A stretch of DNA of 64,000 nucleotides from Salinimonas marina (GTDB taxonomy: Bacteria > Pseudomonadota > Gammaproteobacteria > Enterobacterales > Alteromonadaceae): NCBI RefSeq assembly GCF_015644725.1, contig NZ_CP064795.1, positions 1,920,501 through 1,984,500 on the forward strand, written 5' to 3'. Of this stretch, positions 1-64,000 are shown piece after piece. The notes below the pieces were generated by a model. That model searched no databases, was not told the DNA's origin, and saw only the letters and a program-made list of their open reading frames with translations. Both the position numbers and the translations under genes were made by a program. How positions within the stretch are numbered: position 1 is the first letter of the stretch; the number at the start of each line of letters is the position of its first letter.

Positions 1-421
1 CCGCCGTGGTTTTCAATGAGGCGGCATCAGAACCGGCCCCTGGCTCAGTAAGACAATACGAAGCCAGCTTTTCGCCGGTGACCAGCTCTGGACACCAGCT
101 TTGCTTAACACTGTCGGTCCCCCAGCTGGCAATCATCCAGGTCGCCATATTGTGTATGGTAAGCATGGCGGTGGTGGTGGTACACCCCATCGCCAGTTGT
201 TCAAAAATAATCGAAGCGTCGAGCCGCGATAACCCTAAACCGCCTTCGTCTTCCGGCGTGTACAAGCCGCAAAAACCCAGCTCGCCCGCCTGGCGTATTT
301 CGTCTACCGGAAAATGATGTTCCTGGTCCCAGCGCGCCGCGTTGGGTTGTAACACTTCACGGGCAAACTGTGATGCCGTCTGGGCAAATGCCTGCTGATC
401 ATCGCTTAATGCAAAATCCAT
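1..421 (-). CDS. Acyl-CoA dehydrogenase, partial (C-terminus beyond left edge)
   Basis: The 140 N-terminal residues of an acyl-CoA dehydrogenase run off the left edge of the window. It begins at an ATG with residues MDFALSDDQQAF and reaches the family signature LTEPGAGSDAAS, which contacts substrate and FAD. The enzyme oxidises an acyl-CoA to the 2,3-enoyl-CoA and passes electrons to electron-transfer flavoprotein. It lies 12 bp downstream of mmsA on the same strand, so the two are probably one operon. That context favours isobutyryl-CoA dehydrogenase in valine breakdown, but substrate specificity cannot be read from this fragment. Family assignment is firm; the specific substrate is inference. 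Confidence 0.88.
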   Translation of the reverse strand, partial: MDFALSDDQQAFAQTASQFAREVLQPNAARWDQEHHFPVDEIRQAGELGFCGLYTPEDEGGLGLSRLDASIIFEQLAMGCTTTTAMLTIHNMATWMIASWGTDSVKQSWCPELVTGEKLASYCLTEPGAGSDAASLKTTA

Positions 422-433
422 GATGGCCTCCTG

Positions 434-1924
434 TTAAGACAACGAAATAGTCATATTCGGGCCACCCGGGATGTCATTTTCAAGCCAGCGTGACGTGATA
501 GTCTTCGTTTCGGTGTAAAAACGGATCCCCTGTTTCCCATAGGCGTGCAGGTCACCATAGAAAGAATTTTTCCAGCCGGTGAAAGAAAAGAACGGCAGCG
601 GCACAGGAATAGGTACATTGATGCCCACCTGGCCCACTTCAACTTCCCGCTGATATTTTCTGGCCGCCGCACCACTGTTGGTGAAGATAGACGTGCCATT
701 ACCATAAGGGTTGTCATTGACCAGCGTCAGCGCATCTTCCAGAGAGTCTGCGCCCATGGTGCAAAGTACCGGACCAAAAATCTCCTGTTGATAAATATCC
801 ATGTCGGCAGTGACATCACTAAAGACCGTAGGACCAACCCAGTTGCCTTCTTCATACCCTTCCAGGGTAAACTCACTACCGTCTACCAGGCAGGTCGCCC
901 CCTGATCCTTACCACTTTGAATCAGTTTGAGCACCCGTTGCTTAGCGGCCGGACTGATTAACGGACCAAATGCCGCCTCTTTGTTATCCCATAAGCCCGG
1001 TTTGACCTTGGCAATGCGCTCTGCCAGTTCGGGGATCCATTCTTGTGCCTCACCCACAAACACCGCCACCGAAATTGCCATACAACGCTGACCAGCGGCG
1101 CCCACTGACGCGCCAACCAGATTGTTCAGAACATGTTCTTTATTGGCATCAGGCATGATCACGGTATGATTTTTGGCGCCGGCAAAACACTGCGCGCGTT
1201 TCATATTGGCTGTGGCAGTACGATAAATATGCTGACCCACGGGCACCGAACCCACAAATGAGACCGCTTTAATAGTGGGGTGCGTCAGTAATGGCTCAAC
1301 CTGTTCTTTGCCACCATGAATGATATTCAACACACCATCGGGCGCGCCGGCTTCTTTAAACAGCTCGGCCAGACGCATGGGTGTCATCGGATCCTGTTCT
1401 GACGGTTTCAAAATGAAGGTATTGCCGCAGGCCACCGCCAGCGGAAACATCCATAACGGGATCATCGCCGGGAAATTAAACGGGGTAATTCCTACACATA
1501 CCCCCAGCGGCTGGGTATTACTGTAGGTGTCGATATTCCGGGCCACATTTTCTACGGTTTCGCCCATCATCAGCGAGGGCACATTCATGGCCTGTTCCAC
1601 CACTTCAATGCCACGCCATACATCGCCCATGGCATCATCAAAGGTTTTGCCGGTTTCTTTAGCCAGTATCTCGGCAATATCGCGCTGATGCTCTTTCAAT
1701 AAGGCCTGATAACGCATCATAACCCGGGCGCGTTCGGTAACCGGAACATTTCTCCAGCTTTCGAAGGCCTGTTGGGCACTGCTAACCGCCTGTTCAATTT
1801 CCTGCTCAGTGGCACAGGGAGTCTGTGCGATAACCTGATTGTTAGCTGGATTGGTGACATCGATAAACTGCGAGGTTGCAGAGGGTTGCATTTGGCCATT
1901 GATTAATAAGGGTACCTGGTGCAT
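434..1924 (-). CDS. mmsA: Methylmalonate-semialdehyde dehydrogenase (CoA-acylating)
   Basis: This 496-residue protein matches MmsA, which converts methylmalonate semialdehyde plus CoA and NAD to propionyl-CoA and CO2 at the end of valine and thymine catabolism. Visible aldehyde-dehydrogenase features are the NAD-binding [14 protein letters not shown] stretch, FVGSVPVG, and the nucleophile loop GQRCMAIS, where the cysteine is catalytic. The C-terminal [14 protein letters not shown] is typical of the MmsA subgroup rather than of general aldehyde dehydrogenases. Length is normal for the family. It starts at an ATG and the acyl-CoA dehydrogenase follows 12 bp downstream, giving a probable valine-degradation operon. 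Confidence 0.95.
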
Positions 1925-2178
1925 AGCTTTTTGTGTCCTGTAGTTTGGCTCTTGGCAACAACATAACGCCCCCTCACCTTCACGTAAACGTAAAGGATTA
2001 AGCCGACGTTAGTCTTATGTAAAGTTTGTGTGACAAGCATCATGCTTTAGGTTGTGAAATTGATCAATATCTGTGAACAAATTTATTTTTTTTGAGTAAT
2101 GACGAATCCGTGACCGATTGTTATGCTTAGCGTTAGCACAACGGCGGCTACTCGCCCTTATTTCAGGTTTCATTATTG

Positions 2179-3831
2179 ATGCAATACCGTCTTGCGATAG
2201 TTGAAGACAACGCTACCGCCCGTGGCACACTTCGTAGTCATGTGCTCAGTCTGGGGCTGTTTGATATCAGCAGTTTTAGCAGCGGCAAGGAACTCAAACA
2301 GGCGCTTCGAAAACAAAACTTCGAAATGATCATTCTTGATTATCATTTAGGTGAAGATCGCACCGGCGTGGAATGGCTGACGATGTTGCGCAACGAGCAG
2401 TTTATTCGCCCCAGCACCGGCATCATCTTTATCACTTCGGACCGCCTGCCCCAGACCATCGGCCAGATTATTGATTGTCAGCCGGATTTATTGTTAATCA
2501 AACCCTACAACATGAACAGTCTGTCCCGGGGCCTGAAACATTATATAAATTATCGTCAGCTGGTGAATAACGCGCTCTCCTCCATCGATAACAATGATAA
2601 AGGCCATGCGCTGGGGCAGCTGCAAACCTTGCTGCAAGGCGCTGTGCCGCAACGACTTCGTAATGATGTCATCAAACTCAAAGCACAGTTATTGTTTGAA
2701 ACCGGCAATATTCCTCGCGCCCGTTCATTGTACGATGCCATCTTATTAGAGTCTGACAAGGTGCTGTGGGCGCAGTGGGGTAAGGTAAAATGCCATTATA
2801 TTGAGGGAAGCTGGTTTGATTGCGAAACGGAATTAAGTTCCATGTCTGAGTCGCCATTAGCCCGGGGCAAAGCATTTGAGTGGCTGGCAGGTCTCAGTTT
2901 TGAGCAGGAAGCCTACGCCCAGGCTGAGCAGTATCTTGACCATATTCACGGCAGCGAACTAAGCCTGTCAGCCGCACGGCTTAAGTCCATGACCTATCAG
3001 AAACAGCATCGGGTAGTGGAAGGCATCGAACTGCTGCAAAAAAAACGTGAAGCCAGTCAACACACCCGTGACCGCTTCACCGCCTTTACCTTTGAGCTGG
3101 CGGAGTTTTATCTGTCGATTGCCGAGCAGCAACCGGTAACCAATCGTACCGAGAGTTTAGCCCAGGCACGCCGGCTGATAGGCATCGCCGGACGGGCCCA
3201 AAATGATGCTCAGTTATTGCAAAAACGCGATATCCTGATGGCTTATACCGCCATTCTTGATGAAGAGCCGGACCGCGCCCGCACCTTGCTTGATAAGCAA
3301 AGTGACGCTAACTATCAGCGTACCAGCACCGGCACGCTGATTACTGCCGCCAAAGTTTTTGGGGGCCTCAACCAACCCCAAAAAGCCCGGGAGTTACTGG
3401 CATTAGCCCATGAGCGCAACCAGGCCAACCTTAGCCTTACCGAACAAATCACTCACCAGCAGCAACTCACCCAGACCGAACAAATCATGGGGCTGGCCGC
3501 AGAACAGGCCAGTGAGCTAAATGAGCAAGGTACCCGTCTGTTCGTCCAGCGCGAATATACCAAAGCCATGTATTACTTTTACCAGGCCTATAAATTACTC
3601 CCCGATACCGCCGCGTTCGGGCTAAATTTATTACAGTGTATGCTGCAGGCAGGCCAACCGGCGTTTCGGGGTGTAACCCTGCTGGCATTGATGGCGTCGC
3701 TGACAAGTACCACATTATCGGCCAGTAACCGTTCGCGGTTACTGAAGCTGGAGCAGGCACTCAATGACGACGAAGCATTGTACCTGAGTGCCCGCTCAAT
3801 ACAGCGCAACCAGCACCGCGCCAATGCTTAG
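2179..3831 (+). CDS. Response regulator: CheY-like receiver fused to TPR repeats
   Basis: This protein of 550 residues has an N-terminal receiver domain (about residues 1-125) and a long helical tetratricopeptide-like region instead of a DNA-binding or enzymatic output. Receiver residues are all visible: acidic pocket E9/D10, phosphoacceptor D54 in ILDYHLG, T86/S87 in FITSD and K108 in IKPY. TPR-like helices run from about 150 to the end, for example around TKAMYYFYQAYKLLP. A TTG lies immediately before the ATG; the ATG was preferred. No histidine kinase is nearby. The output is probably protein-protein interaction, but the partner and process are unknown. Confidence 0.85.
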   Translation: MQYRLAIVEDNATARGTLRSHVLSLGLFDISSFSSGKELKQALRKQNFEMIILDYHLGEDRTGVEWLTMLRNEQFIRPSTGIIFITSDRLPQTIGQIIDCQPDLLLIKPYNMNSLSRGLKHYINYRQLVNNALSSIDNNDKGHALGQLQTLLQGAVPQRLRNDVIKLKAQLLFETGNIPRARSLYDAILLESDKVLWAQWGKVKCHYIEGSWFDCETELSSMSESPLARGKAFEWLAGLSFEQEAYAQAEQYLDHIHGSELSLSAARLKSMTYQKQHRVVEGIELLQKKREASQHTRDRFTAFTFELAEFYLSIAEQQPVTNRTESLAQARRLIGIAGRAQNDAQLLQKRDILMAYTAILDEEPDRARTLLDKQSDANYQRTSTGTLITAAKVFGGLNQPQKARELLALAHERNQANLSLTEQITHQQQLTQTEQIMGLAAEQASELNEQGTRLFVQREYTKAMYYFYQAYKLLPDTAAFGLNLLQCMLQAGQPAFRGVTLLALMASLTSTTLSASNRSRLLKLEQALNDDEALYLSARSIQRNQHRANA

Positions 3832-3852
3832 CAAGGGTATGCACTCAACCCG

Positions 3853-3880
3853 CTGTTTTTTCAGGACTGTTTTTTCAGGA
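3853..3880. repeat. Perfect 14-bp tandem duplication spanning a stop codon
   Basis: The 14-mer CTGTTTTTTCAGGA occurs twice head to tail in the 43-bp gap between two convergent genes. The TGA stop of the minus-strand dehydrogenase lies in the second copy. The T-tracts may also help termination of the response-regulator transcript. It looks like a slippage-type duplication. Confidence 0.8.
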
Positions 3881-4729
3881 CAATCGGGTTAGCAGGCTCG
3901 AGGTATCCCAGCGTCCGCCGCCGGCTTTTTGAACATCGGCATAATATTGATCCACCAACGCGGTTAGTGCCAGCGTAGAGCCATTTTTTCGGGCTTCGGC
4001 CAGGGCGATGGCCAGGTCTTTTCGCATCCAGTCCACCGCAAAACCAAAGTCGTATTCATGGTTAAGCATACTGGTGGCACGATTTTCCATTTGCCATGAC
4101 TGCGCCGCCCCCTGACTGATAACCTCAATAACCTGAGTACAGTCCAGGCCCGCCCGCTGACCAAAATGCAGCGCTTCTGCCAGCCCCTGAATGATGCCGG
4201 CGATACAAATCTGATTCATCATTTTTGCCAGCTGCCCTGCCCCTGTTTCACCCAACAGCTTTGCCTGACGACTATAGGTTTCAAGGGCTGGCAATACCGT
4301 GTCAAAATGTTGCTTGTGCCCGCCGGCCATCACCGTCAGAGCGCCATTGATGGCACCTGCCTGACCGCCGGATACCGGGGCATCGATAAACCCCACCTGC
4401 TGTTGGCGGGCCATTTCAGCAACCTCGCGTGCGACATCGGCCGAGGCGGTGGTATGATCGACTAATACGGAGCCTGGCGCCATGCCTTTAAGCACTTCAC
4501 CGGCAATTTCACGCACATCGTTATCATCGCCGACACACATAAAGACAATATCAGCCCGGGTGCCAGCCTGCTCAGGCGTATCGACCTGGGTGCCCGGGTA
4601 TGACTGACACCACTTTTGCGCCTTTGCCCTGGTGCGATTATATACCGTCACCGCATAGCCGGCACTGGCAAGATGCCCCGCCATCGGGTACCCCATTACC
4701 CCTAAACCAATAAAACTGACCTGTTGCAT
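3875..4729 (-). CDS. NAD(P)-dependent beta-hydroxyacid dehydrogenase (3-hydroxyisobutyrate dehydrogenase family)
   Basis: The 284-residue product starts MQQVSFIGLGVMGYPM, the N-terminal Rossmann dinucleotide motif of the beta-hydroxyacid dehydrogenase family. It also carries the substrate motif DAPVSGGQAGA and the catalytic-lysine region GAGQLAKMMNQ. Members oxidise 3-hydroxyisobutyrate or reduce tartronate semialdehyde and related compounds. The upstream reading frame extends 31 codons further, but the start chosen has an AGGA ribosome-binding site five bases before ATG. MmsB (3-hydroxyisobutyrate dehydrogenase) is attractive because mmsA lies 2 kb away. The GLGVMGYPM form also fits the glyoxylate/succinic-semialdehyde reductase branch, so no symbol is given. 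Confidence 0.85.
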   Translation of the reverse strand: MQQVSFIGLGVMGYPMAGHLASAGYAVTVYNRTRAKAQKWCQSYPGTQVDTPEQAGTRADIVFMCVGDDNDVREIAGEVLKGMAPGSVLVDHTTASADVAREVAEMARQQQVGFIDAPVSGGQAGAINGALTVMAGGHKQHFDTVLPALETYSRQAKLLGETGAGQLAKMMNQICIAGIIQGLAEALHFGQRAGLDCTQVIEVISQGAAQSWQMENRATSMLNHEYDFGFAVDWMRKDLAIALAEARKNGSTLALTALVDQYYADVQKAGGGRWDTSSLLTRLS

Positions 4730-4864
4730 TATCCTGAGTCCTTCAATGTTGTTAACACGTAGCGTATTTCCTACTCTATACTGTTTTATAACAAGAGTGA
4801 AAAAGCAGGCAGTATTGGCCACCCTCGCTCTGTCATTTCTTTTTTTGTTGGTCGTGAGTCTGTT

Positions 4865-5881
4865 ATGAACCTATCGGTCGCCATGTTCAGCGCCCAGCGC
4901 TACGACATTGATCTTTTCACCGCCGCCGGCGCCCATACGCCGGTAACCTTCACCTTTTTTGAAGCGCGATTAAACCTTACCACCTGCGCGCTGGCCAGGG
5001 GTTACGATGCGGTGTGTGTATTTGTAAATGATGACCTTAACCGGGAGGTGCTAAGGGAATTATCAGCCTTGGGGGTAAAGCATATTGCCCTGCGCTGTGC
5101 CGGTTTTAATAATGTTGATACCCAGGCAGCAAAAACCTTGGGGATGCTGGTCTCGCGGGTGCCGGCATACTCTCCCCAATCGGTGGCAGAGCATACCCTG
5201 GCCCTGATACTGACCCTTAACCGCAAGACCCATCATGCCTACAACCGGGTACGAAACGGCAATTTTTCGCTGCAGGGACTTATGGGCTTTACCCTGTACC
5301 AAAAAACTGTCGGCGTTATTGGCACCGGCGCTATTGGCCTGGCGGTGATAAATATTCTGGCCGGCTTTGGGTGTCGCATCGTGTGTCACGACCCGGCCCC
5401 GGCTGCCGCCGCACAGGCGCAGACAAACGCACGGGGAGGCTGTTATGTCAGCCTGGATGAGCTTTATACCCAAAGCGACATTATTACTTTGCATTGCCCG
5501 CTCACCCACGCCAACCATCACCTGATAAATGCCGGTGCCATCGAAAAAATGCGCCCTGGAATCACCCTGATTAATACTTCCCGAGGCGCACTAATAGACA
5601 CTCAGGCGGTGATTAGCGCGCTCAAACGACGCCATATTAAAGCCCTGGGCCTGGATGTATATGAACAGGAATCCTCGTTGTTTTTCAGTGACCACTCGCT
5701 GGAAATCATCGATGATGATGTGATTGAACGGCTATTGAGCTTTCCAAATGTGCTGATCACCGGCCATCAGGGCTTTTTTACCGAAGAAGCTCTGAATCAG
5801 ATTGTTGCGACCACCATCGACAATCTTGGGGCTGCTGAAAAAGGCGAGACCAGCGGCCCTGGTTTTGTAGTGGCAGGTTGA
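4865..5881 (+). CDS. ldhA: D-lactate dehydrogenase-like 2-hydroxyacid dehydrogenase
   Basis: The 338-residue protein follows E. coli LdhA closely along its whole length: ALRCAGFNNVD, RVPAYSPQSVAEHT, the NAD-binding GVIGTGAIG, LHCPLTHANHHLI, NTSRGALID and LDVYEQE, with the catalytic histidine in ITGHQGF. It should reduce pyruvate to D-lactate with NADH in the cytoplasm, or act on a related 2-ketoacid. It diverges from the beta-hydroxyacid dehydrogenase upstream and converges with cmoM. Assignment to the LdhA subgroup rests on the overall sequence pattern; the physiological direction is not evident. Confidence 0.88.
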   Translation: MNLSVAMFSAQRYDIDLFTAAGAHTPVTFTFFEARLNLTTCALARGYDAVCVFVNDDLNREVLRELSALGVKHIALRCAGFNNVDTQAAKTLGMLVSRVPAYSPQSVAEHTLALILTLNRKTHHAYNRVRNGNFSLQGLMGFTLYQKTVGVIGTGAIGLAVINILAGFGCRIVCHDPAPAAAAQAQTNARGGCYVSLDELYTQSDIITLHCPLTHANHHLINAGAIEKMRPGITLINTSRGALIDTQAVISALKRRHIKALGLDVYEQESSLFFSDHSLEIIDDDVIERLLSFPNVLITGHQGFFTEEALNQIVATTIDNLGAAEKGETSGPGFVVAG

Positions 5882-5899
5882 CGAATTGCCGCGTTTTTT

Positions 5900-6649
5900 T
5901 CAGGTTTTGCGCAACATCAGATAAAAATACTTACCCAGCCAACAAAAGGGTTCCTGATGCCCATACTGGCGTTCTGCTTCAAGCAGTTCGGCAAATTTTT
6001 CGTCAGTTTCGGGTTTGTCATTCATGTAGTCATGAAAACAGCGTATCCCTGCCCTTGCCTCAATATCAAAACCCAGCGTGTTTAAAAAATCGATGACCGC
6101 AGCCGGACGCAGTGCGTTTCCCGGATTCAGCCGCACCTGATTCTTCACTTTCAGGCCTCGGGCGATATAGGCAAAGTTACCATACACCGCATTACCAAAA
6201 AGCGCCGCATCACGATTGAAAAAACTTAAGCTTAACAGGCTGCCCGGCGTCATCTGCTGACTGATGTGTTTAAGCGCTTCAAAGGGGTCGGCCAGCCACT
6301 CAAGTACCGCATGACACACCACCAGCGAATACCGGGATAATGACTCGATTTCCTGCAGCGGCTTTTGCTCAATGGCCACCGCCGGGTACGGTGCCAGTAA
6401 CTCCCGGGCCAGCTCCAGTACCTGCTCCGAAGCATCAGTAAGGGTGACGTCATGACCCTGCTCCAGCAAAGTTTTAGACAAGACCCCGGTGCCCCCGCCC
6501 AATTCTATGATCTGATGAGGACGCTGCTGCAAAAAGGGGGACATGGCTTCAAGCAACAGGATATGTCGCAGGCGCCCCTTGGTAGTGCCGTAGATATTGT
6601 TGGCAAACTTATCAGCAATACCATCAAAGTACTGATCGGTCTCTTTCAT
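5900..6649 (-). CDS. cmoM: tRNA 5-carboxymethoxyuridine methyltransferase
   Basis: This 249-residue SAM-dependent methyltransferase has the CmoM N-terminal signature FDGIADKFANNIYGTTKGRLR, SAM motif I as ELGGGTGVLSK, the VVCHAVLEWLADP motif and the C-terminal GIRCFHDYM...PFCWLGKY pattern. CmoM methylates 5-carboxymethoxyuridine at the tRNA wobble position to give mcmo5U. Its length agrees with the E. coli protein. The Nif3-like gene ends 9 bp upstream on the same strand, so the two are probably co-transcribed. Confidence 0.92.
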   Translation of the reverse strand: MKETDQYFDGIADKFANNIYGTTKGRLRHILLLEAMSPFLQQRPHQIIELGGGTGVLSKTLLEQGHDVTLTDASEQVLELARELLAPYPAVAIEQKPLQEIESLSRYSLVVCHAVLEWLADPFEALKHISQQMTPGSLLSLSFFNRDAALFGNAVYGNFAYIARGLKVKNQVRLNPGNALRPAAVIDFLNTLGFDIEARAGIRCFHDYMNDKPETDEKFAELLEAERQYGHQEPFCWLGKYFYLMLRKT

Positions 6650-6658
6650 TGGTGACTC

Positions 6659-7417
6659 TTAAGCAGGGTTATCGATATCGATAAAGCGTACATCCAGCCC
6701 CAGTTTACTGGCCAGGTATTCGCCTACGGCTTTAGGACCACATCGCTCGGTGGCATGGTGACCGCAGGCAAAATAATGAATCTCCTGCTCGCGGGCACTA
6801 TGAATGGTTTTTTCCGACACTTCGCCACTGAAAAAAGCATCCATACCGGCGGCTGCCGCCTGATCGATAAATCCCTGACCGCCCCCGCTACACCACGCAA
6901 TCTTACTGATTTTATGGTTGCCTGCCGCTTCGCTTAACGGCGTTTTTCCTAACGCCTGTTTAAAGCGTTGGGCCAAATCCTGGACGCTTACCGGGTTTTC
7001 AAGCTGACCCTGATAAACAATGCCCTGGGGGGCCACACCCGGCATCGGCCTGGCATCCTGAATATTTAGCAGCTGCGCCAGCTGCACATTGTTGCCATAT
7101 TCAGGATGCACATCGATGGGTAAATGATAGGCAAACAAACTGATATCATGGGCTAACAGGGCCTGTAACCGGCGTTTTTTCATACCGGTAATGGCGCCGC
7201 TTTCACCTTTCCAGAAGTAACCATGATGCACCAGGATCGCATCGGCCTGATGTTCAATGGCTGCATCAATCAACCGTTGTGAGGCGGTTACCCCGGTCAC
7301 AATGGTCTTAATGCGGTCTTTACCTTCAACCTGTAAGCCATTCGGGCAATAGTCTTTGATATCTTCAGGGTGAAGCAGATTATTAAGAACAGTTTGTAAT
7401 TCTGTGCGTGAAATCAT
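6659..7417 (-). CDS. Nif3-like dinuclear metal-centre protein (YbgI type)
   Basis: The 252-residue protein belongs to the Nif3/YbgI family, which forms toroidal hexamers with a two-metal site and has a poorly defined biochemical role. Metal-ligand motifs are visible as VHHGYFWKG near the N-terminal third and FACGHHATERCGP near the C-terminus. The N-terminal YCPNGLQVEG motif is also typical. A TTG codon immediately precedes the chosen ATG. It overlaps nothing and lies 9 bp upstream of cmoM. Confidence 0.9.
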   Translation of the reverse strand: MISRTELQTVLNNLLHPEDIKDYCPNGLQVEGKDRIKTIVTGVTASQRLIDAAIEHQADAILVHHGYFWKGESGAITGMKKRRLQALLAHDISLFAYHLPIDVHPEYGNNVQLAQLLNIQDARPMPGVAPQGIVYQGQLENPVSVQDLAQRFKQALGKTPLSEAAGNHKISKIAWCSGGGQGFIDQAAAAGMDAFFSGEVSEKTIHSAREQEIHYFACGHHATERCGPKAVGEYLASKLGLDVRFIDIDNPA

Positions 7418-7520
7418 CAATAAACCTGCGAAAAGTGAATAAACAGAAGGAAAAGTTTATCATTGATAAACTCAAATACCGACCGGGTCGGGCCGGTACA
7501 AATTTTTTAATGCAAGACCC

Positions 7521-8153
7521 TCAGGCTAAAGATTTGCCACTGATACCGTGAGAGACGAAAGGTACCAGGTGATTGATAACATCCACTACATCAATACTCT
7601 GGTTAAAATCCGCCTGGGCAATTTCTTTTAAGGCCTGACACGAGGCCATGGAAAAAACAAAACTGCCCATGGCAAAATGCAGTCGCCAGAACAGTTCGCT
7701 GTCTTCAATCTCCGGCAACCGCCGGTGTATCTGCGCCAGCAAGCGGTGCACCGTATCACCATAGTCATGCATGATAAAACGCCGTAAATGCCCTTGGGTT
7801 TCGTTATAGCCCCGCCCCAGCAATAATACAAAACGCTCGGTCCCTGCGGGCCTGAAATCATGCAGCGCAATCATCGGCGGAATGAGGGCATCAAACAGCG
7901 ATTGAATACCCGCCTGTCCGGTTTCCAGCGGCAGTTGTTCAAATACTTCATCTAACTTTGGCATCAGCACATCAAAATAGCGCTTAAATACCGCCTGAAT
8001 CAGATTTTTTTTGCTGCCAAAGTGGTAATTTACCGATGCCAGATTTACCCCGGCACTGCGGGTAATAGTCCGCATGGAGGTCTGGTTGAAGCCCTGTTCT
8101 GCAAACAGGACCTCAGCCACATCCAAAATCACATGTTTAGTCGATTTTGACAT
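7521..8153 (-). CDS. TetR-family regulator, PsrA-like
   Basis: The 210-residue protein has an N-terminal TetR helix-turn-helix (TSMRTITRSAGVNLASVNYHFGSKKNLI, residues about 25-52, the last part being the recognition helix). The C-terminal ligand domain begins with FKRYFDVLMPKLDEV. The AGVNLASVNYHFGSK stretch and the C-terminal domain resemble PsrA, a fatty-acid-responsive regulator of beta-oxidation genes in Pseudomonas and Shewanella. The assignment to PsrA is by resemblance; target operators were not identified. It lies 9 bp downstream of sohB on the same strand and could be co-transcribed. Confidence 0.8.
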   Translation of the reverse strand: MSKSTKHVILDVAEVLFAEQGFNQTSMRTITRSAGVNLASVNYHFGSKKNLIQAVFKRYFDVLMPKLDEVFEQLPLETGQAGIQSLFDALIPPMIALHDFRPAGTERFVLLLGRGYNETQGHLRRFIMHDYGDTVHRLLAQIHRRLPEIEDSELFWRLHFAMGSFVFSMASCQALKEIAQADFNQSIDVVDVINHLVPFVSHGISGKSLA

Positions 8154-8162
8154 AATACGACG

Positions 8163-9179
8163 TTAATGAAACCAGCTTCTGGACTCGCTCCATAACCGCA
8201 TTAACGAACGCTGAGCGACTGAGGCAAATGACATCCCCAGCTTTTCAGCCATATTCTTTTTGTGGGCGTATTTGACGCTATAGATTTGTTTTTGCGGATG
8301 GGCCGCCAGAATATAATCATCGGAGGTCATGATTTCATCGACCAGGCCCAGCTCCTTAGCTTTAATGCCAGGCCAGAATTCGCCGGTGGCGACTTTTTCT
8401 ATGTCCAGCTCGCCGCGCTGTTCGTGAACCCAGTCTTTAAACAGTACATGAATCTCTTCGAGTTCCTCACGAAATTTTTCGCGACCTTCATCGGTGTTTT
8501 CGCCAAATACGGTAAGCGTACGCTTGTAGGCACCGGCGGTATGCTGCTCAAATTCCACATCATTTTTCTTAAGAAGTTTGTGAAAATTCGGCATTTGCGC
8601 CAACACCCCAATCGAGCCAATATAAGCAAACCGCGAAGCCAGCAGATGATCGGCCACACAGGCCATCATATAGCCACCACTGGCGGCCACTTTATCGACC
8701 GACACCGTCAGGCGAATACCTTTTTCTTTTATACGCTGTAACTGAGAGGCCGCCAGTCCATAGCCATGAACCACGCCCCCGCCACTTTCCAAACGCACCA
8801 GAATTTCATCGCTTTTTTCAGCAACACACAATACCGCGGTAATTTCTTCGCGCAGGCGTTCTACCTCGTGGGCATCCATAGAGCCCTTGAAGTCGATAAC
8901 ATACAGGCGAGATTGTTGTTGTTCTTGTTTTTCCTGTTCCTTGGCTTCTTTTTTCTGCTGCTTTGCCAGCTTCTTCATACTGGCTTTATCCAGCAATACC
9001 GAACGGGCATAGTGTGTAATATCTTTTAGTTGCTCCGACAGCGACACAATTTCCAGATGGCCCTTGCCCGGCTTTTGCTTATTGGCGGCCCCGACAATGG
9101 CCACAATGACCATGACTATCGCCACCACCAGGGTGACTGCCTTTGCCAAAAATAGCCCGTATTCGTACAAAAACTCCAA
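8163..9179 (-). CDS. sohB: Probable protease SohB (S49 family)
   Basis: This 338-residue S49 peptidase matches SohB from its first residues, MEFLYEYGLFLAKAVT, which form an N-terminal membrane anchor. The charged linker QKKEAKEQEKQEQQ follows. Catalytic-domain motifs are VIDFKGSMDAHEVERLREEI, GYGLAASQL and the serine nucleophile in VAASGGYMMACVAD. It probably faces the periplasm and degrades misfolded or membrane-associated proteins. The start is TTG, supported by a strong AGGAGA ribosome-binding site seven bases upstream and by alignment with E. coli SohB. Confidence 0.93.
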   Translation of the reverse strand: MEFLYEYGLFLAKAVTLVVAIVMVIVAIVGAANKQKPGKGHLEIVSLSEQLKDITHYARSVLLDKASMKKLAKQQKKEAKEQEKQEQQQSRLYVIDFKGSMDAHEVERLREEITAVLCVAEKSDEILVRLESGGGVVHGYGLAASQLQRIKEKGIRLTVSVDKVAASGGYMMACVADHLLASRFAYIGSIGVLAQMPNFHKLLKKNDVEFEQHTAGAYKRTLTVFGENTDEGREKFREELEEIHVLFKDWVHEQRGELDIEKVATGEFWPGIKAKELGLVDEIMTSDDYILAAHPQKQIYSVKYAHKKNMAEKLGMSFASVAQRSLMRLWSESRSWFH

Positions 9180-9285
9180 ATTGATCTCCTGATGCTATCC
9201 ACAGATAGTACTATTCACTGAAATATTGATGCGCAAGTTTACCAGCGTTATACGCCCTTGACGACAGCCTGGCTTTATCTCAGTC

Positions 9286-9318
9286 ATAAAAAAGGCCAGC
9301 AATAGGCTGGCCTTTGAC
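9286..9318 (-). terminator. Rho-independent terminator after the VolA-like lipase
   Basis: A perfect 10-bp stem (AAAGGCCAGC / GCTGGCCTTT, loop AATAG) is followed on the minus strand by a T-run. It sits 16 bp beyond the lipase stop codon. Confidence 0.88.
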
Positions 9319-9330
9319 AAAAATAGCAGT

Positions 9331-11919
9331 TTAATTCGCCACTACATCCGGATTACTGATTTTTATGACCTCTGCCTCAGTCGCCAGATACGTTGCCACC
9401 TGAGTTTGCATTTCAGTGGTGGCCGCCGCGCTAGCTTCCGGGCTCAGACTCGAACCATGAGCGCCTTCGGTAAAGCGAACCTGTCCTGAGACCGGGTCAC
9501 CGGTGACGGTGCTGCTAACCTGAGGTAAGCCAATCAGCGCCGCAAGAGGGTTCTGACCCGACAGGGGAAGTTTGGTGGTTACCGGGATAACCTGGTCCGG
9601 TTTATTTTCTTCGCTACCATCGCCGATGACCGTCATCATGTGTACCGGAGTGCTTTCTCCCAGACGACTGGCATAATTATTAGGATCGCCCGAGTCCAGT
9701 ACGGTTTGCGCAGCAAAGGCAAACTCGTTCAGGGTGGCTTCTACTGTCGCAGCCTGCGCCGGTGTCAGCGCCTCTTCAAATTGTCCGACTGCTGCGACCA
9801 ACTCTTCGCGAGATACATCGGTGGTGCCGTACAACTGCATAAGCAGGCCCTGAAAGTCTTCAGAAGACTCGGACAGCAATAAGCCTTTAATCAGCGGACC
9901 GAATGACGGCGACTCAATCAAAAATTGCGCCACACCGCCTCCGGGAGACTCCAGCGACGCCGCGTTTACGGCAAATAATCCATCAAGCGCAGCTAGATCG
10001 CCATCTAAAGAGGTATTGGCGACGGCCGCAAAATTACCGCCCGTCATTGCCCCCAGCGAGACTCCCATTACTGACACCTGACCCAGGTTAAATTTAACAT
10101 TCTGGTCTGTGGTATTATCAATAACTGCATTCAGACCCAGCCGAACACCCAGTAAATCTGCCACACTTTGGCGCAGGTTATCCCGGGCGGTAGGCAGGCT
10201 GGCCAGGTTCATATAATGGGTTGGCGTTACCGACGTGGCATTGATATCGTCGGTGCCATCCATGTCGACATCAAAACCACGACTGCCATGCAGCGGCTGG
10301 TCAATGGCCACACTGGCAATACCAGCGAGTGCCAGGGAGCCGGTGATAGCCAGCATGTCTTCTTTTTTGCTGGTGATACCGTGATACAGAACCACAACCG
10401 GCCAGCCCGCTTCCGGGGTACTCAACGGCACGCCTAGCGCCCCGGCAACCATAGGATCAGGGATGGTCACCTGCACCTCCAGGGTTTGCGCCGAGGTCGC
10501 TTGTGGTACCGGGTTGTAACGGGTGATATAGCGATTTTTATCCAGCGGCTTGTCATCAATGCGCAGGTCTGCCAAACCTAGCTGCTGACACAGGGCATTA
10601 TTAGGACCGGCTTGCGCGGCAGCTTTGACCTCATCACTGGCCCCACCCAGCACAATACCGCTGTCACAGGCTGCCTGCCAAAAAGCGGTTACCGGCGCCA
10701 TCGGATTTTCCGCCGTGGGCACGCCCAGATAATAAGGCAGGGTGATATCGCCGGCATAATGCTGAGCCGCACAAAACGGCCCTACTTGCTCAAGCAGCCC
10801 AGAGGCTAATGGTTCGGCAAAGCTATTCAGAGCACCAAACTGTTCTGCAGCGCCACCGGCGGCGGTCGTCAGCAAGCCATCACAGCTTTGTAGTGAATCA
10901 AATCCACCCGCTTCCAAAGTAGCTTCAATCGCTGCCTTGGTGCCGGCATCCAGGTCGGCTGAGGCTTGCAACACAGCGCCGGACAACACTTCATCACTCA
11001 CCAGATTTAATGCTTTCATTGCAGTAGGGGCGGTAGCATCACCCACCGTCATGGCAGGCAAAGACTCCCCTGCTGCCGGATCGCCGGCCTGCACCCGGGC
11101 GGCATACGTTGCCACCGACACCTTTTTCAGTGCCTGTAACGAATCGTCAATGGACTGCGTGGTGAAAGCGGCCACATAGCTAAGTTCTTCACGGTCATAG
11201 CCGGCTGACTCTAGCGGCGTGATATAACTGTTTACCAGACCCTGTAACTGCAGCTGTGAGTCTGAGCTTAGCGGCATCGTATTAACATCCTGACGCACCA
11301 AATCCCAGGTGGTTGACCCTTTTACCGATTTGCCACTACTGTCTTTGAGTGCATCTGTCACCACCAGCATATAGCCACTGGCCGCTTTTAATGGCTTCAG
11401 GGGAATGACAGAAATGGTGTCATCATCGGCCAGGCTGGTAACATAATCTTCACCATAGATAAGCGCATCACCTACTTTGCAGCCGGCGGATGGCGTCGAC
11501 ACTGCCGCACAGTCCGGGTCGCTTTGATCAAGGCCCAGAGTGGCTTCGTGAATAAAGATGCCGGCAGATAAGGTCGACTCATCCAGCGAGGCGCCAGGGG
11601 GCGTATCCACATTGATGACAAAAGGGGCCTGGGTAGACCAGCCATCCAACACATTCAATGCATTTCTTGGATCGCCAAAATCGGTAGGATCATCCACCGG
11701 AACATTGAGGGTGTAATCGAAAAAGCCATCGTCGCCAGGCAGCATCAGTAAATCATTGGGTGTATTTAAATTACCGGCTGCAGGGTCAAAGACAACTCGG
11801 GAAAAAGGGGTTTGTTCAGGAGTTTCAGCTTCGATATCTTCAATGGTGTCACCAGAGCCTCCGCATCCTGCTAACCCCAGCGCCATGGCAACACTGGAAC
11901 TGATAAGTAGTTTTCTCAT
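9331..11919 (-). CDS. VolA/Pla-1-family surface lipoprotein lipase (lysophospholipase)
   Basis: The 862-residue product starts with a lipoprotein signal ending in LGLAGCGGSGD, so the mature protein would be lipidated at Cys19. The N-terminal portion (FDPAAGNLNTPNDLLM) is typical of the bacterial virulence-factor-lipase N-terminal domain found in VolA of Vibrio and Pla-1. The alpha/beta-hydrolase part shows VVLYHGITSKKEDM, DQPLHGSRGFD and the nucleophile elbow VMGVSLGAM (G-x-S-x-G). The late EGAHGSSLSPE histidine is a plausible triad member. Family members cleave lysophosphatidylcholine at the cell surface to feed fatty acids to beta-oxidation. The start has a GGGAGAAAG ribosome-binding site. 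It is monocistronic with its own terminator. Confidence 0.87.
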   Translation of the reverse strand: MRKLLISSSVAMALGLAGCGGSGDTIEDIEAETPEQTPFSRVVFDPAAGNLNTPNDLLMLPGDDGFFDYTLNVPVDDPTDFGDPRNALNVLDGWSTQAPFVINVDTPPGASLDESTLSAGIFIHEATLGLDQSDPDCAAVSTPSAGCKVGDALIYGEDYVTSLADDDTISVIPLKPLKAASGYMLVVTDALKDSSGKSVKGSTTWDLVRQDVNTMPLSSDSQLQLQGLVNSYITPLESAGYDREELSYVAAFTTQSIDDSLQALKKVSVATYAARVQAGDPAAGESLPAMTVGDATAPTAMKALNLVSDEVLSGAVLQASADLDAGTKAAIEATLEAGGFDSLQSCDGLLTTAAGGAAEQFGALNSFAEPLASGLLEQVGPFCAAQHYAGDITLPYYLGVPTAENPMAPVTAFWQAACDSGIVLGGASDEVKAAAQAGPNNALCQQLGLADLRIDDKPLDKNRYITRYNPVPQATSAQTLEVQVTIPDPMVAGALGVPLSTPEAGWPVVVLYHGITSKKEDMLAITGSLALAGIASVAIDQPLHGSRGFDVDMDGTDDINATSVTPTHYMNLASLPTARDNLRQSVADLLGVRLGLNAVIDNTTDQNVKFNLGQVSVMGVSLGAMTGGNFAAVANTSLDGDLAALDGLFAVNAASLESPGGGVAQFLIESPSFGPLIKGLLLSESSEDFQGLLMQLYGTTDVSREELVAAVGQFEEALTPAQAATVEATLNEFAFAAQTVLDSGDPNNYASRLGESTPVHMMTVIGDGSEENKPDQVIPVTTKLPLSGQNPLAALIGLPQVSSTVTGDPVSGQVRFTEGAHGSSLSPEASAAATTEMQTQVATYLATEAEVIKISNPDVVAN

Positions 11920-12230
11920 TCTTTCTCCCTCAAATTCATTGTTTTTATTGTCTGTTCAAAACCCTGGTTAAGCGACTATCCTGTCTATGATGGACAACTA
12001 ACCCCAGCACACTACATAAGATTCTAAACATGTAAGACCAGTTACTTATAGGGCAATCTTATTGAGTTTGCAGCAACTTTGCAAAGCTTTGTTAACTTTT
12101 TATTTTCTTTTTTGAATTCTTTTTAGCAAACCCTGCCACCAGCGTTTACAAGCAATCTCAGCTTTGTATGATGAGCTTATTCTGTTTTTCGTCGGTGCAT
12201 GGCTATTGCACCTTTAACAATGAGACCTCC
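11920..12230. promoter_or_regulatory. Divergent intergenic region, lipase / YciK-type SDR
   Basis: This 311-bp region lies between two divergently transcribed genes and must hold both promoters. It has an AT-rich tract around 12090-12122. No operator palindrome or further gene was recognised. Confidence 0.5.
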
Positions 12231-12983
12231 ATGAACAATTATCAGGCACCCGCTACTCTTTTGGACGATAAAGTAATACTGGTCACCGGCGCCGGCGATG
12301 GTATCGGCGCCCAGGCTGCCAAAACGTATGCAGCCCATGGTGCCACTGTCATCTTATTGGGCCGGACCGTAAGTAAACTTGAAACCGTTTATGATGAAAT
12401 CGTGGCAGAAAATCACCCGCAGCCAGCCATTATTCCGTTGGATTTGCAGGGCGCCAGCGCCAAAAATTATGCTGATATGGCCGATACCATTGAAGATAAG
12501 TTTGGTCGGCTGGATGGGGTGTTACACAATGCGTCGGTGTTGGGCCAGCTGAGCGCATTTGTGGATATTTCTGAACAGGAATGGCAGGAAGTCATGCAGA
12601 TTAATGTTCACGGGACCGCGCTGATGACGCAAAAGCTGGTACCAGTTTTGCGCTTAGCCCCGGCCGCGTCGGTGATCTTCACCACCTCCAGCGTGGGTCG
12701 TAAAGGCCGGGCTTTCTGGGGACCTTATGCAGTGTCAAAGTTTGCCACCGAAGGCATGATGCAGGTACTGGCCAGTGAATTTGAAAATCGTAGCGTGCGG
12801 TTCAATTGCATCAATCCGGGCGGTACCCGCACCAGTATGCGAGCCAGTGCCTTTCCGGCCGAAGACCCGCAAACGCTTAAAACCCCGGCCGACATCATGC
12901 CTTTATATCTGTACCTGATGGGGGATGACAGCGCCAGGGTCAATGGACAGTCACTAGACTGCCAGCCCAAACCTGCAAACTAG
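12231..12983 (+). CDS. yciK: YciK-family short-chain oxidoreductase
   Basis: This classical short-chain dehydrogenase of 250 residues begins MNNYQAPATLLDDKVILVTG and carries the cofactor motif TGAGDGIG. It also has the structural HNASVLG motif, the catalytic serine in TTSSVGRKGRA and YAVSK as the Tyr-x-x-x-Lys pair. The pattern up to NPGGTRTSMRA matches E. coli YciK, an oxidoreductase of undefined substrate. A longer frame exists 21 codons upstream, but alignment with YciK supports the downstream ATG. A bidirectional terminator separates it from the convergent glnS. Confidence 0.88.
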   Translation: MNNYQAPATLLDDKVILVTGAGDGIGAQAAKTYAAHGATVILLGRTVSKLETVYDEIVAENHPQPAIIPLDLQGASAKNYADMADTIEDKFGRLDGVLHNASVLGQLSAFVDISEQEWQEVMQINVHGTALMTQKLVPVLRLAPAASVIFTTSSVGRKGRAFWGPYAVSKFATEGMMQVLASEFENRSVRFNCINPGGTRTSMRASAFPAEDPQTLKTPADIMPLYLYLMGDDSARVNGQSLDCQPKPAN

Positions 12984-13031
12984 GGCTTCAGTATGCGCCG
13001 TGCCCGGCAACACCGGTGCGACAATAACAAC

Positions 13032-13060
13032 AAAAAGGCGACCCTGAGGTCGCCTTTTTT
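13032..13060. terminator. Bidirectional terminator between yciK and glnS
   Basis: A hairpin AAAAAGGCGACC-CTGA-GGTCGCCTTTTTT has a T-run on either strand and lies between convergent genes. Confidence 0.9.
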
Positions 13061-13089
13061 GATGTGGATAAAACGGGTTTATTACCTGC

Positions 13090-14760
13090 CTAGGTGTTGG
13101 CGATTTTTGCCCAGGTATCACGTAGCCCAACGGTCTGATTAAAGACCAGTTTGTTGGTAGTGCTGTCTTTGTCACAACAAAAATAGCCGGTACGCTCAAA
13201 CTGCCATGCCCCCGAGTCTACACTGGCGGTCGACAAGGTGCGTTCTACGACACCCTGTTTGACGGTCAGGGACTCAGGATTAATCACATCCACAAAATTT
13301 TCTTCGGCGGCCGGGTTTGGCACGGTAAACAAACGATCGTACAACCGGAACTCAGCCGGTACCGCAGCGGCCGCGTCTACCCAGTGAATTACGCCTTTAA
13401 CCTTACGCCCATCGGCCGGGTCTTTGCCCAGCGTCTGGTCATCATAGGTGCAAAAGATGGTGATGATATTCCCTTCATCATCTTTTTCTACATGCTCGGC
13501 TCTGATCACATACGCGTTACGCAAACGGACTTCTTTGCCGGTTACCAGGCGCTTGAACTTTTTATTGGCTTCTTCACGAAAATCCTCTGCTTCAATCAGG
13601 ATTTCGCGACTAAAGGTGATTTCCCGGGTACCCATGCTTTCATCATTGGGATGATTCGGCGCATGCAGCGTTTCTGTTTTACCCTCCGGGTAATTCTCAA
13701 TCACAATCTTTACCGGGTCCAGCACCGCCATAGCCCGAGGCGCATTCACATTTAAGTCGTCGCGGATACAGGCTTCCAGCATGCCCATTTCAACCATGTT
13801 ATCCATTTTGGTAACCCCGATTCGTTTACAGAATTCACGAATCGAACCGGCGGTGTAACCCCGACGGCGCAGACCTGCAATGGTCGGCATTCTGGGATCG
13901 TCCCAGCCAGACACATGCTGCTCGTCTACCAGCTGAATCAGACGTCGCTTACTCAACACCGTATATTCAAGATTCAGGCGGGAAAACTCGTACTGACGAG
14001 GGGTACAGTCAATGGAGATATTGTCAATAACCCAGTCGTACAACCGGCGATTGTCCTGAAATTCCAGGGTACACAGCGAGTGCGTGATGCCTTCCAGTGC
14101 ATCCGAGATACAATGGGTAAAATCATACATGGGGTACACACACCATTTGTCACCGGTCTGGTGATGGTGGGCAAACCGGACCCGATAAATAACCGGATCG
14201 CGCATGCACATAAACGGCGATGCCATGTCAATTTTGGCACGTAAACTACATTGCCCTTCTGCGTATTCACCGGCGGTCATTTTTGCAAACTCGCGACGGT
14301 TTGTGTCGACATCGGTGTCACGGTACGGGCTGTTTTTGCCAGGCTCGGTCAATGTACCGCGCAACTCACGCATTTGTTCATGGGTTGAAAAGTCGACATA
14401 GGCCAGACCTTTGTCGATAAGCTCATTGGCAAACTGATGCAACTGGTCAAAATAGCCTGAGGAATAGCACGGCTCGCCCTGCCATTCAAAGCCCAGCCAG
14501 CGCACATCCTGCTGAATGCTGTTTACAAAAGAAATGTCTTCTTTTTCCGGATTGGTGTCGTCAAAGCGCAGGTTACAACTGCCCTGATAGTCTTCGGCAA
14601 TACCAAAGTTCAGACAGATAGACTTTGCGTGACCAATATGCAGATAGCCGTTGGGCTCGGGTGGAAAACGCGTTTTCACCTGCTGGTGTAACCCAGACGC
14701 CAAATCTTTATCGATAATCTGCCGGATAAAATTGGTCGGACGATTCTCAGTCTCCGCCAT
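13090..14760 (-). CDS. glnS: Glutaminyl-tRNA synthetase
   Basis: This 556-residue class I aminoacyl-tRNA synthetase charges tRNA-Gln. The HIGH motif is seen in [15 protein letters not shown] and the KMSKS loop as VLSKRRL. The amino-acid and acceptor-stem region [10 protein letters not shown] and the C-terminal anticodon-binding beta-barrel (ending [11 protein letters not shown]) are also present. Length and motif order match GlnS, rather than GltX or a glutamate-discriminating paralogue. It is monocistronic here, with a LacI regulator gene divergent. Confidence 0.97.
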
Positions 14761-14975
14761 TCGCGCATTCCCCTTAAGTAATAATGAAATTTAAAACGGC
14801 CCCGAGTATAACATCGGCCATCGGTACGGCGATCTTTTTTCGCCACCTGTTCTGTGTAAATGCTTAAATTTGCAGCGATAGAATGCCGGCGACGGGTGTA
14901 TTCATCTCTTGCAGCCCACTTTGTGGTATGGTGTCAGCGTCCGATTTTTTTGCATATAAGCTGTTGGCTCCAACT

Positions 14976-16009
14976 ATGAAAGAAAAAGCAACTTCCTTTG
15001 ATATTGCCCATCGTGCTGGTGTGTCGCAATCTACCGTTTCCCGTGCTCTGAACAATAGCTCACTGGTGAGTCAGCAAACCCGCGATCGCATTGTCAAAAT
15101 TGCGCAGGAACTTAATTACAAAGTGGATAAAAATGCCAGTAATCTGCGTAAGCAAAAAAGCAATACACTGGCACTATTGTTGTTTCAGGATCCCACCACC
15201 GATGACTCGTTAATCAATCCTTTCTTTTTATCCATGCTGGGCAGTATTACCCGGGCCAGTGCGACGGCCGGTTTTGATTTGCTGGTATCGTTTCAGAATA
15301 TGCAGGATGACTGGCACGCAGAATACGAAGACTCCAATAAAGCCGATGGCATCATTTTACTGGGCTACGGCGATTATCGTTCGTACCGCAGCAAACTGGC
15401 CCGGCTGGAAGAACAAGGCACTCATTTTGTACGATGGGGCGCGCCGGATAGCGAACAGCCCGGGATTAATATTGGCTGCGATAATTATCAGGGCGGAGTA
15501 GCTGCCACCACGCACCTGATTAAACTGGGTTACCAGCGTATCGCATTTATCGGAGAATGTGGGGAACAGGCCCCCGAATTCAAAGCCCGTTATCAGGGGT
15601 ATCGGGACGCCCTCAATACTCACCATCTGTTACATGATCATACCCTGCAGTACGATGCCTACTCCACCGAAGTCTCTGGCCGCAATGCGATGCAGCGGAT
15701 ACTGGCAGAATATGAACATCCACGGGCGGTGGTATGTGCCTCCGACCTTATCGCCATCGGGGTGCTGGACGCCATTCGCGATGCCGGCTTACAGGTCCCC
15801 AGGATATTGCGGTGGTAGGGTATGACAACATTCCGGTTTCAGGCTATACCTCCCCGGCTTTGACCACGGTGCGGCAAAACACTACCCGCGCGGGCGAGCT
15901 GCTGGTCAATACGCTAATCAGTGCCATTAACAAACAGCAAGTACATGATTATCTGATGCCGGCGGACTTGGTGGTCCGGCGCTCCTGTGGCGCCGGACCA
16001 ACCAGCTGA
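14976..16009 (+). pseudogene. LacI-family regulator of the starch locus, frameshifted as sequenced
   Basis: The start MKEKATSFDIAHRAGVSQSTVSRALN is a LacI helix-turn-helix. It is followed by the hinge NASNLRKQKSNTLALL and a periplasmic-binding-protein-like effector domain. The frame breaks at the C4 run 15797-15800: the first frame reads ...GLQVPRILRW and stops, while the next frame continues ...PQDIAVVGYDNIPVSGYTSP to 16009. Adding one C restores a standard protein of about 345 residues. The gene neighbours a GH13 amylase, a sugar transporter and two further GH13 genes, so it is the best candidate to bind the repeated TGCATACGTATTCA sites. No strong ribosome-binding site precedes the chosen ATG. 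The frameshift is probably a sequencing under-call. Confidence 0.85.
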
Positions 16010-16017
16010 TAGCGGGT

Positions 16018-17715
16018 TTACTGGCGCGCCATCTGAGATTGAACCTGTTCCAGCAACTCTGGTTGCGATATTTCGCCTTCCAGCACCCATACCTGCACAT
16101 CATTGGCCCCAACCTGGGTTTGCAAAGCCTGACCTGCACTTAGGGTTAGCTGTTTATCAGACAGTTGTTCTTGCCAGGTGCCTTGTTGCAGATACTTGTC
16201 AATTTCAAAACTGGCTGGCTGCTTACCCTTATTTAATAATACCAGCGCGGTCTGGGCAGCGTTTCCTGTCTGTAATACCCGGTAGAACGCCGCGGTATCC
16301 CCCGTTAGCGCCACATTAACCTGTAACCCGCGCTGTAACGCCGGGGTATTTTTACGCACATGGGCAATTTCTTTCAGCTGCTGATAAATAACATGCGCTG
16401 GTGCCTTATCAATATTCTCCTGACCAAGATAATTACGGTTTCCCTCGTGCTCGGCGGTGCCCCGCATAAAGCCAATCTCGGAACCCTGATAGATCACCGG
16501 AATCCCCGGGCCGTAAACAGCCAGTTGTGGGCATTAACAAAACCACTGTCCGGTGCATCCATCCGCGCCATATCGTGATTGTCATAAAATGTAGTCAGCT
16601 CGTAAGGATTGGCATACGGTCCATGGGTCAGATGCAAGGTTTCGCTTAACCTACTGTAATCACTATCCGGCTTTGAAAAAACCTCTATCATGGCTTTTTG
16701 CATCGGAAAATCCAGCACGCTGACACCACCATTTTTTGGCAGTGTATGCTGGGCAATAAAGTTAGCATCATAGACAAAACTTTCGCCAAACATGAAAAAG
16801 TCCGGGTGCTCGGCACGAATGCGATCTGACATTTCACGCCAGAAGGCGTGCGGAACATGGCGAATGGTATCAATACGAAAGGCGTCGGCGCCCTGCTCTA
16901 TCCAGTACAGGTAAGCATTAATAAGATAGTCCTGCACATCAGGGTTTGTCTCATCCAGATTCGACAGCTGCATTAAATCCGGCTCGTCATGAAAGAAAGC
17001 CTGCAACGGCTGACTGGTATCCAGTTCGCTGGGTGGCAGGTTTTGATGATCCGCCACCAGCTTGCCATCCTGGTCATACAACTCACCAAACCCGGGCTGA
17101 TCCTGCGGCATGGTGAAGCTGGGCGAACCATGATTGGCCACGATATCAAACACGGTTTTAAGTCCATGCTTTTCACGCAGGGTACTGGTGTAATCTTTAA
17201 AACTTAAATCGGGGCTGATCAGGTGTTCATCGGCCTTATAAAAGTTGGTGGCCCAATAACCGTGATAACCACTCTTGCCGCCATCTTTAAATGCCCCCCA
17301 AAGGTAATGGGCTCGCCGCCGGTGAAGGCTTCATCAGGATTATCCAGTATCGGGGTCAGCCAGATGGCGGTGAACCCCAGGTTTTTAATATACTGCGCAT
17401 TATCAAGGATCCCCTGCAGATCGCCGCCCATGTAGCCCACATTGGCATGCTGGCCATTTGGACCATCCAGACGAAGGTTCCAGGTCGGGTTGTCGCCCCC
17501 TGCTCTTCATGGTTGTTCGACGGGTCGCCATCGACAAAGCGATCCGTAACCACAAAATAAACCGCTTCTTTAGCAAAGGGATGCTGGGTGCCGTAAATCT
17601 GGGTGGACGGGGTCTGGGCTGATGCGGCCTGGGTTGAATCCGGCTTCGTGGTGGAGCATGCACTTAGCACGCCCGCGACGGCCAGCGCCGTAATGCCCAT
17701 AGAAAATTTATGCAT
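16018..17715 (-). pseudogene. GH13 alpha-amylase lipoprotein, three frameshifts as sequenced
   Basis: Read across frames this is one GH13 alpha-amylase of about 565 residues. It opens with a lipoprotein signal (VAGVLSACSTT). Region I is DIVANHG, region II with the nucleophile is DAFRIDTIRH, region III with the acid/base is MFGESF and region IV is FYDNHDMARM. The frame breaks at C-runs 17496-17500, 17294-17299 and 16504-16507. Adding one G/C at each joins HEEQG to GGDNPTWNLRLDG, TFGG to AFKDGGKSGYHG and FTARG to IPVIYQGSE. It probably hydrolyses alpha-glucans at the outer membrane or in the periplasm. Its start overlaps the end of the transporter gene by 8 bp, which suggests translational coupling. 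Confidence 0.85.
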
Positions 17716-19183
17716 AACAAGATTCCTTATAAAGAAGAGTGACGAGCTTCGGGTCTTTTACAAAAAATACCGAAATTGCCGCCAGCAGCATCGAAACACC
17801 GGCTACCACGATGATGTACTTAGCTTCGTTATCAAATACATAGGCCAGAATAGAGCCCGAGCAAAGTCCGGCCACAATTTGCGGCACCGCCACGGTAAAA
17901 TTAAAGATACCCATATATACCCCGGTTTGCCGGGCCGGCAGCGCACCAGCCAGCATCGCGTATGGCATGGCCAGTATCGCCGCCCAGGCAACCCCAATCC
18001 CTATCATAGGGATAAGCAGTCGGACGGCGCCCACCGGTACTTCGACCTCGGTAATTAACAGGTTCACGTGCACCAGGTTCAGATCCTGAAACAGTAAAAA
18101 GCTGATATACCCCACACCACCGGCCAGCAGCGAGGCTGAATACACCAGCTTACGTCCGAAGCGGTCCGCAAGCTTGGCCAGAAAGATTGAAAAAACCGCG
18201 GCGAACACCGAATAGGCGGCGAACAGAATACCCACCCAGTCACCCGCCGCGCCTTTGGCTAACACCACAGAGTCAGGAATCATGGGGACCGTGGCAATAA
18301 AGGCCGGATCAAACCATTTTTTATCTACATTCCAGATATGCTGCGTAATCGCCGGGGTGGTGTACACCCACATAATATACAGTGAAAACCACGAGAAAAA
18401 TTGCACCACTGCCAGTTGCTTCATGGTCGTTGGCATATTAACCACCAACTTCCAGAAGTTGCTCAGGCGCACAGCCATTGGCTGTTTAGGCTCCACCTCT
18501 TCAGCTTCAATACCTTTATAGCGATTGTAGTCCTCAGGAGAATATTCTTTGGTTCTGATGACTGTCCAGATCACTGTCCCCAACAATACGGTGGCCCCGA
18601 TGTAAAATGCCCACATCACCGAGGGGGCCACTTCGCCCATCTGCGCCGTATTTTCCAGGCCCACCACATTGGTCAGCACAAACGGTAGAATGGAACCGAT
18701 CACTGCACCGATATTAATCAGCAGTGATTGTATGGAGTAGCCCACATTGCGCTGTTCTGAGGGCACCATATCCGAAACCAGCGAGCGGAATGGCTGAAAG
18801 CAAATGTTAAAGGAGGCATCCATCAGTGCCAGCATCAGCGCGCCAAAGATCATCGGTGCCATAAAGGTTACAAACAGCGGCGCATTCGGCATCAGCAGCA
18901 TGCCGATGGCAGCGGCCACCGCACCGGCCAGAATAAAGGGACGGCGGCGACCCAGACCGTTCCAGGTGCGATCTGAGGCGGCCCCCACAATGGGCTGTAT
19001 TAATAACCCCATAATCGGTGCCACCAGCCAGAATAAAGACAACGAATGCAGATCGGCGCCTAAGTCCGATAAGATTCTTGAAACATTCGCATTTTGCAGC
19101 GCAAAGCCAAACTGGACACCTAAGAAGCCAAAGCTGACATTCCAGATTTGCCAGAAATGAAGTCTGGGTTGTTGTGTTTGCAT
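17708..19183 (-). CDS. MFS sugar transporter, SLC45/maltose-sucrose type
   Basis: This protein of about 491 residues has the hydrophobic profile of a 12-helix major facilitator. The conserved loop GRRRPFILAGAV after helix 2-3, the N-terminal SFGFLGVQFGFALQNANVSRI and WLVAPIMGLLIQPIVG resemble the SLC45/sucrose-maltose symporter branch. It probably imports maltose or maltodextrin across the inner membrane with a cation. A GTG lies three codons upstream of the chosen ATG and either may be used. It sits between two GH13 genes on the same strand, in the order amylase, transporter, amylase. The transported sugar is inferred from context. Confidence 0.88.
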   Translation of the reverse strand: MQTQQPRLHFWQIWNVSFGFLGVQFGFALQNANVSRILSDLGADLHSLSLFWLVAPIMGLLIQPIVGAASDRTWNGLGRRRPFILAGAVAAAIGMLLMPNAPLFVTFMAPMIFGALMLALMDASFNICFQPFRSLVSDMVPSEQRNVGYSIQSLLINIGAVIGSILPFVLTNVVGLENTAQMGEVAPSVMWAFYIGATVLLGTVIWTVIRTKEYSPEDYNRYKGIEAEEVEPKQPMAVRLSNFWKLVVNMPTTMKQLAVVQFFSWFSLYIMWVYTTPAITQHIWNVDKKWFDPAFIATVPMIPDSVVLAKGAAGDWVGILFAAYSVFAAVFSIFLAKLADRFGRKLVYSASLLAGGVGYISFLLFQDLNLVHVNLLITEVEVPVGAVRLLIPMIGIGVAWAAILAMPYAMLAGALPARQTGVYMGIFNFTVAVPQIVAGLCSGSILAYVFDNEAKYIIVVAGVSMLLAAISVFFVKDPKLVTLLYKESCYA

Positions 19184-19219
19184 AATTACCACATTTATTA
19201 TCGTTATCGTTGAATTTTA

Positions 19220-21109
19220 CTACGTTATTGCAGCAGCCATACTGTAGCACTTTGCGCCGGCACTGACAGTGAGGCGGCCGTTGCAGCAACGGTCTTGTTG
19301 TCTTTTTAAGCGGGTAAGCTGGGTAATCCTGGAAAGCTGGGGCGAAAAACGTTCCAGCTGTAGCTCGCTAACATCAGCATTTTTATTCAGCCCCCCCATC
19401 ATAACCGGCATGCCTTGCGGGTCTAGCCTGAAATACACATATATTCCCGCTTCGGGCACATAATGCAAATAGTTACCGGTGACTGCCTCGGGATGCTGCT
19501 GTCGAAATGCCAGCAAAGTACGCAGGCGATTCTGCGCCTTTTGCTGTTGGGGATCCAGACCTTCTCCGGTCACTGCATGTTGCTGGTGATGAGGCCAGCC
19601 GCCGGGAAAGTCACTGCGGATGATACCGTGTTGGTCAGTACCAGGGTTAGCCATCAGCACCTCGGTACCGTAAAAAATCTGCGGGATCCCCCGGCTGGTC
19701 AGAAGGTAGGTCATGGCCATATCCCTCAGCGCATAATTTTCCTCCAGCTGAGTAAAAATTCGACTCATATCCTGATTATCGGTAAAGGTCACCAGATTAT
19801 ACGGGTCCCCATATAAGGCATCACTGGCCAGTATGCCGTAGAGCTCAATCAGGCCACTGCCCCAGCTTTCTTCATTGGTTAATGCATTAACCAGGGCCTG
19901 CTGCAGTGGAAAATCCATGACGCTGGGCAACGATGACTGATAACCATCGGCCGGGTGAGAGCCTTGCTGCCAGTACGAGGTAATCACCGGGTTTGTGGTC
20001 CATTCTTCACCGACAATATTCAGTTGCGGGTATTGGTTCATCAGGGCTTTGGTCCAGCGACTCAAAAATGCTTTATCTGAATAGGAGTAGGTATCCACCC
20101 GAATGCCACTTAGTCCGGCGTATTCAACCCACCATATGGCATTTTGTATCAGAAAAGTGGCCAGAAACGGATTCTGCTGATTAAGATCTGGCATGGTGGG
20201 AACAAACCAGCCATCGCTGAAGGCTTTTTTATCGGCCTCGACCCCATGGATATCATGCAGGGCTTCCCGTCGATGGGTGGTGGGCGAAAATTCCCCGCCG
20301 TGATGTACCCAGTCTGCAGCAGGCAAATCATCCATCCACGGATGCTTGGAACCGATATGATTGAGCACCACATCCATAATAATACCCATATCACGCTGGC
20401 CGGCCTCATGGCTTAACCGGCGATACAGCGAATTCGATCCGTACCGTGGATCGATACGGTAATGATCGGTAATGGCATAGCCATGATAGGAGTAACTGTC
20501 CATGGCATTTTCCAGCAATGGCATCGACCAGATTTGGGTAAAGCCCATATGCTGCAAATAATCCAGATGGTTGAGGATGCCCTGGATATCGCCACCGTGG
20601 CGGCCGCCGGGGGCGTCTGGCTGATGCTTGTCACTAAGACCGGCAATACTATCATTATCCATATCGCCATTAGCAAAACGGTCAGGCGCTACCAGATAGA
20701 TGGTCTCCTGCTGATCAAACCCGCGGTCATTGCCGGGCTTCCGGCTATTGAGCGTGTAGGTGAACTGGCCGGTGGTGACGCCCTGCTTGGTGAGAGTGAA
20801 TAAAAATTCGTCTGGTTCGGCCTCGCTCAAATCAAGATCGATAAATAAATAATTCGGGCTATCCAAAGAAGCAATGTTAATTATTTTCAGCGAGGGGTGG
20901 TCTACCGTTACCTGGCTATGGGCAATATTATCGCCGCGCACCATTAACTGCAGTTGTTCGTTGTGCATGCCCGTCCACCAGGTGGGCGGGACGACTGTGG
21001 TGCTATTGGCACCGGACTCAGGGGCGGCTACCGCCATGCTCAATGACATCCAGCCAGCCAGAACAATCAACCTACCGGTTTGTTCAAGTGTGCGCAAAAC
21101 GCCCTGCAT
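19220..21109 (-). CDS. Periplasmic GH13 enzyme with cyclomaltodextrinase-type N-domain
   Basis: The product of about 629 residues starts MQGVLRTLEQTGRLIVLAG, a signal peptide likely cut after AVAA. Upstream in-frame residues look non-coding. The N-terminal beta domain (VPPTWWTGMHNEQLQLMV) is typical of cyclomaltodextrinase/neopullulanase N-domains. The GH13 barrel shows region I DVVLNHIG, region II SGIRVDTYSY and region III IVGEEW. Region IV reads TFTDNQDMSRI, with Gln where His is nearly universal. It probably degrades maltodextrins or cyclodextrins in the periplasm. The transporter gene follows 36 bp downstream. A 14-bp operator-like site lies about 93-106 bp upstream of the start. Confidence 0.9.
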   Translation of the reverse strand: MQGVLRTLEQTGRLIVLAGWMSLSMAVAAPESGANSTTVVPPTWWTGMHNEQLQLMVRGDNIAHSQVTVDHPSLKIINIASLDSPNYLFIDLDLSEAEPDEFLFTLTKQGVTTGQFTYTLNSRKPGNDRGFDQQETIYLVAPDRFANGDMDNDSIAGLSDKHQPDAPGGRHGGDIQGILNHLDYLQHMGFTQIWSMPLLENAMDSYSYHGYAITDHYRIDPRYGSNSLYRRLSHEAGQRDMGIIMDVVLNHIGSKHPWMDDLPAADWVHHGGEFSPTTHRREALHDIHGVEADKKAFSDGWFVPTMPDLNQQNPFLATFLIQNAIWWVEYAGLSGIRVDTYSYSDKAFLSRWTKALMNQYPQLNIVGEEWTTNPVITSYWQQGSHPADGYQSSLPSVMDFPLQQALVNALTNEESWGSGLIELYGILASDALYGDPYNLVTFTDNQDMSRIFTQLEENYALRDMAMTYLLTSRGIPQIFYGTEVLMANPGTDQHGIIRSDFPGGWPHHQQHAVTGEGLDPQQQKAQNRLRTLLAFRQQHPEAVTGNYLHYVPEAGIYVYFRLDPQGMPVMMGGLNKNADVSELQLERFSPQLSRITQLTRLKRQQDRCCNGRLTVSAGAKCYSMAAAIT

Positions 21110-21201
21110 GGTGCTCTTCCCTATTATTAAAATTATCGTTACAACCTGACACTGCAAGGTTAACAGAATGTTGCTCTTGCCTGTACGGCTAAGCACCGGC
21201 T

Positions 21202-21215
21202 TGCATACGTATTCA
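21202..21215. promoter_or_regulatory. LacI-type operator-like site 1 (TGCATACGTATTCA)
   Basis: This near-palindrome with a central CG is identical to the copies at 24288 and 43752. It lies upstream of the GH13-transporter-GH13 operon and also in the intergenic region of the divergent 201-residue gene. It is probably bound by the LacI regulator encoded at 14976. Confidence 0.75.
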
Positions 21216-21586
21216 GAACACTTTTTAGTCCCGGAAAAATGGCGTAAAGCCATCTGATAATGAGCGGCAAACAAAGTGATGGTGCTGGGGATCTGTCCAA
21301 AAATAAAATTTTGCTAAAGCGTCATTTATGTAGCTTGGCTATTGGAAATTTTGTTCTACACTGGAATATACAGAATATGCCTGAAACTCTTATTGCCAAC
21401 CCTGTAAAGGACTCCCACCGCTTATCAAGTGGCCTTTGAATATGGCACATTACGACCACCAGGCAAGGCTTCTGAGGCTCTGCGGCCCTGCAGTAACCGC
21501 GGCAGAACACACCCAAACACTCTTGAGTGCTGCACGTGCGGCTGTATGTTTAATCACGGTGTAGCCATAAGCACAAGGATTTATAT
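21216..21586. other. Leader/intergenic region before the 201-residue gene
   Basis: About 370 bp lie between the operator-like site and the start of the plus-strand unknown gene. The last 150 bp are GC-richer than the upstream part and hold several short inverted repeats, such as CACT-CTTG-AGTG at 21518-21529 and the palindrome GCACGTGC at 21532-21539. No open frame with a good start was seen. A structured 5' leader is possible but no known riboswitch pattern was recognised. Confidence 0.35.
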
Positions 21587-22192
21587 ATGCTTAACCCAAC
21601 CATTTTAGGGCTGGCTAATGCACTGAATGCCTTTCATCCGCGTTCGCCGGTCAGCTACCTGCAGGTGGCTCACTATTGTCGGAATGTGTCGTTGGATATT
21701 CTCAAAAAAATGACCCACGAGGTTGAATCCTCCTCAGGTCATAAGGGGCTCTCCCCAGAGGTGATTGTAGAGCAGGTCACCCCCGTCGACTTTCAGGAAA
21801 GCTATCTGTTGGCTGAAGTTCGCGGAGTGCCCCGTATGATGGGCCGTCATTTTGTCAGTATGCCCATCGATGAGCGCTGTAAAGGCAGATTGATGGCCAT
21901 GTCCCAGGGCTGCGCGCGCAATGATGTGCTTATGATATGCGACATCGCGCCGCACGCCCGCTATATTGCCCTGCCCTATGGCGTTAGCCCGGCGAAGGTA
22001 ACGGTAGAGGATCTGGACCAGTTTGATCACGGGGTTTCCGACATCGTCGTCAGAGTAGAGCGTGCTACTGTCACCTTCAGTAAGCTTTATGATGTGGGCG
22101 GCGCGCCCACTGAATTTCTCACCCAGAGTACGCTGCTTGAGGATATCTATGAAAATAACGGAATGCTGGTGTCAGCCAGTGTTCTGAGCTAA
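21587..22192 (+). CDS. Unknown protein, 201 residues, within the starch locus
   Basis: No family was recognised. The 201-residue product starts MLNPTILGLANALNAFHPRSP, has no signal peptide or membrane helix and looks like a soluble cytoplasmic protein. Notable stretches are VAHYCRNVSLDILKKMTHEVE, GVPRMMGRHFVSMPIDERCKG and DIAPHARYIALPYGVSP. It contains three cysteines, at CRN, CKG and CARND positions, plus one in MICDI. An AAGGA ribosome-binding site precedes the ATG. It is the only plus-strand gene between the two GH13 transcription units and is divergent from the operon at 21109. Codon use and composition look like those of its neighbours. Confidence 0.75.
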   Translation: MLNPTILGLANALNAFHPRSPVSYLQVAHYCRNVSLDILKKMTHEVESSSGHKGLSPEVIVEQVTPVDFQESYLLAEVRGVPRMMGRHFVSMPIDERCKGRLMAMSQGCARNDVLMICDIAPHARYIALPYGVSPAKVTVEDLDQFDHGVSDIVVRVERATVTFSKLYDVGGAPTEFLTQSTLLEDIYENNGMLVSASVLS

Positions 22193-22295
22193 ACGCTTTC
22201 GCTCAGTATGGGTAGACAATCAGTGCTGGCAACAAGAGCGCGTGATAAACGCGCCCTTGTTATCAGATTACCTTGCACCTGTATCTGTTAATACA

Positions 22296-24212
22296 TTACT
22301 CGCTGTGGTTAGCTGCAACGGTTAACTCGATAATCTGCGCGTCCGTGGCCGCCACATTTACCTGAACCTGTATACGGTTATGCTGCTGCATTAACGGTAT
22401 CGTTGTCCCGCTCAATAGCGAATATGCTGTAACCGCGGTGCCGGCCGCCAAACCGGTATGACTTATTGGAATATTCAGGTTTACCTGCTGTTCAGAGTCA
22501 GAAAAATTACTGAGCACCAGCAGCGCCTGGTGTGGGTCACTTCGCACAAAGCTATATACCTGGTCACCCTCACCTGATTTGACCGCCTGATTGGCTAGCA
22601 AGCTATGCATCTTGCCTTGCATGGCCGGATGATAAGCTGCCAGATTCAGTACGTTGGTATAAAAACGGCGTAAAGCCTGTTCATCATCGGTCAACTGTCC
22701 GCCATCAAACTTGCCATCGTTCATCCAACGCTGATGAGCAGGAACACCGGCATAATCGAAGATACTGGTGCGCGATGGATCACCAAATCCCATGTCTTCG
22801 CTGCCATCTTCTCCTACTTCCTGGCCAAAATACAACATGTATGGGGCATCACTTTTTAATGCTGAAACCGCCAGCGCCGGCTTCCCCCTCTGTGCATCAC
22901 CGGCAAAGGGTTCACTGGCAATTCGTTGCTCATCGTGGTTTTCCAGAAAGTGAAGCATGGATGACTCAATATCGCTGACCCGGGCCGCTACGTCATCCAA
23001 CGACGTTACTGAGTCTTGCTGCTGCATTACCCGTTTCAGGGTATCGTAAAACCCGACTTTATCGTACAGATAGTCCATCAGTCCGCGGTGCAGGTAATCC
23101 CGATAACGTTCAGGCTGATATACTTCGGCCAGCAAAAAGGCATCGGGTTTATGGTGCTTGATGGAGGCGTTCAAAAACGACCAGAATTCAACCGGTACCA
23201 TTTCAGCCATATCAAAACGAAAACCATCTACGCCTTTATCTAACCAGAACAGCGCAATTTCGCGCATACGATACCAGGCATCGGGAAGATCCTGGTTCTG
23301 CCAGAAAGCATAGTGTTTGGCATAAGGCTTGTTGGCAAAGTGCACAGGCAGTGCCGGAAAATCAAAACTTCCATCAGGTTTAACACCATAGTTAAGCTTG
23401 ACGGTCTCATACCAGTCACTCGCGCTGGGTTGAGCTGAGCGGGCGCCATTGCCGGTCCATTTTGCCGGCGTTTCATCAAACTGACCATCTGCCAGAGGAT
23501 GTGCGGCACCGCCCAGCGGATGAAAGTTTCCAGGATGCTCAGGCACTGCAAATGAGGTGCCCGGAACATAGTAAAAATGATTATCACGCTGGTATTGCTG
23601 AGCCGGGTCATCATTGCTACCCAACGCAGGAACGCCCGCTGGTGTATTGACAGATTCGTAATGCCGGGCGACATGGTTTGGCACAATATCAATGATCACT
23701 TTCATGCCGTGGGCGTGGGTACGTTTAATGAGGGCTTCAAACTCAGCCATTCTTCGGGCCGGATCCTGTGCTAAATCCGGGTCCACATTATAATAATCTT
23801 TTACCGCATACGGTGAGCCTGCCCGGCCTTTGATGACATCGGGGTCATCCAGACTGATGCCATAGGCGGTATAGTCGGTGGTGGTGACATGATGAGGCAC
23901 ACCGGTAAACCAGATATGGGATACCCCCAGCTGCCGGATTTCTGATAATGCGGTATCAGAAAAGTCAGCAAATTTACCGACGCCGTTTTGTTCTATAGAT
24001 CCCCAGGGCACATTATTACTGTTGGTATTCCCAAACAGGCGTGTAAAAACCTGATACACCACGGGCTTTTGCTGAGTCTGGGATGGGGCCTGAGTTATCG
24101 GGGCTGTAGCGGGCATGGTTTCACGCGTATCAGAGACATTGCAGGCACTTAGTATAAGCGTACAAACAGCGGTGAGCGAGAAACGAAGGCCTGAGGCAGA
24201 GATGGGGCGCAT
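22296..24212 (-). CDS. GH13 alpha-amylase lipoprotein
   Basis: The 638-residue protein has a lipoprotein signal ending TLILSACNVSD and a complete GH13 catalytic set. Region I is IIDIVPNHVARH, region II with the nucleophile is GFRFDMAEM, region III with the acid/base is LLAEVYQPE and region IV is FLENHDEQR. A C-terminal beta-sandwich (domain C) ends near NVAATDAQIIELTVAANHSE. It probably works on starch or maltodextrin as an outer-membrane-anchored or periplasmic enzyme. It is transcribed alone, with the operator-like site 76-89 bp upstream of its start. Confidence 0.92.
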   Translation of the reverse strand: MRPISASGLRFSLTAVCTLILSACNVSDTRETMPATAPITQAPSQTQQKPVVYQVFTRLFGNTNSNNVPWGSIEQNGVGKFADFSDTALSEIRQLGVSHIWFTGVPHHVTTTDYTAYGISLDDPDVIKGRAGSPYAVKDYYNVDPDLAQDPARRMAEFEALIKRTHAHGMKVIIDIVPNHVARHYESVNTPAGVPALGSNDDPAQQYQRDNHFYYVPGTSFAVPEHPGNFHPLGGAAHPLADGQFDETPAKWTGNGARSAQPSASDWYETVKLNYGVKPDGSFDFPALPVHFANKPYAKHYAFWQNQDLPDAWYRMREIALFWLDKGVDGFRFDMAEMVPVEFWSFLNASIKHHKPDAFLLAEVYQPERYRDYLHRGLMDYLYDKVGFYDTLKRVMQQQDSVTSLDDVAARVSDIESSMLHFLENHDEQRIASEPFAGDAQRGKPALAVSALKSDAPYMLYFGQEVGEDGSEDMGFGDPSRTSIFDYAGVPAHQRWMNDGKFDGGQLTDDEQALRRFYTNVLNLAAYHPAMQGKMHSLLANQAVKSGEGDQVYSFVRSDPHQALLVLSNFSDSEQQVNLNIPISHTGLAAGTAVTAYSLLSGTTIPLMQQHNRIQVQVNVAATDAQIIELTVAANHSE

Positions 24213-24287
24213 ACGTTAACTTTCCTAACAGAGATTTTCAGCGGATACCAAAAAGCATACCTGTTATAAGAAAGTTAACCTAGCATG

Positions 24288-24301
24288 TGCATACGTATTC
24301 A
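24288..24301. promoter_or_regulatory. LacI-type operator-like site 2 (TGCATACGTATTCA)
   Basis: This 14-mer is identical to the sites at 21202 and 43752. It lies between the GH13 lipoprotein gene it presumably controls and the stop of the upstream acyltransferase gene. Confidence 0.75.
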
Positions 24302-24307
24302 GCGTGC

Positions 24308-25201
24308 TTAGGCGGCGCGCTGTTCTTCGTTGATTTTGGTCAGGATAGACGGCTGATGACGGAATATGGCTCCGAAATTCGGCACTTCCTGTAGCTCGGT
24401 CATAATCTTACGTTGGAAACGTTGCAATGCCGGCGATACCTGTTGCATAAACTCAACCGGAGACAACTGATAGGCAGCACGCTGACCATGGTAATCAATT
24501 TCGTTACCCAGTTGTTCAAAATTGATACCCAGCATCCGTAGGCTTCGGGCCAGACGAGGCTCCATCATGACATAGACATTTTCGATGTCTCGCAACACAC
24601 AGATACTCGCGGCGAAAAAATATAAAGCCAGTGATAAATAGGGAAAGTTACGACCGGGTTTGTCTTTTTTGAAGCCGTTGTTCAGTGATTTTCCGGTGAC
24701 CGGAGACACATTGCTGTCGGACTGGCGGCGACGAAAACGCTTAGGAATAGCCAGACGGGAGATTTCACAAATTGAATGACGTGCATAGCGTTGAGGGCTG
24801 TTTTCATCCATCCGAATTGCGCTGGGGCAGTTTTGTTCGATGGGGAGTAACTGGCCAGGGTGTTGTGGCATAACCAGACGAATGGTTCCGGCACAATCTC
24901 CGGTGGCTTTGTGTTTGATATAGCAACTTAGCGCAAATTCATCAAACTCATCGAATTCCATTTTATTGGGGCGGGTATCTTCAAACCCCATTTCTTCGCA
25001 ATACACCTGATGGCGTGTTTTAAAGCAGGTACGTTGTTCATGTTCTTCGTTTGCCACAACCAGCGTAAAGTGTTCGAAAAAATGATCCGCAGCCGCATCA
25101 ATGATTTTATTCATTTTACGACGAACTACAGGCCGAATCATCTGCTTGATTCCAGGTACTTTATGTACTCTTTTAAATGCATTTAGCAAGCGACGTTTCA
25201 C
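24308..25201 (-). CDS. PEP-CTERM/exosortase system-associated acyltransferase
   Basis: The 297-residue protein resembles the GNAT-like acyltransferases that co-occur with PEP-CTERM/exosortase systems. It has an acyl-homoserine-lactone-synthase-like N-domain (TCFKTRHQVYCEEMGFED) followed by GDCAGTIRLVMP, ICEISRLAIPKRFRRR and a C-terminal YFFAASICVLRDIENVYVMMEPRLARSLR. The start is GTG with a GGGAG ribosome-binding site five bases upstream. No exosortase gene is in the window, but a PEP-CTERM protein is encoded 8 kb away at 32868. The acyl donor and acceptor are not known for the family. Family assignment is from sequence resemblance. Confidence 0.82.
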   Translation of the reverse strand: MKRRLLNAFKRVHKVPGIKQMIRPVVRRKMNKIIDAAADHFFEHFTLVVANEEHEQRTCFKTRHQVYCEEMGFEDTRPNKMEFDEFDEFALSCYIKHKATGDCAGTIRLVMPQHPGQLLPIEQNCPSAIRMDENSPQRYARHSICEISRLAIPKRFRRRQSDSNVSPVTGKSLNNGFKKDKPGRNFPYLSLALYFFAASICVLRDIENVYVMMEPRLARSLRMLGINFEQLGNEIDYHGQRAAYQLSPVEFMQQVSPALQRFQRKIMTELQEVPNFGAIFRHQPSILTKINEEQRAA

Positions 25202-25887
25202 TATGACTCCCGTTTATGAACTTATCGTTATAATTATCTCCTCTTACAAATTACCTTGGTTGCTTTGACTGCCGGGAAAAAGCGCAGGCAGAGTCAGTCT
25301 GGTTAAGAAAATGTCATGCCTGACGGCAGTGTCATTTTTGCTCAACAATTTCTAAGGCAACTTTTGGAAATTCTTTGAAAAAATGAGGATTAATTATTCT
25401 TTGTCAGAGTATATCAACTATTGTGCCAGTGTTGCCTTTTATACGTATAAAGCACTTTGATGTATTTTTTATACCAATACTGTCTGGCACCACGTAATGC
25501 TCCGGCGTCAGACCCCAGGTTTTGCTGAACCAGCAAAAAATGTATCAGCAAAAACAACAAGATCACATTCTTTACACGGGGTGACGTCGATAGCACTTAA
25601 AATCTAAAACAACGGAGATTAGCAAGAATATCCACGGTCGCTCTGACCCTGGAAGTAGACTAAAGGACAACGGAAAAAACAGTGCTTGCGTCCCGGCCCG
25701 GGGGTCTTTGAATTTAGGCTATGGAGATTTTATCAACGGCGGGGACACAAGGTGTATGATTTTGGCTTCACCCATTTTTATATAAGCCTGAAAAAACCGC
25801 GAAAGATGATGATAAACGACACTAACTATATGAATTTCATCTAACTTTTATATCTGTCTGCATTTGGTGACATGCATTGTTTTCGGG
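25202..25887. other. Gene-free 686-bp intergenic region
   Basis: No convincing gene was found. The region is mostly AT-rich and holds the 14-bp perfect palindrome TTTATACGTATAAA at 25438-25451. An imperfect inverted repeat lies around 25309-25340, and a GC-richer patch with a C/G run lies at about 25690-25710. The upstream promoter of the acyltransferase gene and the 3' flank of the methyltransferase gene must lie here. Confidence 0.5.
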
Positions 25888-26427
25888 TTATTTATTGTTC
25901 ACCTGTCCCACCCGGGTACGGTTGTTTTTATCCCGAGAGGCGCGAATCAGGTCATCGCCTGACCGGTATTGAGATTTGGCCATTCGATCGTATAACACCA
26001 CATTCACCGTAGCGGCCAGGTTCATGCAGCCACGGGTAGGTATATACACTACTTTATCGCACCAGCTCAAATCCTGCTGTGATAGCGAGCCATCTTCTGG
26101 GCCGAATACATAAAAGGCATTGTCCGGATGTTCAAATTCCGGCAGCGGCTGTGCCCCTTCAACTAACTCTATCGCTACTGTGGTGGCATTTTGGGGAATG
26201 ACCTCACTGAGCTGCTCAACCCCCACCGTAGGAATGAGCTTGTGCATCGCCTTGGTATCAGCATTAAACTCTTTTGCCCGCCGATAACGCTCGCCCGTAT
26301 AAAAAACACTGGTGGCACCATAGCAACCGGCGGCGCGCAGCACCGAAGCAACATTGACCGCTGACTTGGGATTACACAAACCTATGCTATAAACAGACGG
26401 TAGCGACAGTGGCTGAGAACAGGACAT
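25888..26427 (-). CDS. SpoU/TrmH-family RNA methyltransferase
   Basis: The 179-residue protein has the SPOUT knot pattern. It opens YSIGLCNPKSAVNVASVLRAAG, has YVFGPEDGSLSQQDL in the middle (motif 2) and ends with VVYIPTRGCMNLAATVNVVLYDRM (motif 3). It probably 2'-O-methylates a ribose in tRNA or rRNA using SAM. It is shorter than TrmH or RlmB and lacks an N-terminal RNA-binding domain, so the target cannot be assigned. It is 67 bp downstream of hutH on the same strand but lacks any link to histidine breakdown. Confidence 0.87.
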   Translation of the reverse strand: MSCSQPLSLPSVYSIGLCNPKSAVNVASVLRAAGCYGATSVFYTGERYRRAKEFNADTKAMHKLIPTVGVEQLSEVIPQNATTVAIELVEGAQPLPEFEHPDNAFYVFGPEDGSLSQQDLSWCDKVVYIPTRGCMNLAATVNVVLYDRMAKSQYRSGDDLIRASRDKNNRTRVGQVNNK

Positions 26428-26494
26428 GGCGATTTTATGCTCAAATTAAGGGCGCCAGAGTATGCCAGACTTAGCGCCCCGTGTCATGCCATTC

Positions 26495-28033
26495 TCAATC
26501 CAACACGCTGGTGGTGGTAAGCTCGCGCACCAGGTCTGCTAACCGCTGCTGACTGATCAACGCGGCCGAGGTTTCGATATCGGGCGCAAAATATCGGTCT
26601 TTATCATAAAAGCGCACATTGTCTCGTAACAGCCCGTGCACTTGCTGTAGCGGGGCGCTGGTTTTAAGCGGCGCCCGAAAGTCGATACCCTGCGCGGCGG
26701 CCAGCCATTCAATTGCCAGAATACCGGCGACATTAGAAAATATATCTGCCAGCCGCCGTCCCGCGAACGTGGCCATGGAGACATGATCTTCCTGGTTGGC
26801 CGAGGTTGGCAACGAGTCAATTGATGCCGGATGCGCCAGCGTTTTGTTTTCACTGGCCAGTGCGGCGGCGGTGACCTGGGCAATCATAAAGCCGCTGTTA
26901 ACCCCGCCATTATCAACCAGGAAGGCGGGCAGCCCGCTTAAGCCGCTGTCGATAAGCAATGCCATGCGCCGTTCTGACAGCGCGCCAATCTCGCTTAAAG
27001 CAATGGCCAGGTTATCCGCGGTCATCGCCACAGTTTCTGCGTGAAAATTGCCCCCGGACAAAATTACCTCGTCATCGGCAAACACCAGGGGGTTGTCAGA
27101 GACCCCATTGGCCTCGGTTTGCAGGGTCTGGGCAGCAAAGCGTAGTTGCTGTAACACCGCCCCCATCACCTGCGGCTGACAGCGCAAGGAATAGGGATCC
27201 TGAACTTTCTGGCAGTCCTGATGCGAATCCCCAATGGCTGAGTCTTGCAGTAATTCGCGAAACAACAAAGCTGTATCGCTTTGCGCCTGATGACCGCGAA
27301 CTTCATGAATGCGGCCATCAAAGGGAACCCGTGAACCCAGCGCGGCGTCCACACTTAGGGCGCCGATACCCAGGGCACTCAAATAAGCACTTTCGGTGAA
27401 AAACAACCCCTGTAACGCCAAAGCGGTGGAAGCCTGGGTGCCATTTAATAACGCCAGGCCTTCTTTGGGGGCCAGTGTCATCGGGACGAGACCGGCGGCC
27501 TGTAAGCCTTCCTGGGCGGGTTTACGCTGCTGGTTAATTAGCACCTCCCCTTCCCCTAACAGCACAACGCTCATATGCGCCAGCGGCGCCAGATCGCCTG
27601 AGGCCCCCACCGAGCCTTTGACTGGTATAGCAGGCCAGATTTGCGTGTTGTACAGGGTGATGAGCGCTTCAATAACGTCCAGTCGAATACCCGAATACCC
27701 CCGTGCCAGCGAGTTTATTTTAAGCAACATCAACAGCCGTACACACGACTCACTCATCAGCTCGCCAATACCGGCGGCATGGGACAGCACAATACTTTTT
27801 TGCAGTAGCGCCAGCTCTTGTTTTTCAATGCGGGTATTGGCCAGTAACCCAAAGCCGGTATTGATGCCATAGACCGTGCGGCCTTCCTCGACCACTTTTT
27901 GCACCAGTGCACAAGAGGCCTCGATAGCCTGGTGGGCCTCCCTGGCCAGTTTAATCGGCCGGTGCTGGCGCAGGCATTGGCGGCAATCATCCAGGGTCAG
28001 CTGGCCGGGGTACAATATAAACGGCGCCGTCAT
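26495..28033 (-). CDS. hutH: Histidine ammonia-lyase
   Basis: HutH removes ammonia from histidine to give urocanate, the first step of the Hut pathway. The 512-residue protein shows the prosthetic-group triad Ala-Ser-Gly in [15 protein letters not shown], which cyclises to MIO, with the tyrosine-bearing YGINTGFG and the conserved LNGTQAS. The chosen ATG overlaps the hutU stop as TAATG, supporting coupling; an in-frame upstream extension of 16 codons lies within hutU and was rejected. It is the last gene of the hutC-hutU-hutH arm. Confidence 0.96.
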
Positions 28034-29703
28034 TATTTTTGCTCCTGCATCGGTAAGTCCAGCCCATGTTGCTGAGCGCATTGCCGGGCCAGGTCATAGC
28101 CGGCATCAGCATGTCGCATAACGCCGCTGGCCGGATCGTTATGTAATACCCGGGCGATGCGCTCATCGGCTTCGTGGCTGCCGTCACACACAATCACCAT
28201 CCCGGCATGCTGACTAAAGCCCATGCCCACGCCCCCACCATGGTGCAGACTTACCCAGGTGGCCCCACCTGCGGTATTCAGCATCGCGTTTAGCAGCGGC
28301 CAGTCAGACACCGCATCAGATCCATCCAGCATGGCTTCCGTTTCGCGGTTTGGCGATGCCACCGACCCCGAATCAAGATGATCGCGGCCGATGACAATCG
28401 GCGCGCTGAGGATCTTATCCCTGACCATTTGATTAAATGCCAGTCCTAATTTTTGCCGTAAGCCCAGCCCTACCCAGCAAATACGGGCGGGCAGTCCCTG
28501 AAACTGAATTCGTTCCCGGGCCATATCCAGCCATTGATGCAAATGGGTATCATCCGGGATCAGTTGTTTTACTTTGGCATCAGTGTGATAAATATCCTGC
28601 GGATCCCCGGATAATGCTACCCAGCGAAATGGACCTATGCCCTGACAAAACAAAGGACGGATATACGCTGGCACAAACCCTGGAAAATCAAATGCATTAT
28701 CTACCCCGGTTTCCATGGCCATTTGCCGGATATTATTGCCGTAGTCCAGGGTGGCAGAGCCATTACTTTGCATTTTTAACATGGCTCTGACCTGGTCTGC
28801 CATCGACTCCCTGGCGGCCTTTACCACTGCATCAGGCTCTGTTTTTCGTAATGCTTTGGTTTTTTCCAGACTCCAGCCTTTTGGCACATAGCCATTTAGC
28901 GGATCATGAGCACTGGTTTGATCGGTCACCACATCGGGGGTGACTCTATTTTCAAGAATTTGTTGATACACTTCGGCGGCATTGCCCAGTAAGCCGATAG
29001 AAACGGGCTGATTATTACGCAGCGCCGCATTGAGCATTTCCTGCGCCTGTTCCCAGTTATGGGCTTTTTGGTCCAGATAGCCACTGGCCAGCCGAAAATC
29101 AATGCGACTTTCATCAACCTCCACGGCTATCATCGAAAACCCTGCCATTGTAGCGGCGAGTGGCTGAGCGCCGCCCATACCCCCGAGCCCGCCGGTCAGA
29201 ATCCAGCGCCCCCGACTATTGCCATTAAAATGGGTTCGGGCCACGCTCACAAAGGTTTCATAGGTGCCTTGTACGATGCCCTGAGAGCCTATATAAATCC
29301 ACGATCCGGCGGTCATCTGGCCGTACATCATCAGTCCTTTACGATCCAGTTCATTAAAATGCTCCCAGGTCGCCCACCGGGGCACCAGGTTGGAGTTGGC
29401 AATCAGCACCCGCGGCGCATTGGCATGAGTTGGAAACACCCCCACCGGTTTTCCCGACTGAATCAACAAGGTTTCGGTATCTTCAAGGCGCTGCAATACC
29501 TCCACAATTTTGTCGAATGACTCCCAGTCCCGGGCGGCCCTGCCAATGCCCCCATAAACCACCAGCTCATCGGGGTGTTCCGCTACCTGCGGATCCAGAT
29601 TATTCATAAGCATGCGCAGTATTGCTTCGCATTGCCAGCTTTTTGCCGTAAGCGTGGTGCCGGTAGCAGCTTTGATGGAGCGTTCTGGTTGATAACGGCT
29701 CAT
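28033..29703 (-). CDS. hutU: Urocanate hydratase
   Basis: The 556-residue protein converts urocanate to 4-imidazolone-5-propionate with tightly bound NAD. The full-length family pattern is present: the N-terminal [39 protein letters not shown] for NAD binding, the [10 protein letters not shown] region near the active-site cysteine and [17 protein letters not shown]. Its start overlaps the hutC stop by 4 bp (ATGA) and its stop overlaps hutH, so the three genes form one coupled operon. Confidence 0.97.
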
Positions 29704-30419
29704 AGGGCCTCCTGTGCGTCGCTAAAGTTAAGGTGACTACCCAGCCGATACCGGGCGCCTGGATGAGTTAAGGTAGCAATACTGACGATGCCCTGCCGGC
29801 AGAATGTGCGCCGGTGGATAGTAAGACAGGCCTCGCCAGGCTCGATATCAAGCAGCTGTGCGGTGGGGGCATCAGCCAGATGCGCTTCCACACTATGATC
29901 AGCTTCGGTAAGCGGTGCTACCCGGGATAAGTACGCATTCACCGAGTGCGATTGCAGCTGCTGCTGTAAAAAGTCCGGAGCCAAATCGGGATTAACCCAT
30001 CGTGTCTCCAGCTGTACTGGCTGATGATTCTGCCAGTGCACTAATTGACAATAATACAAGGATTGCGGCGTGCTCAGCCCCAGAAACCCGGCTATTGCAC
30101 TGGTTGCGGGCCGGGCCTCATGAGCCAGAACCTGCAGACGGTAGTGCTGATGGCGAGCTTCAATTTCCTCTTTTATGCCGGTGATGGTAAGCAGCGAACT
30201 CATGGGCCGCTGGTCGCTGACAAAAGTTCCTGCCCCCTGCGCCCGTGCCAGAATGCCTTCATCCACCAGCTCAGTAAGCGCCCGGCGTGCGGTCATACGG
30301 CTCACCTGGTGCACCCCGGCCAATTGGTTTTCAGAGGCAATTTTATCGCCCGGCCGCAACTGCCCAGTCTCTATCTGATGCAGCAGCGCCTGTTTTATCT
30401 CTACAAACCGTGGTTGCAT
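29700..30419 (-). CDS. hutC: Histidine utilisation repressor HutC (GntR family)
   Basis: The 239-residue regulator has an N-terminal winged helix typical of GntR proteins ([31 protein letters not shown], about residues 20-50) and a C-terminal UTRA effector domain, which in HutC binds urocanate. It is the first gene of the hutC-hutU-hutH operon and is divergent from hutI-hutG. A perfect palindrome of HutC type lies 44 bp upstream of its start, so it probably represses both arms, including itself. Confidence 0.93.
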
Positions 30420-30462
30420 GCGTGGCCCTTATGTTAATTTTATGTTACTTTAGCGAAATGAA

Positions 30463-30476
30463 CTTGTATATACAAG
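30463..30476. promoter_or_regulatory. HutC operator between the divergent hut operons
   Basis: CTTGTATATACAAG is a perfect 14-bp palindrome matching the published HutC-type operator core (TGTATATACA). It lies in the 100-bp gap between hutC and hutI. Confidence 0.9.
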
Positions 30477-30519
30477 TAGCATCTGTCCGCGCAGAGTAAA
30501 CTTCACAGGAGCAAACTGC

Positions 30520-31728
30520 ATGGCCGTAACTCTTATCGACAATGTCAATGTGATGAGCATGGATCCCTGCCAGACTGACAATGGCATCGAGCGTCAGACT
30601 CAGCTATGGATACAGGATGATAAAATTCTGGCGGTGGGCTCACCGCCAGCGCCGCCGCCAGTGCCGGATCATCATATTGATGGTACCAATAGGTGGGCGC
30701 TGCCCGGATTTATTGATTGCCATACTCATCTGGTGTACGGCGGCAGCCGCGCCGATGAGTTTCGTCAGCGGTTGTCAGGAACCAGTTATCAGGACATTGC
30801 CCGGGCCGGCGGCGGTATTCAAAAGACCGTACGCGATACCCGCAATGCCGGGGCTGAAGAATTATTGCAGCACAGTCTGCGTCGGGGCCGGCGCCTTATC
30901 GAAGAAGGGGTTACCACACTTGAGATAAAATCCGGTTATGGGCTGGATCAGCAAACCGAGCTAACCATGCTCGAGGTCGCGGCCAGGCTTGGATCCCAGT
31001 TGCCGGTTAATGTGTCGCGCACCTACCTGGGTGCTCATACCCTGCCGCCTGAGTTTGAAGATGATGCCGATGGCTATATTGACTTTGTCTGCCACACCAT
31101 GATCCCCACCATTGCTGCGGGCAAGCACGCCACTGCCGTCGATGTATTTTGTGAAACCGTAGGCTTTACCCGGGCCCAGGCCGAACGGGTCTTTGCGGCT
31201 GCACAACAGGCCGGCCTGGCCATTAAGCTTCATGCTGAACAGCTATCTGACAGCAAGGGGGCAGTGCTCGCCGCGCAATACCAGGCCTGCAGTGTTGATC
31301 ACATTGAGTACCTGGCCGCCGACGATATCCCTATGCTAGCGAAGGCCGGGTGCGTGGCCGTGCTGCTACCCGGCGCATTTTATTATTTAAGAGAGTCGAA
31401 GAAGCCGCCGGTTGCCGCCCTGCGACAACACCAGGTGCCGATGGCGGTGGCCAGCGATCATAACCCCGGCACCTCCCCCATCTGCTCACTGCTTACCTGC
31501 GCCACTATGGCCTGCCTCGAATTTGGTTTAACCTGTGAAGAAGCGTTACTTGGCATCACCAGCCATGCGGCGCAGGCACTTCAACTGTCAAATAAAGGCC
31601 GCTTGCGCGCCGGGATGGATGCCGATGTGTGTTTGTGGGATATTCGGGAGCCGGCTGATCTTATTTATGAAATCAATGGTTTCAGACCCACGTGTCGTTG
31701 GGTAGGAGGACAGTATGTCGATGGCTAG
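30520..31728 (+). CDS. hutI: Imidazolonepropionase
   Basis: The 402-residue amidohydrolase converts imidazolonepropionate to N-formimino-L-glutamate. Metal-binding motifs are GFIDCHTHLVYGG, the central KLHAEQLSD and ASDHNPGTSP, with SRADEFRQRLSG near the substrate site as in other HutI proteins. The ATG is preceded by an AGGAG ribosome-binding site. hutG follows with a 14-bp overlap, so the two are translated from one message. Confidence 0.96.
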   Translation: MAVTLIDNVNVMSMDPCQTDNGIERQTQLWIQDDKILAVGSPPAPPPVPDHHIDGTNRWALPGFIDCHTHLVYGGSRADEFRQRLSGTSYQDIARAGGGIQKTVRDTRNAGAEELLQHSLRRGRRLIEEGVTTLEIKSGYGLDQQTELTMLEVAARLGSQLPVNVSRTYLGAHTLPPEFEDDADGYIDFVCHTMIPTIAAGKHATAVDVFCETVGFTRAQAERVFAAAQQAGLAIKLHAEQLSDSKGAVLAAQYQACSVDHIEYLAADDIPMLAKAGCVAVLLPGAFYYLRESKKPPVAALRQHQVPMAVASDHNPGTSPICSLLTCATMACLEFGLTCEEALLGITSHAAQALQLSNKGRLRAGMDADVCLWDIREPADLIYEINGFRPTCRWVGGQYVDG

Positions 31729-32695
31729 TTTGTGGCAGGGTCGCAGTGATGCCGATGAGGGTCACCGGGCTTTGCGCTGGCATCAGGTGGTTAACCAGCC
31801 TGAGCAACTGACTCATTTGCATCCGACCCCGCAAATGTTACCGGCACTGGCGCTATTGGGCTACCCCTGTGACCTGGGCGTGGCGCTCAACCACGGCCGG
31901 GTGGGCGCGGCTGCAGGTCCCAATGCGCTGCGCAAAATGCTGGCAAACCTGCCGTGGGATATTAATGGACAGTTGGTGGATGCCGGCGATACGCATTTGC
32001 AAGCAACCCTGGCGCAGACCCAGCACTATTACCGGCAGCGCCTGGCCACGCTGTTATCCAGCCATGCTGCTGTGCTGGCTTTAGGTGGCGGCCATGATAT
32101 TGCGTTAGGCAGTTATTTAGCCTTAGCCGATTCCCTGCCCTCAGACTCGGTAATTGGAATAATCAATATTGATGCGCATCTTGACTTAAGATCGCCGGCC
32201 AAAGGCGGCTCGTCGGGAACGCCGTTTCGGCAAATTGCGCAATGGTGTGAGGCCCAGGACCGTGATTTTCATTATGCCTGTTTAGGCGCCTCCCAAGCCG
32301 CCAATACGCCCGCATTATACGATTATGCGAAGCAAAATAATGTTCACATTCTGCCAGATATCGATTTTACCTTAGCCAATGCCCAAGCGCTGCTAAGCCC
32401 TTTTTTACAATACATTGACACCCTGTATGTCACGGTTTGTATGGACGCCTTTGCGGCCAGCGCCGCCCCCGGGGTCAGTGCGCCGGCAGCGCTCGGGATC
32501 GACCCGTTACCGGTAATTAAACTGATCAACTGGCTTGGGCATGCTGCCGAGCAGGCCTCAGTAACCTGGAAACTGGCCGATATTGCCGAGCTCAACCCAA
32601 TTTATGATGAGCAGTTAAAAACCGCCCGGCTGGCGAGTCGTATCGGCTTTGAACTGGCCAGTGCTCTGTTTATTAATCCTTGCGTAAAACGTTAA
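31715..32695 (+). CDS. hutG: Formimidoylglutamase
   Basis: The 326-residue member of the arginase/agmatinase family hydrolyses N-formimino-L-glutamate to glutamate and formamide. Manganese ligands are seen in GGGHDIALG, INIDAHLDLR and the C-terminal CMDAFAASAAPGVSAPA. The first ATG has an excellent GGAGG ribosome-binding site five bases upstream and overlaps the end of hutI. With HutH, HutU and HutI it completes the four-step pathway that releases formamide directly. Confidence 0.94.
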   Translation: MSMASLWQGRSDADEGHRALRWHQVVNQPEQLTHLHPTPQMLPALALLGYPCDLGVALNHGRVGAAAGPNALRKMLANLPWDINGQLVDAGDTHLQATLAQTQHYYRQRLATLLSSHAAVLALGGGHDIALGSYLALADSLPSDSVIGIINIDAHLDLRSPAKGGSSGTPFRQIAQWCEAQDRDFHYACLGASQAANTPALYDYAKQNNVHILPDIDFTLANAQALLSPFLQYIDTLYVTVCMDAFAASAAPGVSAPAALGIDPLPVIKLINWLGHAAEQASVTWKLADIAELNPIYDEQLKTARLASRIGFELASALFINPCVKR

Positions 32696-32731
32696 TATAT
32701 TGTTGCTTTAATGTGCTGATTTTGATTAAGT

Positions 32732-32746
32732 TGTAAGCGCTATCAT
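32732..32746. promoter_or_regulatory. Operator-like repeat A upstream of the laminarinase operon
   Basis: TGTAAGCGCTATCAT, with the core AGCGCT palindrome, differs in one base from the copy 107 bp downstream. AGCGCT-centred palindromes are typical of LacI-family sugar-regulator operators. Confidence 0.6.
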
Positions 32747-32838
32747 TCGGGCAGTAGGTAGACGGAACTATTAAATCGCTTTGCAAAAGCGCCAACACTC
32801 ATTTGTAGCAGCGGATTGCGGGGTACTACACCAATCAA

Positions 32839-32853
32839 TGTAAGCGCTACCAT
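32839..32853. promoter_or_regulatory. Operator-like repeat B upstream of the laminarinase operon
   Basis: TGTAAGCGCTACCAT is the second copy and ends 14 bp before the start codon of the PEP-CTERM gene, close to its ribosome-binding site. Confidence 0.6.
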
Positions 32854-32867
32854 ATAAAGGAATACAC

Positions 32868-33527
32868 ATGTACAAAATTAATCAGCTACTGGGTGCCAGC
32901 CTGCTGCTGGCGGGCACCCATACTATGGCCGCGCCTATCGTCAACGGTGATTTTTCCCAATGTGATTTTGGTGGCTGGACTACCGAAACGGTAGGCGGCG
33001 GCACCATCGACGAGCAGTTTTCTATTGTCGAAACCCCGCAAGGCTGCAGCGCCGCTCTTGCGATTGATAATTCACCGAGCTTTATTAACCTGATGTATCA
33101 GGATATCGATTTTACTACCACCACCACCGCGCCCTTTGTGTTCTCGTACGATTTTACAGTGGATAGTGTTCTTACCGGACAGGCCCCTGGCAGCACCGAT
33201 TATTTTGCCCTGGGCTTGGGTGACGGCAGCGGTAATCTGTTTAACGCCCAGGGTGAAGTCGGGAGTTTTTTCGGAATGCCGGATATTGATGGTACCCAGC
33301 GTTACCAGGGCAGTATCGAACTGGCAAACATCTTCGCCAATAACACCGGACTGAGTCTGGAACTGCAGATGTTCAGTAATTTTGATGGCGCCCCGGCCTT
33401 TATCACGGTCAACACTTTGTCGATCGCGCAAGCCAGTATTCCGGCCCCCGCCACGGCGGCACTGCTGTTATTAGGGTTGCTGGCCGGTGGTTTTTCACGG
33501 CGTTGTCATACCGGAGGTAACGCATGA
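32868..33527 (+). CDS. PEP-CTERM-type exported protein coupled to a laminarinase
   Basis: The 219-residue protein has an N-terminal signal peptide (LLGASLLLAGTHTMAA) and a C-terminal sorting tail: PAPATAALLLLGLLAGG, then FSRRCHTGG. That is a PEP-CTERM signal in which PAP replaces PEP. The body (IVNGDFSQCDFGGWTTETVGGG) resembles a carbohydrate-binding-like beta-sandwich found in other PEP-CTERM proteins; ligand unknown. The tail should direct it to exosortase cleavage and surface retention or release. Its TGA overlaps the laminarinase ATG by 4 bp, so the two are translationally coupled. An AAGGA ribosome-binding site precedes the ATG. Confidence 0.82.
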   Translation: MYKINQLLGASLLLAGTHTMAAPIVNGDFSQCDFGGWTTETVGGGTIDEQFSIVETPQGCSAALAIDNSPSFINLMYQDIDFTTTTTAPFVFSYDFTVDSVLTGQAPGSTDYFALGLGDGSGNLFNAQGEVGSFFGMPDIDGTQRYQGSIELANIFANNTGLSLELQMFSNFDGAPAFITVNTLSIAQASIPAPATAALLLLGLLAGGFSRRCHTGGNA

Positions 33528-36379
33528 AGTCATCTACTGGCATATTATTGGTGTTAAGCAGTCTGGCGTGCAGCTTACCCGTAACGGCAACGGCCACCCC
33601 ACAAAGCTGGAATACCGTAGCAGATAATATCTCCACCACCAAAAGCCGCGCAATATACGACCGTAGAAACAACGAACTGGTGGTACGGGTAACCATAAAA
33701 AATACCAGCAACACCCCCATCGAAGGTCCACTAATGCTGGGCATAGGCCGTACTTCCCATACTGTTTTAAATGGTAACAGCGACAGTACCGAGGCGATGA
33801 CCTACATTGATATCAACCACCGCCAAATCGCCCCCCAACAAAGCATTGCGGTGCCGGTTCGTTTTGCCCTGAAACGTCAGCGCCTGCAGTTTGATGCGAC
33901 CCTGCTGCAAGACACGGGTAGCAACTGGCAGCTGGTGTGGCAGGATGAGTTCGACCAGGACAATATTGATGGGAGCAAATGGAGTTTTGAGCAAAATTGC
34001 TGGGGCGGCGGTAACAACGAACAGCAGTGTTACACGGATCGTTCGCAAAACGCCCATATTAACGATGGCATTCTTGTCATCACTGCGCAGCGCGAGGATT
34101 TCACCGGTGCTGACAACCCCAATTCTGATCCCTCCAGTACCACCACTTTGCCCTACACTTCAGCGCGTCTGCGCACGCTTAATAAAGGTGACTGGACCTA
34201 TGGCCGCTTTGAGATAAGAGCAAAAATGCCTGAGGGCCAGGGCACCTGGCCGGCTATCTGGATGTTGCCTTCTGATAATAAATACGGCACCTGGGCGGCG
34301 TCGGGTGAAATTGACATCATGGAGGCGGTGAATCTAAAAGCACCTTCTGATGATCCCCAGGCCCAGGGTACGCCGGAAAACCGTGTATATGGCACGCTGC
34401 ATTATGGTCGACAGTGGCCTGGCAATGTGCACTCAGGTGCAGACTATCGGCTACCTGAAGGACTGAATCCGGCAGATGGTTTTCATGAATACGCCATAGA
34501 ATGGGAAGAAGGCGAAATTCGCTGGTATGTGGATGATGTACATTTTGCCACCCAGACCAGTGATGGCTGGTACAGTCAGTATCAGGATCAAAGTGGTCAA
34601 TGGCAGAACGCCCCAGAGGCCGCCCCTTTTGATGAACGTTTTCATATGATTCTGAACTTAGCGGTAGGCGGCTCGTGGGCAGCCAACACCAATGCTAAAG
34701 GCATTGATGAGCAGGCGTTCCCGCAAACTATGGAAGTGGACTATGTGCGGGTTTACGAATGCAGTATCAATCCTGCCACCGGCCAGGGCTGCGCTACCAT
34801 TGATGCCAATGCCGAACAGGTGCCGGGGCACAGTGCACCTGACATCACGCCTCAGACACAGATTCCGGGCCCGGCATTTTCATTGTATTCTGACCAGCCC
34901 GATAACGCGCTGGCCATTGAAAGCTACAACCCCGAGGGTAGCATGACCATCAGCCAGCCGGTAGCCGCAACCAACACCCGGCTACGTCTTTGGCAAAGTG
35001 GCTCGGTGGGTAATCTGTTTCTGGCCGCGCCCCAGCCCCTGGATTTTTCGACTTACGGTGGGCTTGGCTCGCTGGTGTTCGATATCAGGGTCATCGAAAA
35101 CCCGGCTGACCATGCTTTATTGGTAAAGCTTGATAGCGGCTGGCCGGCCGTCAGCGATACCGAGATCAATTTACCCGCCCCGGGTGAGTGGCACACAATG
35201 CAATTAGATATCAATACCCTGTTGGCGAGCGGTAACCGCTTTGCCCCGGGTAATTTCGCGAGTATTGAAGCCATCAACAACCCGGCCGTCTTTGAGCCCA
35301 CCGGTCCGATGCTTATAGAACTGGACAACATTCGCTATGAATTCACCACCTCGGACCGCGATACCATCCATGTGTTTGAAAATGCGGATGCAGCGCCCTT
35401 TCTTACCGGTAAGTATACCGCCAGTGGCGACGTGGTAATAGAAGATGTGCTAAGTGTCGATAGCGCCCACGATGTAGTAAAGCAATTTACCTTTAATACC
35501 AATGAGGCGGTGGCCTACTTTCAGACCTTGCCAGACACCACCCAAAGCCCGGTGAAGCTAGACCTCAGCACCTTTGATCTGCTGAAGTTTGATTTGCACA
35601 TGGTGGCCGATCCCAGACCCAGCGGCAACATGGTTATCAAAATGGACTGCGGGCATCCGTGTGGCTCCGGCGACTATCCAATCGAAGCGCCGGCTACCGG
35701 AGAATGGCAGACTTATAAAATTGCGCTGAATGAGCTTATCAGCCATCCCGGCTCCAGCCTGGACCTGACCCGGGTAGACACCCCGTTGGTGATTTTCCCC
35801 GACTGGGGCAACCAGCAGGATGTAGTATTTCAGGTCGACAATGTCAGGCTTACCAGCGATGGTAATAGTGCCAACGATCCTGTTGCAGATATCGCGGTTG
35901 AAGGTGCCTTAACCGTCTTTGAAGACACCCTTGCTGAGCACTGGAGCCTGTATGATTGTTGCGGTAATGCCCGCGCCGAACGGCTCACACAAGACCAGAA
36001 TCAACTCATTCAGCTGGATTACTTTGGCCCTGCGCCGACGGTGGCCGGATTAAGTGCATCTAGCCCCCACGATGTCAGTAATCTGTATCAGGGCATCCTG
36101 CAGTTTGAGATGAAGCTTGCCCAGCTTCCTGATGACCCGGCCGCGCCGGTGTTTATTAAGGTTGAAGCCGCTGATGGCAGTTTTGCCCAACTACGGGCTG
36201 ATGCGACTGCAGAGCAACATGCAGATGTCGCGGGGCAATGGCGCACATACAGCCTTACTACCTCGCAATTACAGGCTGCCGGATTGAATTTAAGAAAGGT
36301 AAATAAGATCCTGGTGTTTCCGGCCTGGGGCCAGGCCACCGGGGCGGTGATACAGCTGGATAACATCAGGCTTTACTAA
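33524..36379 (+). CDS. Multimodular GH16 laminarinase (endo-beta-1,3-glucanase)
   Basis: The 951-residue protein has a signal peptide (to about residue 25) and an N-terminal beta domain (about 27-130). The GH16 catalytic domain (about 136-412) shows WQDEFDQDNIDGSKW, WPAIWMLPS and the active site GEIDIMEAV, with nucleophile E262 and acid/base E267. Three similar modules follow, each ending in a LDNIRY/VDNVRL/LDNIRLY strand (about 455-615, 620-795, 800-951). They resemble the ExoP-type galactose-binding-like domain of marine beta-1,3-glucan hydrolases. Extra residue M266 in DIME is typical of laminarinases. It probably cleaves laminarin outside the cell. It is coupled to the PEP-CTERM gene and ends at a bidirectional terminator. 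Confidence 0.92.
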   Translation: MKSSTGILLVLSSLACSLPVTATATPQSWNTVADNISTTKSRAIYDRRNNELVVRVTIKNTSNTPIEGPLMLGIGRTSHTVLNGNSDSTEAMTYIDINHRQIAPQQSIAVPVRFALKRQRLQFDATLLQDTGSNWQLVWQDEFDQDNIDGSKWSFEQNCWGGGNNEQQCYTDRSQNAHINDGILVITAQREDFTGADNPNSDPSSTTTLPYTSARLRTLNKGDWTYGRFEIRAKMPEGQGTWPAIWMLPSDNKYGTWAASGEIDIMEAVNLKAPSDDPQAQGTPENRVYGTLHYGRQWPGNVHSGADYRLPEGLNPADGFHEYAIEWEEGEIRWYVDDVHFATQTSDGWYSQYQDQSGQWQNAPEAAPFDERFHMILNLAVGGSWAANTNAKGIDEQAFPQTMEVDYVRVYECSINPATGQGCATIDANAEQVPGHSAPDITPQTQIPGPAFSLYSDQPDNALAIESYNPEGSMTISQPVAATNTRLRLWQSGSVGNLFLAAPQPLDFSTYGGLGSLVFDIRVIENPADHALLVKLDSGWPAVSDTEINLPAPGEWHTMQLDINTLLASGNRFAPGNFASIEAINNPAVFEPTGPMLIELDNIRYEFTTSDRDTIHVFENADAAPFLTGKYTASGDVVIEDVLSVDSAHDVVKQFTFNTNEAVAYFQTLPDTTQSPVKLDLSTFDLLKFDLHMVADPRPSGNMVIKMDCGHPCGSGDYPIEAPATGEWQTYKIALNELISHPGSSLDLTRVDTPLVIFPDWGNQQDVVFQVDNVRLTSDGNSANDPVADIAVEGALTVFEDTLAEHWSLYDCCGNARAERLTQDQNQLIQLDYFGPAPTVAGLSASSPHDVSNLYQGILQFEMKLAQLPDDPAAPVFIKVEAADGSFAQLRADATAEQHADVAGQWRTYSLTTSQLQAAGLNLRKVNKILVFPAWGQATGAVIQLDNIRLY

Positions 36380-36380
36380 T

Positions 36381-36418
36381 AAAAAAAGGCAGAGTGTTGC
36401 ACCCTGCCTGATTATTTT
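36381..36418. terminator. Terminator after the laminarinase gene
   Basis: A GGCAG...CTGCC hairpin with an inner GTG/CAC stem, flanked by an A-run and TTTTTT, lies directly after the laminarinase stop. It can act for both strands and so may also serve the convergent TonB-dependent receptor. Confidence 0.8.
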
Positions 36419-36478
36419 TTGCTGTCGCAGCCTGCCGGGAAACTCCTGCGGGCTGCTTTCAGACACTTGCTAGCGCAA

Positions 36479-39400
36479 TTAGTAACGCGCCTCAAAAGAC
36501 AAGCGTACAGAACGCGGCGCCTGCCATGAGTAAGCTGCACCGTAATACTGGTTCACCGTGCCTTCTTCTATTTCATAGTGCTCGTTGGTGGCCGTTTCTT
36601 CCTGGGTGTTCAACAGGTTAAATACATTCACCGCCATGCGCATATCTACCCCTCGTAGGAGAAGTTGTATGCTGCGGAAACATCCAGGTTGAAAGTCCAG
36701 GGGGTACGACCCGCGGTACCACGTGGGCTGTAACGGAACTCTTTATCAGACTGGGCACAGACATCATCCCCGGTCAGCTCCACCGAACAGCCGGTACGAA
36801 TGTAATAGGTATCCCCGTAGCTGCCATAGACATTAGGATCGGTGCTGGGATAGCTTTGACCAAACGCCGTCAGCGGCCGTCCGCTTTGCAGCGAGGAGTT
36901 AAAGCCCACCACCAGGTTGTCCGACACATTGTAAGAACCATACAGTTTGAAGGTATGACGACGGTCATTAGGCTGGTAGCCATCCGCGCCATCCATCAGC
37001 GCCGGGAAGTCGAAGTCCTGAGTAATACCGGCATCGGCCTGGTCAATATCAGATTTCACCGCCCCTTCAAAGTTACCCACACTACGCGCCCAGGTGTACT
37101 GGAAATTCAGACGGTAATTTTCTTCTACATAATTCAGCTTCAGCTGAACCGATGTATATTCATTTTTACCTTCTGGTAACTGCAGGGTCTCGGCTGAATG
37201 GGTGGTTAACGAACCTTCATCGGCTTCGCCATCAAACATATCAAGTTTAGACTCGTCCAGTGCTTCGCCATCCCAGTAATAGCCATCTTTGAACCAGCTC
37301 ATATCTTCGCCCGGATTCAGCATCACACAATAAGGGTAAGCATAAATCCCGCAATAATCATCCAGCGCACTGGTCACTTCCCGATAGGTCCCGGTGACTT
37401 CGGCAGTCAGTGAGTCATTTACGGTAAACTGATAACCGAGGATAAATTCATCACGGGCGAAGGGATCGGCTTCCTGGGCCTGGAATGTTTCCTTAGTTGG
37501 GACTGCTGATACAGATGACGTGGTCTGCGAGTTTTCTACCGTGCCATTAACCGGATCAATACCGATGGGAGCCCCAGAGACAGAATCAATATCATCGAAC
37601 GTGAAGTAAGTCGTCGTATCACTTACGCCAGAGGCCGCACGGTAAATCGTGTTGTTAGCAATCGGCAGATAATAACGACCGTAATTACCATACAGTTTTG
37701 ATTCACCATTACCCAACACATCCCAGGTAAAGCCAAGACGAGGGGCAATATCGGTATCAAAATCGAACAATTGCTTGCCGGTGGTACCGTCACCTTCAAA
37801 CATATCTTTACGAATACCGATACTAAGCATCAGGTTATTGGTCACCTGCCACTTATCTTCTAAGTAATACGCGGTCAGGTTAGACTCAAAGGAGCCGCCG
37901 CCGTCGAAGATTCGGTCGGATACCAGGTCCTGGGCGCTGTTGCTGGTGTTGGTATACAGCTCACCATTGTCGCCCTGAATGGTAGAGCCAGACTCCAGGG
38001 TAAAATACCGATACGAATGCCCGCCCACCGGCTTGGTGATACGAGTAGTCGCCCGGTCCTGTTTATCGATACCGGCCGAGATCAGATGGTTGCCCCAGTA
38101 ATATTCAATGTCTAGACGATATTGGGTATTCTCATCAAAGTTATCGCCAAACGAGCCGCCGGGGCCACACTGAGGCGCATCACCGCCATCACGTTCATCA
38201 GCGATGGTGGGGCAATCCAGATTAGTTGGCGCGGTCTCGTACTGGGTTTCAATCTCACCCCACATCGCTGACACCGACAGATTGTCCGTCAGGTAACCAG
38301 TGTAGGTCAGACTCTGTGCTTCACCGCCCCGCTTTCTTAAAAACGAACCGCTGTAATCGCCGATAGTCTGAGTTTCAGGATCGTACTCAAACACATCTTC
38401 GGTGGCATCATTCTGGTCCGAATAGGCAAAGTAGCTTAAACGGTGACCTTCAATGATGTCCCAGTCAACTTTCGCGCCCCAGAACAAATTATCGGTGCCA
38501 TCGGACTCCCGGGTACGGAATTGGTCAGTGGCAGTATATTCGTCGGAACCTGAGACATAAGAAAAGTCTCTGGACAACGAGCGTGGGTTAACCAGGGCAT
38601 AGAAAAACAGTTTGTCTTCAATGATGGGGCCAGCGGCGGAAATGCTGTAATCCCATTCGTCTTTTTCGTCCAGACGATTGTCACGGAAAATCTTACCGGT
38701 ACCACCGCGGCCACGGTCAAAGGTACCTTCTTCCTGTAATGCAGACGGTTCCCAGTTGGCCGTAACATCAAAGCGCCATTCATTGGTACCGCTTTTTGTA
38801 ACGGCATTAATAAGGCCACCTGTGGCACGACCATATTCGGCAGAGAAGCCACCGGTTTTAACCTGGAACTCTTTGTACATTTCAAAGGGTACGGCGCCAC
38901 AACCTAGACCCTGACGGGTATCTGTCACTTCCAGACCATTGATATAACATGCATTTTCAGCTACAGAAGCGCCACCAAAGGAAGCGACGTTGCCAAAGCC
39001 TGAGTCGCCTTGCACCACGCCTGGTGCCAATAAGGCGACGGCGGTGATGTTACGGGCAATAGGCATACGGTCAATTTCTGCTTCACCTAAAATAAGGCCT
39101 GAGTCGGTGGATGATAAATCGATAGCCGAAATACGGGCTCCGGTGACTTCAATGCGCTCTGCATTCATCGCCGCGACGTTAAAGTCGGCCTGGCGATTAG
39201 AGCCCAGTGACACCCGAAGGGTGTCTTCGGCTACGACTGAGTCGCCACGTTTGATGACAATCTCATAGGTGCCGGTATCCAGTTTGGCTAAACGATATGT
39301 ACCATCATCGTTTACGGATACCGTGCGACTGAAGCCGGTCTCAGGATTTTTTGCGGTTACCGTCAGCTCACCACCACCTTGTGACTCCACCGTACCATAG

Positions 39401-39492
39401 ATGCTTGAGGTGCTACCGCCAGCCGCCATAACGGGGGCAGTTACGCCCAACGAGGTTCCTATCGCCAGCGCGATCAGGCTTTTTCTTAACAT
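36479..39492 (-). pseudogene. Oar-like TonB-dependent receptor, frameshifted near the C-terminus as sequenced
   Basis: This outer-membrane receptor of about 1004 residues has a signal peptide ending APVMAAGG. A carboxypeptidase-regulatory-like beta domain follows (YGTVESQGGGELTVTAKN), then a plug with RNITAVALLAPGVVQGDSGFG and a large beta-barrel. The frame breaks at the C4 run 36649-36652: the first frame stops at NFSYEG, and adding one G continues VDMRMAVNVFNLLNTQEE to the typical aromatic end SFEARY at 36479. It probably imports a polysaccharide fragment or peptide. It converges with the laminarinase gene, which makes laminarin oligosaccharides a plausible but unproven substrate. A GGGGAG ribosome-binding site precedes the ATG. 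Confidence 0.88.
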
Positions 39493-39853
39493 GTTATCTC
39501 CCCTGGAAGATGTCTATTCAACATATGTAATTATTTTTTTATCTTTATTACATAAGAGTAATGAAGTGCCGTCGATATTAAGCAGGGGATGGATTTAAAT
39601 TCAATGAGAAGTTCCACCTCTTCGTCGAATAAACATATTTTAAAGACAGGCTGCATATAGGCTGTTTACTATATAATCACCTCACGATTCCGTTGAATAA
39701 TTATTAAGATTCAATATTTTAAAAAATTATTGACAAGCTCTGACAGCGTTTAAAATTAAGACAAATAGCGGCTGTTTGTGAATCACACTTAAAGACTATC
39801 ATTTGAACTTTAAATACCAAGACACTAGATTTTCATAGGTGACTCTTAATAAA
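39493..39853. promoter_or_regulatory. Upstream region of the Oar-like receptor
   Basis: This AT-rich 360-bp stretch presumably holds the receptor promoter. An 8-bp inverted repeat TATGTAAT / ATTACATA (39524-39531 and 39547-39554, 15 bp apart) lies 32 bp upstream of the start. No gene was seen. Confidence 0.4.
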
Positions 39854-39902
39854 AAAGCCCCTTTATTAATCCGACTCATTATCGGCGTTATGAAGAGGCT
39901 TT
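39854..39902 (-). terminator. Probable terminator after the decayed exported-protein gene
   Basis: A 10-bp stem with one G-T pair (AAAGCCTCTT / AAGGGGCTTT on the minus strand) has a 29-nt loop and is followed by a T-run. It lies downstream of the decayed gene. Confidence 0.6.
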
Positions 39903-39930
39903 ATTTATTAGGTTTAATTTAAATTAAGTT

Positions 39931-40499
39931 CTATGTATCCACTAGCAAATACATTTCAGTGATGACAATAAATGGCTCATTGCCGTCGGGGCCGTAAATG
40001 CGAAATTCATAGTCCCCGGCGGGCTAGTCAATCACCAGATTATTGCTACTGGTGGCAAGTCGGTTGGCCGGATTGGTGGTGACAATTTTGGCTGTGGCAG
40101 TATTGGGGGTTGCCCAGATTAATCTGGCGTATTTTTATAGGTCAATCCACAGAGTCAGCGCCGCTGGTATAGCTTTCTTCGGGGACACTAAAATGATGGG
40201 GAGCGTATCCCCGGTTAAAGGTATCCGTGTTCCGAATTTGCGGTGTCAGTGCCTGCACTTTGGCGGGCAATGACACAGGCTCATAGCTTTGGTACACCTC
40301 GATAATACGGTTCTGTGGACTTTGCTCCTGACACACCGACGCCTTAGGTTTCAGTCGACAAAGATCGCCGATGGTATCGTCCAGATTGATGGTTTTTGCC
40401 GGGTTCTCATCAATGGCGGCAATATCCGCCAGGGGGAGCCGTCGCCATACCCGAAGTGACCAGCAAGGCTGTCACCATATCAAATTTGAATGCCTTCAC
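39931..40499 (-). pseudogene. Decayed gene for an exported protein of unknown function
   Basis: A reading frame can be followed from a GTG at 40499 (VKAFKFDMVTALLVTSGMATAPP, signal-peptide-like). It needs one added C at 40432-40436 and then runs LADIAAIDENPAKTINLDD to GADSVD. An in-frame TGA follows, then a frame change to IWATPNTATAKIVTTNPANRLA. A TAG sits where CAG would fit (VID*PAGDYEFRIYGPDGNE), and the frame ends at 39931. The C-terminal stretch resembles beta-sandwich modules ending in YGPDGN. Several independent lesions point to real decay, unlike the single homopolymer shifts elsewhere. It lies between two TonB-dependent receptors. The original function is unknown. Confidence 0.65.
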
Positions 40500-40755
40500 T
40501 GAACCCCATTCCTTGTTGTTATCACGCCGTCACTCGTCCTTTCATGTCATGCGACTTTTTACCCAACTAATCTTTTTAATAGCAATAGACGGCCGTATCA
40601 GAAACATACGCCTGCATTACATTTGCATGAATACAACAAACATTAGGGTGGCGATTAATGAGTCGTGTAGGCACGAAAGGAGAAAAGGCTTAGTAGCCTG
40701 TAATAACTAGCGAAGGAATAATCGCCATAAGAAAAGACAAAATAATAGCGCAGAT
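40500..40755. other. Gene-free region between the decayed gene and receptor 2
   Basis: About 250 bp without a supported gene. An open frame on the plus strand here has no ribosome-binding site and no recognisable protein character. Confidence 0.4.
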
Positions 40756-40788
40756 GAAAAAATCCCGTGGCAAGGCTGCCACGGGATG
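40756..40788 (-). terminator. Terminator of TonB-dependent receptor 2
   Basis: A perfect 11-bp stem ATCCCGTGGCA / TGCCACGGGAT with a 4-nt loop is followed on the minus strand by TTTTTT. It lies 20 bp beyond the receptor stop codon. Confidence 0.92.
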
Positions 40789-40806
40789 CGTTAGCTTAAT
40801 AACCTT

Positions 40807-43653
40807 TTAGAATTCGTAGTTGAAACCTAACAGGTAGTTAGCACCATACGCCTGATACAGAGTAACCTGACGGCCATCTGCGCCGGCTGACTGAATATCA
40901 TCTTCGTCGGTGATATTCTGCGCCTGCAGAGTGACCCGCAAGCCTTCCAGCGATTCGATTCCTGACTCACTGAAATCATAGCCAACCTGCGCATCGATAA
41001 AGGTACCGCCCTGGTTGGTGGAGTCAGACAATGCCAGACTCAGACCCCGGGTTTCGCTTAAGTAGCTGGAGCGCTTAGTTCCGGCCACACGAACTTCAAA
41101 GCCTTGGTTTTCATAAAACACCGTCAGGCTGTAGTTCTCATCTGACAAACCAGGAATACGGGTTTCGGTGGTGCCCGGCGCCGCATCTGCTTTACCATCT
41201 AAGAATGTGGCGCTGGCAAACATACCAAAGCCTTCCAGTGAGTCGTGAATCAGCTCACCAGGCAGACTGCCCTGCACTTCCCAGCCACGCACAAAGCCTT
41301 CATAACCGTCTTCAGGACGGGTACGCTCCCCGACTAACAGTTCCGGCGCTTCACCGGTTGAGCTTTTATGCACACTGGGGATATAAAACTCGGTAAAATC
41401 AGTTTCCACGGCGTTACTTCTGTGCCAGTTCTTAAGATCTTTGAAGAACCATGACACCGCTACATAACCGGTATCAGAGAAGTAGTTTTCATAAGCCAGG
41501 TCAATCTGATTGGCTTCATAGGGCTTCAGATTCGGGTTACCGGCACTGCCACTCCACGGCGTATTATCAATATCGGTGCTATTGATGCGGGCATCCTGGA
41601 AAGCAAAAGAAACCTGATTATTCGGCCGCATATCATCCATGCGCGGACGCGTCAGAACTTTGCTTAAACCCAGACGTACAAACTGACCTTCGGCAAATTC
41701 GGCGCTCAGGTTCAAAGTCGGCAACACATCGGTGTAATCAGCCCCGCCAGACACTGGCAGCGACTCTACAAACCCAAGTTCGTCTTTGGTGGCTGCAAAG
41801 CCGGTAGACTGTTGATCAGCGTGTACCACCTGAAGACCCAGGTTACCGCGGATGTAGATGTCGTCGAATTGGGTATCGATATCCAGCTTGGTATAGAAGG
41901 TAGTCAGCTTTTCTTCAACGGTATAGGTATCGCCCAGGCGACCAGTTTCAATTTGTTGTGCATCCAGCTCGTCATAATAACCGCTGTTGTATAAGCCCAG
42001 CGCATCGTAGGCCAGAATTCCATCGATACCGACAAAATCAAGAGATGTTACCCCCAATACCTCAGGAATAGCATCGCTTTGCGGATATTCAGGAGACACT
42101 AAAAAGGCGCCGTTGTTATCTTTAGACTTGGTACGGTCAGAGTAAATGGCACCAATTTCGATACCGCTGAAGATACCCCACTCTACAAAGCCTTTAGTGC
42201 TCAGACGTACAGAATCCAGTTCTTCTTCAAACACAGGCTGGTTCACAAACCCGTCCTGGCCATCCGAGGCAAATAACTGCTGACCATTTTCATCAACCAG
42301 TGACTGTCCCCATGGTTGTGGACCAGCCAGGCGGATCAGCGACGGATCTGTCAAATCAATGGTAGGCAGTGACGGATGATCGGCAAACATTACGCCTTCA
42401 CCGGTCATTTCCCAGGCTCGGGCCGTAAGAGGCCGGCCTTCAGTACCGGCGCGGCCAGTACCCGAATAGCTTTCTACATCGATGATGGTTTTATCCACTT
42501 TACCGGTAGAAACATCAGCATTAAGGGTCCAGTCGTCATTCAAAAGGTATTCGACATTCAGACCAAAAGTGGTCAGGTCTGCATCCTGTTGACGAACATC
42601 GTTGCGTATAACGCTATGAAAGCCGTCGTGGAAGGCGCGTGTGGCTAAACCATTGTCCACTTCAGTGACGGTATAGTCGACCCCACCCCATACCGGGCCG
42701 CCTTCTTCAACACCACGGCGGGCATCGTTTTCCAGAAAGTCGATATACAATGCATCCAGCTGCATATTCAGTTTGTCATTAGGCGCCCACTGGATAATAG
42801 CAGCGTAGGAGTCACGCTCCATCATCGCCGAACGGGCAAAGCTGTCATGCCCACCTGAAATAGCCGTTTCTTCACCTACGGTTACCCCTTCTGCGCCGGT
42901 GCCGGCTTCAGCATTCGGGTAACCCCAGCCACGAAATTGTGTTTCCTGACGCGGCGACTCCATGGTCGCATAAGTCAGTGCCACCCCTAAGGTGTCATCG
43001 GCAAACTGATCAATGTAGTTAAAGGAAACACGATGGCCATCATTATCATAGTCTGGGTTGGCCGCATCTTCGGCATTCTTCTCGTAGGTGCCATTGATAG
43101 TAAAGGTTTGCTCGGCGACCAAAGGCTTCACGGTTTGCAGATCAACCGAACCACCAATGTTTTGGGTGGTCATGCCTGCTTCAGGGGTTTTGTACACCAG
43201 AATATTAGAAATGATTTCGGTAGGGTATAAATCAAATTCCACCCCACGGTTATCACCCATACCTAACAGTTCACGTCCATTTAGTGATGTGCCCACATAG
43301 TTTTCATTGAAACCACGTACCGAGACGCCACTGGTACGGCCGTTGCGACGCTCGCCAGATAAGCCTGGCAGACGTGCCAGAGACTCAGCAATACTGGTGT
43401 CAGGTAATTTACCGATATCTTCTGCAGACAGTGCTTCTACAATTGAAGAATTGTCCATTTTGATGGCCTGGGCGCGCTGTAAGCTGCCCCGGATACCGGA
43501 AACTTCAATGACTTCCACCGGCGTGTCGCTGTTCGGACCGGTTGCGTCCTGCTGTTGTGCCAACACCGGGGTGCTCATCGCGGTCAGGCCACTGGCAACC
43601 AGGGCGGCTTTTATCAGATTTGGTTTAAACTGGTTCATGTGTAGGTATCCCAT
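40807..43653 (-). CDS. TonB-dependent receptor, Caulobacter/Xanthomonas type; probable maltodextrin uptake
   Basis: The 948-residue outer-membrane receptor has a signal peptide ending TPVLAQQQD. A TonB box-like VEVIEVSGIR follows, then the plug with AQAIKMDNSSIVEALSAEDIGKLPD in the TIGR01782 style, and a barrel ending in YGANYLLGFNYEF with C-terminal Phe. The first ATG has an AGGA site five bases upstream; a second ATG five codons later is possible. The same 14-bp operator-like site found before two GH13 units lies about 100 bp upstream. This makes it the likely outer-membrane importer of starch oligosaccharides (compare Caulobacter MalA). Substrate is inferred from that shared site. Confidence 0.9.
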   Translation of the reverse strand: MGYLHMNQFKPNLIKAALVASGLTAMSTPVLAQQQDATGPNSDTPVEVIEVSGIRGSLQRAQAIKMDNSSIVEALSAEDIGKLPDTSIAESLARLPGLSGERRNGRTSGVSVRGFNENYVGTSLNGRELLGMGDNRGVEFDLYPTEIISNILVYKTPEAGMTTQNIGGSVDLQTVKPLVAEQTFTINGTYEKNAEDAANPDYDNDGHRVSFNYIDQFADDTLGVALTYATMESPRQETQFRGWGYPNAEAGTGAEGVTVGEETAISGGHDSFARSAMMERDSYAAIIQWAPNDKLNMQLDALYIDFLENDARRGVEEGGPVWGGVDYTVTEVDNGLATRAFHDGFHSVIRNDVRQQDADLTTFGLNVEYLLNDDWTLNADVSTGKVDKTIIDVESYSGTGRAGTEGRPLTARAWEMTGEGVMFADHPSLPTIDLTDPSLIRLAGPQPWGQSLVDENGQQLFASDGQDGFVNQPVFEEELDSVRLSTKGFVEWGIFSGIEIGAIYSDRTKSKDNNGAFLVSPEYPQSDAIPEVLGVTSLDFVGIDGILAYDALGLYNSGYYDELDAQQIETGRLGDTYTVEEKLTTFYTKLDIDTQFDDIYIRGNLGLQVVHADQQSTGFAATKDELGFVESLPVSGGADYTDVLPTLNLSAEFAEGQFVRLGLSKVLTRPRMDDMRPNNQVSFAFQDARINSTDIDNTPWSGSAGNPNLKPYEANQIDLAYENYFSDTGYVAVSWFFKDLKNWHRSNAVETDFTEFYIPSVHKSSTGEAPELLVGERTRPEDGYEGFVRGWEVQGSLPGELIHDSLEGFGMFASATFLDGKADAAPGTTETRIPGLSDENYSLTVFYENQGFEVRVAGTKRSSYLSETRGLSLALSDSTNQGGTFIDAQVGYDFSESGIESLEGLRVTLQAQNITDEDDIQSAGADGRQVTLYQAYGANYLLGFNYEF

Positions 43654-44033
43654 TACTATCCTAAGACACCTGCCGGTATTTTTATCGCTTTGGCAGGCTA
43701 GATATAAAACAGGCTAGATGCTATCCCCAAGGCCCAACTTGCTCAATATTATGCATACGTATTCATCATTTTATTTATACATTCGATTTACACAAAATCA
43801 TGATTTATCGGCTTTGTTAACAGCAAGAAAACACATAAACCGCTGTATTAAATACAGTATTACAACTGCTTTAACACATTGCTGAGTAAATGATAAAAAA
43901 ACGTAATGCGCACCTGGCATCATCAGCAAAGCGACTCTACATTTACAGTCAGCAATCTATACCGCAAGGGCGATGTGGCGGGTTGTGTGAAGCAGTTATG
44001 GGGCAAGAATGACAATTTTTTGCGAACAGACAT
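43654..44033. promoter_or_regulatory. Promoter region of receptor 2
   Basis: This 380-bp AT-rich region lies upstream of the receptor. It contains the operator-like site at 43752-43765 and no gene. Confidence 0.5.
43752..43765. promoter_or_regulatory. LacI-type operator-like site 3 (TGCATACGTATTCA)
   Basis: This site is identical to those at 21202 and 24288. It lies about 100 bp upstream of the TonB-dependent receptor start, at a distance similar to the other two. Confidence 0.75.
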
Positions 44034-44061
44034 AAAAAAACCCGCTCAACAGCGGGTTTTT
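44034..44061 (-). terminator. Terminator at the end of sucABCD
   Basis: The stem CCCGCT-CAAC-AGCGGG is flanked by A7 and T5 runs and lies 33 bp after the sucD stop on the minus strand. Confidence 0.9.
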
Positions 44062-44094
44062 GAATTAACGTAAAACGTACGTTTTACTTAGCAC

Positions 44095-44967
44095 TTACCA
44101 GCCAGTGGCTTCACGTAGTGCTTTACCAATATCAGCCAGAGAACGCACAGTTTTAACACCAGCGTCTTCTAAAGATGCAAATTTCTCATCCGCTGTACCT
44201 TTACCGCCAGCAATGATGGCACCAGCATGGCCCATACGTTTGCCAGGAGGCGCCGTTACACCTGCGATATAAGAAACAACAGGCTTAGTGACATTTTCTT
44301 TGATGAAGGCGGCCGCTTCTTCTTCTGCGGTACCACCAATTTCACCAATCATCACGATTGCTTCGGTTTTTGGATCGTCCTGGAACAACTTCAGAATATC
44401 GATGAAGTTAGAGCCTGGGATTGGATCGCCGCCGATACCCACACAGGTAGACTGACCGAAGCCTTCGTCAGTGGTTTGCTTAACCGCTTCGTACGTCAGC
44501 GTACCAGAGCGTGAAACAATACCTACTTTACCTGGCTTATGGATGTGGCCTGGCATGATACCAATCTTGCATTCGCCCGGCGTGATAACACCTGGGCAGT
44601 TTGGACCAATCAGACGTACACCTTTGGAATCTACGTATTCTTTTACGTAAAGCATATCCAGTGTTGGAATGCCTTCAGTGATACATACAATCAGCTCAAT
44701 ACCCGCATCCGCTGCTTCAACAATTGAGTCTTTGCAAAATGGTGCAGGTACATAGATAACAGATGCAGTAGCACCGGTTTCCTGAACCGCTTCACGTACG
44801 GTATTGAACACGGGCAGACCCAGATGCTCAGTGCCGCCTTTTCCAGGAGTTACGCCACCGACCATTTGCGTGCCGTAGGCAATCGCTTGTTCAGAATGGA
44901 AGGTACCCTGACCGCCAGTGAAACCCTGACAAATTACTTTGGTGTCTTTATTGATTAATACTGACAT
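44095..44967 (-). CDS. sucD: Succinyl-CoA ligase, alpha subunit
   Basis: The 290-residue alpha subunit pairs with SucC to make succinate and ATP or GTP from succinyl-CoA in the TCA cycle. Visible are the CoA-binding N-domain ([17 protein letters not shown]), [13 protein letters not shown], the [12 protein letters not shown] segment and the phosphohistidine motif [12 protein letters not shown]. Its start overlaps the sucC stop by one base. It is the last gene of the suc operon. Confidence 0.97.
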
Positions 44968-46133
44968 TATTTGCCCTCCGCCGCTTTAACAACTTGCTGA
45001 GCTGCGTCAGTCAGGCTGCTTGCAGCAATGATATCAAGTCCTGAATCTGCCAGAACTTCACGGCCTTTTTCTGCATTTGTCCCTTCAAGGCGAACAACTA
45101 CAGGAACATTTACGCCAACTTCTTTTACTGCGCCAATGATACCTTCGGCAATCATGTCACAACGTACGATACCGCCGAAAATGTTAACCAAAACCGCTTT
45201 AACATTGTCGTCAGACAAGATGATTTTAAATGCTTCAGCAACACGTTCTTTGGTTGCACCGCCACCAACATCCAGGAAGTTAGCCGGCTTGCCACCGTGC
45301 AGGTTTACGATATCCATCGTACCCATTGCCAGGCCAGCGCCGTTAACCATACAGCCAACATTACCGTCTAGCGCTACATAGTTAAGTTCGTATTGTGCTG
45401 CATGTGCTTCACGTGAATCTTCTTGTGAAGGATCGTGCATTTCTTTTACTTTTGGCTGACGATACAAGGCGTTGCCATCAATACCGACTTTGGCATCCAG
45501 ACAGTGCAAATCACCGTCAGTTTTGATTACCAGTGGGTTGATTTCGATCAGTGCCACGTCCAGCTCTTCAAACATTTTTGCCAGACCCATAAAGATCTTC
45601 ACGAACTGTTTGATTTGATTACCTTCAAGACCCAGTTTAAAGGCCATTTCGCGTGCCTGATAAGGCTGCGGTCCAACGATAGGATCAATTTCAGCTTTCA
45701 GAATTTTTTCTGGCGTTTCTTCAGCAACGGTTTCAATTTCAACACCGCCTTCTGTTGATGCCATAAATACTACACGACGGGTACCACGGTCTACTACCGC
45801 GCCCAGGTATAGTTCTTCAGCGATATCAGTGCATGTTTCAACCAGGATTTTTGTTACCGGTTGACCATTTTCATCAGTCTGGAAAGTAACCAGGTTTTTG
45901 CCCAGCCAGTTTTCAGCAAAACCGCGGATGTCATCTTTGTTCTTAAACAATTTAACGCCGCCGGCTTTACCACGTCCACCTGCGTGGACCTGACATTTAA
46001 CAACCCACTCTTCACCGCCAATGCGGTCAGCCGCTTCAACAGCACCTTCAGGTGTGTCAGCAGCATGTCCTTCAGAAACAGGCAAGCCGTATTCTTTGAA
46101 TAGCTGCTTGCCTTGGTATTCATGCAAATTCAT
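44967..46133 (-). CDS. sucC: Succinyl-CoA ligase, beta subunit
   Basis: The 388-residue beta subunit carries the ATP-grasp nucleotide-binding domain ([18 protein letters not shown] at the N-terminus, [16 protein letters not shown]) and the C-terminal ligase domain with [11 protein letters not shown] and [11 protein letters not shown]. Its length equals that of E. coli SucC. The 147-bp gap to sucB is longer than the other gaps of the operon and could hold an internal promoter or processing site. Confidence 0.97.
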
Positions 46134-46280
46134 GGTGTTTCTATCCGATTTTTAGTAAGACAAAAGCCGCTTACGCGACTTGATTAACTTGACCGACAGA
46201 CAGAGCTGCCTGCCGACGCTGTGACAGTAACACCCCAAGCATACCTTCAGGTGTGTTACTGCACACAATTCTCAATTTAT

Positions 46281-47864
46281 TTACACATCCAGTAACAGAC
46301 GTGTGGGATCTTCCAGCATCTCTTTAACGGTAACCAGGAAGCCTACTGACTCTTTACCATCGACAATACGATGATCATAAGACAATGCCAGATACATCAT
46401 CGGCAGAATTTCTACCTTGCCATTCACGGCCATTGGCCGGTCCTGGATTTTATGCATCCCCAAAATCGCGCTTTGCGGCGGATTGATGATCGGGGTAGAC
46501 ATCAGTGAGCCAAATACGCCGCCATTGGTGATGGTAAAGTTACCACCCTGCAGGTCAGCCATGGCCAGCTTGCCGTCACGGCCTTTCAGAGCCAGTTCAC
46601 GAATGCCTTTTTCAACACCCGCCATGCCCAGAGTGTCGGTATCTTTCAATACCGGTGTCACCAGACCACGAGGGGTAGACACGGCAATCGAGATGTCGAA
46701 GTAGTTATGATAGCAAATATCATCGCCATCTAACGAGGCATTTACCTCAGGGAAGCGTTTTAATGCTTCGGTAACGGCTTTTACATAAAACGACATAAAG
46801 CCTAAGCGGATGCCATGACGCTTTTCAAAGCTCTCCTGGTATTGCTTACGCAATTCCATGATTGGCTTCATGTTAACTTCATTGAAGGTCGTCAGCATCG
46901 CGGTAGAGTTTTTGGCTTCCAGCAGACGGTTAGCAATGGTTTTGCGCAAACGGGTCATTGGCACGCGCTTTTCGGTGCGCGAGCCACTGGCCACATCCGG
47001 TGTATCCTGTTCAGATGCTTTAGCCGGTGCTGCTTCTTTCTTACCACCAGACTGCAGATGTTTTTCTACATCTTCTTTAGTGATTCGGCCATTTTTACCG
47101 GTACCCTTAACATTCGCAGCATCAATGCCTTTTTCTGAAAGCAAGCGACGAACCGACGGGCTTAGGGCATCAAAATCACTTTCTGCGCCTTCATCCGTAG
47201 AGTCTTCTTTAACCTGAGCCTTATCACTGGCCCCGTCACCTGAACCTGAGCCGCCTTCGGAAAATTTAGCGATAACTTCTTCAGCCGTGACGGTTGCCCC
47301 TTCTTCAGCCAGAATTTCAGACACTGAACCATCGGCTGGCGCGACCACTTCAAGCACCACTTTATCAGTTTCGATATCCACCAGGTTTTGATCACGGCTT
47401 ACCTGCTCACCCACTGACACATGCCAGGTCGCAATAGTCGCATCAGCAACCGACTCAGGCAGAACCGGAACTTTTACTTCTGAAGATTTACCATTGCCGC
47501 CACTTTGGGTTTTTGCTGGTTCAGCTTCTGCTGCTTTGTCTTTTTCCTGAGCAGTAGAGTCTGACTTTTCTTCGCTGGTATCTTGCTTTGCGTTATTGTT
47601 GTCTTGCTTGGCGTCGCTTTTACCATTTTCATCTAACTTGGCAATTACCTGCTCGCCCAATACCGTTTCACCTTCACCATCAATGATGTCACTGATTACG
47701 CCATCGGCAGGGGCAACAACTTCAAGTACCACCTTGTCTGTTTCAATATCAACCAGGTTCTGATCGCGTGTTACCTTGTCACCGGCCTTCACGTGCCAGG
47801 TTGCAATCGTGGCATCGGCAACTGACTCAGGTAGGACCGGAACTTTAATCTCTATTGTCATCAT
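46281..47864 (-). CDS. sucB: 2-oxoglutarate dehydrogenase E2 (dihydrolipoyl succinyltransferase), two lipoyl domains
   Basis: The 527-residue E2 component moves the succinyl group from E1 to CoA. It has two nearly identical lipoyl domains, each with [18 protein letters not shown], giving lipoyl lysines at K44 and K168. An Ala/Glu/Lys-rich linker separates them. The peripheral-subunit-binding domain (about 231-270, [14 protein letters not shown]) and the catalytic domain with SYDHRIVDG (H498, D502) follow. Most SucB proteins have about 400 residues and one lipoyl domain. Two adjacent ATG codons could serve as start. sucA ends 6 bp upstream. Confidence 0.96.
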
Positions 47865-47870
47865 TGTTCC

Positions 47871-50693
47871 TTATTTAATAGTGAGTGCGTCTTCAACCAG
47901 CGCTTTTTGTTGCTGGTTGTGGACAGATACATAACCTACGGCAGGTGAAGCCGATGCTTCACGGCCTGCATATGATAGTTTGGCGCCTTCTGGAATTGCG
48001 GCCCAGAAATGATGCTGACTGGAATACCAGGCACCCTGATTCTGAGGTTCTTCCTGACACCAAACCCAATCTTTTACGTGGCTGTAATCGGCCACTACTT
48101 TAGCACATTCTTCTGAGGGGAATGGATAAAGCTGTTCTAAACGAACAATCGCAACGTCTGTTTGCTCATTTTTCCGGCGCTGGTCTAACAAGTCGTAATA
48201 AACCTTACCGGAACACATCACCACCCGCTTCACACCGGCGGGATCAATATCATCAATTTCGTTGATGACATTGTGAAAAACACCTTCAGATAGTTCTTCC
48301 AGGGTTGAGGTTGCCTGAGCATGCCGCAGCAGCGATTTTGGCGACATTACAATCAGCGGCTTACGCATAGGACGAATCATCTGGCGACGCAGCATATTGA
48401 AGACCTGCGCTGGGGTAGATGGCACGCAAACCTGCCAGTTATGGTCAGCACACAGTTGCAGGAAACGCTCAAGACGCGCTGAACTGTGCTCCGGGCCCTG
48501 GCCTTCGTAACCATGTGGCAGTAAGACTGTCAGACCACACAACCGACCCCATTTGGCTTCACCAGAGCTTAAGAACTGGTCAAACACCACCTGAGCACCA
48601 TTGGCAAAATCGCCAAACTGGGCTTCCCAGATGGTCAGACAGGAAGGTTCTGCCGTGGCGAAGCCATATTCAAAGGCCATGACGGCTTCTTCTGATAGTA
48701 CCGAGTCATAAATTTCCATCTCGCCCTGATCTTCAGAAATGTGCTGCAGCGGCATATAGGTCGAGCCATCAGTTTGATTGTGCAGTACCGCGTGGCGATG
48801 GAAGAACGTACCCCGTCCGGTATCCTGGCCGACCAGGCGAATATCTGAGCCGATGTTTACCAAGCTGGCATACGCCAGATTCTCGGCCATGCCCCAGTCC
48901 AGGCGTTTTTCGCCCGCCACCATGGCTTTGCGGTCCTGATACAATTTGTTGACCCGGGAGTTAAGTTTCATATCTTCCGGATACGTTGTCAGGCGCTCGC
49001 CCAGCTCTTTGAGTTTATCAATCGAAATGGCGCCATCGTAAGGCGTATCCCAGTCATGCCCCAAAAAGGGTGACCAGTCAACAGAATGCTCCGTCATAGG
49101 ACGCCATTCGTCTACCACACAAGCACCATGGTCCAGGGCCGCGCGATAATCTTCCAGCATCTTGTCAGCTTCGCGCTGTTCGATAATGCCTTCAGCAATC
49201 AGCTGATCGGCATACAATACCCGAGGTACAGCATGCTTTTTAATTTTTTGATACATCAGCGGTTGAGTGGCATTAGGCTCATCGGCTTCGTTATGACCAT
49301 GACGGCGATAACAAACCAGATCAATCACCACATCACGTTTAAATTTATTGCGATATTCCAGTGCCAGTTTAGTGACAAACAACACCGCTTCCGGATCGTC
49401 AGAATTGACGTGGAAAATCGGTGCCTGCACCATCTTGGCAATATCGGTGCAATATTGGGTAGAGCGGGTATCTTCAAGTTTGGAGGTGGTGAAGCCGACC
49501 TGGTTATTGATAACCACCCGCACCGTACCACCTACCGCAAACCCGCGGGTCTGCGACATGTTGAAGGTTTCCTGAACCACACCCTGACCGGCAATGGCGG
49601 AGTCGCCATGAATCGTAATGGGCAACACTGCACTGGTATCATTCTGACGACGAACCAGACGGGCTCTGACCGACCCCATTACCACCGGATTGACAATCTC
49701 CAGATGTGACGGGTTAAACGCCAGCGCCAGATGCACATTGCCGCCCGGCGTCGCAAAGTCAGAAGAATAACCAGCGTGATATTTCACATCGCCAGAGCCC
49801 AGAGCTTCGTCGGCTTTACCGGCAAACTCATCGAACAGCACCGACGGGTTTTTACCCAGGACATTAACCAGCACATTCAAGCGACCACGGTGAGCCATGC
49901 CCACCACCACTTCTTTGGCCCCGGCACTACCTGCTTCGCTGATCAGGCTTTTAAGCATGGGGATCATCGCATCGCCGCCTTCCAGCGAGAAGCGTTTGGC
50001 ACCCGGGAATTTCGAGCCCAGATATTTTTCCATGCCATCGGCGGCCACCAGCCCTTTCAGCAGATGCAGTTTCTGCTCTTTACTGATTTCAGGTTTGGCC
50101 TGCACCGATTCAATTTTTTGCTGTAACCAGCGTTTTTGGTCGGTATCGGTGATGTGCATATATTCTGCACCCATCGAGCCGCAATAGGTTCGGTTTAACG
50201 ATTTTACCAAATCACCCAGTGGCATAGATTCGCCACCATAGGCATAAGAACCTACATTGAATTTGGTATCAAAATCTTGCTCTGAAAGATTATGGTGGGA
50301 CAGTTCAAGATCGCGTACCCGGGGTTGCTGCCATAAACCCAGCGGGTCAAGATTCGCATGCTGATGGCCGCGGAACCGATAGGCATTAATCAGCTGTAGC
50401 ACTTTAACCTGACGACCATCTGAAGAACTTGGCGTGGCACTGACAGTTGATGATGACATTCGCGCGCTGGGCCCTAAGGCCGCCATCTTTCGGAACTGCT
50501 CGCGAATAGAGGTATGATTATTTTCTAATTCTGCACCTTCGACTTTTGGAAGACTGTCGAAGACCTGACGCCAGGAATCAGAAATACTCTGCGGATCTTC
50601 AAGGTATGCTTCGTACAATTCCTCGACATAGGCGGCGTTATTACCAGCCATATGCGACGAATCCCACCATGCTTTCATCACGCTTTCTTGCAT
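47871..50693 (-). CDS. sucA: 2-oxoglutarate dehydrogenase E1
   Basis: The 940-residue thiamine-diphosphate enzyme decarboxylates 2-oxoglutarate and succinylates the E2 lipoyl group. Visible are the N-terminal E2-binding segment (VEELYEAYLEDPQSI), GMAHRGRLNVLVNVLGKNP, the thiamine-diphosphate motif with HGDSAIAGQGVVQE, CYRRHGHNEADEP and the C-terminal WCQEEPQNQGAW. Length is standard. It starts 174 bp downstream of sdhB, after a terminator, and therefore probably has its own promoter. Confidence 0.97.
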   Translation of the reverse strand: MQESVMKAWWDSSHMAGNNAAYVEELYEAYLEDPQSISDSWRQVFDSLPKVEGAELENNHTSIREQFRKMAALGPSARMSSSTVSATPSSSDGRQVKVLQLINAYRFRGHQHANLDPLGLWQQPRVRDLELSHHNLSEQDFDTKFNVGSYAYGGESMPLGDLVKSLNRTYCGSMGAEYMHITDTDQKRWLQQKIESVQAKPEISKEQKLHLLKGLVAADGMEKYLGSKFPGAKRFSLEGGDAMIPMLKSLISEAGSAGAKEVVVGMAHRGRLNVLVNVLGKNPSVLFDEFAGKADEALGSGDVKYHAGYSSDFATPGGNVHLALAFNPSHLEIVNPVVMGSVRARLVRRQNDTSAVLPITIHGDSAIAGQGVVQETFNMSQTRGFAVGGTVRVVINNQVGFTTSKLEDTRSTQYCTDIAKMVQAPIFHVNSDDPEAVLFVTKLALEYRNKFKRDVVIDLVCYRRHGHNEADEPNATQPLMYQKIKKHAVPRVLYADQLIAEGIIEQREADKMLEDYRAALDHGACVVDEWRPMTEHSVDWSPFLGHDWDTPYDGAISIDKLKELGERLTTYPEDMKLNSRVNKLYQDRKAMVAGEKRLDWGMAENLAYASLVNIGSDIRLVGQDTGRGTFFHRHAVLHNQTDGSTYMPLQHISEDQGEMEIYDSVLSEEAVMAFEYGFATAEPSCLTIWEAQFGDFANGAQVVFDQFLSSGEAKWGRLCGLTVLLPHGYEGQGPEHSSARLERFLQLCADHNWQVCVPSTPAQVFNMLRRQMIRPMRKPLIVMSPKSLLRHAQATSTLEELSEGVFHNVINEIDDIDPAGVKRVVMCSGKVYYDLLDQRRKNEQTDVAIVRLEQLYPFPSEECAKVVADYSHVKDWVWCQEEPQNQGAWYSSQHHFWAAIPEGAKLSYAGREASASPAVGYVSVHNQQQKALVEDALTIK

Positions 50694-50788
50694 TATTGTG
50701 CCTTGCTACGTTTTGTAAAAACTAAATAACACGAGGCGCTATTATGACTGTTATCTACAACAGAACCAACCAATTACGCCACGTATAC

Positions 50789-50818
50789 AAAAAAATAGCC
50801 ATCCTCAGGGGGATGGCC
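50789..50818 (-). terminator. Terminator between sdhB and sucA
   Basis: The hairpin GCCATCC-CCCTGA-GGATGGC on the minus strand is followed by TATTTTTTT, 50 bp beyond sdhB. It separates the sdh and suc transcripts or attenuates read-through. Confidence 0.85.
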
Positions 50819-50866
50819 ATTCAGAGCATGTATTCTGTCTAGCATGCACTACACAGAATAGGTTTA

Positions 50867-51586
50867 CTAAACAGCCCGCTGAAGCAGCATCGACTTAATC
50901 TTGCCGATGGCTTTGGTCGGGTTCAGCCCTTTAGGGCATACACTTACACAGTTCATGATGCTGTGACAACGAAATACGCTAAACGCATCATCCAGATCGC
51001 TCAAACGCTCTTCTGTCGCAGTATCCCGGGTATCAGCCAGGAACCGGTAGGCGTGCAACAATCCTGCCGGACCGATGAACTTTTCCGGGTTCCACCAAAA
51101 AGAGGGACAGGAAGAAGAACAGCACGCACACAGAATGCACTCATACAGACCATCCAACTTAGCACGCTCTTCGGGACTTTGCAGAAACTCCCGTGCCGGT
51201 GGCTGTTTGGTGTCGTTGATGAGAAACGGTTTAACTTTCTCATACTGAACATAGAACTGGGTCATGTCGACAACTAAATCACGTACTACCGGTAACCCGG
51301 GTAAAGGACGGATCACGACCTTACCTTTACCCAATGAAGATAACGGCGTAATACATGCCAGTCCATTTTTGCCATTCATATTAAGACCGTCGGAGCCGCA
51401 TACACCTTCACGACAAGAACGACGGAATGATAAGGATGGATCCTGTTCTTTAAGTCGAATCAGAACATCCAATACCATCAGATCCAGATTATCTTCAACC
51501 TCCAGCTTATAGTCCTGCATACGCGGAGCATTGTCGACTTCTGGATTATAACGGTAAATCGAAACAGTTAATTGCATTTGGTTCAC
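50867..51586 (-). CDS. sdhB: Succinate dehydrogenase iron-sulfur subunit
   Basis: The 239-residue subunit relays electrons from FAD to ubiquinone through three clusters. The 2Fe-2S ligands are in SCREGVCGSDGLNMNGKNGLAC, the 4Fe-4S ligands in CILCACCSSSCP and the 3Fe-4S ligands in CHSIMNCVSVCPKGLNP. Length matches E. coli SdhB. It lies 5 bp downstream of sdhA. Confidence 0.97.
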   Translation of the reverse strand: MNQMQLTVSIYRYNPEVDNAPRMQDYKLEVEDNLDLMVLDVLIRLKEQDPSLSFRRSCREGVCGSDGLNMNGKNGLACITPLSSLGKGKVVIRPLPGLPVVRDLVVDMTQFYVQYEKVKPFLINDTKQPPAREFLQSPEERAKLDGLYECILCACCSSSCPSFWWNPEKFIGPAGLLHAYRFLADTRDTATEERLSDLDDAFSVFRCHSIMNCVSVCPKGLNPTKAIGKIKSMLLQRAV

Positions 51587-51591
51587 CTCTA

Positions 51592-53358
51592 TTAATATGA
51601 ACGCACTTTCGGCGGAAATGCTTCGCGCAGATTAGGCTTCATATTGACTTCACGGCGGGTCATAGACTCATCTTCCGGACGATAGATTGAGTGACACAAC
51701 CAGTTCTCATCATCCCGATCAGGATAATCATACCGGCTATGGGCGCCACGACTTTCCGTACGATAGTTGGCTGCCACTGCGGTGCAATACGCGGTTTCCA
51801 TCAGGTTGTCCAGTTCCAGACACTCGATTCGCTGGGTGTTGAAATCTTTACTCTTATCATCCAGTCGCGCATTTTTCAGGCGTTCGCGAATTTCACGCAG
51901 CTCTTTAAGACCATCAGCCATTGCATCACCTTCACGGAATACCGAGAAGTTAAGCTGCATGCATTCTTGCATGTCTTTCTTAATCTGAACCGGATCTTCA
52001 CCCTTTTCAGATGATTCCCAGCGATTGAAACGAGACATCGCCGCTTCCAGATCAGACTCGCTGGCATCACGGGTGGTGGCCACTTCGTCCAGTGACTTAC
52101 CAAGGTGCATCCCCGTGGCCCGACCAAATACCACCAGGTCAAGCAAAGAGTTACCACCCAGACGATTAGCGCCGTGTACTGATACACAAGCAATTTCGCC
52201 ACAGGCGAACAACCCGTTTACGATATGATCCTTACCATTTTCATCTACCCGGATACACTGTCCGTGTACGTTGGTCGGAATACCACCCATCATATAATGA
52301 CAGGTAGGAATCACCGGAATCGGTTCTTTAATCGGATCTACGTGAGCAAAGGTACGTGATAATTCAAGGATACCCGGCAAACGTGACTCAAGCACATCTT
52401 TACCAAGATGGTCCAGTTTCAGTTTAAGGTGTTTACCCTGAGGGCCATCACAACCACGACCTTCACGAATTTCGGTCATCATTGAACGGGCTACCACGTC
52501 CCGGCCGGCCAGGTCTTTGGCATTAGGCGCGTAACGTTCCATGAAGCGTTCGCCATCCTTATTAAGCAGATAACCACCTTCACCTCGACAACCTTCGGTA
52601 ACCAGGGTGCCCGCTCCGGCAATACCCGTAGGGTGGAACTGCCACATTTCCATGTCCTGCATAGAAACCCCGGCACGCAACGCCATACCAACGCCATCAC
52701 CGGTATTGATGTGGGCATTGGTAGTAGAGGAGAAAATACGACCCGCACCTCCGGTTGCCAATACCACCGCGCGCGATTTAAAGTAAACCACTTCACCGGT
52801 TTCAATATCAATGGCGGTACAGCCCACCACATCGCCATCCTGGTTTTTCACCAGGTCCAGGGCATACCATTCACTAAATACCTTGGTTTTGTTTTTGACA
52901 TTTTGCTGATACAGCAAATGCAACAGCGCATGGCCGGTACGGTCAGCGGCAGCCGCCGTTCGTGCCGCCTGTTCGCCACCAAAGTTTTTCGACTGGCCAC
53001 CAAATGGACGCTGATAAACTTTGCCGTTTTCAAAACGTGAAAATGGCAGACCCATATTTTCCATCTCGATGATGGCTTTCGGGCCCATATTACACATGTA
53101 TTCAATGGCGTCCTGGTCGCCAATGTAGTCTGACCCTTTTACGGTGTCATACATGTGCCATTCCCAGTTATCTTCATGGGAATTGCCCAATGCCACGGTA
53201 ATCCCGCCCTGGGCCGAAACAGTATGCGAACGGGTTGGAAAAACTTTGGACAATAACGCACAAGTTTTTCCTGATTGCGATATTTGTAATGCCGCGCGCA
53301 TACCCGCACCGCCGGCGCCAATTACAATGGCGTCAAACTCATGTACTGGTAAACTCAT
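51592..53358 (-). CDS. sdhA: Succinate dehydrogenase flavoprotein subunit
   Basis: The 588-residue flavoprotein starts [19 protein letters not shown], with the FAD dinucleotide-binding motif, the [10 protein letters not shown] loop for covalent FAD attachment through His, and [21 protein letters not shown] in the active site. It oxidises succinate to fumarate. In-frame codons upstream of this ATG lie in sdhD and were rejected; the length then equals E. coli SdhA. One base separates it from sdhD. Confidence 0.97.
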
Positions 53359-53359
53359 T

Positions 53360-53707
53360 TTACACACCCCACAGAACAAACAGACCAACAAGCACGTAAG
53401 CAAACGCAATCAGGTTCAGCAACCACTGTACAACAACCCGAATCTTAGTTGCTTTTACGTAGTCCGTCAGGACCTGCCACAGACCAATGCGCACGTGAAT
53501 CATAATAGAAACTAAGGTAGCCAGGGTGAATACCTTCATCGGTATGCCTGAAAATAACCCGTGCCACTCGATGAACGTGATATTGTCGGTTGAGATAAAG
53601 AACCACGCCATGAACACAGTAAATGCAAAGATGATTGCAGCTGTGGTGCGCAGAGAAACGTAATCCTGAACGCCATTTCTTTTGACGTCCGCCTGACTCG
53701 TTACCAT
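53360..53707 (-). CDS. sdhD: Succinate dehydrogenase membrane anchor subunit
   Basis: The 115-residue protein has three membrane helices ([57 protein letters not shown]) and anchors SdhAB, contributing to haem b and quinone binding. The chosen ATG ([16 protein letters not shown]) overlaps the sdhC stop by 7 bp, consistent with coupling. Confidence 0.92.
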
Positions 53708-54075
53708 AGTACTACTCCCAATACGACGGTCAGGATTATCCATAATGCGATCGTTGCTTTTGCACTTAGGTTACCTGACTCCAATTCTTCCCAATGACCC
53801 ATATCCATAATGACGTGGCGAATACCACCAAGAGTGTGGTAAGTCAGCGCTGATAGTGTGCCAATCGCAATTACTTTTCCGAGGATGCCGTCCATTATAG
53901 ACTGCACCTGTTCAAATCCTTCTGGCGATGCGACTGAAACAGCCCATGCCCAGATGACGAACAGCAGAGCGAAGAACATGGCCACGCCTGTAATACGGTG
54001 AAGAATTGACGAAATAGCAGCAGGAGGAAATTTAATTGTGTTGAGATCTAAATTTACTGGTCTTTGCTTTTTCAC
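53701..54075 (-). CDS. sdhC: Succinate dehydrogenase cytochrome b556 subunit
   Basis: The 124-residue subunit starts at a GTG as VKKQRPVNLDLNTIKFP, matching E. coli SdhC from KKQRPVNL onward. The next residues SSILHRITGVAMFFALLF and YHTLGGIRHVIMDMGHWEE include the haem and quinone region. An in-frame upstream ATG at 54141 is possible but would add 22 residues absent from relatives. It is the first gene of the sdhCDAB operon and diverges from gltA. Confidence 0.9.
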   Translation of the reverse strand: MKKQRPVNLDLNTIKFPPAAISSILHRITGVAMFFALLFVIWAWAVSVASPEGFEQVQSIMDGILGKVIAIGTLSALTYHTLGGIRHVIMDMGHWEELESGNLSAKATIALWIILTVVLGVVLW

Positions 54076-54754
54076 AATGTATGCCTGTTTTATCCGTAGG
54101 GACAATGAATTACTCGTTGTTGTGGTGTCCTGACTGAGCAATTCCGTTTATTTACTGTTAATTGCCTCATCCGATGAGAATGTTAACAATTTGTGAATTT
54201 TTTATTACCTGATTTACTAAAGAGAATCTTTGTAATTCAAGCACGGCTGAGTATATCTAGCACGTTGTATAATTACAATTTTTTGTCACTGCCATCGACT
54301 ATCGTCTTAGCTGTCAAATTAAGCGTTAAGATACAGTTGTGATGCTGATCAAAAGTGTTAACCTTTGCTGTATACACTAGGGTGCAAAACGGGTGGCCCC
54401 TTAAAGAGTCACAACTTTCTTATAGGATGTCACGGGTTAGCCGGGCTTGACCAGGCGCTGACAGCCAGACTCCCGCATTAGCAAATCATTTATCCCGCCG
54501 TTTGGTGCGGTTACAATGCCGCGGGGATTCGGTTAAAACAACCGACGTTAAATTTTGTGAAGATTTTTTAATCGGTGTTGGTGGTGTGGGAATAGGCCAG
54601 AATTTGTATTAATTTAGAATACAAAGTATACAAAAATGCAATTAAATTGACTTATTGATGCATAATAAAGTACAACTACGCCACTTTTCCCAGCAAGACG
54701 ACCAACTTTAGACGATTTTTGCTGAAAACAGAACCATTCTGAGGAGAGCACTTT
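54076..54754. promoter_or_regulatory. Divergent promoter region sdhC / gltA
   Basis: This 679-bp AT-rich region separates two divergent TCA units, so both promoters lie here. A TGTATACACT stretch at about 54369 could be a -10-like element for gltA. The TAA-rich segments give no supported gene. Confidence 0.55.
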
Positions 54755-56032
54755 ATGGCAGATCAGAAAGCCATTCTTAAAGCGGGCGATAAGGAAATCG
54801 AACTTCCTATCTTGTCCGGTACCGAAGGGCAAGATGTAATCGATGTACGCTCTTTAGGCGCACAGGGCTACTTTACATTCGACCCTGGTTTTATGGCTAC
54901 GGGCTCGTGTGAGTCTGAAATTACCTACATCGATGGCGCCAATGGTGTGTTATTACACCGTGGTTATCCCATTGAAGAACTGGCACGTGATGCAAGCTAT
55001 CTTGAAGTTTGCTACATGCTACTTAACGGCGAAGCGCCAAATAAAGAACAATACGAAGAGTTTCGTGCCACCATTACGCGTCACACTATGGTGCATGAAC
55101 AAATCAATATGTTCTTTCATGGTTTTCGTAACGATGCTCACCCTATGGCAATGCTTTGCGGCACGGTCGGGGCGATGTCTTCGTTTTATCATAGCGACCT
55201 GGATGTTGCGAATTCAGAAGAGCGTATGCGTAGCGCGCATCGCCTGATTGCGAAGATGCCTACCCTGGTAGCAATGTGCTATAAGTATAACGTGGGTCAA
55301 CCCTTTGTTTATCCACGTAATGACTTAAGCTATGCCGCGAACTTCCTGAACATGATGTTCTCAGTACCGGCTGAAGATTATGAGATTAGCCCGGCGGTTG
55401 AGCGTGCTATGGATCGGATCTTTACCCTGCATGCTGACCATGAGCAAAATGCCTCGACTTCAACCGTGCGTTTAGCAGGCTCTTCGGGTGCGAACCCGTA
55501 TGCATGTATTGCAGCCGGTGTGGCTTCACTGTGGGGTCCTGCCCATGGCGGTGCGAACGAAGCGTGTCTGAACATGCTTGAAGAAATTGGCAGTGTTGAT
55601 CGTATTCCTGAGTTTATCGAGCGTGCTAAGGACAGAAATGACCCGTTCCGTTTGATGGGCTTTGGTCACCGGGTTTACAAAAACCATGATCCCCGTGCCA
55701 CGGTCATGCGTGAAAGCTGTCACGAAGTTCTCAAAGAACTGGATTTGCAGGATCCGTTGTTAGATGTAGCGATGGAACTTGAACGTATTGCCTTAAGTGA
55801 TGATTACTTCACCGAGAAGAAACTGTTCCCGAATGTTGATTTTTACTCTGGTATCGTGCTTAAAGCGATTGGTATTCCAACCAATATGTTTACGTGTATC
55901 TTTGCCCTGTCTCGTACAGTAGGCTGGATTTCACACTGGCATGAAATGATGAGCGAAGAAAAACAAAAGATTGGCCGTCCTCGTCAGTTGTATACCGGTT
56001 ACAGCAAGCGTAGCTTCACCCCTATCAAGTAA
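54755..56032 (+). CDS. gltA: Citrate synthase
   Basis: The 425-residue enzyme condenses oxaloacetate and acetyl-CoA. Active-site residues are in [24 protein letters not shown] (His) and in [14 protein letters not shown]. The N-terminal beta domain ([20 protein letters not shown]) and length fit the type II, NADH-sensitive hexameric form of gammaproteobacteria. It is preceded by an AGGAGA ribosome-binding site and followed by a terminator, so it is monocistronic. Confidence 0.97.
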
Positions 56033-56043
56033 TAGGGTCTGAA

Positions 56044-56074
56044 GAAAAAATAGCGCCGTAAGGCGCTATTTTTG
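56044..56074 (+). terminator. Terminator of gltA
   Basis: A stem AAAAATAGCGCC-GTAA-GGCGCTATTTTT lies 12 bp after the gltA stop, with a T-run. Confidence 0.9.
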
Positions 56075-56177
56075 TTTGTAGTGTTGGCAACAAATCCTGT
56101 TACTGTGGGTCTCCTAATGTGGACATCCAATTGTTCAATCAGGTATTTATTGTAAATTTTATTGTTAAGGAGTCTGC

Positions 56178-56600
56178 ATGCCTTATCCGGCCCTGATACT
56201 TGGCCTGGCAGGTCTTGTGCCTTTTATTGCCCTACCCTTGCTGGCAATAACCGGTGTTGTGGGTGAACTTGCCGCAATGCACTACTTCACTCAATACTCG
56301 GCGGTGCTGCTGTCGTTTTTTGGTGGTGTCCACTGGTTTGATGCGATTTCCTCCGGAAAGACCAACCACCAACTGTATGTGTCGATGTTGCCCACCATTG
56401 TTGGCTGGCTGGCGCTGATCTTTGGCGCAGATGTAAGGGTATTGGGCGCGCTGTCTATTGCCTACCTGCTGGTGCTTTTTTATGACAAATTCACCCTGGC
56501 TTTGCCAAAAAATATGATCATGAGTTATATCTCTATGCGGGTAATGCTCACCACGGTGGTGGTATTGAGTCATGCCGCAATGATATTTTTGATGCGCTAA
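56178..56600 (+). CDS. DUF3429-family membrane protein
   Basis: The 140-residue protein is very hydrophobic, with five predicted membrane segments beginning LILGLAGLVPFIALPLLA. The motif SAVLLSFFGGVHWFDAI and the LPTIVGWLAL segment are typical of DUF3429. No function is established for the family. It has an AAGGAG ribosome-binding site and is followed by a bidirectional terminator, so it is a single-gene unit. Confidence 0.85.
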   Translation: MPYPALILGLAGLVPFIALPLLAITGVVGELAAMHYFTQYSAVLLSFFGGVHWFDAISSGKTNHQLYVSMLPTIVGWLALIFGADVRVLGALSIAYLLVLFYDKFTLALPKNMIMSYISMRVMLTTVVVLSHAAMIFLMR

Positions 56601-56601
56601 C

Positions 56602-56636
56602 AAAAAGGCCAGGATGAAACACATCCTGGCCTTTTT
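56602..56636. terminator. Bidirectional terminator, DUF3429 gene / manB
   Basis: A near-perfect 15-bp stem (AAAAAGGCCAGGATG / CATCCTGGCCTTTTT) with loop AAACA lies between convergent genes and has T-runs on both strands. Confidence 0.93.
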
Positions 56637-56660
56637 AATTCACTGACTGCTCAGAGTATC

Positions 56661-58120
56661 TTATTCCGCGCGAATAAGTTCCAGTAGCTCCGCCGTCTTT
56701 TGTTCCATCAGGGGAATATCACCCTTTGATTCCACATTCAGACGTATTACCGGCTCAGTATTTGATTTTCTTAAATTAAAACGCCAGCTGCCAAATTCCA
56801 GACCGATACCGTCGGTTTCATCAATGGCTTCTGCCTGGGGACGATATTTTTCTAAAACCCGTGCCAGGGCGGCATCGGCATCTTTTAATTTACTGTTAAT
56901 CTCACCCGAAGACGGGTATGCCGCAATACGCTGTTCCACCATGGAGGCCAGCGACTGACCTTTAATACACAACAGTTCAGCCACCAACAGCCACGGAATC
57001 ATACCAGTATCGCAATAAGCAAAATCACGAAAATAATGGTGGGCGCTCATCTCGCCACCATACACCGCATCTTCTTTGCGCATCCGTTCTTTGATAAAGG
57101 CATGACCGGTTTTACTTTTAACCGGTGTGCCACCGGCAGTACTCACAATATCTTCGGTGTTCCAATATAATCGCGGATCGTAAATGATTTTAGCGCCCGG
57201 ATCCTTATCCAGAAATGACTGCGCCAGAAGCCCGACAATATAATAGCCTTCAATAAAGTCGCCATTGGCATCGAACAGGAAGCAGCGGTCAAAGTCGCCA
57301 TCCCAGGCAATACCGAAGTCGGCCTGGTGTTCACGCACTGCCTGGGCGGTATCGGCGCGATTTTCTGGCAATAACGGATTGGGAATGCCATTGGGAAAAG
57401 AAGGATCAGGCTCATGATGAACTTTTATAAATTCAATCGGGAAGCCTTGCTTTTCAAAGGCAGTTTCAATCGCATCCACGACTTTCCCTGCAGCGCCGTT
57501 ACCGGCATTCGCCACCAGCTTCATGGGCCGGAAATTGTTTTTATCGACATACGACAGAATATGCTCAATATACTGATCCAGCGCACTATCCTGCTGATAC
57601 TTCCCGGTCTGTTGAAGCACCGTTGCCGAAATATGGCCATGACCATTATAAAATGCCTCGGGGTCGATCGGCTGCTCATTGGTGTAATGTGCTAATCGCT
57701 GCTTAACATAATCATCATCCAACGATTCAGCCGCTTGCTGAATGGCGTTTAAGCCGGTATCACCACTAATGGGAATGGCTTCGGCTTTCACCAATTTCAT
57801 CCCATTGTAATTTATCGGATTATGACTGGCAGTGACTTCAATGCCGCCGTCCATCTTCAAGGCTTTGGTCGCAAAATAAATCTCTTCGGTACCGGCCTGG
57901 CCGATATCAGTAACTTTTGAACCGCCATCGATTAACCCTGCTGCTAACGCCAGCTTCAAAGGTGTCGAGGTAAGACGCACATCGCCCCCACCACAACATT
58001 GCTTGTAGTCAGTACACTGGCAAAGGCAAATCCGATACGGTAGGCCACTTCTTCATCAAGCTGTTCATTTAACTCGCCGCGAATATCGTAGGCTTTAAAA
58101 CATGTGATTGCTCTGGTCAT
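56661..58120 (-). pseudogene. manB: Phosphomannomutase, frameshifted near the N-terminus as sequenced
   Basis: The enzyme interconverts mannose-6-phosphate and mannose-1-phosphate. The N-terminal part from an ATG at 58120 reads MTRAITCFKAYDIRGELNEQ up to NVVVG. The main frame resumes [16 protein letters not shown] with the phosphoserine loop [14 protein letters not shown], the metal loop [13 protein letters not shown] and the C-terminal [10 protein letters not shown]. The break lies at the C5 run 57985-57989 and one added G restores GGDVR. The whole length would be about 487 residues. Losing an essential metabolic enzyme this way is unlikely, so a sequencing under-call is favoured. manC lies 9 bp upstream on the same strand. 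Confidence 0.88.
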
Positions 58121-58129
58121 GACCCCATC

Positions 58130-59536
58130 CTATTTTGCTGTGCGGCCATAGCGGTCAGAAAAGCGCACAATATCGTCTTCGCCTAAATAGGCTCCTGACT
58201 GTACCTCAATTAACTCCAGCGGAATCTTGCCGGGGTTTTCCAGGGCGTGAACTTCGCCGATGGGAATATAGGTAGACTCATTTTCTGTCACCATAGTGGT
58301 TTTTTCGCCTACCGTGACACTGGCGGTACCCGACACCACAATCCAGTGTTCAGCGCGGTGGTGATGCATCTGGACCGATAATTTTTCGCCAGGCTTGACC
58401 GTGATACGCTTAACCTGGAAGCGCGCACCGCTGTCGATAGAGTCATAGCTGCCCCAGGGACGGAACACTTCCCGATGAAACTGATACTCCGGACGCTGCT
58501 CCTGCTTCAGTCTGTTCACCACATTTTTAATGTCCTGGGCTTTGTCTTTATGGGCCACCATAATGGCATCTTTGGTTTCCACTACCACCACATCATCCAG
58601 CCCTATAACTGAAATCAGGCGACCTTCAGCATTGATATAGCTATTTTTGACATTTTCCAAAATGGCATCACCGATAACCGCATTACCATTTTCATCTTTG
58701 TCTGCGGTTTCCCACAATGATGACCAGCTACCCACATCTGACCAGCCGGCATCCAGGGGCACCATCGCGGCTTTATGGGTTTTTTCCATTACCGCATAAT
58801 CGATAGAATCATCCGGACAGGTGGCAAAAATATCGGCATCAATGCGGATAAAGTCTAGATCCTGTGACTCGGTCTCGATGGCTTTTTTGCAGATTGCCAG
58901 CATCTCGGGGTTATGTTTTTCAAGCTCTTCCAAAAAGCGCGATGCTTTAAACATAAACATGCCGCTGTTCCACAGATAATTTTTGGAATCAACATATTGC
59001 TGGGCGGTCGCCGCATCGGGCTTTTCAACAAATTCGGCCACCGCCATACCGGTTTCCAGTTCCTGTCCGGCTTTGATGTAGCCATAACCGGTATTAGGAC
59101 CATCGGGCACAATACCAAAGGTCACCAGATAACCCGCCTCCGCCAGCTTTTCTGCTTTAGCGATGGCTTTGTGAAATGCCTGACTGTCTTTGATCAAATG
59201 ATCGGCCGCCAGCACCAATAAGGTTTCATCAGCATCGCTTTGCAAGGCATGCAGAGCCGCCAGGGCTATCGCCGGGGCGGTATTCCGGCCAACCGGCTCT
59301 AATAAAATACCCCCATGCTGGACATCCTGCTGTCGCAATTGTTCAGCCACCAGAAAGCGGTGGGCCTCATTACAAATGACGATGGGATGAGAAGCTTCGA
59401 CACCATGCAGACGACTCAGGGTTTCCTGCAACATCGTTTGTTCTGATGTTAATGAAAGAAATTGTTTGGGAAGCGCTGCGCGTGATTTTGGCCACAAGCG
59501 ACTGCCTGTACCGCCTGCCAAGATAACTGGTTTCAT
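58130..59536 (-). CDS. manC: Mannose-1-phosphate guanylyltransferase / mannose-6-phosphate isomerase
   Basis: The 468-residue bifunctional enzyme makes GDP-mannose for exopolysaccharide or lipopolysaccharide. The N-terminal nucleotidyltransferase has the signature [30 protein letters not shown] and [13 protein letters not shown]. The C-terminal cupin-type isomerase has [19 protein letters not shown] with the metal histidines. It forms an operon with manB. Confidence 0.95.
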
Positions 59537-60161
59537 TCTCTTTCCTATGATTTGTGGCGAAAGCCCGTTGGTCCTGAAGCTATGGTAATCAAGCTCTCAG
59601 ACGCAAGCAACGAACTTGTAGATTAACTCTTGGTATTTACTGATTTTATGTAAAAACAGATGTTACTTTCTCATGCTTTTTGACTATCCGATGCCAAAAC
59701 AACCACTTTGAACGAATTTCGCCCACGACGAAACCATTAATGTTTTTCATCCGGCGCAGCGTAAATCCTGGCATTGGAACTAGCATGAATAAAAACTACG
59801 AAGAAAGCAATTATCGCACCATTGCCAAAAAACCATTTAAATAATTTTATATTCAGTACGTTATGTCGGGTGTCAGGGTATGCAAGGGGGTGCTACCTGA
59901 CTCAACCCAGAATAAAGAGACAAAGAGTGTTGCCTGTGAGCTACAACCCATACTACTGATATTGTGCTGCCGGGAGGCTACGCGTGGTGGGCGGCGATTA
60001 TTTACAGTCGTGATTGCCATAGCAAAGCCGCTATCAATCGCAACGCCGGGCGCAATCGCAACGCCGTAGGCATGCCATTTGGCGCGAACATACGGCTGGG
60101 TTGGTGTTTTCAATCAAAGCTAACGGCTGCATGCATGCAACCGTTAGTAGCCGCACCTGGT
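59537..60161. other. Gene-free 625-bp region upstream of manC
   Basis: No supported gene. A 28-bp near-palindrome lies at 60120-60147. A direct repeat of CAATCGCAACGCCG occurs twice about 18 bp apart near 60035-60067. The manC promoter must lie in the left part. Confidence 0.45.
60120..60147. repeat. 28-bp inverted repeat (CTAACGG...CCGTTAG)
   Basis: The sequence CTAACGG, C, TGCATGCATGCA, A, CCGTTAG is a palindrome with one mismatch pair. It lies 14 bp beyond the stop of the broken hydroquinone reductase gene and could serve as its transcript end, though no long T-run follows. Confidence 0.6.
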
Positions 60162-61124
60162 TTAAAATGATGCATCACGACCATGAGGCTCATCCAGATT
60201 CAACTCAGGCCCTACCGGCACCACCTGGGTCGGATTTATCATCGTATGGCTGTAATAATAATGATGCTTGCTATGCTCAAAATTAACTGTTTCGGCCACG
60301 CCGGGATACTGATATAGCGCCCGCAGATAGCCACTCATCGCCGGATAATCGCTAATGCGCCGGACATTGCATTTGAAATGCCCGTAATACACCGCATCAA
60401 AGCGAATCAAGGTCGTGAATAAACGCCAGTCTGCCTCTGTCAGTACATCACCACACAAATAACGTTTATTGGCAAGTCGTTGCTCAATCGTATCCAGGGC
60501 TTTAAACAATGCGTTGACCGCTTCTTGATACGCATCCTGAGTGGTGGCAAAACCGAATTTATATACCCCATTGTTGATATTGTGATAAACTAGGGTATTG
60601 ACCTGTTCTATCTCCTGCTGCAATGTTTCCGGATAGTAATCTTCCTGATTGCCAGTCAGCCCATTAAATGCGCTGTTAAACATACGAATGATGTCGACGG
60701 ATTCATTGCTGACGATAGTCTGCTGCTTTTTGTCCCACAACAATGGCACCGTAACCCGGATGGTCACCTGGGGGTTTGCCATTGTGTATAGCTCATGTAA
60801 ATACTGCTTTCGATAAAGCGTATCCCCGGTTGCCCCGGGATAGCCGGCAAATGTCCAGCCATGACTCAGCATCTCCGGGGACACTACGGATACTCCGATA
60901 TAATCTTCAAGATTTTTGAGCTTGCGCATAATCAGCGCTCGATGCGCCCATGGGCAAGCCAGTGATATATACAGATGATAACGATCTTTTTAAGCCGGAA
61001 ACCGGGCCTCAGCCGAAGCTTCTATCTGCCCCCGAAAACTGGCTTCCTGACGCTCAAATCTGCCACCATTGCTATCGGTATCATACCACTTGTCCTGCCA
61101 CTTTCCGTCTACCAGTAAACCCAT
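60162..61124 (-). pseudogene. Glutathionyl-hydroquinone reductase, interrupted by a nonsense codon
   Basis: Read through one stop, this is a 320-residue homologue of E. coli YqjG, an S-glutathionyl-hydroquinone reductase of the glutathione-transferase Xi class. It starts MGLLVDGKWQDKWYDTDSN and has the catalytic motif YISLACPWAHRALIMRKL, FPGATGDTLY-like YPGATGDTLY, VLWDKK, YLCGDVLTEADWRL and the C-terminal INPTQVVPVGPELNLDEPHG. Codon 45 is TAA (60990-60992) where GAA of AEKDRYHLY would be expected. It is in frame and not in a homopolymer. A product starting at the internal ATG would lack the catalytic cysteine of CPW. It is monocistronic. Confidence 0.8.
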
Positions 61125-61368
61125 CGGTAACTCCCTCTGTTCATCGTGTTGCGATTAAATCATCTTAGGGTTGAACGTGCTGCAGCATGTTTCGGATTGT
61201 TTGTTCTAATTAATCGAACAGGATCTTTACCTACGCTTCCCCTATCGGCGTGGGGGAACCTGACGTCAGCCATTTTGTCTTGGCCCCCGTTTTAGTTTTT
61301 TTGATATACTGCATCCCCTCGCCTGCCATCCAGGCTATTTGAACCACCTTATTACCGGATAGACATGC

Positions 61369-62142
61369 ATGACTGACACTCAACGATTTGGCGGCACTGC
61401 TCGCCTGTACGGCCACCCATCTCTTGCAACGCTAAGCGCAAGCCATGTCTGTGTTATCGGAATTGGGGGTGTCGGCTCGTGGAGTGCTGAGGCACTGGCA
61501 CGCACCGGGGTCGGCAGGATCACCCTGATCGATCTTGATGATGTTTGTCTGACTAATACCAATCGCCAGATACATGCACTTACCGAAACGGTGGGTGAGC
61601 CCAAAGTTACGGTCATGGCCCAACGTATTAAACAGATAAACCCCGCGTGCCAGGTTGATGAGATTGAAGATTTTGTTACCGCCGATAATGTGCGTGACTA
61701 CATAAGCGCCAGCTTTGATGCGGTAATCGAAGCAACCGACAGCATCCGGGCCAAAGCAGCCATTATCTATTGTTGTAAGCGCAGTAAGATTCCGGTGGTA
61801 ACGGTTGGAGGCGCCGGCGGCCAGATTGATCCGGGCCAGATTATCAAAGGCGATTTAGCCAAAACCATTCAGGACCCACTGGCTGCGAAACTGCGCAACG
61901 AATTACGCCGAAATTATGGTTTTTCTAAAAACACCACCCGGCGCTTTGGTGTAGAGTGTATATATTCAACCGAACAATTGCGTTACCCACAACCCGATGG
62001 CAGCGTGTGTTTTAATAAATCGGCAATGGAAAATGGTACCCGGCTGGACTGTGCCGGAGGCTTTGGCGCCAGCGTGATGGTCACCGCTACCTTTGGGATG
62101 ATGGCCGCCGCCAGCGTGGTCAACAAACTTACCCGTTCATAA
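61369..62142 (+). CDS. tcdA: tRNA threonylcarbamoyladenosine dehydratase
   Basis: The 257-residue E1-like enzyme cyclises t6A to ct6A in tRNAs that read ANN codons, using ATP. The N-terminal nucleotide motif is IGIGGVGSWSAEALARTG, followed by IDLDDVCLTNTNRQIHAL and VTVGGAGGQIDPGQI. The sequence follows E. coli TcdA (CsdL) closely. It is on its own transcript with the unknown gene at 62175 close behind. Confidence 0.94.
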   Translation: MTDTQRFGGTARLYGHPSLATLSASHVCVIGIGGVGSWSAEALARTGVGRITLIDLDDVCLTNTNRQIHALTETVGEPKVTVMAQRIKQINPACQVDEIEDFVTADNVRDYISASFDAVIEATDSIRAKAAIIYCCKRSKIPVVTVGGAGGQIDPGQIIKGDLAKTIQDPLAAKLRNELRRNYGFSKNTTRRFGVECIYSTEQLRYPQPDGSVCFNKSAMENGTRLDCAGGFGASVMVTATFGMMAAASVVNKLTRS

Positions 62143-62174
62143 TATCGATAATAAAAATTGTATCAGGAGCTCCA

Positions 62175-62582
62175 ATGGAACAGCAGGAATTAAATACACT
62201 CATGTCAGAGTCAGCCAAAGATGCCACCGTGGTTGCTCAGGAAGAATTCAATATTGAGCTGGATTACAGTCAGCAAAGTATCGCTCTGGTAGACGATCTG
62301 CTGCTTTCGTTTATCGGGAAATATCAGGATAAAGCACTAGAAGACTCAGCGGTGTTCACCCTGTGTAATATATTTGGTGCGTATATCGGCGAAACTTACA
62401 AACAACACGCCGGCGGTACCTGGCGCTACGATCAGACCGACCCGAAAGCGCCATTTGTGGTACTGGATTGCAAAGACCGTTCTTATGCATTTGCCGGAAT
62501 TTGTTACGAACGCCTGGTCAATGACAGTCAGATCAGTGTTAAGTCTTATTTTGATAAGGCGTTACACGCCCACACTCAATAG
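62175..62582 (+). CDS. Small unknown cytoplasmic protein
   Basis: The 135-residue product has no signal peptide or membrane helix. It has an acidic N-terminal half and a C-terminal FGAYIGETYKQHAGGTWRYD followed by a VVLDCKDRSYAFAGICYERL strand pattern, which resembles DUF3806-like small proteins. It lies 32 bp after tcdA on the same strand with an AGGAGC ribosome-binding site, so it is probably co-transcribed. No function is claimed. Confidence 0.75.
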   Translation: MEQQELNTLMSESAKDATVVAQEEFNIELDYSQQSIALVDDLLLSFIGKYQDKALEDSAVFTLCNIFGAYIGETYKQHAGGTWRYDQTDPKAPFVVLDCKDRSYAFAGICYERLVNDSQISVKSYFDKALHAHTQ

Positions 62583-62585
62583 TTT

Positions 62586-63074
62586 TCAGGCAGCTGTCCG
62601 TTTGTTCCAGTCGGCAAGCATGTGTTTGATATGAAGGCTTTTAATACCGCTCCATAACAACAGCACCAGACTCACTAACTGCGCTGCCAGCATGGCGTGA
62701 AACTGCCAGTGACTTAAGAGCAGCTGCTGGAGTACCAGGGCACTGCTGGCGATAACGCCCAGCAGGCCTAATGGTTTGAGCAACCACAGCCAGCCAAACC
62801 ATTGCCTGGTCCACAACCGCTGACGATTTCCAATTAATAACAACACCAGAATAAACGGCACGCTGCCAATCAGTTTCAGCCCTAATAGCTGTGGTTGTGG
62901 GTAGAACAGCTTCAGCAACAAGGTGGTATGCTGCATGCTCACCAGCGCAAATACAAAAATCAACCAGTCTATGCTGTTAATCAATAGCAGGGTGTACAAC
63001 CAAACGGGCGGCTTGATAACACCTGCTTCATCGTAGCATTTCAGGGGTAAGGGTAACGAGGGCATAGACTTCAC
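62586..63074 (-). CDS. Small unknown integral membrane protein
   Basis: The 162-residue protein has four hydrophobic segments (LYTLLLINSIDWLIFVFALV, LKLIGSVPFILVLLLIG, FGWLWLLKPLGLLGVIASSALVLQ, LAAQLVSLVLLLWSG), suggesting four membrane helices. No conserved motif was recognised. It converges with the preceding unknown gene with only 3 bp between stop codons. Confidence 0.7.
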   Translation of the reverse strand: MKSMPSLPLPLKCYDEAGVIKPPVWLYTLLLINSIDWLIFVFALVSMQHTTLLLKLFYPQPQLLGLKLIGSVPFILVLLLIGNRQRLWTRQWFGWLWLLKPLGLLGVIASSALVLQQLLLSHWQFHAMLAAQLVSLVLLLWSGIKSLHIKHMLADWNKRTAA

Positions 63075-63203
63075 AACAACACAGGCGACGGCGCCCTATA
63101 GTAATGGCTTAGTGATAAAAAACAATCCATTGTATGGCCTGATAAGGGGCAAGGCCCCACAATTGGGTAACGCTGGCAGCACTGTGCCTAAGCATCAGCG
63201 CCC

Positions 63204-64000
63204 CTACTTCATACTGGTAAACTGACTCACCACCTTGCTGGTCTTGTTGGCACCGGCTTCACTGGCGCCGCCAATGAGCCAGATTTTTCCCTGATACGTG
63301 ACTGCGCCCAGGCCATGTCGGGGTACCGGCATGACCGACACTTCATGCCAGTTTTGTTTTTGCAAATCATAGCGCCAGACTTCGGTAAAGACATCGCCGC
63401 CATCAATGAAATGCTCGCCTCCGAACACAAAAATACTATGCCGGTACAAGACGCAGGCCAGTCCCGCCCGTTCCTGTGGCAAGGGTTCGCCGGTTCGCCA
63501 TGAGTCGGTCGTGGCATTGTATATTTCATGTACGCTGAGATTGCCGCCTTGCACCTGCCGGCCACCAATAACATGCACCTGTTGTTGGTACGTCACGGCG
63601 CAAGCGCTGTTTCTTGGGGTGGGCATGGAGGCGGCGGTATTCCAGATATCGGCATCAGGATCATAGACGCCATGCCAGTCAGAATCGGTATGATCATGCC
63701 ACAACCCGTTGGCTTCAGACTTGGGGCTGCGCCCGCCAATAACATGGATTTTGTCATCGAGCACCACCGCGGTGGTTTCAGCAATGGGTTTTGGCATGGG
63801 TGTTTTGCTTTGCCACTGGCCGGTATGTTGATCTAATACCAATACCGCGTCATTGTTGGTCCACTGCCCGCGCGCTGACTCAACAAAGCCGCCTAACAGC
63901 CACAGGTTATCGGCAAATGGCACCAGCATGGCATGGTGCCGTGGTTCCGGTAGCGGCGCAATCTGTTGCCAACGACCCGCTTTATAGACAGTCACCCGGT
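63204..64000 (-). CDS. Kelch-repeat protein, partial (N-terminus beyond right edge)
   Basis: The last 265 residues of a kelch-repeat beta-propeller are present. At least five blades are seen through their Gly-Gly motifs: LWLLGGF, IHVIGGRSP, VHVIGGRQ, IFVFGGE and IWLIGGAS, each about 45-50 residues apart. Proteins of this type are exported galactose-oxidase-like or sialate-mutarotase-like propellers. The N-terminus with any signal peptide lies outside the window, so the start cannot be judged. Confidence 0.85.
   Translation of the reverse strand, partial: RVTVYKAGRWQQIAPLPEPRHHAMLVPFADNLWLLGGFVESARGQWTNNDAVLVLDQHTGQWQSKTPMPKPIAETTAVVLDDKIHVIGGRSPKSEANGLWHDHTDSDWHGVYDPDADIWNTAASMPTPRNSACAVTYQQQVHVIGGRQVQGGNLSVHEIYNATTDSWRTGEPLPQERAGLACVLYRHSIFVFGGEHFIDGGDVFTEVWRYDLQKQNWHEVSVMPVPRHGLGAVTYQGKIWLIGGASEAGANKTSKVVSQFTSMK

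Follow-up and report, generated by a model that had tools for sequence, protein, structure and literature searches.

LacI-family regulons for starch or maltodextrin that are joined to TonB-dependent receptors are a known kind. Shewanella carries a maltodextrin regulon with a TonB-dependent receptor that has been predicted to lie under the LacI-family protein MalR (PMC2996990), and mutant fitness led to the judgement that this MalR is likely an activator (PMC5443562). In gene content the locus described here resembles that regulon: both place a symporter-type inner-membrane transporter, a TonB-dependent receptor and enzymes for glucans under a single predicted LacI-family regulator. It differs in that the distance from the Shewanella sites to the malT start site downstream of them is reported to exceed 300 bp, whereas ours would centre at about -47.5 from an inferred start. 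The starch locus XAC2595-XAC2602 of Xanthomonas citri encodes LacI, GH13, an MFS transporter, GH97 and a TonB-dependent receptor; transporter and receptor are up on starch, and LacI-family starch control was proposed (PMC10714752). Its architecture is shared by G317 (64% GC; locus L202), the one class genome from outside our family that was inspected gene by gene, in which LacI, GH13, MFS, GH97, receptor and GH13 genes come with three copies of the site described below. The X. citri regulator is presumed to be a repressor, with no operator given in the part of the paper available to us (PMC10714752), whereas here the operator is directional and we propose an activator. A LacI-receptor locus for sucrose is also known in Xanthomonas (PMC1790865).

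Some LacI-family proteins also activate, E. coli Cra and Bacillus CcpA being examples. For a Xanthomonas amylase, too, positive control by a LacI-type protein has reportedly been described, though no such report was among the papers listed by our literature search. Cra is presented as a LacI-family protein that also activates in PMC4052901, and our literature search for papers on Cra activation found none. The regulator proposed here would share with Cra and CcpA the LacI-family DNA binding domain and the activation of some genes. Those two are global dual regulators, whereas ours would be dedicated to sugar and would use a site that has a direction and a fixed register.

The window, a 64,000-nucleotide stretch of the Salinimonas marina genome, contains TGCATACGTATTCA three times without a mismatch, as an earlier note on this DNA had observed, and always in one orientation. 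With all three downstream genes on the minus strand, each site reads TGAATACGTATGCA in the sense of transcription. The note had also called such a recurrence rare, and indeed only ∼0.0005 copies are expected per 64 kb (both strands, equal base frequencies). The sites and their genes are as follows.

14976..15818, plus strand: LacI-family regulator, proposed MalR; the frame breaks at about 15776-15803.
15776..16000, plus strand: C-terminal part of the regulator, continuing in a different reading frame; identity to the G068 ortholog 80%.
16018..17715, minus strand: GH13 alpha-amylase-like gene in four pieces, with frame changes at 17488-17500, 17285-17297 and 16500-16506.
17708..19192, minus strand: MFS/GPH-type sugar transporter (PF07690, PF13347; below the TIGR01301 cut-off).
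19220..21109, minus strand: GH13 cyclomaltodextrinase-like enzyme (PF00128, PF09087, PF10438).
21202..21215, minus strand: predicted MalR-type site of the cyclomaltodextrinase-transporter-GH13 operon, exact TGCATACGTATTCA, reading TGAATACGTATGCA towards the operon.
22296..24212, minus strand: GH13 lipoprotein (PF00128; lipoprotein call from the N-terminal sequence).
24288..24301, minus strand: predicted MalR-type site of the GH13 lipoprotein gene, exact TGCATACGTATTCA.
40807..43653, minus strand: TonB-dependent receptor (TIGR01782, 489.9 bits, over the curated cut-off of 310).
43752..43765, minus strand: predicted MalR-type site of the receptor gene, exact TGCATACGTATTCA, conserved at relatives' receptors.

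Profile searches returned the gene identities that had been assigned to the LacI gene, the GH13-transporter-GH13 run and the receptor. The open reading frame at 19220-21274 has a TTG start that would place the site inside the gene; this start is unlikely, and the ATG at 21109, before a signal-like sequence, is preferred. From site to start we measured 92 bp (21202 to the ATG at 21109), 75 bp (24288 to 24212) and 98 or 113 bp (43752 to 43653 or 43638), in keeping with the 75-110 bp claimed before. According to PMC4052901, operators of LacI-family proteins are even palindromes centred on CG that mostly lie 30-140 bp ahead of the start. TGCATACGTATTCA is an imperfect palindrome with a CG centre, one pair being broken (2 of 14 positions), and the window sites lie 75-113 bp upstream; most LacI motifs in that source span 16-22 nt, more than the 14 bp core here. 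Allowing up to three mismatches gave 10 matches in the window vs 6.4 expected, without significance, and three of these were the exact sites read on the second strand. Genome-wide, such loose matches numbered 107 forward vs 83 in the reversed control, and we dropped them as evidence.

Across the genome (one contig of 3,765,169 bases), TGCATACGTATTCA occurs exactly six times vs ∼0.03 expected, and the reversed control of TGNATACGTATNCA has no exact copy. Of the three copies outside the window, one (674375) lies ahead of the gene for a small secreted protein and, behind that, a pullulanase (TIGR02103); the others precede a GH31 alpha-glucosidase (1520529) and an alpha-amylase (3165283). At 1587713, between gapA and malQ, there is a one-mismatch copy, and glgB-like and glgX-like genes come after malQ. 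One-mismatch matches to TGNATACGTATNCA occupy seven distinct places, and malQ is the only alpha-glucan gene at the five examined (1804254 and 3541284 were left out of the gene inspection). The scan met no exact copy at an unrelated gene, a result that leaves the proposed regulon standing. All six exact copies precede alpha-glucan genes, supporting the idea of one regulon for outer-membrane uptake, hydrolysis and import. With six exact copies and one one-mismatch copy at alpha-glucan genes, the regulon is larger than had been proposed, and all seven units looked at in this genome are targets in alpha-glucan uptake or breakdown. Identical 14-mers can arise from repeats, so coincidence or a dispersed repeat without regulatory function could be imagined. 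The differing flanks, the restriction of exact copies to starch genes, the recurrence of the site upstream of relatives' receptors (below) and the near-zero reversed control already contradict this explanation, which we regard as barely credible.

The site is also retained at the receptor genes of relatives. A set of 36 receptor loci from named genomes was assembled (L057, whose match starts at a contig end, was left out), and the site was present within 400 bp upstream in 31 of the 35 with readable upstream DNA. These 31 receptors are 51-96% identical, 30 having the site without and one with a mismatch to TGMATACGTATKCA, and come from Alteromonas, Salinimonas, Glaciecola, Aliiglaciecola, Gilvimarinus, Marinimicrobium, Aliikangiella and other genera. 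Four distant receptor relatives (24-33% identical) had no site within 400 bp upstream. Looking beyond receptors, we sampled 21 genomes bearing an ortholog of the LacI protein: 62 of the 73 sites with a called downstream start (10 further sites, with no called start, were left out) precede a relative of a glucan enzyme, a sugar transporter or a TonB-dependent receptor, receptors being counted as uptake, and 11 were unclassified. Among sampled genomes without the ortholog, none of five sites precedes such a target; six more sites had no called start.

The earlier note had named the local LacI protein as the candidate regulator, and the presence of the site tracks that of its ortholog in 98 family and 369 class genomes, which lends this choice strong comparative support. 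In the 98 family genomes, searched with the LacI protein and TGNATACGTATNCA, the site was found in 85 of 85 with an ortholog (E at most 1e-80) and in 1 of 13 without (Fisher p ∼1.6e-14, ignoring relatedness). The 85 carry 1-10 sites each, 438 in total. Three genera (g18, g20 and g36) contain both kinds of genome, and there the site and the gene come and go together. Among the 369 class genomes, sites were present in 10 of 10 with an ortholog (2-7 each) vs 19 of 359 without, all but one of these 19 having a single site; G170, with a match of E 1.7e-33, 33% identity and no site, was classed as without ortholog. The recognition helix SQSTVSRAL is identical in all 42 orthologs examined, and the four we read of the six other LacI proteins of this genome are all unlike it at that helix.

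Another transcription factor might bind the sites, the linked LacI gene being a bystander or a regulator of something else. The assignment is predicted from sequence, there are six other LacI-type genes in the genome, and the LacI gene is broken in its own assembly, all of which would suit such a factor. Against it, site presence follows the LacI ortholog through 98 and 369 genomes, including the three same-genus contrasts, and the CG-centred even palindrome is as in LacI motifs (PMC4052901). We consider this alternative improbable. The local LacI protein is the likely regulator of the site, and the comparisons put the regulon and its LacI regulator, taken jointly, at about nine in ten.

The regulator gene carries a feature unnoticed by the earlier note, a frame break, and the distal GH13 gene (16018-17715) has three more frame changes. 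The LacI helix-turn-helix (PF00356) scores 61.7 bits against a cut-off of 27; the sugar-binding domain PF13377 is also over its cut-off and ends at profile position 103 of 167, at the frame break. Four fetched orthologs measure 341-344 aa, and the nearest ortholog found is 93% identical, intact and 344 aa long. Over a 464 kb stretch compared with G068, we counted frame changes in 19 of 157 genes (24 events, including the four in malR and its GH13 neighbor); three of these affect genes whose identity is at least 90% on either side of the change. Because frame changes are spread over so many of the genes compared in this assembly, the LacI break is likely a sequencing or assembly indel error. 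Real decay of the starch locus was considered for the four changes in malR and the adjacent GH13, and assembly indels are the simpler reading. Since the frame is broken in the assembly, a protein expressed directly from 14976 would be truncated.

We then anchored the receptor promoters on the site and observed a repeated layout: TGAATACGTATGCA, 5 nt, TTGnnn, ∼17 nt and a -10 element such as TAGCAT. The corresponding window positions are these.

43718..43746, minus strand: in-register sigma-70-like promoter of the receptor; TTGAGC at 43741-43746, 17 nt, TAGCAT at 43718-43723.
24254..24282, minus strand: in-register promoter positions of the lipoprotein gene; TAGGTT at 24277-24282, 17 nt, TATGCT at 24254-24259.
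21168..21196, minus strand: weak in-register promoter positions of the operon; GTGCTT at 21191-21196, 17 nt, CAACAT at 21168-21173.

In relatives G112 and G116 the equivalent positions of the operon promoter read TTGGTT and TAACAT, and in G068 likewise with TAACAT one base further. The -35 elements of the family are poor, TTG being kept and the remainder variable, and a consensus promoter scan gave no match at 43752. Within this genome, only 43752 has the full module.

Direction was measured independently of gene calls by comparing the two halves of each asymmetric site. Among 119 distinct fetched sites, a receptor-heavy set (loci taken around receptors in the first-listed genomes, those without any called downstream start being left out), 72 had TTG 5 nt past the ATGCA half and 2 had it past the ATTCA half, and TAnnnT at offsets 28 or 29 favored the ATGCA side by 95 vs 4. 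Collapsing sites more than 50% alike left 71, with counts of 31 vs 2 for TTG and 49 vs 1 for TAnnnT. A family-wide count, made to remove the receptor bias, covered 340 asymmetric sites of the 98 genomes (sites of ten genomes without ortholog were left out) and found 114 with TTG in register past the ATGCA half vs 15 with it past the ATTCA half; the TTG fraction thus fell from 72/119 to 114/340. When the fetched sites were collapsed to 84 representatives, a -10 accompanied each of the 40 that carry TTG and 21 of the 44 that lack it, vs ∼2 expected among the latter (background 2.2% per offset). Of 20 asymmetric divergent sites, 17 had the -10 on the ATGCA side and none had it opposite; for TTG the split was 11 vs 1. 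The site is therefore directional and holds a fixed register upstream of the -35 in many relatives.

Activators that contact RNA polymerase need their site at one distance and in one direction at a weak promoter; for a repressor any position over the promoter will do, whichever way the site points. A fixed distance and a single orientation, as for an activator abutting the -35, were found across the family; in this genome TTG is in register at one of six exact sites (43752) and a -10 at two (43752 and 24288). A directional operator in fixed register upstream of the -35 thus makes activation more likely than simple repression, and from these comparisons we put a positive sign at about two in three.

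Several observations speak against an activator. Besides the single TTG among six exact sites here, 226 of the 340 family sites (two thirds) have no TTG in register. At the pullulanase, the site is oriented away from the gene and no promoter stands in register with it; at malQ, the ATGCA-like half is turned towards gapA. Downstream of the 21202 site and before the start of its operon there is an out-of-register promoter-like consensus match at 21152-21123, but matches of this kind are about as frequent as expected by chance (five found, 4.4 expected). A shared ancestral promoter could keep the spacing without any activator, and MalR is frame-broken in its own assembly.

The same regulon and regulator could be read with MalR as a classical repressor released by maltodextrin, the spacing and direction being ancestral or due to blocking of the -35. 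The LacI-family proteins named in the available part of PMC4052901 are nearly all called repressors, and XAC2595 of the similar X. citri locus is presumed to be one (PMC10714752). A dimer on the site would extend to only a few bp from the -35, and a repressor would tolerate the two sites of this genome that point away from their genes. However, a symmetric roadblock needs no direction, yet TTG stands at 114 vs 15 of 340 sites, and the 5-nt TTG spacing recurs at receptors, transporter, cyclomaltodextrinase and GH13 genes despite diverged spacers. We regard repression as possible and rather unlikely.

MalR acting as an activator of the alpha-glucan regulon from a directional site is, on these sequence comparisons, the best explanation overall, with a probability of roughly 0.65. 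The LacI-family protein of the locus, as a starch regulator of MalR type, would have the 14-mer as its DNA site and thereby co-control about seven units: the receptor, the cyclomaltodextrinase-transporter-GH13 operon, the GH13 lipoprotein, pullulanase, GH31 alpha-glucosidase, alpha-amylase and malQ. The site would act as a directional element and not as a symmetric roadblock, its ATGCA half lying 5 nt upstream of a weak -35 in many family promoters. If transcription starts 7 nt downstream of the -10, the site is centred near -47.5 and touches the -35 region from upstream. MalR would sense internal maltodextrin, bind the site and help RNA polymerase to start by activation abutting the -35. We infer binding by the local LacI protein, the sugar signal and the positive sign alike, and the sugar signal because of the target genes. 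It is also probable, if by a modest degree, that a clade of LacI-family proteins in many Gammaproteobacteria is a dedicated sugar activator reading an asymmetric operator, with the direction and the 5-nt distance to the -35 kept.

For the core ATACGTAT or LacI starch regulation in Alteromonas, Alteromonadales and Pseudoalteromonas, we found no listed title or abstract describing the site, RegPrecise, supplements and figures lying outside the search. The literature searched likewise held no description of a directional site in fixed register used to read the sign of regulation, and as far as that literature goes the directional module is the new part.

From an observation of three sites comes a rule for starch regulons that can be tested throughout the Alteromonas family: the site leads to the genes, and which way it points often leads to the promoter. 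Should regulation prove positive, presumed LacI-family repressors in these marine starch degraders are mislabelled, and perhaps also those of similar Xanthomonas loci. The asymmetric half-sites would let one ask how RNA polymerase reads a symmetric dimer directionally. If the clade-wide reading as an activator is true, the operator sequence alone tells the direction of transcription.

Relative to the relative's genome G068, we observed one frame change in the proposed malR and three in the distal GH13 gene (window 14976-17715), and 17 further genes with frame changes among the 157 compared over the surrounding 464 kb. From the sequence comparison, the changes in malR, the distal GH13 gene and the 17 other genes are probably indel errors of the assembly. 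A possible extra frame change near 19230-19347 was visible only in the comparison with G116, another relative.

The window contains, at 39950-40571, three short remnants of a ~7 kb stretch that is present in Alteromonas lipotrueiana and otherwise absent here:

L028 13039, site of the second receptor, immediately upstream of it
L028 13084-20568, counterpart stretch: second receptor and a 1458-aa pullulanase

The S. marina pullulanase is located apart, near 675 kb of the genome, with transposase-like ORFs (judged by eye) nearby.

Another gene adjoins an operator-like site upstream of the GH13 lipoprotein gene, and is also present in G112 and S. chungwhensis:

24308-25201, GNAT/FeeM-like acyltransferase gene, its end 6 bp from the 24288 site

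In relative G016, a tryptophan halogenase gene (PF04820; L106 1588-3012) diverges from the cyclomaltodextrinase-like gene with the site between them, the halogenase lying on the side without an in-register promoter. Protein starts in relatives G058 and G060 resemble this halogenase; the PF04820 match is that of the G016 protein.

Some relatives carry pairs of sites ~19-40 bp apart (loci L047, L048, L049, L052 and L215), which could reflect cooperative binding.
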